Part shown: positions 1 to 64,000 of the stretch, one piece after another
Numbering within the stretch: the stretch's first letter is position 1
Layout of the letters: every line of letters starts with the position of its first letter
NCBI GenBank assembly: GCA_034190875.2
Contig: CM067354.1
Location: 3,219,385 to 3,283,384 of the forward strand
Direction: 5' to 3'
Source of the DNA: Urechis unicinctus
Taxonomy: Eukaryota; Annelida; Polychaeta; Xenopneusta; Urechidae
DNA: 64,000 nt
The notes under the pieces: generated by a model
What the model saw: only the letters and a program-made list of their open reading frames with translations
What the model was told of the DNA's origin: nothing
Database searches by the model: none
Position numbers and translations under genes: made by a program

Positions 1-213
1 TGACAATCAATAATACGGCATTCTTCATTAATGAAACTACAAGAAGTGTATTAATTTTGATAACGTCATTGCAGCATCAAGACCACACTATCGCATTAAC
101 ACAATCCTACCACGCGGATATTTTCATATGCAGCTCAATGTTGAACTGTATTCACCAAGTGGCTTTATTCAAGCGGCAGGTGATGCATTGATACTTCATT
201 AACTCTAGAGACT
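1..213. other. left-edge sequence without a recognised partner
   Basis: This stretch precedes block A of copy 1. I see no matching sequence just before block A in copy 2, where block K abuts A directly, nor in copy 3. No ORF of note and no known element is visible. It may be the tail of an earlier unit or a private insertion. Confidence 0.4.
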
Positions 214-2768
214 ATTGATTAGATCAAAGTCATCATATGCAACATGACGCACTGTATATTCTGACATTATAAAAGCAAAGTGGTATATGATATGATTTGG
301 ACGTCTCTAAAAGTAAGAAAACAACTATGCAAGTCGATAAGTCTTATCTAGAGTTGTTCCAACGAGATCCATATGATGAGCAATCTCTCGGCGCAAATAT
401 AGATATTTGTTTGTGATTCAAAGACCCAAGTAAGCAAAGATTGCTATTGTCCTTAGCAAAGGAAGCGAAGAATTGAATCCAACATACGGCTGTCATTATC
501 AAATGCTGCTTGAAGGGCTTGCAATAATGGTTGCATAACTAGAAGACAGACTACCACATCAATAATAATAAACCCATTTATACCCGTCTGTCAGTGACAG
601 ATGACACAAAGGAAATTGATAGCCTCCGTGCTGTTGCCAGCAACAATGGTATTCTTGCATGTCAGATAACCGCATCCTTTACTGAAGTCTGGTGCTATAT
701 TCAACCCAAGACGATTATTCTGTAGCTGTTACTATTCTATACTCCGTTTTTTCAATCAAGTAATAATAATGTTGGTATTGTATTTTAAAGTGCTCTTACC
801 GAGCAGAGGTGATTCCATCTGAAATAAAACCGCGCAATAATTTCCGACGCACTGCATCGGATGGATAGGTTTGGTCGTACTTAAAGATAAGCAAAGATCG
901 AGTTCATGTCCCTACCTCGTGCTGTTAAATGTCTCGATGGTGAACTTGCTTTTAAACGTTGCATGGAGCGTACATTGAAAAACAAAGCACATACATCAAG
1001 GTCGAAATTATTCCGCCATGGTTAAGATTGATGGTGATGTTGGTGATCGTAGAATACTAAACTTGGCACAAATAGTAGCCTTTATGGGTTTTTGCACGCT
1101 CGCCACTAAGATTAAATGAATAACTACTGTGTGAAAGTTGTTTTTTCTTTCGGCTTTTTATTTTTAAATAGGTGTTAGTATCTCATACGATAGGAATTTG
1201 CATATTGCGATGCTGTAAGTTGTCGGCTGTGTTTAACCCCAATCACTGTCCTGTGTAAATGAATGTTTGCATAGTCAAGCAATTTCCAGAACCGATAAAT
1301 GACACATTGATCAGACAAATATCCTAATGAAAAATAATCTGTCCTTCCTTGCGTTGCCATGGGCGTTATGTGCTTTATCAATTGACAGTCAGATGCAAGA
1401 AAATATCTCTACTTCCGCGAATGGTATTGTATGGCTGATAAAATCTACTAAAACCGAGACCTCGAAACCGCTTTCTGGGAAAATGACCTTTCGTCGCCAC
1501 CGATCAGCTCACAGAAATGAGTGGGTTGCCATGACATCTATCTTCTTAACAAGGAACTAAAGGGGTGTAACCAAGCTCTGAGAATAGGGAAACGAAAGCA
1601 TACTCCTTGTCTTAAGTGTTTATTGCAACATAATTGACTTTCTCTAGGCGCAGGTGTGTGGTTCGAAGAAGGCTTATAGAAGAAGTAACTTTGATATTCA
1701 CCTGCACCTGATATCGCATCTGTGTCATAAATCAGCTCTGTGATAAGACCAGACTTTGCCGTTTATTCCGGCTTATCTATCAACTACAGGAGTAATGAAC
1801 ATGGCATCTTTAATGGCTTATTCGAATAATGAAGTTGGGGTTCCAGGTAATATATTAACCACTATAAATCATGGAGTTGAGCGAAGCTTCAACAGATATT
1901 CGTTAGAAAACATACGCTGATGAGACTGTGTCGTTCCAAGTGAACCACTTACACAGCAGTTGGTACCAATCCTTGGATAAGGCTTACGGCGCATTCCTAA
2001 TGCATGAGTGTTTACTCATATAAAGCTTCCCTTCACCAAACTGGCTTTATACAATAACAATACAGCTATAGTTTGTATAGTTCCAAATGACCGGGCAACA
2101 TGAATATAGGTGATTTATCCCTGTAGTGTAAAATATTCAATCATATAGATAATATCAGTGGTAGTCGAATTGTTCCTAGTGGTGCAAGCACCAGACATTA
2201 AGGTCAATCATGCCCCCTTGTAAAGCCTACGGCAAACCTAGAGCTAAAAGAATATGGCCTTTCACATCGATTTGGGACGGATCTAACCAGCCAGCTGAAG
2301 GTTGATGCCGTTGTATAAAGGCATGCCATTTTGTGCAAGACTATATAATATATAATCAATGTTGTACAATAGATCAAATGCAAGCGATAGAAAAAGGGGA
2401 AAAGTAATGAACCGTTTTTATTTGCCCCGATTACCCAAAAAACTAACCAATACTATAAATAAGGGAAATAATTGCATGTTCAAGTCAAGGCATGCCATCA
2501 GTATGCAGTCACACACATCCCCAATTAGGACTTGAATCATTAAACTAGTATTTTAATATCTAGTGAATGGTAATATGAGGATAATGATATGATAAATTGC
2601 CCCATCGTAGAGGTGCATTACTGCTCACACAGGGTTATATCTACTTACTATACTTTGGAAGTAATCAATGTACCTGCATCTGAATCAGCATAATCAGCCA
2701 TGTTCAGTAAGACACCGATATATTTATCCATTGGATGTCATTTCCGCTACACCAGGATGTTATTTCAC
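214..2768 (+). repeat. giant tandem unit, block A, copy 1
   Basis: This block is collinear with 27,442-29,983 (copy 2), and from about 663 with 57,204-58,325 (copy 3). By eye the copies are roughly 85-90% identical in the best stretches, with many 1-10 base indels. Two cores are identical in all three copies: 704-729 and 806-833. No intact gene is present. One frame from about 310 to 690 carries only four stops in C1 and stays in register with copy 2, so a decayed exon is possible. However, other frames of the block look about as well preserved, so nucleotide homology alone may explain this. Confidence 0.88.
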
Positions 2769-3610
2769 GTTTCAGGTTTAGGTTCCACATGAAAGCAAAT
2801 ATCCTAAAGCTCTTGGTGCTTGGGCACGGAACAGTCTCTTCATCACAAAAATGGTCAAATGGTTTAGAATAGGCGGGACTATGAACATGTCGTTATGTTA
2901 TGGTAATTCAAAACAGATAGCTCTATTGTTTGGAACGAAATGACAAACGCATCTTATGCTATTGAAATGCGTGCCCTTATATGGATCGTCGTGTTATGTT
3001 TCAAGTCATACTATCGACTGTAAACACTATTCTCCCCTTCCGCGCAGTGGTTATTATTTCGCCTGTGCTATGTACGTATTATTCCCATTCTATAATGTTT
3101 CTCAATTTTGACAGAAGCAATAGCCTCTTGCGTAGGAACAACGCCCTACACCGGTTATTTCCCTCGTTCAGGTTCTTCCATCATTGCCTGCGTATAAGCG
3201 ATTTATCAATCGACAAGTCACAACGCTGGCGTATGTATGGCGTTTACATTTACGATTTACGATTGCTATGTACGCTTCTTTTTCTGGCAATACGGAGCTC
3301 CAAATATTCGACATTTGATACTGAAAATAACTATCCCCAAATTTGCCATGTTGGTTTTAATCTACACCATAATTTAAGGAGACAATGGTTGTCATTGTTT
3401 TCGCTTAATGTCGTTCATCAATCCATTTTAAAAACCCTTTATGGCAAATGTTTCGCGAAAACGATATTAGCTAACAGACTGGGAAATGACCCCTCTTTAG
3501 GTTGATCGGATTTATCGCAGGTCACGCTCACAGATAAGATTACCTAGACATTCACAGATCACGAGTTTTCTCGTTAGTATATTCTCTCTCGACTGCAATC
3601 ACGCACAGCG
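2620..3610 (+). repeat. giant tandem unit, block A2, copy 1
   Basis: This matches 58,320-59,755 in copy 3. Copy 2 leaves the alignment at about 29,983, so it lacks most of the block. Copy 3 carries extra sequence in the middle, about 59,180-59,410. Shared landmarks are the stretch around 2,940-3,110 (58,560-58,740) and the end near 3,580 (59,735). Confidence 0.82.
2981..3505 (+). other. unassigned 174-codon open frame
   Basis: This is the longest ATG-initiated open frame outside simple repeats. The product is rich in Leu, Ser, Arg and His, with no signal peptide, domain or motif that I recognise. The homologous DNA in copy 3 (58,619 onward) has a stop after seven codons and later changes frame, so the frame is not conserved. 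With roughly 60% A+T, an ORF of this length is only mildly unusual in 64 kb. It is most likely spurious. Confidence 0.1.
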
Positions 3611-3689
3611 CACCACTGAAATATGGTGCTTGTCTCAGAAAAGCACTTTACACAATGCTTATTCAGTAGTGCCGCAATGCCAAAACAAA

Positions 3690-4300
3690 ATCCATATGGG
3701 GGTAAGATAAATGCGGATAGAGAAACTATGTATTTCAATCATTGTCAATGCCAAATTATTAACATCATAGTTTACGGTAGATTTTTTCAATACTGCTAAT
3801 ACCAAACATTAATCGGTTAAAGGGAAGTTACGATGTATGTATGGTAGAAGATGATCATAGTTAGCCTATTTCACAATTAACGCGCGAGCCAGATTTCCGC
3901 ATCCGGTGAATATGTCTGTTATCTCTCTGAGTTTTACAACAGCGAACAGCGAAATTGTCCCTGATTATTGTACTTAGCCCGGATGGGAAGAATTGCTATG
4001 GATGAACAGTGTCCTCCGCGTTTAGTGCAAAAAGCTTCCTCGCTGATGATATATCACTCAATGGCGTAAGGCCGAAAAATGGAACTGGTATCTATATAAA
4101 GACCATAAATCGTCCCGGTGCAATCAGTTTTGCCGCCATTTGCGAATAATTCATTAAAATTTATAAATCTACTTTAAATTTGTCGAGATTAAATTTATTA
4201 AATGCTTGCTGAATGTAGTATGGAATGACGCAACTCGCAAGGCGAGAGAAATTGCCTTAGTGTATAGCCCTATGTGCATGAGTATCTCTTTACTTTATCG
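3690..4300 (+). repeat. giant tandem unit, block B, copy 1
   Basis: This matches 60,435-60,980 in copy 3 over most of its length. Its first bases (3,699-3,725) match 59,945-59,980 instead, so copy 3 has about 460 extra bases at that point. Copy 2 retains only the end, 30,046-30,110 against about 4,230-4,300. Confidence 0.82.
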
Positions 4301-7300
4301 TCTGTTGTGGTATAAAAGTGTATTACATCTTCACGAATCATGCTACTTGCTCCGATGCTCGAGTACGCACGACAGAGCGTGCATAATCCCACGCGGAATC
4401 GTCAGTATACGGCTAACATAGGTCCCCATGTGTCATCGCACTATGGATTAGCAAAGATAGCGAGCTGCGAGGTCTGTCATTAATCAATGGTACGTGAATG
4501 ACATTCATCTTCATTTAGTTTTCCTTGTGAGTGACATATACAAGCTTCTTTACATTTCATTTGAAGGGGAAATGAATGAGTGTGCCTTCGAGAATGCCGC
4601 CTCTGCAAACACGGGAAACATAATGTCGCGTCTGATACCAAATCTTATATAAGCTTCAATGCAGCAGCCAAAATATTTAACTGGCAGATATTTGTCGAGC
4701 ACCCACACACGCAGGTATTTAAAATCCAACTGAGCTGGATATTATCTTTGATAAGAGCTGAACAGAATTTCCATCACATCATTATGCCTCGTCTGCTCGT
4801 TTTCCTTGATTAAGATATGTATATGTAAACGTCGAATGCACCATTGCATCATTAATATGTTTTGTAAAGAATGACTGCAGCTCATACTTGCAATAGCACC
4901 GCACAGTATGAGAATGAAAAGAGCCTTGGGCTATGTCGTCTGTGTCCCCTCATCATAATCGAACGTTCAGTAATAACAGCTCGAAACAGATAGCTCTTCG
5001 GAAGCGATAGCTCTGTTAACATACGCTCTGTAAGTTCCACTACTCTGGAAGCTAATCAATATCTAAATATAGCCTGACAGGTGGGTTAATTATGCAATTA
5101 CTGTGTCAAATGAAGGGAAGAGAAACTTGATTGAAGTGGCGCTGGGATTAAGTGCAGAAGTACTGAGTGTAAGAACGGATACATGGTTCGGCTTCCGTCA
5201 TGAAATACAATACCCAAATCATGAAGAATTGATGAGACGCTTAGAATTTACATAGATTTGCGTTAAGTTGCAAGGAAAAGAGATATTGGAAGACGATCAA
5301 AGAGTAGAACTGAACACATAGTCTACATGGAGAGGCTTTATTCAGCATGAAAACAGTAGAAGATATAAATGAATGACCAGCGACCAAAATTAAACGTTTA
5401 GCAAAGCCCGGAATGAACCAAGCAGAATGGTTGGAATGCGATAATTCTGCAAGGTTGTCAGCTGTATATCTCATCCATGGTATCGCAGCAAAAAGCAGGT
5501 ATGTGTGTGGCTGCATATATTGAGTGAATATAATACGTAGACTCAATGATTAATGAGCGATGGGCGCTTTGCCGAACATAACGCCCTTCATGCCAGTACA
5601 CAATACACACGAGGAGCTTATCAATATTGGACGATATAGCAATACTCTCTCACACAAGCAGGGGACAAAAAGAATGCCATATTCCCTTAATGATCAAAGG
5701 ATGGTAGTTAACATTAACACTTTTAGGACACTAGCGATATATGGAGTACGCTATGGTCAGCACTTGTTCAATGCAATAGACTTGAAAGCCCTGGTCCACT
5801 GTCATAAGAAAATAAAGTTTTCTGATTATAGCCCGTAAACAACAGTTTAGCTTTCACTAGCTCTTATCGTATTTTAATGGTGTTGCAAAACAGGTGGTCC
5901 TGCGGTGCTTATCAGCTGCGTTAGCCATGTCACCAAGCATTACTACACGCTCTCACATATTTATGAAATATTACAAATATTTGAAAATCATAAGCTTCGG
6001 AAGGTTCCGATATCTGCATTCTTTCCTCTTTTGTAATCTCTACTATACAAGTGGCGTGTGATTTGGAATATGGTCACACTCAATTTATTCAACTGTTATT
6101 TATTCACAAGTTCTATTTCGGCGCTGAGAGGACGAACGTCTTTGCTCGCTCTGTTTTTCTGCTCGGAATACCAATTGGTAAAACGATGAATTACCCCCAA
6201 TTCAGAGCGACAGAAGCAATGCATCGAGTTCAATTAATAGGAGCTTATTGGGGCTCTACGTTGTCACATGATATCAGTTGCCCAAGATTTTTCATTAATG
6301 TAAAAATCAACCTGATTGTAAAAATTTATGATTAACGATTATTGTAGAAATTGTTCATATGATTTCCAATGATGGCCTCACATCCTCATTGAACAATCAG
6401 TACCTCACTATATGAGGGATTGCAACCAACCGTTCTTTCACTTTGATGAAACCCTTTCTTGTTTGCAAATAAAATAATGCGCTGTAGCTTTGATATAAAA
6501 ATATTCCTGGGGCATATGTTGAGTGTGTTAATATAATGATCACATGCAAAGTCTTCATCTGACATATTGGATCAGGCAGCTTCTTTGAAATTAAACAATG
6601 CATGATGCCATGCATTGGCACGCTATCCAGTCTAATGCGATCTGATTATATTTAATTTATGAGAAATATATTCAAAATATGTTTATTATATATGGCTCAC
6701 ATCCCCTAAGCAATCTTGCGTACATTAGCTCTAAAGCTCAATGACGATGCGAAATGAGATATACTAGGGCTTGTCCAATATACTCAAAGCCAAGGCCGAT
6801 GTCACTTACATTAGAAATAATCATCCTATCAACTTTGATTGAGGCAGGATGTGAGACTATGCACACCAGTAGTGTTTTATACTTCGGATACATACCTAGA
6901 GGTTGCTGAGGCAGTCTACAACAATTATACAATTAACTGCATCAATGTTGGAAAATGCATTTTGAAATACGACAAACTAAAGAACACTTAATTTGCAAGA
7001 CATACCTATATGTGCTTAAGCTGCATAGTGCAGTATGACTTCTGCTAGCATCTCAAATGCGTTGTATTCTTACTAAAACGCTGTTGTGAGGTGCCGGGTT
7101 TTTTGGGAAATGTTAGCAGTCGAGTATTGTTATTGTAGATAGTAAAAGTGGCAGAAACCATTTCTGTCTATTCTCGTATCAATTTATAGAATTCATCCAT
7201 AGCAATGTTATTTGAAAGAATATCACGGAAACTTGGTGTATAAAATGATACTAATCAGGTATTCGTCAGTTAATGAGTACAAGAGAGCAAACAAAATGAA

Positions 7301-7649
7301 CTGTAAATGCAGCGTTAGATGAATTGAGCGATGATCACTACGTTGCAGGATGTAAAGACGATAATTAATGCAATATTATTAATATTGGCTGCGAATCGTG
7401 TATATTAGCAGAAACGGGGTACAATTAAGTTTATGCAAATATGACATAGAATGGAAGTGCTGCCTTATTTATAATATACCCACAAAAACCGAGTGGTTTG
7501 TATCATGGTCTAAGGCAAATGTATGTCGCCTTAAGGAGGGCAACAGAGGCTAGGTCAATATAGAGAAGATCGAGTAGTACCTGCGTAACGATAGCACCTG
7601 AGGCGCAAGACGCCAAATTTGTCACATATTAACAAGCAGCGACTTTTGG
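4301..7649. other. copy-1-only segment, no gene seen
   Basis: This 3.3 kb has no clear partner at the corresponding place in copy 2 (30.4-38.9 kb) or copy 3. Open frames are short and unconvincing. Apart from the faint older repeat at 5,310-5,440, I see no element ends, tandem repeats or RNA genes. It is either an insertion private to this unit or sequence lost from the others. Confidence 0.45.
5310..5440 (+). repeat. older internal repeat (family also at 12,070 and 41,540)
   Basis: About 130 bases resemble 12,070-12,240 and 41,540-41,700. Shared landmarks, in order, are a segment around an actag/atag-tcnacatg motif, then ACAGTAGAAG, then ATGACCAG, then GAATGAACCAAGCAG. Identity is lower than between the giant units. 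A weaker match to the first part is at about 50,640-50,685. This points to an earlier duplication inside the unit. Confidence 0.6.
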
Positions 7650-8995
7650 TGTTAAAAGAAAATACAAGAGTAATATATATTGAAATTCAATTGAAATCAG
7701 GGGCGATTCACAAGCAATAATGAATATGGCATTGTGTGCTGATTGACCTATCAGTGTAGTGCTTCTTTCGTTGGGTCTTGATAGGGGCTTTTTCTCTGGG
7801 AGTGTCAGTGAATGCCCAATAAACTGTTGAATGCTCGTCAGTTGGCTCATGTTACAATTAGAGCAAGTACTATCCGACGGTGACTCCATGAATTAGGGCC
7901 ACATCACCGAGTCTATGTTTTACATAGCAATCACTTATCAGTCGCCACTAAAGCAAGTAAAGAAACCTACATTGTATCGTGTTGATATTTCTTGCGCTGA
8001 TCGATTCACTGGTTATCCATTAGCATCCGACACTTTTTGCGCTATTAACTGTAGAAATAAAGTGATAACTGGGGCCTGGTGGCACGGTTAACAACGGACA
8101 AGGTTATTTTAATTGAGATGAATGATTCCCCGCTCTTAATTGCCACTGCCTGCTTGGGAAAAACTCATTTTCCTCACCGAGATGCAACCTGGTACCAAGG
8201 CAAATTTACTAATGGGATTCCTTGGTAACGTGATACATAAGAGGGCAGGACATTTATCAATGTCGTCTCGCTGAATAATAGCAATCTGGCGTTCTTCTTT
8301 GTGCAGCATACAAGTGTGATGTACATACAGTGCGTTCTGGTGGGCTATTGGTGTTTTCTCATTGAATGTAGTGGACATAAGAAAGACCTGGTGTCATTCA
8401 CATTTGATCCACAGCTATTTGCTGGTAGGCGCGCCATCTGATAGTCGAATGGCCATATCCACTCGTGTAACAATGCATACCCAGCACGTGGCTTATTTAA
8501 TTGCTTCCCCAAGTGCTAGTTTACACAAGTATAAACGTATTGCATGTTAGTCAAGGATATCAGGAACCTTGACGGGAGTGAGAATGCGTATAATTCCTGA
8601 TGATCGCGCTCCGTAGGGTCATATGGTACACGTGTTATATAATCGTGCTGAGCCAGTAGCTTTTACTATGCTTTTCATCAACATCGACTCTCGCTGTCTC
8701 CATTTGGTGTGTATCGTCGGGGTTGTGTTGCTGAGGTAATCTCGACGGTTTATTTTACCGGAAAACATGCATAGGCTCGTGCAGATTGAATGGAATCCTT
8801 ACGAGTGAGATGATTAATTCCACACGCTCAGCTGTACTCGGCGTAATCTACATGTATGCTTGATTGAAGTTTTGAATATGTCCAACTTAGATATATGAAG
8901 CAATGAATAAATTGAATTCAATCTGTCATATAAAAGCATTGCCGTCAATTATTCAGGACATGTGCAATCGCTCGGTCCTTACCGGCCAGCCAGTA
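7650..8995 (+). repeat. giant tandem unit, block E, copy 1
   Basis: This is collinear with 38,917-40,262. A sampled stretch around 8,370-8,545 (39,645-39,820) is about 83% identical by eye. Changes are spread over all codon positions, so I see no sign of protein constraint despite short overlapping open frames. At the right end copy 2 runs straight into block F, whereas copy 1 carries 1.7 kb of extra sequence. Confidence 0.88.
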
Positions 8996-10724
8996 GTTCG
9001 TGAGCCCTATGCTGTTGGTGTGGTAGTGGCGCGATGATCTAGATATATGAATATTGTCAGAACCGGGTATCCGAAGTGAAACCGATTTTACAGGGACGAA
9101 TTGAAATTATACTTGAACGTATCACGAACGAGTTAACTGATCTTACCTGGCTAAGAAACGACAAAATGGTTCGTCCACCTCACAGACAAACTCACAACAA
9201 ACGCCATAAAGATTACAGCCACAGCCGGCAACGTGAATGCCTTGATAGATGATTGTGGAAAACGGGCGACAGAGAAATATATTAACATACATTAAGACGA
9301 CGCAGAAGCTTCCTACCTGGATCAATACTCGCGTTCCATACTCTTCATAGGTTGAGGCTAATTTCACAAAACACCTAGGTCGATTCATGTATCATATTGC
9401 GAAATGATATATGCGAGAAGAACATTAGCTTCAGACGAGAAACGATTGGATCCATGCATGTCCTAAACGACATGTAAAGCGCTAATTAATACATCCGTTT
9501 GAGTTGCCCTAACATACAGTTTGTTGCTATAGAAGTTTTGAACATGGCGCCGTAGTGTGTTGCAGGGGAATACTCGCTCCGACCAAATTTCTCTGAACGA
9601 TAAGATAAATGTGCTAACTGTTTTTATGCATTGCATACTTCTGAAACAAAGCGAAGTATCCATAATACATATTAGACCATATAATACAGACCATGCACAT
9701 GGGCTACCCTGCTTTGTCTTATCTCGTTAGGAGTGTATATTTTCCAGCTACACCCAGTAAGCAATGTGGCGACGAAATGTCATATACCACACATGTGTAT
9801 GCAGCACTGTATGTTGCAATTTGCACATATGTTGTGGCGATGTTGTCGATAGCATAGCGCATCCTGAGCTATATCGATACTCATTATAGCATATTTGCTC
9901 TTTTATGTCACAAGTGATAATAATTGTGATCGAGCCCCTCGTTTTTACATTCAGCATATAATATTTAACAGTGCTCATCAAAGAAATATATCATCCTTAG
10001 TCATGAACGAACATTGGAGTCAACTGTCTTCTTTTGATCACCCCAGAAGGCTCTAAGATTATTTTTAACTAGCTGTATACGAGATGTCATCTCGTTACCT
10101 TCACATCCTCGCATGGCGTTAATGAGACATTCTTGAAAATTCTACAAATAGACGTTACGCGTGAAGTAGCAGTTAATGAATAAATACAACTTTACATTAA
10201 ACTGCTAACGCTTAACGCTAAGCATATAAGAGTTAACTCCGTTGGCTGCGCTTTTCCATATATATCTGCTCGAGATCGACCGATCATTCTGGCAGTTTAA
10301 GGCATTGGTAGACTTAATGACATGTCAGTTTAGGCTTAAACTGCTAACATTTATGCCCTGATAGCCAAATAATAGTGAACGGCCATTCGGTAAAACTGTA
10401 GGGGACAAGAGCTGTAATGCAAGAAACTCCCAGGTGCCCCTAGAGTTATGCATTCAATTGGGAATGCAACAGTAATGTGATAATCGCGTTTGGTTATAGT
10501 CAACTACTGGTTGTAATCAACCAAGAGGCAATCAACTAGATTGAAATTAATTAGAACGGTTCTGACACACCAACTATTGTACGCTCGTCGTAGCTAAGGA
10601 GTAAAATAAACCTACATATAGTGGCTTGCATTCTACTAAGCTTTGGAACAATAGTAAGTGTTGTAGATTTTCATCTACATAGAAGTTAGTTAAGTATGAT
10701 TGAAACGCATTTAGTGTCATCTGG
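8996..10724. other. 1.7-kb segment present between blocks E and F only in copy 1
   Basis: In copy 2, E and F are joined at about 40,262, so this is a copy-1 insertion or a copy-2 deletion. No clear terminal repeats or target duplication are visible. It includes a minus-strand frame at 9,143-9,388 with splice-donor-like sequences. It also has a direct repeat TTAAACTGCTAAC at about 10,196 and 10,337. Confidence 0.6.
9143..9388 (-). other. unassigned 81-codon frame with splice-donor-like ends
   Basis: The minus-strand frame starts with ATG at 9,388. Two good 5' splice-site matches lie in it: CCAG|GTAGGA, with the exon edge at 9,317, and CCAG|GTAAGA, with the edge at 9,147. An AG after a pyrimidine-rich run at 9,241-9,242 would give a 76-base intron. 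Unspliced, the C-terminal half is rich in Cys; spliced, it becomes a hydrophobic, membrane-like stretch. No domain is recognised and no second copy exists to test it. Confidence 0.15.
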
Positions 10725-11139
10725 AAAATGACTGGACTAGTTTACTTAGGGATAAAAAAGAAGCTTTAACATCACTGCTTGGACATTACAATGGTTCCAA
10801 CCTGCTGTAGAAGAGTAGACGTGTATTATACTTCAGGCTTCAAAAATGGTGCTAATTCGAGAAACGCGTGAGTTGAACTCAGCAGGGCGTCCTAAGTCAT
10901 GCCTGATGCTCGACAGTTATAGTACACACTGCTTGTTGATTCAGGTCAACTAATTAGAAAACATACATTTGCATGTTCAATATTGTGATTCGAACAAATA
11001 CAGCCTAGCAGAGGTGTTACATGTGATCATCCTATGTCCTAGCAAAGCTGATGAGATGCAGGGTTTCACTGGTACACTCATCATCTTCATTTTGTTCTTT
11101 TCAGTCCTTGACCAGCGGTGAAAAATGCAAGTAGATGGT

Positions 11140-11329
11140 GATGGTGACTGCTGCTGTTTTCACTGGTATGTCGCGCTGATGGTGACTGCTGCTGTTTCCA
11201 CTGGTATGTCGCGCTGATGGTGACTGCTGCTGTTTCCACTGGTATGTCGCGCTGATGGTGACTGCTGCTGTTTCCACTGGTATGTCGCGCTGATGGTGAC
11301 TGCTGCTGTTTACACTGGTATGTCGCGCT
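11140..11329 (+). repeat. minisatellite, five 38-bp units
   Basis: Five tandem units start at 11,140, 11,178, 11,216, 11,254 and 11,292. Each runs from GATGGTGACTGCTGCTG to TATGTCGCGCT. The three middle units are identical; the first and last each differ at one base. The homologous site in copy 2 (40,699-40,790) has one unit-like start and end separated by about 50 unrelated bases, so the array expanded after the giant duplication. Confidence 0.95.
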
Positions 11330-12069
11330 GCTTATTTATGATGAAACGTTAAACTTGGTAGACTAAACCTAACACTCGAAGCTCTGAATGGATGAAGTGA
11401 AAGCGACAATAGCTGAACAACGCAACAAAGCTGTTACGCGACCTGCTTGCTGCCTTTTTGTTTACTTTAGTAAAGAAAGTTAGACGCCTGATTTCTATGC
11501 GGGAAACATGATAGGTCTGGGTGTATTTGTCTTTCACAATGTCACGAATTGGCTAAAGAGATCCTTACAATCAACAGGACAAACTTAAAAACAAGATAAA
11601 ATCTGAAAGAAATCAACGAAGCTTCCTCTCATACCAGATGCATGGATCATTAACAGCAGGGACCACGTGGGCCGGTCGATTACCTGCGTACCGTGTTTCT
11701 TTTGTAACTAGCAGTTTGTGATTCGTTTTGCTTTGGTTTGTTCTTTTGGTTAGGATGTTTCATGGGCATTCTAGCGGCCGGTGAACTATACGTCCAACGT
11801 TCTCAGTTATGGTGCAATTAGAAATTCATTGAAGCATTTCTAGTTCAAACCGCCCCGTAGCATGTGCCATCATGTTGTTTGGCAATTCTCCAGTATACTT
11901 GATAGATCAACGCAAAGTGTTAGCATGATAATAAATTGCTTGATGCACAGACATTTGCATTGGCTGGATTACAATGTACTGCTGAAAGGGCAGAGAAATC
12001 TGGCCAATTAAAAGGTTGGAATGGCAAGCTAAGTAGCTAACGTGGTCTATGCAACTAGGGCACAACAGA

Positions 12070-12240
12070 CAACCTAGTCAACATGAGGCGGCTTTATACA
12101 GCAACTAGAAAAAGAGATTAACGCTGTATGACACGTCAACCACGTCCCTCGCTACGAATTAACACAGTAGAAGAAATAAATGCATGACCAGTGACCCGCA
12201 TTAACCTTTATAGAAAGGCCGAAATGAACCAAGCAGGAAA
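12070..12240 (+). repeat. older internal repeat, second member
   Basis: This lies inside block F and is matched closely by 41,540-41,700 in copy 2. More faintly it is matched by 5,310-5,440 in copy 1, outside block F. It links two different parts of the same giant unit. Confidence 0.6.
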
Positions 12241-14011
12241 AGAGATAACCCCGGGAAAATGGCGGGAGGTGAACTGAACAAAGGAGGAGCCTTCATTCGT
12301 TGCGCAAAACTATATTATATTATTTATTAGCAGTATCTGTCACCTTTAATAATGATAATGCCACCAGGTAGCTGGTTTTAATATAGATAATGTCATCTGC
12401 CAGCGTGATATTCTATGAAATTTGTTAAGCTGTAGCTGTATTAGTAGAAACACTCAAATAAACGCAAATAAACTGCATTAGCTTGTCTTGATCTTCGGAA
12501 CGGAAGTTAGTTAATCGCGTAGGTTTTTGGGAACACAGCAGCCAATCAGCTCAGCCCACTAGAACCCATATATCTCTTTCTGAATGCGTGATATAATATT
12601 ATTTTCCAGACATATTTTTCTTTCGGTTTATACACAGCGTATGTATGACAATAAGAGGAATGTCGGTTACATATTGTCCCTTCGTTACAGAAGTTTATTA
12701 TGTAGAATACAATACATTCACCTTGTAAGCACTTTGGGCTTCATGAACAATTACAATAGCTTGGTTGATTAGAATGATCGTTTGCTGCTAATGAAGGGCA
12801 AACCAACAACCCAAAGAGTAATCGGCTGGTGTTAAATGGGCCATATCTGATCTATATACGTGTACAGCTTGGTAAGTTTCCGGTTATTTGCTGCGGCGAT
12901 TAATGGTATGTATTTGCATAATGGCTTTGCGCGGGCAGAACATTAATGTTATTATAAACTGATACTTCTGCAACCGCGCCAGTGTTGTCGTCTATAATGA
13001 CGCGTCTGTGGTAACTAATACCGGAGATTTTCGACATCGATATCATCTCTTGAAAGAAATTCTGTCATTTAAACTCTGCAATAAATTACCTGCTGCGGTA
13101 CTGGCTCCACAGACAACCTCGCTCTGTTCTGCACGCTTTCATTTCGGAGGGAGTGCCCTGCAGTGCGCAGTCTTTCCAAGTGGATCGGATGTCCATACAA
13201 GATTCCGTAGTAAAATCGGTTTCACTTCGGACAAGATTCCGGGTCGGCGTAGAGGATGAAACGATGAGTGACTGAATAATAGCCGTCACATAGAATAGGA
13301 TATTATATTCAAACTCTTTTCTTCTACCAATCAATATGCTATGCTGTTACGACAAATGAATAAGGATCCCCATGAACCGCTATGAAGATAACATCACAGT
13401 GGGCTTCTCCGGGGCTACTTGTATCAGTTAATGAAGCAGCTGCTCTAAATTGGCTCATAAATATCGACTCTAGCAACAATGTGGAACCATTAATATGAGT
13501 AAAGATATCTATAACCATACACTGGAAGTCGGACACCTAAAGGAGAATAGACACTTAAAGGGGAATTGAAGGCGTTGCCACGGCCTAGAATGCCCAGGGG
13601 GAGTAACACTGCATTGTTGGAGAAATGTGCTCTATAGGATATATTGGAACTGAACACACCGCATCATAGTTTGATGCCGTTGACTAGCGATTATACGCAA
13701 TAATCATCACACTTGACTGTATTTCTTGCTTGAAAACCAGCCTTTGGGGTAGTGTGTAAAAGTATCAATATGAGATAAATGCGAAGTGTATCTCTCTCTC
13801 AAATCTCATCCCTCTGATACTGTAGCAGTTTTCCGTGTTCTGATATATGACTTATCTATGCAATTTCAATGTAGGACGTTCAATCCCGTTTTTGTCAAAT
13901 GAATAAGACATTTCTAGAAATGCACTCACCCTTAAACTAACTTATATTTGTCTTTGCTTAAGTAGGCAATTTAACAAAAATTTGCTCGAGGGACCTTGTT
14001 GTAGTGGCATT

Positions 14012-14036
14012 TCCAGCATATCCCCCAAATGCTGGA
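14012..14036. repeat. perfect 8-bp hairpin with T run
   Basis: The arms TCCAGCAT and ATGCTGGA flank a 9-base loop and are followed by five T residues. In copy 2 (about 44,066-44,092) the symmetry is absent. It resembles a bacterial terminator in form only; nothing else here is bacterial. Confidence 0.6.
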
Positions 14037-17000
14037 TTTTTCATCAATATTTCGTAAATACACGTTACAGAGCTTATGCCCAACTGGTTTTTTCACAATT
14101 ATAAGCATGGTTAAGGTGGTTTATGCTTTATGAACGGAGATATTTTAAAACCTCAACCGCTTGCTTCGTATCACATATCAGTTGAGCCGTGCGTCGTGTT
14201 TTGTATGACTGATGACGTGATGTCAAACATTCGTTCAAATATTTAGTAAAAAAGATTATGACATAATCAAATCGGAATGAATAGGAGACAATTGTCTTAT
14301 CCACTCTGTTAAACACCGGACAATTACTTTGTCGACGATGTCAGCCAATATTTCATCCACGCGTAGATAGGTAACATCTGCGCCATTAAACCAGAAGAAA
14401 TAGAAGCAAGATACTAAATATAGCGAGCTCTTCTATGGCAGGACAATGTTCCCATTGGCTTCAAAGTTTATTTATTTGGGCATTAAATCCTTGTTATCTC
14501 ACCGGAACACAATGAGCCTTAGGTAGAAGATGCAATACGTGACGCTGGGCCAAAGAAACGCCTCATGCAACAAATATACAGGGCTGCGAAATTGCGGACA
14601 ATCAATTCCAGTATACAACTCCAGTAAGATGAACTGAATGACCACAAGTGGGTTGTGGACGCGAAACGCTACCAAATTCGATTCATGCTACTTTCTACTG
14701 ACATACCAATACTCCTCGCCCGATGAGGCTCCCGGCAATAAGCTTCTAAGCGCCTGTTCAATCTTGAGTGACATCTTACGCAATGTATGGTGTCAGTTAA
14801 AGCGTTGGGAAACTTTGCTATTACACAAGGAAGGTGTAAATATACCGAAAATGCAGACAAAACAGCATTGATCGCGTTTATTTATAATTTGTCAGACCGG
14901 TAATGTAACGATATCATTCAAATTCACGACAGAGCTAGGTGCACCGACTGAAGGGGGCACAAATTAAAGTACTCGCATGGTATTCATAGTATTCAGTTAA
15001 ATATGCGATTTCCCATCCGAAATGCATGGCAATATCGATATTATGAGACACATGATTTCAAATATGTGCTGTCCAGATTAACCGCTGTAGATATTTTAAC
15101 TGCATAAGTAACGCAATTACTAGATGAGGAAAATCATTTTTGTCCGCTCATCACTGAAACTGAAATTTAATTTGCCATTATCGCATCAAGAGCACATGGT
15201 TGCGTAATTTTATTTAATAGCAATAGCATATTGTCTTGATTCAGAGTCGGCTTAAGTCGAAGGGATGCATCAGTTGTCTTAGATCACGGCACGACATGGA
15301 TAATTGAAGCATCTGTTAAACGGGGAAATCGTTGTCTGAACTTATCAGCAGCTAATGATGTGAATCGAATGTAGTAGTCAAGACGCATGGTGAGCAAGCT
15401 CAATTGCCTTTCAATGAATTTAACACATATCAGATATGATTCGATAAGTTTGATTTGAAATGAACATAAATTGCAATTCATTCCAAGCAACCACTAGGAA
15501 TCAGATAGTACTAGCTATTATCCAAGTATGACCAAGCATATAAAGTGTGCGAATAATACATGTTATTTTCTCATTTTTAAGCACAATGCGAATTGCGTCG
15601 TCTGAAAGTCGGTCAGCTGAAATAGCTCATCACTTCAAATTAGGACATAGTTCACAACATCTCTCTAATCGCATCGTCTGAAATCCTTGACAGCTGAACG
15701 AATCAATCAAAGGCTCATCTGATCTAATGTATTTGCATCATATGGTTTTTCTTAGATGTGCTGAGTTGCTGATACGACGATAAAGGGTACAATGAGACCA
15801 AATCTATCGCAAAAATAATGTGAATGCTTGAATGCAGATTATTTAATTTAACTAAACATTGACATGAATAAAAGTTTAACAATGCATGGTGTGGACCTGT
15901 TGGAATATCGACTCTCTTGTTCTGCTTATGATGATGGCACACAATAAATCAACATTGCCATATAATGTGCAAATGTCGAGTGGGCAGAATTTCACAAAAT
16001 GCTTGTCTGTTTGTGGAGAAAAGTTTGGTACAGCTTTTGACAATGTGGCTCGATTTTACTGGGCTCAGACTTAAAGCACATCGTTTGTAGTTCAATATAT
16101 CACTTAGACCGATAAATACAGCTTGTTGCAAAAGCTTGGTTCATGGCATATATGAAGTCTTGACGCTATGAAATTATGTCTCTGTTGAACGCTAACATGC
16201 ATATTACATAGGCCGGTAGTTGTGAGCTTGGTCGTTGCAAATTCTCCCTTATCATACAACGACCCATCCCCTTCACTGCTTTCATTCGCCGTGTATTGCC
16301 GTACACTTAATTTTGTAACCTACGCGCTAAATGTGCTCACATCAAAGGGTCATTATGACGGTATTTATTTGTATTTTATAGTGGTAAAAATTCTAAGGTG
16401 CATGTCCGATAGTGTTCGATGATTACCTGATAAATATTTGCGACACATAATATCGATATGAATTATGACATGCAATGCCCGTCTTCTGCTTCTTAACACG
16501 AAATACAATATGGCACTCGATTAGAACATGTATGGAGTCAATTAGCCATAGCAGAAGCAGACGAAATTAAGTATATCAGATGAAGGTTAATTACAATCAG
16601 ATGGTGGTACATCCGCCACCGCAAGAGGGGAAGATATCATGAGATTCATTTGATATGTTTGGATGGATCGATTTGTATTTTAGAAAACGTAAGGTGTCAA
16701 GGGTCAGGTGGTGAGATTGCTATTGTAGGTAAATAGCCGCAAAAACAGTGATATTTCATTTAGCATGTGAAATGTTAAGAATTGCATCCTCGATTTGGCC
16801 GATATCTAAACTGTTCCATTCGGTATCAGTCAGTGAATCTTAATTCCCCATTTGTGACATACGATTCAATGGTAAATGCAAAACGAAACTGCTGTACTAC
16901 AAGTTGAAGCATGAGGAAGGATCTGGCATTATATACCTGACACTAGGGGCCTTCATCAGAGTGCGTGCAACAATTTGCGTTTTATTTGAAAGATACATTG

Positions 17001-17580
17001 TGAAAAGCCCAGCTGTGTTAATACGAGGACATATCGGAACATTTTGAGAGCAACTGCTCTAAATTATCTGCATTGGTTTAACATTGCTTTGATGAGGTAC
17101 GTTAACAATATATGCTACATGGGTATCGGAATGCTTCGGGTAATTGAATGACGATTTCCTGCAATATTCATGCATTATATATGAACCGTGCAGCAAGTAC
17201 ATCGAGTTGCAAACATCTAATTACAGCTGTGGTGTTAATGTCCTACTCTGTTATTGTCCATATCCATTCCATTTGCAATATCTAACACCAGGCAATGATT
17301 GATATGTGGTAGCGAAAAAATGATTACAATAATGTATCATCCAAGCCTGTGGATAATACGAAGGGATCCATAAATATCACCTATCAGGTTGTGCCTTCTT
17401 TAGTTTGTATTCAGCTGAAACTGATGCCAGAGGTATAAACACAATTATCATCATATAACATTATGTTGGCGTCGTGCAATAATAGATCACATTAACTATT
17501 CGCTAATCCGTAGATACCACATTGCATTGGTAATTTGGTTATAAAATCTCTCTGAAAAGCTAGATAGGCATCAACGTCGA
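14030..17580 (+). repeat. giant tandem unit, block G, copy 1
   Basis: This matches 44,970-45,082 plus 45,756-49,880 in copy 2, where a MITE interrupts it. Its first 1.6 kb also matches a partial extra copy at 37,640-38,900. The end, about 17,510-17,580, aligns to 49,805-49,875; a (TA)n tract then follows in copy 1 but not in copy 2. No convincing gene is present. Confidence 0.9.
17107..17178 (+). repeat. left arm of a 72-bp inverted duplication
   Basis: This is almost identical to the reverse complement of 18,263-18,334. It is part of block G and aligns to about 49,095-49,160 in copy 2. The arms are much closer to each other than either is to copy 2, so the inverted duplicate arose after the giant duplication. 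Confidence 0.85.
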
Positions 17581-17584
17581 TGAC

Positions 17585-17605
17585 TATATATATATATAAA
17601 TATAC

Positions 17606-17661
<56 letters not shown>

Positions 17662-17690
17662 ATGTATATATATATTTACTATATATATAC

Positions 17691-17743
<53 letters not shown>

Positions 17744-17813
17744 CATGTATATATATATATATATATATATCTATATATCTATCTCTATCTATATATATAT
17801 ATATATATATATA

Positions 17814-17860
<47 letters not shown>
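17585..17860. repeat. (TA)n microsatellite, about 275 bp
   Basis: This is almost pure alternating TA with a few C and G interruptions. Open frames reading Tyr-Ile on both strands here are artefacts of the repeat. Copy 2 has no such tract at the homologous point (49,880). Confidence 0.97.
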
Positions 17861-17861
<1 letters not shown>

Positions 17862-18262
17862 CACGAACTCAACCTTTAGTAGACCAACCGCAAACCGTTC
17901 GTGGGCTTGGGTCCACGAAAGGATGTACAACTATGCCCACATAAAGTCAAGGCAAGTTTTCTTCCATAGTGTTAAAAATATCTTGTTTTGACTATTTTGA
18001 TATTTTATTAACAACGTACAAAGATAATCTTTTTGAATAATTTCTTTGTATCATGAATATTATGGGGTAATAACATTCGTTGACAAAACCCGCAAACCAA
18101 AATATCAACTATATATACACGACGCAAGTGGTCGAAATAATGTTTGAAGATGAGTGTTGAATGTGTATATTCCAAAGTATTAAAAGATTTCATTGATATT
18201 ACAACTGAAATACCGAAAAACTGCGTTGTTTTTATTGTGAGACCTTTAGAGGACCACAAGTA
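17861..18262. other. private segment between (TA)n and inverted arm
   Basis: About 400 bases are found only here. Near the left end is a small hairpin, TTCGTGG...CCACGAA, at about 17,898-17,919. A minus-strand frame of 87 codons (18,008-18,271) is rich in Phe, Lys and Ile and has no recognisable domain. The segment lies between the two arms of the 72-bp inverted duplication. Confidence 0.5.
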
Positions 18263-18334
18263 ATAATGCATGAATATTGCAGGAATTCTTCATTCAATTA
18301 CCCGAAGCATTCCGATACCCATGTAGCATATATT
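18263..18334 (-). repeat. right arm of a 72-bp inverted duplication
   Basis: This is the reverse-complement copy of 17,107-17,178. It ends about 25 bases before the MITE relic that begins near 18,361. Confidence 0.85.
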
Positions 18335-18360
18335 GAGAATTAAAAGTTATGTATATATAT

Positions 18361-18945
18361 AGTCTAAAACTGGCGCGTCGGAAGTTTAATTAGACACTTT
18401 TGTTAATCTTCGTGACCAGTCAACGCAAAGGTTGTGAACCGGATTGACCTTAGTTGCGCGCATCTGGCTCAGGAAACTGGTATGTGATACGCACCCTCGG
18501 TTTAATTTGACATTATATACATTGTTGTGGTCTGCGTCCAATGAGAACACATTAAGTGTCTTCTGGAATTAGGGGGCGTCTCAAAAGTTCAAATTGGCAC
18601 CACAACAAGCATTTTAATCGCTTAGCTGCATGATAGTATGTTTACGTAATAGTCAGTTAAGAGAACCAGCTGTGTGTCTGCTCCTCTCACCGACTGTGTG
18701 ATTAACGGTGCCACTCAGCGTGAAACAACAAATCGGGGTGTTGTAGAATGTGTGCCCGGCTCATAAAAATCACTCGTCCGGTTGGACTTGGCAAGTCACT
18801 TGTCCGACATGACAAATCACTTGTCCTGGCAAGCGGACAACCATTGGTGACGAACCCTGACCCATTCCAAGCATTGCATCGAGAGCAGTAGCTAACAATA
18901 TGTAGCAAAATGTTTGCCCGTCCCATCAGCCACGTAATTGCCACG
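18361..18945 (+). mobile_element. truncated relative of the 45,083 MITE
   Basis: About 520-580 bases match the interior of the element at 45,083-45,747 (aligned from 45,139 to 45,673, then weakly). The left 50 or so bases of the full element are missing, although the sequence starts TAGTC at 18,360. The interior contains several variants of a CACTTGTCC/GGACAAGTG motif in both copies. There is no coding capacity, so it is a non-autonomous element. No target duplication could be found. Confidence 0.65.
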
Positions 18946-19524
18946 TCAAACATATCCTATTTCAACTACGTGACAAATGGAAAAATACGCAGCCTTCATT
19001 TAGGGAAGAGAGGTTTATGAAATTGCAACTGACTTAGATAGGGCGGTTAGATGCTGACGCTCTGCTGAAGATGTTATCACCCTACCGATACTGATAATTG
19101 CTGCAATTGTTAACTTCCCTTGAACGGTATCAAAGTACCAGTTGGTCTCGACCAAATTGTATATGTTTTTTGCTCGTCGTCGACATGAATGCAAATGGTA
19201 AAGGGACATATGTATAATATCAACTGATAAACCAGTATCGATTTGTTGCAAAGTTATGTTACCCTTATAGCATAACAAAAGTTATGCCCTTCGTCGGTGC
19301 TTATGACGCCATTTATGGGAACAAAATTGTCCTTCTTCATTTGTCATCATCCAAGTCGCAGAATACGTTCCACTGACTGATTAGGAATAACAAGCCAAGA
19401 CTGCCGTCAATGATCAATGGAATTAGCGCCGTGCATTTTGTTAGACTTATATCCAAGTGTCAGGTGTTTCCTTCAATATAAAGCCATGGCACTGCAGGGG
19501 CATAATCCACCCATCCAAAATGTA
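18946..19524. other. copy-1-only segment, nothing recognised
   Basis: About 580 bases separate the MITE relic from block J. No partner is seen in copy 2 between 49,880 and 51,240. Only short frames occur, and no repeat structure. Confidence 0.4.
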
Positions 19525-20640
19525 TGTATGCACCAGAAATAAAGAGATCATCTCGATTCGGCAAATACAATCAAGCGTCCATACTTCCGTTACGCTAGTT
19601 GAGTTGTGCTACCTTTGATCTACCAGCTCATTCTAAAGGTTCATTCTGTTCGATGTACTCTATGTTTACTCCATAGTTTTATAAGTAGAATTATGGGTTT
19701 AGAACAGCGGTCTCAATGAGCCTAACACTGCCATGTGCACCGGCATTAGTAACTGTGCTCCTCTAAAGCCGGTTCACACATCATTAGTCGATTATAGGTT
19801 GTCACGTACGAAGTGATACGTCGATAAGACGGATGCAGAATTATCTAACTTCGCTAATTGACATGGGCCTTTGCTGCTACTGAAAACTATAACAGTGTCG
19901 TTAACATTATATACCTAAACGCCCTGAACGAATGGATATAAAACAGTGACAGTAATCACTACTGTACGCATTTCCATCCCCATACAGTTGTTGTAGATAA
20001 AATTGATCATATAACAGACTTCTTGATGGTCTGCATCAAATGCCAAGCATAGCCATTTGTCTGTTCATTCAGTAGCCGTATCATTTATTGATTACGTGGA
20101 GTACAATCGGGCGATTCATTATCAAATATTCTTAGTATGAATAAAAATTGATGGGCGATACAAGAGTTAATTCGCAATTCATTATATTTCTATACCAAGT
20201 TCACCCATTCCCATATTTGCAAGAAAACGCCCTTTGTATAAAACAAATATGGATGGCATGTTTCTTTTATCTCTTAAAACCACGTAGAATTATCTGATCC
20301 GTTCGGACGCATGATCGCCTGCACACATCAGATGACCTCATATCTTTAACAGACGCCGAGGCTCCTGGACGTTGGATCCCATGTGCTGTTGTTGATTTCA
20401 CTGTAACGTCGCCTGACGGGTGTCTATTTCATGTAACTTCGTATGATTTCATAATTCCCGGGCAGCATGACAGAGTGGACCCTTTTGGGGAGCTTTAAAA
20501 CTCTTTGGTGAGAGATCGAGGATGTTAAACGGCGCAGAAACTGTGAGAGGCGCTCTCGCTGGTCTACGTGCTTTGGTTTTTCTCACGGTAGCGCCACCTA
20601 ATGCTGGTTGTGTATTATGCTTAGGGGAGCGATCACCACA

Positions 20641-21385
20641 ATAACAAGTTACATCACAAGTTATGTAACATTTTTTATGCGAGGGTTGGGCGCCATTTCA
20701 CATCTGATTAATTATCCATGTCCCTTGCAACGAATGCCATCTAGACGATTCACATGATACGACTGGACCAATCACAGTGTGGCGTTCCCGCTCGCTGCAG
20801 CTTCGAGCCTTTTCCTGTGTTTCCGCCATCACGCCAAAAGTTTTTTCAGCATCTCAATAGTTTTCTCTCTCCCAAGTTCTTACTCAAGTTCCTACTTAAG
20901 TTTTCAAGAATTTTATTTCCTCGTTCTTGAATATTGGCAGCTAGTTTTTGTTCACTCAGCAAACTATCGGTTTTCCTGACGTTCGATAAGAAGAAGATCT
21001 CATCCGATACAAGGTATTTAACTTTGTTTTTTCTTATCAATTGCTGTGCTTTCGCGATGTCGGATCACCCGTCGGTGGCAATTATTGGCCATTCTTGTGT
21101 TCGACGATAAGGCAATTTCGTCGAATCACATCTATCTATGCATGTTTATGTGTTTACTTAGTATGTTTGTTTAATGTGACTACTCAATAAAACGTCATTC
21201 CCTGGATGTGCTAGGAAATGACCATATATGGCAGCACAGTGTTAGCATTATACTACTAATTTTTTCAGCAACAAGCTGCAGTCACCTCCTTATTTCAGAG
21301 AATAAACAATTTTACAGCAAATATCTGCATTCACCTCCTTAATAGCTGGCTAACAATAAGGTATGCAGCAGAACCTGTGCATAAA
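20641..21385 (+). mobile_element. 0.7-kb insertion carrying the start of a transposon-type gene
   Basis: This stretch is absent from copy 2, where the flanks join near 52,240. It starts with a small palindrome, GTTACAT...ATGTAAC, at 20,648-20,669. Inside, 20,760-21,056 looks like a promoter or 5' leader, and an ATG at 21,057 opens a frame beginning MSDHPSVAIIGHSCVRR before a stop. The IIGHSxVRR pattern is, from memory, typical of SGNH-hydrolase-like proteins on invertebrate repetitive elements. The element is probably a 5'-truncation or deletion relic. Its class is inferred. Confidence 0.45.
21057..21110 (+). pseudogene. 17-codon N-terminal relic of an SGNH-like protein
   Basis: The frame starts at ATG 21,057 and hits TAA at 21,108. 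Immediately after the stop the same frame reads GNFVESHLSM, which continues plausibly, so one nonsense mutation may have broken a once longer reading frame. The GHS triplet would be the nucleophile block of the SGNH fold. This assignment rests on a single short motif. Confidence 0.35.
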
Positions 21386-22650
21386 GCCACTTAAAGTGAC
21401 CCCTCTAAAGCTCTTGGGTATAACTCTGACATGTCTTACACACAGCCAACCAAACGATGATTATTCATAGGGCACTGCGGTTTCTATGTATACTCAATGG
21501 TTCAATGTTCTAATTCTTGAAATAAGTCTGATTCATTATTAAAACGTCTCTCACTTTAATGTGTTGATGTATTATGTCAGGCAATAAAAAATAAATCTAC
21601 TGGCTGGTCAAGGTTATGCTTTTTAGACCAAGTGAGTAACAGCTGTCTAGTCCTATTTTAAACCAAACCTTTGTACCAACTCACCCAATTTTTTATAAAG
21701 ATTGGTGGAGAACCCTCTGCGACAGTGGCACATTTGATTGTGTTATGATGAACGAGTCGGATGCCTTTTGAGGCTTTTGCAAAGCCATGTAAAAGACTGC
21801 GACTGCGATAAAAAGTCGAATTTTAACTAACAATGGTATCACCTAACATCCCATTGCAATATTCTTTAGCTTAAAACTTCTATGGATTATCGAAGAACTG
21901 AAATGCCCTCTGTGCAATCATTTCCAGAACCATGTAATGTGTACCTGGAAGGATATCAGCGCAACTGACAAGCCATATATGTAGTGGAGAGATATTTAGT
22001 TGAATTGAACGTTGTTTCCCGTGGTATGATCAACTATTAATTCTAAGCAATGGTTTGATTCCCAAGGACATTATCATTCGATTGCTTTATGAAGCCAAGA
22101 GGCATTTGTGACAAAACTTTCTGCAGAAAACGTTGGAAAAAGAAATCCGTTCAGCTGATTATTATCGAGGCATTCTGAAACAGGATTGGTTGCTAAGGGA
22201 GAATATTGTTTGCCTGTGGCTCTCTCTTCGCATTTGAGGGGCAGAATTTTATGGTGCACCATTTGTCAAGTTATCAGTAATAACAATGAAAAGTGCATCG
22301 GTATCGGTTTAGAAAAGCCGCAACTTCAGTAAATGAGAGTGATTTGATCTTGTTGAGCACTGTCAAAAAGCTGTGCTAGTGATATATTTCAGAAAGATTA
22401 TAGGAAGTGTTCAAAGCAATATTCCAACAGTAAATGTGTGTGGAACGATAAATGCATGCATGACACCTTAGTTAGTATAACTGAGTTTAGTTGATACATC
22501 ATTGTCAAGCGAGAGGAATGTTATTTTGTCTGATCGATCAATTTGCTTAGCTTTCAACGGCTCGAACACTCAGTATTGGTGCAAACAAGTCAAACCAATT
22601 CATTCGACTGAATAATCTAAATGCACGAGTCACGATCTTGGATGAAAATA

Positions 22651-22667
22651 AACCTCAACCTGAGGTT
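22651..22667. repeat. perfect 7-bp hairpin
   Basis: AACCTCA, a loop ACC, and TGAGGTT. The corresponding copy-2 sequence near 53,590 is not symmetric. Confidence 0.6.
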
Positions 22668-22680
22668 GCACGAAGTTGCA

Positions 22681-25600
22681 GGTTTGGCGTTGTTATGCAA
22701 AGGCATAATATTTGCTTGCACTGTGGATACTTTAATTTATCTGAGTTATTTTGAATAAAACTCATCATTGAGCCTCAATGTATTGAACGTCAATGTGAGC
22801 CAGCACAGTGGCTGCCATATGAGAATTCGAAACGCAACATCATTCTGTATCAAGAATAAGGGCGGTGCACCTAAAACATCTCAAAGCCTCATTATATTCA
22901 AGCAACAACAGAGGTGTACGCATATCGTTTTTAAAAGTTGTGCAAAAGGACTCAAAAGGACAACAAAAGTCTGTCGGAAAGCCCTTGATAAGTGCACTTA
23001 CATTTACAATCTTTTCACATTATTTGATAATGCATACTCATTAAACCTGCGAGTCCATTGATAGATCATTTGAAGTATAATAGAACCCCATGTTGTTTGA
23101 ATAAAACGCATACCATGGATACTGTTTCGAGCACATCTTCCGTTATACCCAGCATTGAACTTTTTTTATCCGCAGCGCAACTTCAGCATCTAATCAATAA
23201 TGTTCCATCTTAAACTTCCTAGGTCTCTTCATAATTTATCAGTTTCAAAAGGCGGCCCTTACGTGTCCAGTTTCCTATTGTGATTCGTGACCATTGCCTG
23301 GTGCTTGTGGACATGGTCGTGTGAAGCTCATACACATTAGTGACAGGCAGGGTGACAAATATAGTAAATTAATGCGTGCTTGCCTTTTTCAGTTGTGACA
23401 TTTTTAACATAGTTGTATATTTAGATACCATGGCACTAAGACGAGAGGAACTCTCGTCATTTGTACGTTATCAATAGTAAATGCAGTTTTTCATGTTCTC
23501 GGTGGGCGTGTTTATACCATAAACTTATAGACAGGTCGCGTCGGGGGCGTATATTCTAGTGTTAGTTGCTTGCCATTAGACCAGGAGAGCAATGCAGATC
23601 GATTATATTTGTATGAAGTAATTTGTACCAATCACGAAAATAGTATAAATAAGATTTCCGGTTAAGAGAGCGAGAAGGCAGTGCTCTCGACACCATAGCG
23701 CACGTGGTCTCTAATACTACAGCCATCAGTGCATATACCGATGCTCATCAAACATTGAGATCAACAAGACATAAAATCTAACGCTAGCAACCGGACTAAT
23801 GCATCGCTGCCAAATTTCGTGGCACTCTGTAAAGCACAAAACCTAAATTGCTGCGTTACAGAAGACTGAAATATACAACGCCGAGCGTCTATTAGACCAC
23901 ACAGTGCCACCAGCTCGGTAGAATATATACTGTTAAGCTTAGATGTTGATGTGGCATTTTGGATTTGTGGTGAACTGATATGCAAGCTTGCATCGCGTTC
24001 TTTCTGATATGGAGTCGTCAAATTACATTTGTCCCTTTTTCCGTTGAGCACATCATTTTAACGTTTCTGTTGCTGTAATTATAGCAATAGATTGGTTTGT
24101 ATATTTGGTGACAAAAGTCTATTTATCAGGTGGACAGTCGCATAAATGCATGATCAAATTCAATCGATTGTCTTAGCTGACTATCTGCCTGGAGTATGTG
24201 GGTATTCTTTAGCTCGGCAGCGTATATAAACTAACAAATATGGTGTCATGTGTATAAATCGGGAACTACTTTTAACCTTCCAACAGCGGAGCATAAATAC
24301 GATAGCATAAGTGTTCGAATCTGATAATAGAGTATTGACAATCATTCACCTCAGTCAACTCTAGGGACTAAACAGGCTATGCGAAACATCTAAAGCTAAA
24401 AGAAAAATACTAAAATGCTATCGTGTGGTATCTACCGGGTTAGAACTTAGCGTACGCCACACGAATCAGTATAGCTATGATACTAGTGCTGCCAGACATT
24501 AACTTGATTCGTGAGTAATGTAATATTCGGTTATATGCAGTATTGTATCCATCCACTCAGTAAAACTGGGCGAACTTATTGTTCTTGTTTGGTCCTTTTT
24601 AATGACGTACGGGTCGTCCTACGATGTGATCATTAGAAGGCAGTCCACCTCACCAAGGCGGAGGATAATAAACCCTGTCATCACCTGGTAGTAGATGACA
24701 GACTGCACTTATGGTTTGTTCAAGGGCTCCGTGCTGCAGCCAGCTATAATGTTGCCCTTGCGTGTCAGATAGGCACAATCTTTCATTGGTTGCTGGAATA
24801 ATGTTTAGCTGTACTGGATTATCCCTTAACAGATGTTATATAGGATTCCGCTTCTTGATCAGGGGACAATAAGTATGGGACTGTAAATAACTCATGCCGA
24901 ATGGCGCAAGTTCCGCTTTTACTGGAACTCACATTAATGACTTTTTATTCTTAATATCTGATGCATAGGTAGTGACCGAAGCTTATTCAGCTGAATGATC
25001 AATCGACCATAAGTATTCCATGTTACATTCTTGGTAGCAAACATTGCAGTCGAATCGTGCTGCATATGCGACAGCCATAACCATACGTTCCTGTGATACA
25101 ATTATCGCCTTATTTTCCCTTCTTTATTTTTCGATGTAGGATATGTGTGTAAATACCATTTGCAAATATACACCCTTTTAAATTCTAAATGAAATATACG
25201 ATTATAGCTGAATATTATACATCAAGTAGTCCATGTTTTATTCAATCATATACCGCCAACAGTGCGAGTAAAGTGAGCACATTCAGCAGCGCATGCCTAG
25301 TATCAGCAAAGTAATAAATGCGTCATATATTACATCAATGACAGACTCCAGTGGTAGAACATGTGATCATTACTTTGCGAACCACCTTTCATACTTGCAT
25401 CAACATCTTACCTGATTTTACACTCGATTTTTCCCGCCAAGCGCCAAGCTTGAAATACAGTAACGGCTCATGACAAAATATAGCGGCTCATATTTTTAGC
25501 ATTCAAAGTTATAGCCGTAATATGCATAATTCACTTGAAGAGCTATGTTTTACATATTTCAAAAAAGAGAAATAAGTGAGATGGTTTTGACAATCTCTTA

Positions 25601-25899
25601 GCACCTTCTACAAGCAATCACTTGCTGATTGTGAGATACAATCTACCTATTAGTATTCCACTCTAATGTCGGAGTTATCAGATTACAGCTGTTGGGAGAC
25701 CTTCTCTTAATCTTTGTCAAGTAAGACATTGGCTCAAGAGAGGTTACCGCGGATTCAGCTTTTAATCACTGTTAATGCAGGTTCTACAATTAACGTGCGA
25801 CCATGGAACGAATGCATGGTGATTTAACACCCAACACAATAACACCATATGGTACGAGCATGTTGTTGACACATTTTAGTTTCGATAATTACATTACTG
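22681..25899. other. copy-1-only segment between blocks J and K
   Basis: This 3.2 kb corresponds to a different 1.4 kb in copy 2 (53,626-55,004). A short match is suspected at about 24,362-24,390 with 54,245-54,275. Open frames, including one of 97 codons at 22,768-23,061 and one of 96 on the minus strand at 23,761-24,051, show no recognisable domain. The repeat-related portion at 24,640-24,900 is listed separately. Confidence 0.45.
24640..24900 (+). repeat. older chimeric repeat: piece of A joined to piece of K
   Basis: The left part (about 24,640-24,780) resembles 555-675 of block A, with landmarks AATAAACCC, GGCTCCGTGCTG and GCGTGTCAGATA. The right part (about 24,840-24,895) resembles 27,235-27,290 and 56,435-56,490 at the end of block K, with the landmark GGATTCCGCTTC and a following GGGGACAAT. 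It is more diverged than the main copies. It may be an old recombination product of the K-A junction. Confidence 0.5.
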
Positions 25900-27441
25900 T
25901 CGACTGTATTGGCAATTTTGACAGGTCAGTGGATAGGGTGATGCCAAGCCGATAGATGTATTGAATACAACCAAGCTGTCAAGCACATCAGCGAGTACAC
26001 AACCAGCAACGTCAATGATTACACACACTGGGTTAGACAAACAGTCAACTATTAGCGATTACTTCTGGAGTAGTTAGTTATTATTAAAGTAAATTAAATG
26101 AATGGTGTATTTAACTGGTAAATCAGCGCTTGAATAGAACCACAAAGTGCTGCGTTCTGTTTGTTACCTTGACGCCCATAGGTCATCACTTGTTCCAGCC
26201 GATGTGTTCATAGAAATGCGATGCCTTTTTTTATTGCTTGTCATTTGAGTTCGCATAGATGAACATTAACAGCTATATCTGCTGTGCAATTCATATGCTC
26301 ACATCAAGTGATAGCAGCCACAGTGTAAAAATAAATGTTAAGCGATCAATATATTCAACGTTAAGAGCGAATAAGTAGGCATGTTGATGAATGAAATGCT
26401 TGATATTAACGCCTGTTGTATTGTACAACGGAGCACACTCTAGTCTTCTCACTTGCCTAAGTACTATGCGATGGATATTGTGATAAGTATAGTACAACGT
26501 GCTAGAGTCTTAAGCTACATTGTCTATGTGCAAGCGATATCAATTCATATAGCTACATGTTAGGAACCTTTGTTGGTGAAGTTTATTTCTATTATCTGGA
26601 TTCATCGATATGTGGTATAGAAGATTGCCATTTTCAATGTTGGGTACTCTTACCGTTCCAGCGACACAACTCGTCAACTATCGCTGGAAGTAGCAGTATT
26701 TCGTCTTGACGTCGTCGTCGTCATCCAATTAGCATAGCTCGTCAGGGACTTCGTCCAAATATCTGCTGTCGTATATAATCTCAGGGTGTCAATGTTGTAC
26801 GGCAAATTATTGTCCCACCTCACAATGTGTGAATCGAATGCACGAAAGCAGCGCCAAGTTCGGTGTTTGCACTCATGGTTCAAACGGCAGAACGATTTTA
26901 AGAAGTGTTGCAACCTACTTTTATGCATTAATTAGGGGTATTCAATTTATATTAGATTTTGTAAACCTGAAATATCAAGAAAACATCATGAAATGCAATA
27001 TGCATAAATAATAAAGTCAGAATTCGCCACACAGAGACAGGTAGTTACTTTGTAAGCAACATGGAACAGAATCCATTGGCATCCATATGAGCATACATGA
27101 ACTGGCAATGATGTTTTACTACTTTTGAAGCGATTGAGGCATTTGTATGGTGACCATGCGCGATTGCCAAGAGGGATGTGGATTATTTATTCGGGATATT
27201 AATTTCAATGCGGACAATTTCCCATTTAATATGAATTATTAAGTATTCCGCTTCGTGACCAGAGGACAATGTATCGCAATATAAAAAAACTGTATGTCAA
27301 CTTTGACCTGTAGATAGTGCTTTCGTGGTTAATTCATGGTTTGCGCAATGCATCTAAGCATTTAAGGTGAATAATTAGTGAATTCGTTTTTGCACCGATA
27401 GATAATGCTGTTTAATGCTGGCGCAGCGTAAGTTGCGTGCA
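25900..27441 (+). repeat. giant tandem unit, block K, copy 1
   Basis: This is collinear with 55,005-56,635. Well-kept parts include 26,640-26,900 (55,740-55,985) and 27,150-27,440 (56,320-56,620). Its right end, after GCTGGCGCAGCGTAA, abuts block A of copy 2 directly, which defines the unit junction. Confidence 0.88.
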
Positions 27442-29983
27442 ATTGATCAGACATCATATGCAACATGACAAACTATATATTCTGACATTATGAAAGTGAC
27501 TTGATATATGATATGATTTGGACGTCTCTGAAAGTAAGAAAACAACTATGCAAGTCGCTAAGGCTAATCTAGAGTTGTTTTAACTAGATCCATATGATGA
27601 ACAATCTTATGGTGCGAATATAGATATTTGTTTGTGATTCAAAGATTCAAGTAAACATAAACGGCTTTTGTCCCCCGCAAATGAAGCGAAGAATCAAATC
27701 CAATATACGACTGTCATTATTAAATGCTGCTTGAATGGTATGCAACAATGGTTGGGTAACGAGAAGACAGAATACCACATCAATAATAATATACCCATTT
27801 TATACCCGTCTGTCAGTGACAGATGACACAAAAAAATTGATGGCCTCCGTGCTTTTGCCAGCAACAATTGTATTCTTGCGTGTCAGATAACCGCATCCTT
27901 AAGTCTGGTGCTATATTCAACCCAAGACGATTATTCTGTAGCTGTTACTATTCTATATTCTTTTTTTTAACCACGGATTAAAAACGTTGGTATTGTATTG
28001 TAAAATGCTCTTTCCGAGCGGAGGTGATTCCATCTGAAATAAAACCGCAGTAATAATTTCCGAAGCACTGCATCGGATGGGATAGGTTTGGTCGTGCTTA
28101 AGGATAAGCCAAGAAAGAGTTCATGTCTCTACCTGGTGTTGTTTATTGTCTCGTTGGTGAACTTGCTTTTTAACGTTGCAAGCAACGTACATTACAATAC
28201 AGAGCACATACGTCAAGGGCGAAATGATTCCGCCACGGTTACGATTGATGGTAATTTTGGTGATGGCAGCATACCAAATTTGGCACAAACAGCTGCCCTT
28301 AATGGTTTTAGCACACTCGCCGCTAGGATTGAATGAATAACTACTGTGTTAAAGTTGTTTTTTTTTGCTTCTTAATTTTCGAATAGGAATGGCATATTGC
28401 GATGCTGTAAGTTGTCGGTTTTGTCCCATTACTGTCCTGTGTAAATAAATGCTTGGCATAGTCAAGAATTTCCAGAACCGACAAGTGATACAATGTTCGG
28501 ACGAAAATTCGGTTGAAACAGAATCTGTCCTTCCTTGCGTTGTTATATGCTTTCTGTGCTTTATCGATTGATTGTCAGATGCAAGAAATATCTCTAGTTC
28601 CGCGAACGGCATTGTATGGCTGATAAAAATCTTCTAAAATCGTGACCTCGAACCGCTTGCTGGGAAAATGACCTATCGTCGCCACAGATCTGCTCACAGA
28701 AATGAGTGGGTTACCATGAAATTTATCTTCCTAACAAGGAACTAAAGGGATGTAACCGAGCGCCGAGAATAGAAAAACGGAAACTGACCAAGCAGCATAC
28801 TCCTCGTCTCAAGTGTTTGTTGTGACATTATTGTCGTTCTCTGGGCGCATGTGTATGTTTCGAAGAAGGCCTACCACAGAAGCAACTTTGATCTTCACCT
28901 GCGGCTGATGTCGCCTCTGTGTCATAAATCATCCCTGTGATAAGACCAAGCTTTGCCGTTTATTCCAGCATATACATCAACTACAAGAGTAATGAACATA
29001 GAATCTTTAATGGCTGATTAGAATAATGATGTTGGGGTTCCAGATATTATATTTACGACAATAAATCATAGAGTTCAGCGAAGCTTCACCGTATATTCCT
29101 AAGACAACAACCGAACAGACGGTATCATACAATGTGAACCTCCCACCCAGCAGTTGGTAACAATCCTTGGATAAGGCTTACGACCCATTTCTAATGCATG
29201 AGTGTAATTCTGTATGTTCATATAAAGCTTCCATTCACCAAACTGACGTTATACATTTACAAGTACAGATATAGCTTGTATAGTACCAAATGACCGCGGG
29301 CAAAATGAATATAGGTTATATATCCCTGTAGCGTAACGTATGCAAACATAAAGATCATATCAGTGGTAGTCGAATTGTCCTCAGTGGTGCAAGCTGCAGA
29401 TATTAAGGCCAGTCATTCCAATTTGTAAAGTTTACGGCAAACCTGGAGCTAAAACGATATGGCCTCTCACATCGATTTGGGACGGATCCAACCGGCCTGC
29501 TGTAGGTTGATGCCGTTGCACAAAGGCATACCATTTTGTGCAAGACTTTATAATATATAATTTGCGTTGGGCAATAGAGAAAGTGCAAGCCATGCAATGG
29601 GGGGAAATTAATGACATCCTTTCTCAGATGTACTGAACAGTTCTTATGTGTCCCGATAACCACTAAAAACTGAGCAATACTATCAAAAATAGAAGGAATT
29701 GCATGATCTAGTCATGACATGCCATCGGTTTGCAGTCATGCATATCCGCAATTAAGACTTGAATCATTTAACTAGTGAATAATGTCAGGATAATGATATG
29801 ATGTAATGCCCCTTTCCTAGAGGTACATTGCTGCTCACATCGTGTAATATCTACAAGACTTACTAGACTGTGCAATTTAACAATGTACCTGCATCTGAAT
29901 CAGCACAATCAGCCATGTTCAGTAAGACACCGATATGTTTATCCATTGGATGTCATTTCCGCTACATCAGGATGTTATTTCAC
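27442..29983 (+). repeat. giant tandem unit, block A, copy 2
   Basis: This starts the second unit and matches 214-2,768. It also matches 57,204-58,325 from about 27,880. Copy 3 agrees with copy 1 at some positions and with copy 2 at others, as expected if all three diverged independently from one ancestor. Confidence 0.9.
28088..28336 (+). other. 82-codon open frame kept in register in all three A copies
   Basis: The frame has no ATG start here (it opens at TTG) and ends at TGA 28,334. A lysine-rich start is followed by a hydrophobic stretch of about 20 residues, then a tail ending NGFSTLAARIE. Copy 1 (871-1,118) stays in frame with no indel, and copy 3 (57,416-57,661) has one 6-base deletion. 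Both carry a stop at the same codon (TGA in copy 1, TAA in copy 3). The tail loosely recalls the opening of a fasciclin (FAS1) domain. A decayed exon is possible but unproven. Confidence 0.25.
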
Positions 29984-30110
29984 TAATGATGGTACTTAAT
30001 GATGCATGATGCATTTGCCAGTTCGCACGAAGATTCACTCGATGGCAGCTCGCAAGGCGAGAGATATTGCCTTCGTGTATGGCACTAATGCATGAGTATT
30101 TCTGCTAGGC
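29984..30110 (+). repeat. remnants joining pieces of copy 3 and copy 1 types
   Basis: Bases 29,993-30,045 resemble 60,116-60,180 of copy 3. Bases 30,046-30,110 resemble about 4,230-4,300 of copy 1. Most of block B is missing between them in copy 2. Confidence 0.6.
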
Positions 30111-30114
30111 AAAT

Positions 30115-30375
30115 GTATGCTTCCCACGTGACGTGTGTATAAATGACTTCCACGAGTCACGTAAATGGGAAAAAGATAATATGCATTGCAACTAGAGCAC
30201 TTGTATTACATTAAAAACTGCACTATGTTTGAGTAACTGGTAGATAAATTGCTATAGTGGCAACAACTTTCCTTTGAAAATGTGTCCTATCATGCATCTC
30301 TCATTATATCATCTCATTACAGTTTGCAGTGACATAAAAACAGAATTTTCACCATCAATATTGTCGCTCACCTCT
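30115..30375 (+). repeat. giant tandem unit, block D, copy 2
   Basis: This matches 62,535-62,765 of copy 3. In copy 2 block D lies upstream of block C (32,117), while in copy 3 it lies downstream of it, so the order has changed. Confidence 0.8.
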
Positions 30376-32116
30376 CGGGTTTACGTACGTATCAAACAGT
30401 CGCCTGGATGCAGGTTATTATATGCATCTTATTGAGTGCATTCTACAGCAGAAAGGCCACCAGCTAGTTCAAAAGACACTGATTAACACATGTGTTCACA
30501 TACACGTTTAGATCATATTGGCCTATTTCATGAATTAATGATAATATGCTTCATAAATATCTAATTTAAATGCTGATTACCTTACTGTTTCGATTGAACT
30601 GAGTGTTATCCAATTTGCATTGACCGTCTGTGGCATCGGCATAAAGGTAACCGCTGCATGTATTTTTTTTTCGGTTGTTGATTGTTTATACTTCACCCAC
30701 ATTGAGCTCGGTTCTTCTTTATTGCACCCATCAACGTCATGCAGTGGAAGGGTTCTTGTAGACAATAACGAACTGACGATTCCTGTACACTTACCCGCAG
30801 ATGACAGATGGCGCCAGTGGATCTCGTGCTGTGTCACCTGTAGCCGTGATCTGGTCCTAGCATGGCTTCTAGCTAAACCAAGTTCTTGATTCTGGGTAGC
30901 CTTTGCAGACAGGGTCATTTTTGTAACACGTTTTAATTATGATTCTGCATCATGAACAATTATGATTCTGCATCACTTCCCAAATTTAGGTGATTGGTTT
31001 CACATGGAAATGTCAAGGATCTGCAGGGATAATTCTCCGTCTCAACAAGTTGACCGTATCTTAATATCTGTCTTTTACCGGATACGGGTCAGCTGTGACA
31101 GTGTTAACCATTCCTTTGTTTGCTTTTAATGCGGACAAATATTTCCCGATGCATACTTCGTATGAGTTTAATCGTGCTATACGCCAATCGTGTCTTTCGG
31201 GAACTCCATTATTGGCCATGTATTTTTTTCAAGAAAAGCAAAGCAGCATACTCTTATTACACTATTGTACGATTTGAAGACAAAAGTGAGTGTTGTACTT
31301 AAATAGTCATGGAAGAACAGAGCTCAACTTTGCTTGGGTCGCGCCAATAATTAAAATACAATTAAGTATTAATTTTGCTACTCGACTGATATACAAACAA
31401 TGCTGTTAGCGCATATCAAACCATCGTAAATGCATAAAACGAGAAATGATGGAGTAGCTGCCACTATGCAAGTAAGGAATTAGCCAATATACCCGTTTTC
31501 TTCTTCAGGAAATTGAAATTAAATGCGCACATCAGTTTTACAATCACGTGATAATTTTTAGTATTTTCTGCCTACACCGTTTTTGCTAGACGATTGTATG
31601 TATGTTTGCTTTGACGTATACAGACAGGTCATGACAGCAGTTTATCTCCTTTGTTATCCGTTGATGTAGAAAAATGTGCAACTATTATTGCTTCATCGTA
31701 GTTAACGCTGAATGAATTCCTTCTTTAGACTCATCACTATCACGCAACGCTAAAAACAGAGTAAATGCCGATCGCATCTCGCCCTGTGGATTAACCATGC
31801 GTACATAACACCATATGCTGCTACCCAACATGCTTTCTTTGCCCGCTAACACAGTCTTTTTGCGTCCTACAATGAATGCAGCAGTGATTTACCAAATGGC
31901 ATTTAGTATATTTACACAGATATTCAACCTGGCAGAGGATGGTACAAAATGACGAAATCATTGCGATTCGCGCTCCATTCATTGGCAAAGGCGTCCATCG
32001 CACGTGCTATTTGTCTGTCTTTATCGGGAGCACCATCAGCACCAGACTTGGATCCGATAATGAGTTGAGCAACAATATAACCAAACACCAAATGATTCGG
32101 AAAAGCTGGTTCTCAA
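30376..32116. other. copy-2-only segment, no gene recognised
   Basis: About 1.7 kb with no partner found. Overlapping frames occur on both strands at 30,577-30,918 (113 codons on minus, 89 on plus); neither shows a domain. Bases 30,935-30,976 hold a 23-bp direct repeat. The rest has only short frames. Confidence 0.45.
30935..30976 (+). repeat. 23-bp direct repeat, 1.8 copies
   Basis: The unit AATTATGATTCTGCATCATG plus AAC at 30,935-30,957 is followed directly by a second partial unit to 30,976. It is a simple local duplication. Confidence 0.85.
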
Positions 32117-33440
32117 CAACACATGCGAAGAGAGCATTAGACGATTATGCGGTAGCATTGTGTGACAAAATATATAGATAAAATGATGGTATGCTGCAAT
32201 GCTGACGCTATCCTTGAATTGTATGGTCTGATCAAAGGCTATGTTTACACAAGCTGCTATTAAAGGTACAAAAATGCATTGTCAAATTCATCGCACCAAA
32301 TATCCAGCACGACTGGTTGTTTTAAAGTAATTCGTGTCTTAAAATTCCCAAACCACTTATTGTTTATCGTATTATGTCATATGCTACGCTTTCTTGTCTA
32401 TTTCCTATTACACTTAACAAGGCATCTAATTTTGAACTTGAAATAATTGGTGATCCCACACTCTATCCACCATTGTGCAACAGGAGATTCTCATAGATCT
32501 TTACTTTAGTTTGTTCAATGGTACAGAACAGCAGAGCATGGTCAGCTTTACCAGGTGTTCACAACACTCCATTGAGTACGATAATATCCAGTAGTTATTT
32601 ACAAAGCTGCATCCCATTTGCTACTACGGCCGATACATGAAACAAAACAATGATGTTTGCACATATGATAACGTAGATCGTGACGTGGTGCATCACAGTC
32701 TGATACCCAGACGGGCTGATGGGACAAGATCACCGGCGGCATGGAATCGTCGCAACTCTTCCCTGTGGTCACCTTCTTTTGTTATTAATATCACTACTGC
32801 TTAACAAATACACTGGATTATATCCCTGAAAGTTCAACTTAAATGCATATTATCAACCGCTCGCTTCCAGTTGGTGACTTTCAACACGCACCCTACGCAC
32901 AAATTAATTAGTTAGTTTTATGTGGCATAATTTGACGTTAATTAGTTCCAGATAATATCTGTTGCCCCCATCGGTTTTTCCCCACACAATAAGAACAAAG
33001 TTTTCGGAAGATGAAAGCCTGATACTAATAATTAAATGTTGTCATACACTCTGTGCACAAGATATGCCATTGTATCACAATCATAAGTGGTCCATTCCAT
33101 AACAGGACCCTGAAACATTGACGTTCAACACATTGAAGTTCGTTAATGAATTTCATTCACAATCACTCAGACAACCAATTAATATATCAATAGTGCAAGC
33201 AAATAATATGCCTTTGCATATCATAACCTCATCTGCAACTTTCGACGATTGCCAAAGATCAAACACCATTATGAGTAAGGAAACACGAAGTTTGCGAAAG
33301 ATGATTGTTGATTAGTGCCATACTATGTTTGATCTTAACGTTTGAAGAATACAAACACTGCTATATGAAAGATGCAAATATGTTTGCCTGCATCATTTTT
33401 CGCCAATAGTTTCAATACCATACAAATCAGGCTTTCGCAC
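32117..33440 (+). repeat. giant tandem unit, block C, copy 2
   Basis: This matches 60,976-62,262 of copy 3; copy 1 has no such block. The frame that is open in copy 3 at 61,170-61,646 is broken here by in-frame stops and a single-base indel in a T run. Substitutions fall on all codon positions. Confidence 0.88.
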
Positions 33441-34740
33441 CACTTCCCTGGTAAAGCATTTTTGATTGAATAAATGTACCTTAATGATCTCGAACAATAC
33501 GTTTACATGACAAATCGGTCTTTGCTTGCCAAAAAATAGCTTTTCGATGCGTGAAAAGTGACTCGATGATTGATTACATTCGCTCATGCTTATGTGTAAC
33601 CACAGCATCTTTATAGAAATTTGTATGATCAAAATAACTGCTTATTTATAGGTTGATATCTGCCCTGACGAGGGTAGACATGTGCGTGTTACAGATGGTG
33701 CATTATCCGAAGTCATGCGGGCGCTAGATGCACATAAGATGCTACATGCAGAGGGATAGACTTCATGGTATCGAACCAAAAGCAACTATTTTAGACCAGC
33801 TATATCAATATTTAAGGCAATCATTAAAGGCTTGCTGTCTTCTTTAGCGGCGGTTATATGCAATATCGACAAGCCGAACGAAAACCTACGAAATATTGTA
33901 TTAATAGTTTAGTACTGGGAATAGCGAACTGTGCCACACATTCTGTCAACCGTTGGTGCACAGTAAATATTCGCTTGGTGCATGATGAATAATAGCTTGA
34001 TTAATGATACACGTACCATGCAAATGCAATTTACGCCGTTTTTTTTGATTGCTTCAAGGTCATAGTAAAATATCACTCGCAACCCTATTTGTGAGTGATA
34101 GGTTTTGCATGAGTACTTCTGCTAATGTAGATAGGTACTTTCCAAATCTACCAGACGAGACCTTGGCGGTTGTATTTTAAACGGGCTGCTATTAACAAGT
34201 TTTGCCTTACAATTGAGATTTGAGCGGTTTGCCGAGTGTACATAAAACCTAAAAATTCCCTGATATATATATTGGTGCTTTATGCATATGCAGAGTAAAG
34301 TGAATGGATGTCTACGGTTTAATACGATTTTCGAGTTTCTGCAACCACGGAAAACGTAAAAATGTGGATTGTTTTTTGTGTGGGGTTATCATTTGAGCAA
34401 TGGAAGACATTCATATCCGACAAGATGACCAAGCACAACCCTGACAGTGAATTGCAGAGGCTGACTTTACACGATTAGGCCGTTGGCCCACTTGTTATTG
34501 GCCATAACTCTGTTAAGGAACATATACGACTTATATTAGAAATCTACCCACGGTTGTTTGCTCCCATGTCAGCAAGCGCATATACTTTTGTGAACACTAA
34601 TTATGACTCTTACTAAATGAATGAAATTGCAGGAATTGCTTTGTCATTGGCAAAATTAAAGGCAATAGCTATAAATGACAGTCATTTTTAATAGGCTTGA
34701 CTACAAAAAAAATGGCAAACTTCTTGTATCACCCCTAGTT
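33441..34740. other. copy-2-only segment before the LINE relic
   Basis: About 1.3 kb without a recognised partner. Open frames are short, and I see no terminal repeats, microsatellite or RNA gene. Sequence between 34,330 and 34,700 is flanking DNA of uncertain origin. Confidence 0.4.
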
Positions 34741-35924
34741 ACCTAGTGACTTGCTGTACATCTCGAGCACTTCCCTTTTTCATCGTTAGGCGTGAGAAAT
34801 TCTGTTAATTCAGTCGCAAAAGAATCAAAGGAAACGGATGGTCCTGTATCTAGGTCCATACTGAGAGACTGGCCTTCCACTTCCCATTAAGACCATTTTC
34901 TTCATCAATGCCTGGAGAATGCCCCCCTAATGTGACGCACGTTTGATTTTTTATACCCAGCTTTCCCCAAGTGACAGGTTGTTTTTTAATGTCCTTCCCG
35001 TTTTTCGTGTCCTTGAAATAGCTATTTTTTAAAACATGTTACGTTCCTGATATTGTCTTTCTGACGTTTGGGTGCTAGACATGCCTACCGGATCCAGCTT
35101 CTGCCAGCTCTAACAACATGTTTTCATAGAGGTTATTCCGTGCCTTAGTTATGTTAGCCAGATAGTTATCCTCATCATTACAATGCACCGGGATATGTAG
35201 TGCACAGATGTGACTGCAGTTCCTCTACCTCAGTCAAGAATAACCAGATGTCAGGCCATTTTTTGCAGTAGGAGGGGTCTGTAGATCAGGGTGGCAGTAT
35301 GATATTTATGATCCTTAATCCTTATTGTCATTGTTTCAAATGAATTGTAACTGTACATTGATGTCAACACTCACATCCGATCGTAAACTGCAGCCAATGC
35401 CCCACATCTGCGTCCCTTTGATGTTTGTATGGATATACCAAGGAAATGGAACCCTGGTGGGCAAATATCATAGGTAGCATCAGTGTCTCCCTCCTTAAGC
35501 CAAGTCTCAGTAAATGCCATAACTTGTATATCTTTGTCTAGAATGTACTCCTTCAAAGCAGTTCACTTACTCACCATCTATCGCCTAATCAACAGTCTTA
35601 AACAGATGTGTTCTCAACTGTCGTTGTTTTTGATATCATCGGAGGTTGTAATAGACCACAGATTATCGTGGTATAGACGGCTGACTGTTTTTGTGCTGAC
35701 GTGCGCATTGCTGCCGTCTGCGTCCAAGAACCATAAGTAACCCGAGCTGCAGTGCCTCTTCTGTGTGGTAATTGTTACAGGGATCTTTTTTGTAGGTTCT
35801 AAACTGCTTTAAGACCCCACCTGGTGACTTTGTGTCCACTGATACAAAGTCCTTTGACAGTCTTCAAAATATGACGCTTGAGTGTGGATTTTAAGTGGGA
35901 CTCCATAGCTAGGAAAATGCCCGG

Positions 35925-35926
<2 letters not shown>
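34741..35926 (-). mobile_element. decayed non-LTR retrotransposon, endonuclease part
   Basis: On the minus strand the best piece is an intact 61-codon frame at 35,371-35,556. It contains FTETWLKEGDTDATY and then CPPGFHFLGI, matching the apurinic-like endonuclease of animal non-LTR retrotransposons (TETWL, then PG-x-F). Downstream (lower coordinates, about 35,270-35,320) a frame-shifted PPTAKN relic fits the following YRPP block. Further down to about 34,790 only broken frames remain, and no reverse-transcriptase motif could be read. Upstream sequence to 35,926 may be the start of the same ORF and stops at the (TA)n tract. Confidence 0.7.
35371..35556 (-). pseudogene. LINE endonuclease fragment
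   Basis: This is a 61-codon frame with the TETWL motif near residue 15-19. The Glu of this motif belongs to the conserved metal-binding block of the family. The fragment lacks the later His-Asp catalytic end and the whole reverse transcriptase, so it cannot encode an active enzyme. Confidence 0.7.
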
Positions 35927-35927
<1 letters not shown>

Positions 35928-35968
<41 letters not shown>

Positions 35969-35977
35969 TATATATAT

Positions 35978-36021
<44 letters not shown>

Positions 36022-36150
36022 ATATCTATATATATATATCTATATATATATAGTATATATATATTTATTATATATATATATATACATGTATATACATACA
36101 TATATATATATATGTATCATATATATATATATTCAAATATACATGTATAT
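35928..36150. repeat. (TA)n microsatellite
   Basis: About 220 bases of mostly alternating TA, interrupted by GATA and ATCT variants, grade into the CT tract on the right. It begins right at the 5' side of the LINE relic. Confidence 0.95.
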
Positions 36151-36155
36151 AAAGG

Positions 36156-36276
36156 CATCTCTCTCTATATTTATATGTCTATCTCTATTTCTATCTCTCT
36201 CTCTCTCTGTACAGAAAGAGAGAGATCTCTCTCTCCCTCTGTCTCTCTTTCTTATATCTCTGTTGTTTTATCTCTA

Positions 36277-36309
<33 letters not shown>

Positions 36310-36351
36310 TTCTCCCTCTTTCTGTCTATCTTCTTTCTCTCTCTCTCTCTA

Positions 36352-36385
<34 letters not shown>

Positions 36386-36451
36386 ATCTCTTCTCTCTCT
36401 GTATATATAGAGGGATCTCTCTCTCTCTCGATCTCTCTACCTCTCTCTCTC

Positions 36452-36503
<52 letters not shown>

Positions 36504-37179
36504 TTCTCTCTCTCTCTCCCTTCCTCTCTCCCTCTATATCCCTATCTCTCTCTCTCTCTATCTCCCTCTCTCTATCTCCCTCTCTCTCCCTCTCTGCCTT
36601 TCTCTATTTCTCCCCCTCTCAAATATCCCTCTCTCTCTATCTCTCCCTCTATCTTTCTCTATCTAGAAATTTCTCTCTAGAGATCTAAATCTCTCTCTCC
36701 CTCTCTCTATAGAGATATCTCTATCTCTCCTCCCTTTTTCTCTTTCTCTCTCTCATCTTTCTTTCTATCTCTCTCTATATATCTATATTTATATAGATAT
36801 ATATATATACACACACATCTCTCTCTCTCCTATATCTATATATATATATATATATATCTCTCTCTCTATCTCTCTCTCTATCATCTCTCTATCTCTATAT
36901 ATGTCTCTCTCCCTCTCTTTACCCCCTCTCCCTCTCTCTATATCTGCATTTATATATTTATATAAATCTATATATCTCTCCCTCTCTCTCTCTCTCTCTC
37001 TCCCTCTGTCTCTCTTTTCTATCTTTCTCTCCCTGTTTCTCTCTCCCCTATCTCTCTCTTTTCTCTATAGACTCTCTCTCTCTATCTATCTTTCTGTCTC
37101 TCTTCTTTTTATCTCTATCTCTCTCTCCTCTCTCTCTCTATCATCTATATATCTCTCTCTATCTCTCTATATATATATA

Positions 37180-37215
<36 letters not shown>

Positions 37216-37286
37216 TCTCTCTATATCTATATCTCTCTCTCTATCTATCTATATATATCTATCTATATATATATCTATATCCCTCA
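36156..37286 (+). repeat. (CT)n compound microsatellite, about 1.1 kb
   Basis: Polypyrimidine CT/TCTCTA tracts with TA islands form a 1.1-kb simple-sequence domain. The Ser-Leu and Ile-Tyr open frames of up to 184 codons on the plus strand are consequences of the repeat. The purine/pyrimidine strand asymmetry is nearly complete, apart from short AGAGAGAG insets around 36,213-36,224. Confidence 0.97.
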
Positions 37287-37289
37287 TAA

Positions 37290-37645
37290 ATATGTAAGAG
37301 CGGAACAGAATGTCTACAATAAGAGCCTTCAAGCCTAACCCATCCTCGTGGCAACTGTCGTGGTAGCTTTCGAACTGAGAAATGCAGATGTAAGACACAA
37401 TTAACCTACAGTGACCGTAACCTTTACGGTGCCGATAGAGTACTGTATTCAAATATCAGGGTGAAGCACTTCGTTAGGTCATTGTTCAGTGTCATTACGT
37501 GAAATAATGGTCACCTATGTTGACAAAGGTAAGCAGGTTGTGTCTTCGCATACTCTTGTCTGTTGGCAGAGGAGTGATGCAGAACACGAAAACGAACAAG
37601 AGGCGCCACAGAAAAACTTTCATCAGTCTTAGCTTTCACGGCTAT
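37290..37645 (+). repeat. block H, first copy, after a simple repeat
   Basis: This matches 44,612-44,975. Both copies start directly at the right edge of a long TA/CT tract and run into block G sequence. Copy 1 has no H at its F/G boundary, so H with its microsatellite looks like an inserted unit that was later duplicated. Confidence 0.8.
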
Positions 37646-38900
37646 AAATAATTTGTAAATACGCGTTGCCGAGCCTACGCCTAGTTGGATATTTTAATAA
37701 CAGTAAGCATGGTGACAGAAATATATTGCTGGCCACGTTGGTTCATCCTTTGTGAACGAAGATATTTTCCATTCTCAAACGCTTGCTTCGCATCACAATT
37801 TAGTTGAGTCGCACTTTGCATGACTGATGACATGATGTCGAACATTTAGTAAATATGAGTATGACACAATCCAAATAGGAGACAATTATCTTATTCACTC
37901 TGTTAAACACCGGGCAACTACTTTGTCGACGATGTCAGCCAATATTTTATCCACGACGGAGATTGTTAACATCTACGCTATTAAACCAGAGGAAATGGAA
38001 ACAAGATACTAAATATAGCGAGTTCTTCTATGCCAGGACTATTCAAGTAAACAACTCTAGTAAGATGAACCGAATGACAACAATTGGGTTGTGGACGCGG
38101 ATTGATGCTACGTTTTACTTACATACCAAATAAGTACGGGACCCCCATGGCCCACAAAACTGCTCGCCCGATGAGGCTCCCTGCAACAAGCTTCTAAGCG
38201 CCTGATCATCTTGAGTGACGACTTGCGCAATGTATGGTGTGTAATTGCGTTAGAAGGTGTGTGATGGAGTTATTTACGTCAACGGAGGCTTTATTTGTCA
38301 ACAATCGAGCATACAAAATGATAAAAGGATTCAGATAGATACGTTAAATGAATGTGTAACTTACTTATGTGTGACACATGCATTGGCAAGTAGACACTTG
38401 CGTCAAACCAACAGTGATCGCAGATATTTGTAAGTTGGCAGCAGCACAAGAGATTTGCCGAAGTTTTAGTACTTTAGTACTCAGTTGATTTAGTTTTCTT
38501 GTATAGGAGCATAGGAGTGTAAGATACGTGATAGTTAATTAAAATGTTTGCAATCACTACAAGAATTGTGCAACAAATCATAATAGCATCAGTCGAATGG
38601 ATGCAATCGTTGTCTGAACTTATCAGCTGCTAATGATGTGAATTGAATCTAGTAATAAAGACGCATTGTGAGCAAATGCCATTCGATGAATATAACCCAG
38701 ATCAGATAATATTTGATAAGTTGGATTTGAAATGAACATCCATCGCACCTTATTTTCAAGTAACCACTGAAAATCAGCAAATACGAGCTATCATCAATAC
38801 ACAGCTAAGCTTATTAAATGTGCGAACTGTACATGCATAATGCGAAGAGTGTCGATCGAAAGTCCGCACAGCTGAAATAACACATCTTATCACATTAGTA
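37640..38900 (+). repeat. partial third copy of block G
   Basis: This matches 14,035-15,640 of copy 1 and 44,970-47,310 of copy 2, with an internal deletion and a poorly matching part at 38,320-38,580. It sits upstream of block E, out of the usual order. Confidence 0.82.
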
Positions 38901-38916
38901 ATTATGAATTGGCCAT

Positions 38917-40262
38917 TAGCGTTATAAAAAAATACAAATGTAATATATAATTGAAATGCACCTGAAATCGGGGGCGATTCACAGGCAAAAATGAATATGG
39001 CATTGTGTGCTGATTGATCTATCAGTGAAGTGTTTCAGTCCTTGGCACTTGATAGGGGTTTTACTTCTTGATATGTCACTGAATGCCCAAGAGACTCTTG
39101 AATACTTGTCAGTCCGCCCATGATTCACTTAAAGCAAGTACTATCCCGCGGTGACGCCATGAATAAAAGCCATATTACCTAGTCAGGAGCAAGAAAAAAA
39201 TGTTTGTCATAACAACCACTATCAGTCGCCACTTAAGTAAGTAAAGAAACCTACATTGTATCTTGTTGATATTTCTTGCGCTGATCGATTCTTTGGTTAT
39301 CCATTAGCATCCGACACTTTGTACGCTATTGACTGTAGAAATAAAGTGGTATACTGGGGCCTCTTGCCACTTTTAACAACGGGCAAGGATAATTTCGATT
39401 GTGATGAATGATTACCCACTCTTAATTACCACCGCCTACTCGGGACAAGCTCATTTTCCTCACCGAGCTGCAACCTGGTACCAAGGCAAATTTACTGATT
39501 CCTAGGTAACGTGATATCTAAGAGGGCAGGACATTTATCAATGTCGTCTCTCTGCTTAATGGCAATCTGGCGTTATGTTCTGCGCAGCATATTGGTATGA
39601 TTTACATATTGGGCGTTCTGTGGGCTATTGGTGTTTTCTCATTGAATGTAGTAGATTTAAGCAAGACCTGGTGTCATTCACATTCGATCAACAACCATTT
39701 GCTGATAGGCGCGCCATCTGATAGGCAAATGGCCGTGTCCACGCGTGTAACAATGTATATCCAGCACGTAACCTATTTAACTGCTTCCCCAAGTGCTATT
39801 TTACACAAATGTAAACGACCGGATTGAATGTTAGTCAAGGATTCAGGAACCTCAGAGAATGCGTATAACTTGAATGATCGTAGGGTCATATGGTACACGT
39901 GAAATATCATCGCGCTGAGCCAGTAACTTTTACTATGCTTTTCATCAACATCGACTCTCGCTGTCTCCATTTTGTGTGTATCATCAGGGTTATGATAATC
40001 GCCACTTTTTATTTTACCGGAAAACATGCATAAGCTCGTGCAGATAGAATGGAATCCTCACGAGTGAGATGATTAATTCCACACGCTCAGCTGTACACCA
40101 CGTCATCTATATGTATGCTTGACTGAAGTTTTGTATTTGTCCAACTTAGGTACATGAAGCAACGAATATATTCAATGCAATCAGTCTTATAAAAGCAATG
40201 CCGTCAGGTCTAATTATTCAGAACAAGTGCAATCGCTTGGTTTCTTTCAGCCAGCCAGTAGA
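38917..40262 (+). repeat. giant tandem unit, block E, copy 2
   Basis: This matches 7,650-8,995 and runs directly into block F at the right. Short frames are not conserved beyond what the DNA identity implies. Confidence 0.88.
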
Positions 40263-43200
40263 TAGTGACTGGACCAGTTTATTTAGGGGTAGAAAATAAA
40301 CAGGAGCTGTATCATTACTGCTAAATCATGGTAATGGTTTTAACTTTAACCTGCTTTAGTAGTATAGATGTGTATTATGCATTCGGGCTTCACATATCCT
40401 GCTTATTTGAGAAACGCTCGAGTTAAGCTCAATGAGGCGTGCTCAATCACACCTGAGCCTGTACAGTTATAGTACACACCACCAATGATTCAGGTTGACC
40501 AAAACAGAAAACCTTAATTTGCATGTTCAATATTGCGATTCGACATTATACAGCCTAGCAGAGGTGTCACGTGTGATCATGCTTTGGCTTAGCAAAGCTT
40601 ATGAGATGCAGGATTTGTCATTGGTAATTGATAAGGGAATGACACTCATCTTCATTTGGTTGTGTTCAGTCCTTGGAAAGCGGTGACAAATGTAAGTAGA
40701 TGGTGACTGCCACTTATGGAAATGACATGAATAGAGAAAACTTCAATGAGTGGCCCTGGTCATTTGTGTTTCCACTGGTATGTCGCGCTGCTTACGTTTG
40801 ATTAAACGTTATACTTGGTCGACACTACTTTACTTTGCTCTAAATGGATGGAGTGTGAACGACACTAATTGAACAACGCAACAAAGCTGTTACGCGACTG
40901 CCTTTTTGTATATTCTAGTAAGGAAAGTTTGGCGCGTGATTTCAATGCGGGAAACACGATATGCCTGGGAGTATTTTTCTTTCACAATGTAACGAAAGGG
41001 CTCAGTAGATCCTATCCATCCGCAGGACAAGCACAAAAACAAGATAAAATCTGAATGAAATCAACGAAGCACCTCCCACTTCATATACATGGATCATTAA
41101 CAGCAGGGACCACATGGGCCGGTCGATTAACTGCGAACTATGTTTCTTTTGCAACTAGCAGTTTGTGATTCGCTTTGCTTTAATTGGTTCTTCTGGTCAG
41201 CACCTTTTTTGATGCCCATTCTAATGGCCGGTGTACAATTCGTCAAACATTCTCAGTTATTGTGCAAATAGAAATTAATTGAGGCATTTATGTTTCTTAC
41301 CGCCCAGTAGCATGTGTCATCATCTTGATTGGCAATTATCCGATATACTTGATAGATCAACGCAAAGTGTTAGCATGATCGTAAATTGCATGATGCAGCA
41401 GACATTTGCATTGGTTGGAGTATAATGTTTCATAGGTAACCACAAAAAAGGCGGAGAATCTGGGCAATTACAATGTCGAGAAGGCAAGCGTTATTGATTA
41501 ATGTTCTATGCAACTAGAGCACAACAGACAACCTAGTCAACATTGGGTGGTTTAAAACAGCAACTCGAAAAAAAGATTACAACTTGATAACACGTCCCTC
41601 ACTACGAATTAACACCATAGAAGAAATAAATGCATAACCGGCGACCCGCATTAACCTTTATAGAAAGCCCGAAATGAACCACGCATGAAAAGCGATTATA
41701 CCGCGAGCGGGAGGTGCATGAACTGGGATGTCAGATACGTTATTCACGCATCGTATCTTAGCAAAAGAAGGCGCCTTCATTCGTTACGCAAAACTCGATC
41801 ATCTTAGTTATAAGCTGTATCTGTCCCATATGATAATGATAATGCCACCAAGTAGCTGGTTTTATTATAGATAATGTCAACTGCCAGCGTGATAGGCTAT
41901 GAAATTTGTTAAGCTGAAGCTGTATTAAAAACACTCAAGCAAAAATAAGCTGCATTTGCTTATGTTGATCCTCGCAACGGAAGTTAGTTAATCGCGCGGG
42001 GAGCACAGCAGCCAATCAGCTTAGCCCACTAGAACCAATATATATCTTTCTAGATGCGTAAGATAATATGATTTACCACAAATAGTTGTTATTTGCTTTG
42101 ACACAACGTTAGCATGACAGTAGGGGGAATGTCGGTTACTTTTTTGTCGCTTTGTTACAGAAGTTTATTATGTAGAACACAATAAATTCGCCTTGTAAGT
42201 ATTTTGGGCTTCATGGACATGTACAGTTGGGTAAGCACTTTGGTTGAGTTTTCAACAATATGCATGATCAACCTCAATGAAACCTCAAATTCCAGTTACA
42301 AGCACGGAACGTACATGACGCCTCGATATTCCATCGTTACTCACGCAAGCAATGTGTAGGAACACAATGAAAGCAGATGTCTGCATCTATGTGCACATTT
42401 ATTCATATCGGGCATCAGTTATGGGGAGTCGTTTACAGCCATGTTCCAGTGACGTCATGAATGGTTACATCACAGTTTCCTCTAAATCCACACACTAATA
42501 AGCCTAAATGAGGTCCACACAGTCGTCACGAGCTTTGATAGGACTGCTAATGAGTGTGAGTGTTGTTACGGTCGCTTGGTTGATTAGAATGATCCTTTGC
42601 TGCTAATACAGAGGAAACAAACATCCCAAAGAGTAATCGGCTAGTGTCAAATGGTCCGCATTTAGATGTATGACGTATATAGCTCGTTAAGCTTCTGGAT
42701 ACTTGCTGCTGCGATTTATGGTATATATTTGCATAATGGCTTCGCGCGGGCATTTATGGTATTATAAACTGATACTTCTACAGCCACGTCTACAATGACA
42801 CGTCTGTGATAACTAGTAATGGAGATTTTCATCATCGATATCATCTCATGGAAGAAATTCTATCAATTGAAACTCAATAAATTCAATGAATTACACGCTG
42901 TGGTACTGGCTCCAAAGACAACCTGTCCTGCGCTTTCATTCCTGATGGAGTGCCTTGCAGTGCGCAGTCTTTCCGAGTGGATTGGATGTCTACGCAAGCT
43001 TCAGGTGGGGGCTGGGTATAGGCTGATACAATGAGTGACTATGCAGTAGCGGTCACATAGAAAAGGATATTCTATTTAAACTAAATGGTTTTCGACCATC
43101 AATATTCTATGCTGAAAAAGATACGGCAAATGAGTAAGGATCCCCATGACCCACTATGAAGGTAACAACACAATGGGCTTCTCTGGGGCTCCTTGAATCA

Positions 43201-44095
43201 GTCAATGAAGCAGCCGCTCTAAATTGGTCCATAAATATTGACTCTGTGTGACCATTTATATAAGGAAAGATATCTATACCCATACACTGGAGGTCTGAAA
43301 CACAGTAGTGACAATTAAAGGGGAAAAGAAGGCGTAGCCGCGGCCTAGAATACCCAGGCGGAGTAACATTGCATTGTTAGAGTACCTTAACTCTATAGGA
43401 TATGATGAAACTCTACACACCACCTCACAGTTTAATGTCGTTGACTAGCGATTGGACGCAATACGCATCACACTTGTATGGTGCGTACTTGAAAAACCGG
43501 CCTTTGGGATAGAGTGTTAAAGTGACAATACATAATAATTTGGTGAAATATATCTCTATCAAATCTCATCCCTCTGATACTGTAGCAGTTTTTCGTGTTC
43601 TGAAATATGACTTGGCTATGCAACTTCCATGTAGAACTTTCAACCCCGTTATTGTCATTTGAATAAAGCATTGCTAGTAAAACATTCTAATTTATTGTCA
43701 TCATGTTCAAATTCTATGGCAGTCGTTGTAGACGTGTTTCTGATGAGAAAGATTGTTTGGGAAATTTCTTGTTGAATGGACGATATACAGACAAAAAATA
43801 TTTTTTTTCTTCATAATAACTCTCATTCGATGCTGCTCCAATCTTAAGGTACCGGGCGAAACAGGACTGCTGTATATCGTCCATTCAACAAGAAATTCCC
43901 CAAACAATCTTTCTCATCAGAAAAACGTCTAAAACGCAAGTCAAGACGCGTTTTGCCCGGGTTTATATTTCTCTACGCTTCGGTAGATAAATAGGTAAGT
44001 AAGCTCTCAATTTGGCAACGGAATTAAACAAAAATTCGTTCGAGGGACCTAGTTGTAGTAGTATTTCTAGCATGCCCCCAAAAGGCAAGAATTGT
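40262..44095 (+). repeat. giant tandem unit, block F, copy 2
   Basis: This matches 10,725-14,060. It lacks the minisatellite expansion at 40,699-40,790. It has private insertions around 42,240-42,590 and 43,690-43,990, the latter being the fold-back element. Confidence 0.9.
43729..43931. mobile_element. fold-back element, 62-bp inverted arms
   Basis: The left arm 43,729-43,790 and right arm 43,870-43,931 pair with only two mismatches inside the inner 60 bases; the spacer is 79 bases. The homologous copy-1 site (about 13,920-13,975) lacks it, so it is an insertion of about 300 bases including flanks. A related ACCGGGCGAAAC / CCCGGGCAAAAC pair occurs in the spacer and right flank (about 43,850 and 43,950, opposite strands), so the true ends may lie further out. 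It has no coding capacity and is a MITE or fold-back type. Confidence 0.85.
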
Positions 44096-44611
<516 letters not shown>

Positions 44612-44614
<3 letters not shown>

Positions 44615-44975
44615 GCGGAGCAGTATGTGTCTACAGTAAGAGCCTCGAATCCTTTTCAAAAAATGGCAGCCGACGTGACAGCTTTAGAACTGAGGAAGGC
44701 AGATTTAAAACTCCATTAACCTACAGTGACCGTAACCTTTACGATACAGTGCTCTTTCACAGCTGAAAGAGCACTGTTATTCAAGCATCAGGGTGAAGCT
44801 GTCTGTTGGGTCATTTATACCCGACGTAACATGTAATAACAGTGACATACGTTGATATAGGTAAGCAGCTGATCTTCGCTTTCTGTTGTATGTTGGCCGA
44901 TAACGAAAACGAATCAGAGGAGCCACAGACTGGTGCAATTATACATCAGCCTTAGCATTCACTGTTAAGTGAGTC
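44612..44975 (+). repeat. block H, second copy
   Basis: This matches 37,290-37,645. It contains a perfect 14-bp hairpin at 44,746-44,777 that the other copy lacks. Confidence 0.8.
44746..44777. repeat. perfect 14-bp hairpin
   Basis: ACAGTGCTCTTTCA, a loop CAGC, and TGAAAGAGCACTGT. The first copy of H (about 37,425-37,445) has only the right-arm-like GATAGAGTACTGT. Confidence 0.85.
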
Positions 44976-47900
44976 ATAAATACTACGTAAATGTACGTTG
45001 CCGAGTCTATGACCAGCTGGCTGTTCCAATATTAATAGGCATGGCGAAAGAAAATATAATTTCCTGTCGAGGTGGTTTAACCTAGTCTGCGTCCCAGACT
45101 CCAGGAGTTCCGCTACGCTTCTCGCCCTAGAGTCTACGACAAAACAAGATCTAAAACTTATGCGTCCGAATATTCATCAGGCACGTTCGTTAATCTTCGT
45201 GACCAATCAGCGTAAAGATTGTGACCCGGATTGCCTTAGTTGCTCGCGTCTGGCTCATGAAACTGGCTTGTGATACGCACCCTCGGTTTTATGTGACGTT
45301 ATGTACATTGTTGTGGTCTGCGTCCAATGGGAACCACTGAATAGCTTCTGGTATCATGGGGCGTCTCAAAAGTTCAAATTGGCACCACAACAAGCGCTTT
45401 GATAGCTTAGCTGCATGATAATATGCTTACGTGATACAGTCAGCTAAAGAGACCAGTTGTGTGTCTGCTTCTCTAGCCGACTGTGTGATTAACGTTGCCG
45501 CTCAGCATGAAACAACAATTCGGGGTGTTGTAGAATGTGTGCCCGGCTCATAAAAATCACTCGTCCGGTTGGACAATTTGACTTAGCAAGTCACTTTTAC
45601 GACATGAAAAATCACTAGTCCTGGCCAGCGGACAACCATTGGTGTCGAACCCTGACCCATTCCAAGCATTAGACTCTTGGCGAGACTATTGAATATCATT
45701 AACATGTAAACAGGGCCCGCAGCCAAGGGGCTAGGGGACCTTGACTAGTTTAACCTTTAGAACGGAGATATTTTAAAATCTCGACTGCTTGCTCCGCATC
45801 ACACATCAGTTCAGCCGCGCGTCGCACTTTGCATGACTGATGACATGATGTCAAACATTCGTTCAAATATTTAGTAAATATGATTATGCCGCAGTCATAT
45901 CCGAATAAAATAGGAGATGATTATCTTATCAACTCTGTAAACCACCGAACTATTGCTATATCGACGAAAATGGAAACATGATGCTAAATATAGCGAGTAC
46001 TTCTATAAAAGGACTTCGTTCCCATTTACTTCAAACTGTATTCATTTGGGAATTATCTCCTTGTTACCTTACCGGGGCACAATGATCCTGAGGAAGAATA
46101 TGCAATATGTGACGCTGGGTCAAAGTAATGCAAATTTACCGCATTGACCTATAGAAGAGGGCACTGGTTATTTGGACGAGCACATTAACAATCAATTCCA
46201 GCGTACAACTCCAGAAAGATGAACTGAATGACTAAAATTGGGTTGAGGACACGAATACGCTACCAAATTTGATTCATCCTACTTTCTACTGGCATACCAA
46301 ATAAGTATGTACCCCACCGCCAACAATACTCCTCGCCCCATGAGGCTCCCTGCAGTAAGCTTCCAAGCGCCTGTTCAATCTTGAGTGACACCATGTATGG
46401 TGTGTAATTGACTTGGGAGGTGTGCTGGAGTTATTTACATAAAGAAAGACTTTATTTGACCATTGTCGAGCATACTAAATTAAGGATTCAGTTAGATACG
46501 TAAAGCGGAAGGTGTAAATATAACGAAAATGAAGACAAAACAGCGGTGATCGCAGCATAAGAGTATGCTAATTTTTGCTATAACAGAAGGAATTGTGCAA
46601 CGAAAGCATATTTCTAATCATATAAACAGAGACCTATTATTTCTTGGACCGATAATGTTACGAAATTATTCAAACTCATGACGGAGCTAGGCACACTGAC
46701 GGAAGGGGTTACAAATGAAAGTACTCACGCAGTATTTATGTATTCAGTTATATATGCGTTCTCCCATCTGAAATGTGTGGCAATATCGATATTATGAGAC
46801 AAACATGATTTCATAGTATATTATATGTGCTGTCCACATCAACCGTTATAGATATTTTAATTGCGTAAGGTACACAATTACTAGATCAGGACAATTTTGT
46901 ATGTCCGTTCATCTCTGATGTTTTATTTAATAGCAATAGTAAATTGTCTTGATTCAGAGTCGGCATAAGTCGAAGGGATGCACCAGATGATACATTTAAA
47001 CATATATTAAACGGGGAAATCGTTGTCTAAATGTATCAGCAGCTAATGATATGAATCGAATGTAGTAGTCAAGATGCATGGTGAGCAAGCTCAATTGCCT
47101 TTCGATGAATTTAACCCAGATCAGATAAGATTCGATCAGTTTGATTTGAAATGAACATCAATTGCAGTTCATTCCAAACCACTAAGAATAAGACAATACT
47201 AGCTGGTATCCAGGTATGACTAAGCATATATAATGTGCGAATAGACATGTTATGTTCTTCATTTTAAGCACAATACAAATTGCGTCGTCTGAAAGTCCGG
47301 CCTGCTGAAATAGCTCATCACATGAAATTAGGAAATGTATATCACAACATATGTCTAATTACATGTCTGAAATCTTTGACAGCTGAAAGATTCAATCAAA
47401 TGCTCATCTGATCTAATGTATTTGCATCATATGTTCTCTCTTAGATGTGCTGAGTTGCTGATACGACGATAAAGGGTACAATGAGACCAAATCTATCGTA
47501 AAATAATGTGAACGTTTGAATGCAGATAGTATTTGATTTAACTGGACATTGACATGAATAAAAGTAGAACAATGCATGGTGTGGACCTGTTGGAATATCG
47601 ACTCTCTTGTTCTGCTTATGATGATGGCACACAATTAATCAACATTACCTTATGATATGCAAATGTTGAGTGAGCAGAATTTCCCCAAATGATAAATATG
47701 GTACAGCTCTTGGCATTTTGCCACGATTTTAGTTGCCCATCGTTTAGTGATCAATATATGATCTAAGACGGATAAATACAGCATGTTGCGAAAGCTTGTT
47801 TCATGGCATATATGAAGTCATGATACTATGATACTATGTCACTCTCGATCGCTAACATACATATTACATTAGGCCGGTAGTTGGTCGGTCGTTGCGAATT

Positions 47901-49880
47901 CTTCATTATCATACATCGGTCCTTCCCCTTCACCGCCTTCATTCGTCGTGTATTGCCGTACAGTTTTTTGTTAATTGTGAAATACGCGCTAAATTGGCCC
48001 ACATCGAAGAATCATTATGACTGTATTCATTTGTGTTTCCGCATGGTAAAAATGCTGAGGTGTATGTCCGATAATGGTCGATGATTTCCTGTTAAATATT
48101 TGCTACACAAAATATCGATTTGAATTATGACATGCAATGCCCGTCTTCTTAACACGGAAGACTTTATGGCAATCGATAAGAACATGTATGGAGTCAATTA
48201 AGCAAAGCCAAAACAGACGCAGTTAAGTATATCAGATGAAGGTAAATTACTATCAGATGGTGGTACATCCGCCACTGCAAGAGAGGAAGATATCATGAGA
48301 TTCATTTGATATGTTTGGATGGATCGATTTGTATTCTAGGAAATGTAAGGTTCTAGGCACAGGTGGTAGAGATTGATAGTGAATGTCATGCTGTGATGCT
48401 AGTTAGTAGAAGAATCTCTCAACCGATTCAAGCTTGTAACGCTTCAACTTTATAGATGAGTCAATCTTTAATACAGCCTATAATTACGCTTGGTCTGTTG
48501 ATACAGAATAAACGGGTCTGTTGAAATAGCTCACCTGCTTTACTGAGAGCTGCATATAAGCAAACACGTGTGGAATCTCGTGTTGGTTTTTGATGGATAT
48601 CTTAATTTGGAGTTGTCAAAAGCGCGCGATGTTCCTCATCAAACAATGACGAACCAGTGCGAGGGTAGCGTATGAACCCCGCTATTTAGAATCAGCTTGC
48701 CACGTCCCCTTCCTCTATTAGTATCAATTACATCCCCTAGCAATCTTTTAACTAAAATTAAAACAAACCCTCTTCCCCGATGGGGCGCGAAAACAGTAGC
48801 ATGTGAAATGTGAAAAATCGCATTCTCGATTTGGTATCAATCAGTGACTCTTCATTCCCAATTGGTGACATACGATTCATTGGAAAATGCAAAATGAAAT
48901 TGCTGTACTACAAGTTGAAGCATGAGGAGGGCTCTGGCCTTATATACCTGGTACAAGGGGCCTTAATCAGAGTGAATGAAATAATTTGCGTTTCATTTGA
49001 AAGATACACTGTCAAATGTCCAGATGCGTTAATGCAGGGACATATCAGGACATTATGACAGCAGTTGCACTAAATTATCATTGAGGAAGTATGTTAAAAT
49101 TATATGCTGCATGGATATAGGAATGTTTCGGGTAATTGAATACCCGATTTCCTGCAAAAATCATGCATTATGCATGAACCGCGAAGCAGGCGCATCGAGT
49201 TGAAAAACTGCTGTGGTGTAAATGTCCTACTCCATCATAGTCCATGCCTGTCTTTTCATATGCAATATCTAACACTAGGCAATGATTGATATGTGGTAGC
49301 AAAGAAACCCCAGTGTATAGCGATAATGGTATGACCTGAACCTCTCAGACAATGAATGTTATTTTATGTCACTTCATTCCAAATAAATGCCTTGCTGATT
49401 CATAAATGCTTACAATAATTTATCATCCAAGCTTGTGGATATGACAGCTATTCGCATCAAACGTTTGAAAGATTAATACGAAGGAATGCATAAATATCAC
49501 TAATCAGATTGTGCCCCTTTGTCGATTATATTCAGCTAAAATTGTATTGACTTGCTAACACAATTATCATCAAATAACATTATGCTGGGATCGTGCAATA
49601 ACACATAACATAAACTATCACATAAGTAACTCCGTGTGAAGGAAATTCCATTGTGCCGTCATTGTAAAATGATGCACATTTGTATTCCCTAATGCGCAAC
49701 ATAGCTACTTTGCATTCGATCAACAGCGCCTTGGAGACGGTAATCAATAATTGTACAGATCTTGTTTAAGATGAATGTGGTCTAGTACGACACTGCACTA
49801 CAAGGCAGACATTGCATTGACAATTAGGTCATAATAACCCGCTAAAAGGCTAGTCAGATCAACGTCGATGCCATTTTGTC
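44970..49880 (+). repeat. giant tandem unit, block G, copy 2 (interrupted by MITE)
   Basis: Apart from the insertion at 45,083-45,747, this matches 14,030-17,580. Copy 2 has extra sequence around 48,390-48,790 and 49,320-49,420. It has no (TA)n tract or inverted duplication at its right end. No gene is recognised. Confidence 0.88.
45083..45747. mobile_element. 665-bp hAT-like MITE with 8-bp target duplication
   Basis: The element is flanked by GTTTAACC at 45,075-45,082 and again at 45,748-45,755. The left end reads TAGTCTGCGTCCC. The right end, reverse-complemented, reads TAGTCAAGGTCCCC, so the inverted ends share TAGTC and GTCCC. Copy 1 has an uninterrupted site at about 14,116-14,135. An 8-bp duplication is the hallmark of the hAT superfamily, but the ends are imperfect and there is no transposase, so the class is an inference. 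A truncated relative lies at 18,361-18,945. Confidence 0.75.
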
Positions 49881-51239
49881 GGCCGCAGTGCATGCATTGA
49901 GTCACAACTGCTTTACAGCAACTATGTAAGATATTATATGCGTATTAAAGACGAAGCTTCAATTGAGGAGCGTTTTCTTCAGCGAATATCTACTGCAAAT
50001 TAGCATTTGCCATTTGTATATGTTTGAGAATTTTCTAAGAACTATCACACAGGAGCTCATTGGTTTGGCGCTTAATTCGTCACCGTTAAGCTTGCATGGT
50101 ATAATAGATGAGTGCTCTCGTTTGTTATTTTACTCTCCGTTGAACGAATTTTATGCAGTCATTCCTTACAACATCTTGCATCGACTTGAAGATATTCGAA
50201 ATGAACTACTTGTATCACTTTTGGTTTACTGCATGTATAGAGGTGATTTAACCCTTCTGAACATAACAAACAAAGCCAGGGCAATGGCGCTATTGAAAGA
50301 AAGGACATAATCGATTGAGTAATTGAAAGAGAGAAAATAGGCTCTAAAAGTTAACGAGCTTTATAATTACACAAAAACGTAGCGCGTTAAACTATTAACG
50401 ATTGCGTCCTTATTATTGTATTTCAGATCACTATATTGCAACAAGAAGAGTTTGGCCTTTTAATAATGGAATCGTTCGAGTAATAGACACTGTATTCCCA
50501 TGGTATGAGCATTACAAGAACTTCAGCAAGAACAAAGTGGGCAGTAAAACACATTAATTATAATGAATAGATATCTTTTCGCAACCTTAGTCATTGTTAG
50601 TCTTATCGTTAAAATTTTTCTCTGATAATCTATAGCAACAAAACGGAACGCATAGTCGACATGGTGACATCCTTATATAGCAACGAGCAGACAAGATCGG
50701 CCTTTTGTGAACTATCCTTAACTCCGTATGAAAATAGCAGACAATACGAATACAAAAACGCTGTATCGTAATGACCATTCCATAACACAGTGCTTGAACG
50801 GGCGTTATCTGGCATAAGTGATAGTGCTTTGGATAACAGTTGTCACTAACAGGTGTATATGCAAGGCAATTTATTGATTGCCGTGCAGCACGAACAATTA
50901 GTTACGTGTTTTGCTCCATACATTGGTTGAATATTGAGTTGAATCGATGGTTCAATCGATTTATCGCATGTCATATAAGGTATCCCTAATCATCTTGCAC
51001 CCGTAACATCATTTATCTAATACAGAGAAAATAACATGTTCTTGAAGTCTCCTAGAGCTATACGCGCTTCAGAACTGATTGGGTTTCTTTTAAATCATCT
51101 GATCTACCAGACTGTCATTACAGTCCGTTCTTGCTTAGAAATGACGTGAATACATACACAGTATAACATGTTCCCTTGTCATAGAAATTATTTCATCTGG
51201 ATAGACTTAATGCGGATAACCGAACGCAGCACTAATGTC
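49881..51239. other. copy-2-only segment between blocks G and J
   Basis: This 1.36 kb is not found in copy 1, which has the (TA)n, inverted arm and MITE relic at this place. It includes an open frame at 50,020-50,310. It also holds a weak member of the older repeat near 50,640-50,685. Confidence 0.5.
50020..50310 (+). other. unassigned 96-codon ATG frame
   Basis: The frame is open upstream to 49,963, but the first ATG is at 50,020. The predicted product is Leu-rich and amphipathic in places, with a plausible soluble composition, but no motif I recognise. It lies in a copy-2-only segment, so conservation cannot be tested. No splice signals or polyadenylation signal stand out. It is at best a weak candidate for a small gene or exon. 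Confidence 0.2.
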
Positions 51240-51431
51240 TGCACGCGCCACAATAAAAAAATCATCTAGATTCGGCAAATGTAATAAAGCGTCCACACTT
51301 CGGTTGTGCTAGTTCAGTGGTGCTACCTTTGATCTACCAGCTCATTACGTGGTTGATTATGTTCGTTGTGCTCACGTTATGCCATAGTTTTACAATTATG
51401 GGTATAGAACAGCGGTCTCTAATGCGCCTAG

Positions 51432-51547
51432 CACCGTCATTAGTAATAGTGCTCCTCTAACACCGTCATTAGTAATAGTGCTCCTCTAACACCGTCATTA
51501 GTAATAGTGCTCCTCTAACACCGCCATTAGTAATAGTGCTCCTCTAA
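51432..51547 (+). repeat. minisatellite, four 29-bp units
   Basis: Units start at 51,432, 51,461, 51,490 and 51,519. Each runs from CACCGTCATTAGTAATAG to CTCCTCTAA, and the last has CACCGCC. Copy 1 has a single unit at about 19,736-19,765, so the array grew in copy 2. Confidence 0.95.
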
Positions 51548-51999
51548 GACCGGTTCCTACATCATTAGTCGATTATAGGTTGTCATGTACCCAGGGGTAA
51601 GTCGATAAGACGGATGAAGATTGTAATTCCTTTTAATCCCACTTCGCTAATTGGCATAGGCCTTTGATGCTACTGAATAAAATATTATAGTGTCGTTAAC
51701 GGGTGCATCATAAACCTAAACACCCTCAACAAATGGATATCATACAGCAACAGTAATCACGACTGCACGCATCAGATGACCACATATCTTTAACGCCGTC
51801 CCACCTGGTAATGGATGAACAGTCTTACGAGCTGTTGTTGATATAATTGTAGCGTCGTCTAGTGACGGATGTCTTTTTTATGTAACTTTATATAATTTCA
51901 ATAACCCCGGGCAGCTTGACAGAGTGAACCTTTTTGGGGAGCTTTAAAACTCTTTAATGAGAGATTGAGGATGATAAACGGCACGGACACTGTGAGAGG

Positions 52000-52192
52000 C
52001 ATTTTCTACCCCAGACCGGGCAAAATATAAAGTTTGCATTTATTTAATATTATACTTATTATCATAGCTTCTTAAAGTCTATTGTGCGGCGTGGCATGGC
52101 AATAGAAAGCACTGCGATACGACACTGCGTTCCCGCCTACAACCATTGCAATGACGTCCGCCCAGCATTCCCATGTGATTTGTTTCCTCAAG
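52000..52192. other. about 190-base insertion private to copy 2
   Basis: Flanking sequence joins without it in copy 1 at about 20,555-20,580. It begins near AGACCGGGCAAAATATAAAG, which resembles the CCGGGCAAAAC ends near the fold-back at 43,950, so it may be another piece of that element family. No target duplication was identified. Confidence 0.5.
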
Positions 52193-53625
52193 GTAGCGCC
52201 ACCTTATGATGGTTGTGTATTATAGTTAGGGAAGCGATCACCACAAAGCCACTTGAAGTAACCCCTCCTACACACAGCCAACCAAACGATGATTATTTAT
52301 AGGGGACTGCAGTTTCTATGAATACTCTATGTTTCAATATTCTACTCCTTCGAAAGACTCTCACATATATGTGTTGATGTATTATAGCAGGCAATAATAA
52401 ATAAATCTATTGCTGGTCAAGTCATGTCCTTTAGGCCAAGTCAGTAACAGCTGTCTGGTCCTATTTTAAACCAAACCTTTGTACCAACTCACCCAATTTT
52501 CTTTGAAGATTGGTGGAGAACCCTCTGCGACAGTGGCACATTTGATTATGCTGCGATAAACGAGTCGGATGCCATTTGAGGCTTTTGTGAAGCCATGTAA
52601 ATGACTGGGATAGCGATATAAATGTTTTCAGTTGAACTAATATTGGTATCACCTCAAATCCAATTGCAGTTTTCTTAAGCTTCAATCTTCTATGGATCAT
52701 CGAAGAACTGATATACCCTCTGTGCAATCATTTCCAGAACCATGGTCATACGTCTCTGTAAGAATAACAGTGCAACTGACAAACCATATATGTAGTGAAG
52801 AAATATTTTGTTAGGTTGAACATTTGTTTCCGAGGTATGATCAACCATTAATTCAAAACATTAGTTTGTTTCCCAAAGACATTATCATTCGATTGCTTTC
52901 TAAAGCCAAGGGGTTCAAAATGAAGACATAAATTCCATTCGTGACAAATCTTTCTGTAAGAAATGTTGGAAAAAGAAATCCATTCCGCTGATTATTATCG
53001 AGGCATTGTGCAACAGAACAGGTTGCAAACGAGAAATATGGTTTGCCTGTGGCTTTTTCACCGCATTTGATGAGCAAAATGTTATGGTGCACCATTTGTC
53101 GAGTTATCGGTACTAACAATGAAAAGTGCATCGGAATCGGTTTAGAAAGGCGGCAATTTCAGTAAATGAGAGTGATTCGATCTCGTTAAGCACTGCCATA
53201 AAGCTGTGCTATTAATATATTTCTGAAAAAGTGTAGTTAGTGTCCAAAGCAAAATGTGGCATCAAAGGCAGCGTGTTGTTGAAAATCAGTCGTCACGATG
53301 CGGACACTATCTGAATCATAGCACGCAATTGGTGTTTCGAATAGCATACTGACAGTAATATTGTTCTGCTATTATCTTTCAATATTCCAACTATTCATGT
53401 GTGAGGAACGATTTATACATGCATGACACCTAAGTTGGTAAAACTGAGTTTAAATATACATCAATGTCAATCGCGGGGAATGTTACTTTTGTCTAATCGA
53501 TCTATTTACTTAGCTTTCAACGACCCGAACAATTCATTCGACTGAGTAATCAAAACGCATGAGTCACGATCATGGTTAATTGGCAATGTAAACCTTAATC
53601 TGAGAGCAATATGAGCCGCATTATT

Positions 53626-55004
53626 TAAAAATTGTTTCTAAGGCGATGAATATAATAAGTACTTCTGAATTCTATAGACTGATAATTATCACTATTAGTC
53701 AACGATTACCTTCTATTAGTTCCTGTTGGTATCAGTTTGTAAGGCTTAATATTCGATGGGGCATATGATTGTGAAACCATCGCATTAAACATCGATTTGG
53801 ACAAGCAATTCTTGGCGGGCGTTCTTGATTTGGCCGGAGGTGATATCAGGATTTGTCCAAATGCCTGTTTTGCATAACCAATAAGATCTGCTTAGCGGTT
53901 AAAAGATGGTAAGAAGGGCATATAGCAATATTGCAGCAAGATATAGCATTATTGCGTACGGATCGCTAGCATCAGTCTCCTTGCATTTATTCTGCATGGA
54001 TTTGCATATATTACCATCACCACAACCACCGATCACAAGCGTAGAGTCTGAAATTCTAGCACTAAGTTTTGTACTATATCACATTGCCGACCCCGGTAAG
54101 CAAATCTACATTTGGAAGCATGGAGATGAAGTATTAATCACTAGCTTACAGTGTCATTCTATACTCGTTTGGTATAAATGAAGGTGCAACGCCTGTGTAG
54201 GGGCATTGTTAGAACGATAAAGCCTATTAATAAATAAAAATAGGAGACTAAATAGACTATGCGAGCGGCTTCAGTAATGTTTGAAACTATGACTTTCAGA
54301 TTAATATGCAGTAGGTATTGTATACAACTGCAATATATGGTCTATAAGTATCACATATTATATCTTTTTGAAAGCTAGGTCATTTTCAGACAAATATCTT
54401 TCCGGTCTAACAAAGAGGTTGTATGAACTTAATGCGATACACAACTGGATAGTGCATATTTTATGGTCTTTGTTGTGTTGTAACCAAGGTAATATTGAAT
54501 GATCTACTTAGACCAAGTTTCGTTTATATGTGTGATAAGATGATTGATAAAGCTCTCAAACCGAGATAAGGTGGTTCTCTAGGCGAGATAAAGCTCTCAA
54601 ACCGAGATAAGATGGTTCTAGGCGAGAGTTACAAATTATTCCAAAGGCAGAATGTACGTTATGGCACAAAGCATTGAACCGCATTTTGGTTGATAAAATC
54701 TGAAAACAAATTGATTACCTTTCGGAATATAGGCACCATGCAAGACTCAACGCAGTAACCTCTACTTTGTGATTTATGATTGCGCCAGCTTCTGTAAAGC
54801 CATCTAAATATGTATAACACTCCAACACAATCCAAATGATGTATCATATAAGACGACTTGGCTTAGTCTTGCAAAGCGATGTAGTGCAAATATAAACGTT
54901 TTTGTGATAACCCATATCGCATGTCATGGTGATAGCAGACCCTTTTCCATACTCACTTCAGTAATCGCGTCCGCTTTTTTAATCGATTTGTCGGGCATCT
55001 TAAA
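53626..55004. other. copy-2-only segment between blocks J and K
   Basis: About 1.4 kb in place of the 3.2 kb of copy 1. It contains a 91-codon ATG frame at 53,906-54,181 with a hydrophobic N-terminal half and no known domain. It also holds the 41/39-bp tandem repeat at 54,546. No RNA gene is seen. Confidence 0.45.
54546..54625 (+). repeat. two-unit tandem repeat (41 and 39 bp)
   Basis: Unit 1 is 54,546-54,586 and unit 2 is 54,587-54,625. Both start GATAAAGCTCTCAAACCGAG and end AGGCGA. Unit 2 has a two-base deletion and one substitution. Confidence 0.92.
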
Positions 55005-56635
55005 TTACCGTCGTCTGTATTGGCAAAGTTGACAAGTGGTTGGACAGGTCGAGGCCAAGTCGACAGATGTATTGAATGCATCCAAGCTGTCAAGCACATC
55101 AGCGAGTACACAACCAGCGACGTCAATGATTACACATTGGATAAGGCAAACAGTCAACGTTTAACGATTGATTCTGAAGTAGTTAGTTATTATCAAAGTA
55201 AATTAAATGTTGGGTATGTCTTACAGGTAAATCAGCACAGAAATGGAATCAGAAAGCTCTAGATCCTTACCTCGCCTTGACACGCATAAGTAATCACTTG
55301 CTCCAGCCGATGTGGTCCTTGAAATGCAATGCCATTTTGTATCGCTTGTCATTTAAGTTCCCATACCTCAACATTAACAGCCATAGCTGCTGTGCAATTC
55401 ATATGCTCATATCACGAGATAGTAGCCACAGCGTAAAAAGAAATGTTAAGCGATCAATAAATAGATGTTAAGAGTGAATAAGTAGGCATGTTGATGAATG
55501 AAATTCTTGAAAATAGCCTGTTATATTGTACAACGAAGCACATTCTAGACTTCTAACTTGCCTTAGAACTATGCGATGGATGTTGTGATATGTGTAGTGC
55601 AACGTGGTAGAGTGGTAGAGTCGTAAGATACTTTGTCTAATTGCAAGCCATATCAATTCATATAGCTACATCTTAAGAACCTTTGTTGGTGAAGGTTATT
55701 TCTACGATCTTGATTCATCGAAACCTGTGGTAAAGAAGATTGCCATTTCAATGTTGGGTACTCCTACCGTTTAAGCGACACAACTCGTCTTGACGTCGTC
55801 GTCAGCCTATTTGTATAGCTCGTCAGGGACTTCGACCAAACATCTGCTGTCATATATCATCTCAGTTTTTCAATGCTATTCGGCAAATTATTGCCACGTA
55901 TCACAATGATATGAATCGAACGCATGAAAGCAGCGCCCAGTTCGGTGTTTGCACGCATGGTTCAAACGGCAGAACGATTTTAAGTAAGTGTTGCCACCTA
56001 CTTTTATGCATCAATTATGTGTATTGAATTAAAATTAGATTTTGTAAACATGAAATATCAAGAAAACATCATGAAATGTCTTATGCGTTAATGATAACGT
56101 CAGAATTCATCAATCGGGATTACAGCGGTTAGTACGGTTACTGACCTGTTATTCTTTGGTGATATGTGCTATTCTATACAATACCAATACTTTGGGTTTA
56201 TTAATAGCGCACTCGACGTGCTGCAACGTTGTAATTAAGGGGCATATTGTAGCAACCATATTAGCATAAATGAACTGGCAACAATGATTTACTACTTTTG
56301 AAGCAATTGAGCAGATGTATGGTGACGTGCGATTGCCAAAAAGGAAGTAGACATTGCGTGCCTGATACCTGCAAACAGTTATTTATTCGGGATATTAATT
56401 TCAATGCAGGCGATTTTCCATTTAAAAGGTATTATTTAGGATTTCGCTTCGTGACCAGAGGACAATGTATCGCAGTGTAAATAACTGTACATAAACTGGG
56501 ACCCATAGATAGTGCTTTCATGGTAAATTCATGGTTTGGGCAATGAATCTAAGCAATTAAGCTAAATAATTAATGAATCATTCGTTTTGCACCATTAGAT
56601 AGCGGTTTAATGCTGCTGGCGCAGCGTAACAAACA
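55005..56635 (+). repeat. giant tandem unit, block K, copy 2
   Basis: This matches 25,900-27,441. An 80-codon open frame at 55,020-55,262 is frameshifted and interrupted in copy 1 and has no ATG start, so it is not taken as a gene. The right end, GCTGGCGCAGCGTAAC, is the same as at the copy-1/copy-2 junction. Confidence 0.88.
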
Positions 56636-57203
56636 GCAATAACACGCATTTGTAACTTCACTTCATCGAAGGATAGTTACTTGTTTTAACTGGCACTTTG
56701 TACACGTTAATTATTAAAAGATTTGGCTCGCCATGCTTACTAATCGGTATATATATACGACGACACCTTGGCAAATTATTGTATTTAAATACTTTAATCA
56801 ATTTGGCAAATCTAAACAGTTAAAGACTGCAGTAATTCTGGCGACATTATATATTGAGTAATATACGGCGAGGAGGTTTTATTAACTCAATTGTGTAGTT
56901 CGCAATGACAGCTTCAACCCAATACGCAAATATTCTTCGCCACTGCACCTTGTTTGCCAAATAATCGATTGGCACTTTTAACCATCTCCACATGATATTG
57001 TGTACACATCGCATCGACAAAGGTGCCATGAATATATTATATATTGTTCATTGGAGGCCACATATCAACCATACCTGAGACAGAAGCCCTCATCGGCCAT
57101 GTTTATTCCCCTATATGTCCCATTTAGGTGATTCCTATGGTCCTTGTGCACAAAATGGCGAACGCAAACAGCTGATATGGTCGTCACAATCAAGGGTACG
57201 GCA
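56636..57203. other. spacer replacing the start of block A at the copy 2/copy 3 junction
   Basis: Where copies 1 and 2 have K directly followed by the first 440 bases of A, copies 2 and 3 are separated by about 570 unrelated bases. Block A resumes at its internal position equivalent to 663. No element ends are recognised. Confidence 0.6.
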
Positions 57204-58325
57204 ATCGTCAGATAACCACATCCTGTACTGAAGTCTGGTGCTAAATTCGACCCAAGACGATTATTCTGTAGCTGTAACTATTGTATACTCTGATTTTTCA
57301 ATCAAGGATTGAAAATGTTGGCATTGTATTGTAAAGTGCTCTTACCGAGTGGAGGTGATTCCATCTGAAATAAAACCGCGGCAATAATTTCCGACGCACT
57401 GCATCGGATGGGATAGGTTTAGTCGTACTTAAAGATAAGCCAAGAAAGAGTTCATGTCTCTACCTGGTGTTGTTAAATGTCTCCTTGGTGAACTTGCTTT
57501 TTAACGTTGCAAGCAACGTACATTAAAATACAGAGCTTATAGGTCGAAATGATTCCGCCATGGTTAAGATTAATGGTGATTTTGGTAATCGTGGAATACC
57601 AAACTTGGCACAAACAGTTGCCCTTAAAGGGTTTTGCACACTCACCACTAAGATTGAATGAATAACTCCGTTGTGAAAGTTGTTTTTAGCTTTTGGATTT
57701 TAATTTTCGAATATGTGTTAGAATCTCATAAGATAGGAATTTGTATATTGCGATTCTGTACGTTGTCGGTTTTTTTTACTACTGTCATGTGTGAATGAAT
57801 GTTTGAATGGTCAAGTGATACAATGTTCTGACGAAAATTCTGTTGAAACATAATTTGTCTTTCCGTGCGTTTCTATAGGCTTTCTGTGTTTTATCGTTTG
57901 ATAGTCAGATGCAAGAAAATATCTCTAGTTACGCGAATAGTACGGCAGATAAAAATCTTCTAAAATCGAGACCTCGGACCTTTCGACACTACCGACCTGC
58001 TCACAGAAATGAGTGGGTTGCAATGACATCTATCTTCCTAACAAGGAACTAAAGGGGTGTAACCAAGCGCCAAGAATAGGGAAACAAAAGCATACACCTT
58101 GTCTTAAGTGTTTATTGCAACATTATTGTCTTTCTCGACACGCAGGTGTATGTTTCGACGAAGGCTTAAAACTCTGATCTTCATCTGCGCCAGATTTCGC
58201 CTCTGTGTCATAAATCATCCATGTGATAAGATCAGACTTTGCCGTTTATACCGGCTTATATATCACCTACAACAGTGTTAGCATCATAAAGGGCTTATTA
58301 GAATAATGGTGTTGGGGTTCCACAC
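57204..58325 (+). repeat. giant tandem unit, block A, copy 3
   Basis: This matches 663-1,850 of copy 1 and 27,880-29,040 of copy 2. It then jumps to the A2 sequence at a point equivalent to about 2,625, so it has lost about 780 bases relative to copy 1. Confidence 0.88.
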
Positions 58326-59755
58326 AGGGTAATATCTATGCTGTGGAATGTAGCAATGTACCTGCATCATGTTATTTCCGCTACATCAGGATGTCATTTC
58401 ACGTTTCAAAGTATACGCTCTACATAAAAGAAGGTAATCTAAAGCTATTGGTGCTTGGGCATGGAAAAGACTCTCCATCACAAGAATGGTTAAATGGTTA
58501 ACAGTAGGCGACACTATGAACATGTCGTTATGTTATGCAGATTCAAAGCAGATAGCTCTCTGGTTTGGAACGAAATGAAAAACGCATCTGATGCTATTGA
58601 AATGCGTGTCCTTATATGGATCGCCGTGTTATGTTTTAAGTCACAGTATCGAATGCAAGCACTATCCTCCCCTTCAGCGCAGTGGTCATTATTTCGCCTG
58701 TGCAATGTACGTATTATTCCCATTCTATAATGTTGCTCAGTTTTGAAGGAAGCAATTGCCTATCACGCTGGAACAATGAATTATGCCAGTTATCTCCCTC
58801 GCCCCAGTCGTATGCAACCATACAACCCATCCTTAACCATGACTGTAGTCACTCGTTTATATTTGGTTCTTCCAACATTGCCTGCGTATAAGCGATTTAT
58901 CAATCAACAAGTCACAACGCTGGCGCATGTATGGCGTTGACATAGGTCTTATATACGGAACGCATAATCCATGGTAAGTCTAATCTAAATGATTGCAACG
59001 TACGCTTCTTGTACTGGCAAGACGGAGCTCCCAATATTCGACGTTTGATACTGAAAATAACTATCCCCCACTTGTCATGCTGGTTTTCATCTGCACCATA
59101 ATTTAAGGAGAAAATGGTAATTGTTTTCATTTCGATTCATTATCCATTTTAAGCATTCAAACGTTTTGTGAAGCTGAAGCAAGGAAATGACCTCTGAAGG
59201 CGGATACTAGGTCATGTTCGAGTAGCACATTCAATAAGATTACTCAAACCGTGTATAATTCACAGATGTTAGTGCTAACATAGTGCATCAGAAGATGGCT
59301 CCTCTCAGAGCACTTACCCAACCCTAATGGTGGTCGCTTATTGTCACGGTGACTGTGAGATCAATACCGCTATAATGTGGTTTCCATTTGTCAATGTTTG
59401 CGTTGGCTGTAATTTAAAAACCCTTTTAGGGTATATTCGGCTAAGAACTATCTACGACACTTCTGTAAGGTGTTTCCTGCACCAAACCTTTTTGCCAACG
59501 ATATTAGCTAGCAGACTGGTGAACATAGGTTTATCTCCAGTGTACGACTCGTTGATCCAGTTTCATGTGGCACATATCGCTGGGATTAACCAATGCATGC
59601 GATATTTAACACACTCCAAGTGATCTACAGATCAGCTAAACGACCTCTTGGCGGATAATCAACTAGAATATTGGAACGATTCACCACTCACGATTTTCTC
59701 CCTCTGTTATTCTATTTATATTCCTCTCTCGACTACAATCACGCACACACTCTAA
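58320..59755 (+). repeat. giant tandem unit, block A2, copy 3
   Basis: This matches 2,620-3,610 with extra sequence. A 98-codon ATG frame at 59,327-59,623 shares part of its frame with the 174-codon frame of copy 1 around the TTAAAAACCCTTT landmark. The rest of that frame is not conserved, so I do not call a gene. Confidence 0.82.
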
Positions 59756-60434
59756 CACATACTGTCTAAATAAACTCTTATTCCAAACAACCCCAAGCTC
59801 AGCAAGTTGTTTTTATGCGTGAATTTTGTTGGATCGGAAAATTGTATCTAATATAAAATGGTTAACTATCTATACGTATTTAGTAGTCAACGCCGCAGCC
59901 TGGTCGCCGTCGCTGTAGATAAACCAAGTATTAACAGTGAATATGGGGGTAGATTGGGAGATAAATGCGGATAAGAGGCAAACCGAATTATATCTTGGGC
60001 CATTTCAATGCTTATCTTTGTGTATATAGTTCAGTTGTTTTAAATCGAATACTATTGGCTTGCATATCATGCTTAATTGATATTTTTGCAAAATAATCTA
60101 TGACGTATTGTTGCTTATTGAGGTACTTAATGGTGCATAATACGTTTGCCAGCTCGCATTCAAGGTCTACTCGCGTGCCACATCATATATGTATAGCTGG
60201 TTCGTTGCAAGGAATCTCCCTACAAAATATCCGCCATTATTCACAATGGACTTCACTATCTGTACTCTCAGCCGAGGCAGAAAATCCGACAACAACCTCA
60301 AGCAACTGTTAGTAAACGGTTTCTTAAAAAGATATTTCATTGAGAAGAGTGCTGTGATGTCTCCGAACCCTAGAACACGACGATCGTCTATTAACAAGCG
60401 ACTATATGAGAGCATTATAGCCAAAACATTTTTA
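59756..60434. other. mostly copy-3-specific segment before block B
   Basis: This contains a short match to copy 1 at 59,945-59,980 and one to copy 2 at 60,116-60,180. Otherwise it is private. An ATG frame at 60,189-60,440 runs into block B. Confidence 0.5.
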
Positions 60435-60440
60435 TATTAG
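60189..60440 (+). other. unassigned 83-codon ATG frame, basic C-terminus
   Basis: The first half is mixed. From about residue 28 the product is rich in Lys, Arg and Ser, ending with a possible amphipathic helix. No domain is recognised and there is no second copy. The opposite strand is also open over most of this stretch (60,167-60,424), which argues for a locally stop-poor sequence rather than a gene. Confidence 0.15.
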
Positions 60441-60980
60441 GTGTAGAGAACTATGTATTTTAATCATTGTCAATGCCAGATTAAATTATTATAGTTTACG
60501 GTTGATTTTTTAATACTGCTAATACCAAACATAAATCGGTTAATAGGAAGTTAAGATGTATGAATGGTAGGAGATGATCATTGCCTATTTCACAATTAAC
60601 GCACGAGCTAGATTTCCGTAGCCAGTAAATATATCCGTTATCGCTCTGAGTTTTGCAACAACGAACAGTGAAATTGTCCCTCATTATTGTACTTAGCCCG
60701 GATGGGACGAATTGCTGTGGATGAACAGTGTCCTCCGCGTTTAGTCGAAAAAGCTACCTTGCTGATGATATATCCCTCAATGGCAAAAGGCCCTCCTTGA
60801 GGTCATACAAGATAACTTGTATCTTTATAAAGACCATAAAACGTTCCGGTGCAATCAGTTTTGCCGCCATTTGAGCAGAGAATAATTAATTAAAACTTTT
60901 AAATCTAATTTAAACGCGCCGGGATTCCATTTATTAAATGCTTGCTACATATAGCATGGAATGACGCAACTCGCAACACA
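60435..60980 (+). repeat. giant tandem unit, block B, copy 3
   Basis: This matches about 3,725-4,240 of copy 1. At its right end it switches within a few bases to block C at ACACATGCGAAGAG, a direct B-C junction not found in copy 1 or 2. Confidence 0.82.
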
Positions 60981-61169
60981 TGCGAAGAGAGCGTTAGACC
61001 ATTATGCTGTAGCACCGTGTGATAAAATGTTCAGACTAAACGATGGTATGCTGCAATGCTGTCGCTATACTTAAATACCTGATGGGAATTGTATTGTACG
61101 ATCAAAGGCAATGTATATTCAAGTTGTAATTAAAGGTACAAAAATGCATTGTCAAATTTATTGCACCGA

Positions 61170-61646
61170 ATGTCCGGCACGACTGGTTGTTTAACAGTTA
61201 TTAATGAATTAAAATTCCCAAAACACTTGTTATTTATTGTAGTGTGTGATACGCTGCGCTTTCTTGTCTATTTTCTGATACACGCAACAAGGTGTCTAAT
61301 TTTAAAATTGGTGATTCCACACATTATCCACCATTGTGCAACTGGAGATTCTCAAAGATCTTTACTTTATGTTTGTCTAATGGTAAAGAACATCAGAGCA
61401 TGGTCAGCTTTGCCAGGTGTTCACAACACTCTATTGAGTACGATAATATCCAGTAGTTTTTTTACAAAGCTCCATCCCATTTGCTACTACAGTAGATACA
61501 TAACACAAAACAATGATTTTTGCACATATGATATCCCGCCCCTCTGTGGTGCATCACAGAGGGGCGGGTGGGACAAGATTACCGGCGGCACGTCACCTTC
61601 TTCACTGTGGTCACCTTCTTTTGTTATTAATATCATCACTGCTTAA
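61170..61646 (+). other. unassigned 158-codon ATG frame
   Basis: The predicted product has one hydrophobic, possibly membrane-spanning stretch near residues 20-50, and no recognised domain. In copy 2 the same register contains at least two in-frame stops and a one-base indel. Substitutions between the copies are spread over all three codon positions. The frame also runs through the new hairpin at 61,535. It is most likely a chance open frame. Confidence 0.12.
61535..61568. repeat. perfect G+C-rich 14-bp hairpin
   Basis: CCCGCCCCTCTGTG, a loop GTGCAT, and CACAGAGGGGCGGG. Copy 2 (about 32,675-32,712) has the loop and a right-arm-like sequence but no matching left arm. Confidence 0.92.
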
Positions 61647-62262
61647 CAAATACACTGGGGTATATCCCGGAAAGTCCAAATTATATGCATATTTTCTGCC
61701 GCTCGCTTCAAGTTGGCGACATTCAATACTCACTCTGCGCACAAATTAATTAGTTAACTTTATGTGGCATAATTTGCGTAATTTTTTCCAGATAATATCT
61801 GTTGCCCACATCTGTTTTTTCTCCCACACAATAAGAACAAAGTTTTCGAAACATGAAAGCCTTATACTAATAATTAAATGTTGCCTTACACTTATGCCCA
61901 AGGTATGCCATTGTATCACAATCAAAAATGGTTCATTCCATAACAGGGCCCTGACACATTGACATCCAAACATTGAGGCTCTTTAATGAATTTCATTCAC
62001 AATTACTCAACCAATTAATGTATCCATATTGCAAGCAAATAATATGCTTTTGCATATCAAAATCACACATGCAAGTTTCGACGATTGCCAAAGATCAAAC
62101 ACCATTATGAGCAACGAAACACAGATGTTGATAAGTGCCATACTATGTTTGATGTTTTCATTTAAAAAATACAAATACTGCAATGTGGAAGATGCAAATA
62201 TATCCTTGCCTGCAACATCTATCGCAAATAGTTTCAATACCATAAAAATCAAGCTTTCTGTG

Positions 62263-62534
62263 CCAATCTGCAAAACACTCCCATCAGATAAAATGAAATT
62301 GTGCGCGAGAAGTCCAATTGCCTTTCAAATGCAATGAATTTCATGTCGTGCATATCGATACCGATGGAAGGCATCATCAACTTTTGTCGACAAATGAAAT
62401 GCAATTTCAGTCCGAAAGATTAAAGTCACCCTGGCGTCTGCGTTCATTTAATTTTTGGCGTTGACAATTGGCATATTGCATGATCACTACCGAGTGTAAT
62501 GTTTCATGGGATCATTCATTAAGAGCAACGTTTT
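62263..62534. other. spacer between blocks C and D in copy 3
   Basis: About 270 bases without a recognised partner or feature. Confidence 0.4.
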
Positions 62535-62765
62535 ACACGTGGAGGGGAAATAGGTCATATGTATTGCAACTAAAACACTTGCATTAAATTAAAAACAACA
62601 CAGCAAACTGCACTATGTCTGAGTAACTGGTCTATAAAGCTGTTAAGTGGCCATAACATTATTTCGGAAGTGTGTCCTATCATTCTTCTCTAATTTTATT
62701 AACTCATAACGACCGCCGTGATATAAAACAGCATTTTCGCCATCAATAGGGGCGAGCACGCTTGA
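62535..62765 (+). repeat. giant tandem unit, block D, copy 3
   Basis: This matches 30,140-30,375 of copy 2 and lies after block C here. Confidence 0.8.
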
Positions 62766-63199
62766 TCAATATATACGCTTTCATAGGCCAGCTATTATCA
62801 ACGTCATCTGAAGCAGATTTGATCAGTTTTGAATCAGACTAATTTCATCCCCAACAGACGCATCGGAAGGTTCTGTTAAATAACAACTTTTCGGCCACTC
62901 GGGATATAAAAATTAAACTAATTTAGGCAAATGAATTTATCCCTTTTCACTAGTACAAGATTCAATTTTATCCCATTTATATGTACCTTTAGTACCTTTT
63001 GAAGTAAATGTTGCCAACGTGTCAGTTTGCAGGTAAAATAGTCACGGTGTGACAGGTACAGCTTTTTGAGGTTAACACCAAAACCCATAACACATAACAT
63101 CAGCCCGTTTGATCTCCAATTGAAGCTCTTGGTAATCGTACGTCAGCCCGAATGACCCCGAGAGCCCAATTAGCCAATCACAACTCACCCATATCTTTC
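62766..63199. other. private segment before LINE 3' end
   Basis: About 430 bases; no partner is seen in copies 1 or 2. The last 90 bases could be more decayed LINE coding sequence, but I cannot read a motif in them. Confidence 0.4.
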
Positions 63200-63435
63200 A
63201 CTGTAAATACTGCTGCCTGGTGCCAGATCGTTTAGTAATGCCGCGCCACGTTTGTGGAACGCACTTCCTGTCGCACTTCCTGTCGTCGGTTGAATACGCT
63301 TGATGCAAACTCAACACATTTCTTTTTCGCCATGGCTATAACAATTAACTGCCTGTTCTAGCGCCTTTGACAAGGATTATTTCATGGAAACAGGTGCTAT
63401 AAAAATACAATATATGTTATGTTATGTTATCAGGC
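63200..63435 (+). mobile_element. 3' end of a CR1/L2-type LINE
   Basis: From 63,213 the frame reads LPGARSFSNAAPRLWNALP, the conserved C-terminal block of CR1/L2/Jockey-type reverse-transcriptase ORFs. A 12-bp tandem duplication (63,261-63,272 and 63,273-63,284) follows, then a stop at 63,291. The 3' UTR shows GCGCCTTTGA at 63,361 and GTGCTATAAAAATAC at 63,393, the usual tail signature of this group. It ends in a TATGT repeat at about 63,411-63,430. The copy is strongly 5'-truncated, as such insertions usually are. Confidence 0.8.
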
Positions 63436-64000
63436 ACACAAACAGAGACACAGAGAAAATATACGAGAAAGTCAGGAAGCACCACGAAAGGGCTACAATA
63501 AAGGTCAATAGAATTTGCATTCACATGGACACCAACCCTCAGATACCTACAATGACGTCGCGACCTAATAATAATTGTCTCTCTTAACCATCCCCATGTT
63601 TATACTTCTGATAATTTCGAGCATTATTCATGTGCAAATAGTATACTCCACTACGATCACTGCGTATTTGTTATGTACAATAGCTTCAATATGAATGGCA
63701 GTAATAACCCATTTAATATAACAGCTCGGTTAATAGCAGCGACTTTGATAAATATTCATTGGTAATGAAACGTGTAAACATTGTTTAAACATGATCATAC
63801 AGCTGTTCATTTGCCCATCTGTAACATTGTCCTTATTTTTGTAAATTACATAGCCAGCATATGATGAGTCTCAGAGGAAATCAAGATAAGAGAGGCTTAG
63901 TTAGCCGCCTGGAGATTCATCAATTATTTATAAGGTTGCATCCTAGCTAATATTAGCTTTGCCTTAATAACACTGATGAAATTTCATTTTTGGAATTGTT
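63436..64000. other. right-edge sequence after the LINE
   Basis: About 560 bases with no recognised partner. A 67-codon frame begins inside the LINE tail at 63,384, so it is not credible as a gene. Confidence 0.4.

Follow-up and report, generated by a model that had tools for sequence, protein, structure and literature searches.

The Urechis unicinctus DNA analysed here, a stretch of 64,000 nucleotides (contig CM067354.1 of assembly GCA_034190875.2, positions 3,219,385 to 3,283,384, hereafter the window; G+C content ca. 39%), raises the question of what a tandem unit of 27–30 kb without a recognizable gene might be. The original prediction, which was made from the letters alone, left the choice between a decayed gene cluster, a macrosatellite and a non-coding locus kept in copies. 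In our judgement the locus is probably gene-poor DNA that underwent an old tandem segmental duplication and is decaying neutrally, a reading which explains everything seen in the window except an excess of long identical runs.

Self-comparison of the window revealed two whole copies of the unit arranged head to tail (U1 and U2, of 27,221 and 29,251 bases) and approximately 6.8 kb of a third (U3). They are recognized by blocks on the same strand that recur collinearly 27.2–32.3 kb apart, and the self-comparison yields 50 matches in all with E<1e-4, a count that takes in small and inverted pairs. Since the reversed window gave just one match at E<1, the repeat blocks are not due to chance. The comparison, which had been proposed as the check on a head-to-tail unit of 27–32 kb, thus upholds that claim within the window; the first block, said to begin for the third time at 57,204, was found to do so at 57,207. 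The tandem arrangement therefore stands, and the term “array”, also used in the prediction, rests on about 2.2 copies, which is what two full copies and some 6.8 kb of another amount to.

The edges of the copies were compared with shuffled sequence. Weak homology at the start of U1, as read by eye, extends back to about position 214, and U3 is without the first 430 bases or so of the unit. The sequence preceding U3 (56630–57206, 577 bases) shows no similarity to 228–660, its score being equalled or exceeded by 34.5% of 200 shuffles. Bases 1–227 likewise resemble neither the end of U1 nor that of U2 (scores equalled or exceeded by 15% and 17% of 200 base shuffles), so that the array seems to start inside the window, with its left edge at about 214. 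In the positive control for this test the segment 27183–27431, compared with the end of U2, outscored 200 of 200 shuffles.

Table 1. Positions in the window of the unit copies, shared blocks, differing segments, microsatellites and long identical runs.
Feature	Position	Strand	Counterpart or basis
U1, first copy	214–27431	+	Aligned U1/U2 blocks span 228/27449 to 27431/56629; 214 edge by eye
U2, second copy	27446–56630	+	Block alignments; adjoins U1 within ca. 17 bases
U3, third copy, cut by window end	57207–64000	+	57207–58335 to 661–1853; 57207–58322 to 27882–29042
Block in U1, U2 and U3	661–1853	+	Alignment of 1220 columns
U1/U2 block	7619–9003	+	38887–40268; 86.7% over 1347 columns
Two U1/U2 blocks	11307–13927	+	40767–42225 and 42566–43687; 84.4% each
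Large U1/U2 block	14119–16730	+	45748–48386; 86.9% over 2405 columns
U1/U2 block	21434–22422	+	52266–53255; 85.8%
Unit end, two U1/U2 blocks	25889–27431	+	55000–56108 and 56252–56629; 86.9% and 87.0%
U2/U3 block absent from its U1 place	32117–33436	+	60974–62258; self-comparison
U1 stretch mostly gone from U2	2735–4260	+	2735–3431 and 3718–4260 match U3 at 58369–59152 and 60444–60997
(TA)n microsatellite, U1	17585–17858		Repeat scan
(AT)n followed by a degenerate (TC)n tract, U2	35928–37278		Repeat scan
(AT)n microsatellite, U2	44308–44614		Repeat scan
Eight U1/U2 identical runs (U1 coordinates)	685–741, 8660–8705, 15750–15809, 15878–15945, 16629–16679, 18732–18783, 21650–21692, 21698–21739		

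Identity in the 21 block alignments (18,686 columns, gaps left out, U3 pairs included) ranges from 80.0 to 89.4% with a mean of 86.1%, which agrees well with the 80–90% that had been estimated by eye. The mean difference is consequently 13.9%, the ratio of transitions to transversions is 0.92, and identity is nearly uniform along the alignments, the variance among 364 windows of 50 bases being 0.0032 as compared with a binomial expectation of 0.0024. Indels at non-multiples of three had also been remarked upon, and only 71 of the 306 gaps (a single event in the three-copy block may be represented repeatedly) have a length which is a multiple of three. The distances are 0.142 for U1–U2, 0.125 for U1–U3 and 0.131 for U2–U3. 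Among the 1,093 ungapped columns of the block present in all three copies, 74 sites single out U3, 73 U1 and 68 U2, and seven columns differ in all three. The tree of this block is a star with the copies equally diverged; because of this pattern, either the duplications were close in time or the copies were kept alike by exchange until exchange stopped.

Blocks common to U1 and U2 contain 14,428 of the 27,221 bases of U1 and 14,779 of the 29,251 bases of U2 (in-block gaps included); outside them, large pieces have been lost or gained and a few segments rearranged. The prediction that the blocks recur mostly in the same order holds for the collinear chain, but only about half of the unit is common and the order is broken in places. 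Segment 18363–18875 of U1 corresponds to 45150–45670 of U2, which lies upstream of the match of the large block and beside an AT microsatellite; 30158–30371 matches 62536–62759 out of order; and U2 carries a diverged second copy of its own part (37349–38901 versus 44664–47334). As to U3, 1,140 of its bases are common to U1 and U2, 1,327 are found in U1 only, 1,485 in U2 only and 2,842 in neither. Since parts of U3 are found only in U1 or only in U2, the ancestral unit was probably larger, different pieces having been lost from each copy. The U2/U3 block absent from its place in U1 has a 125 base inverted match there at 22673–22797; in U2, the match to the U1 stretch that is mostly gone breaks at 29983 and picks up at 30045. 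No clear target-site duplication was seen by eye at the printed edges of some of the large gaps.

These data would be accommodated by the following course of events. A segment of gene-free DNA would have undergone two or more tandem duplications, with unequal exchange as the simplest cause, either within a short time or with homogenization that later stopped. The copies would then have diverged independently by point mutation, to the extent of some 6–7% per copy in the three-copy block, and would have accumulated many small indels. Large deletions, presumably the main cause of the missing parts, would have removed different portions of each, and the growth of microsatellites together with a few local rearrangements would have changed them further. 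All of this decay appears to have been neutral. Duplication and decay suffice for the data, with the modest excess of identical runs as a possible exception. The points that count against plain decay are this excess, a slight excess of synonymous differences, the raw number of open reading frames and the fact that about 2.2 copies are in view. The locus would be a clear case of the decay of a large tandem duplication, one in which the substitution distance is modest and yet about half of each copy is unshared.

It is unlikely that the window instead contains the diverged left edge of a macrosatellite that is still exchanging, with units further to the right being more alike. The tandem arrangement in one orientation and the left edge lying inside the window are what one would expect of such an edge, as is the weak clustering of sites peculiar to one copy (P 0.044 in a runs test, the longest stretch of sites from a single copy being unexceptional at P 0.41). 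The copies, however, are about 86% identical over half of the unit, and U2 and U3 show no special closeness to one another as against U1. The P value of the runs test is too weak for a claim of gene conversion.

The modest excess of identical runs bears upon the non-coding locus kept in copies, by which one would understand copies maintained by selection (as a lncRNA, or as elements with a regulatory or boundary role), in which short cores are under constraint amid decaying sequence. U1 and U2 have in common eight identical runs of at least 40 bases where 2.84 are expected, a number reached in 13 of 2000 column shuffles with gaps held in place, and five of at least 50 bases against an expected 0.55 (1 of 2000 shuffles reaches five). 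The longest run, 68 bases, was equalled in 55 of 2000. Two of the runs, of 60 and 68 bases, lie close together at 15750–15945 within the large block 14119–16730 and have no U3 counterpart in the window; two such long runs in this block occurred in 1 of 2000 shuffles, the block having been chosen post hoc from 15. Where a third copy is present it does not preserve the runs. Within the three-copy block, the 57 base run shared by U1 and U2 has four differences in U3, and both of the 41 base runs shared by U2 and U3 have six each in U1, so that the third copy differs within the longest two-copy runs at a rate no lower than usual. Two shorter stretches, 26 and 28 columns long, are identical in all three copies. 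This pattern points to patchy exchange, to uneven rates or to chance more than to selection.

Searches for RNA genes in the window point the same way. ARAGORN found no tRNA, and there was no match to Rfam at the gathering score. At E values up to 1 there were 16 Rfam matches, 15 of them inside microsatellites, the best of these being mir-3149 (E 8.6e-06, 46.2 bits versus a gathering score of 100); the single match elsewhere is a weak one to REN-SRE at 28094 (E 0.27, 23.1 bits versus 41). These scans thus gave no sign of an array of structured non-coding RNAs, in which every unit would carry a tRNA or a member of some known RNA family. While the excess of long runs weakly favours a kept non-coding locus, we regard the latter as quite unlikely. 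A stronger form of the idea, in which a giant gene-free repeat has a function of its own and cores such as 15750–15945 are held by selection or ongoing exchange while half of the unit is lost around them, is very unlikely; if the identical cores were indeed kept, the locus would be a large, functional repeat devoid of genes, which would be surprising.

Repeat units of this size commonly originate as tandem gene clusters, and the genes of such a cluster might have been lost before or soon after the duplication. The number of stop-to-stop ORFs of at least 80 amino acids is 77, as against 51.7 (41–66) in first-order Markov sequences; this raw number exceeds the simulated range until the 18 which touch the three microsatellite tracts are set aside, leaving 59. 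Synonymous differences were then considered in 214 shared stop-free segments of at least 25 codons taken from the 21 block alignments. Single segments with a synonymous excess were about as numerous as expected by chance (p<0.01 in 4 and p<0.05 in 12 of the 214). The mean pS of 0.158 versus a pN of 0.122 constitutes a slight overall excess, behind which there may be a faint coding trace, and which is hard to weigh because the segments overlap across frames and strands.

For the Pfam searches we used stop-to-stop ORFs of at least 45 amino acids outside the masked microsatellites, and scanned 300 of these 482, leaving out the 182 shortest; short exons could be missed for this reason. No weighty match was found among the 300. 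At E values up to 0.1 the two scans returned 18 and 20 families, none of them in more than one ORF, and the best E values were 0.00046 in one set of 150 ORFs and 0.00058 in another 150. Accordingly, no gene or pseudogene repeated from unit to unit was found among the 300 of 482 ORFs scanned. Neither the substitution test nor the Pfam scan yielded a clear gene trace, and the decayed gene cluster of the original prediction, in spite of the slight synonymous excess, is decidedly unlikely. Its description of the unit as old and without a recognizable gene fares better, given the identity of about 86% and coding, Pfam, tRNA and Rfam searches that returned no clear find. Exact sequence patterns from the window had no match in viral and prokaryote contig collections, nor did blastn of 228–8227 against phages and of 14000–17500 against plasmids, collections which say little about eukaryotic DNA. 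A eukaryotic origin is suggested by the long AT and TC microsatellites, the G+C content of ca. 39% and the lack of a recognizable gene over 64 kb. Lastly, an assembly artefact joining separate loci or alleles is extremely unlikely, as the copies differ at 12.5–14.2% of sites, far above the usual allelic difference, and the joins, by eye, are not at simple repeats.

How, then, does the locus compare with known systems? With tandem gene clusters it shares a repeat unit of tens of kilobases, but no gene was detected in any copy. With the macrosatellites D4Z4, DXZ4, SST1 and RS447 it shares a unit of kilobase size arranged head to tail. The units of D4Z4 and DXZ4 are given as 3.3 and 3 kb and those of SST1 and RS447 fall within ca. 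2.4–4.7 kb (PMC3018141); human arrays of the RS447, SST1 and D4Z4 type are described as having from 8 to more than 100 units, the figures quoted in the same source for RS447 and SST1 being 20–103 and 14–154 per array. SST1 units are reported there to be 97–100% alike within an array, and 92–93% alike between chromosomes 4 and 19 (PMC3018141). Here, in contrast, the tandem units are of 27–30 kb, above those of the arrays compared, about 2.2 copies are seen, and in place of homogenized, near-identical units there is an identity of 80–89% per block with half of the unit common. Because the copies are about 86% alike over that half, as against the within-array value for SST1, a macrosatellite in the usual sense, as had been suggested, is unsupported by the figures quoted. 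The locus is not a macrosatellite by its homogeneity, nor a recognizable gene cluster by its content.

Old tandem segmental duplications are large, direct and collinear, and decay by substitution and deletion, and it is these that the copies in the window resemble in each respect. Adjacent copies in the same orientation, with collinear homology of well over 1 kb, are what was found. The human segmental duplication track, as cited in PMC3018141, takes in pairs with at least 90% identity over 1 kb. The mean over the aligned columns here is 86.1% and there is no recognizable gene; being below 90%, the locus falls outside the human-track definition, and is for this reason best called an “old” or “decayed” duplication.

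The second member of the inverted pair in the first copy of the large tandem unit (U1) is 97% alike to the first, and, since 17106-17178 falls inside a block common to U1 and to the second copy (U2), 18263-18335 looks like a recent inverted duplication. Faint likeness (59-67%) between stretches close to the start and close to the end of the unit was found by self-comparison in U1 and U2 alike, and is perhaps an older repeat inside the unit.

Local features of the tandem units (window positions; U3, third copy)
Feature	Position	Copy	Details
Minisatellite	11139-11330		38-base unit, 5.1 copies, 98% matches
Inverted pair	17106-17178, 18263-18335	U1	73 bases each; self-comparison of window
Degenerate (TC)n	36226-37250	U2	ca. 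1 kb, adjoins AT tract
Long hairpin	43715-43945	U2	near-perfect; self-comparison of window
Minisatellite	51428-51552		29-base unit, 4.3 copies, 96% matches
Palindrome	61535-61568	U3	G+C-rich, stem CCCGCCCCTCTGTG
Start/end likeness	535-782, 24629-24943, 27786-28059, 56326-56486	U1, U2	

Strand asymmetry is strong at the (TC)n tract (GC skew -0.50, 36001-38000). The palindrome of U3 is not formed at the aligned site in U2.

The 67-base arms of the long hairpin are 95.5% complementary, and its RNA has a computed folding energy of -109.1 kcal/mol (z -15.7). Self-comparison revealed no second copy elsewhere in the window, and a target-site duplication was not clearly seen when the edges were inspected by eye. 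This structure resembles either a MITE or a small-RNA hairpin of recent origin.
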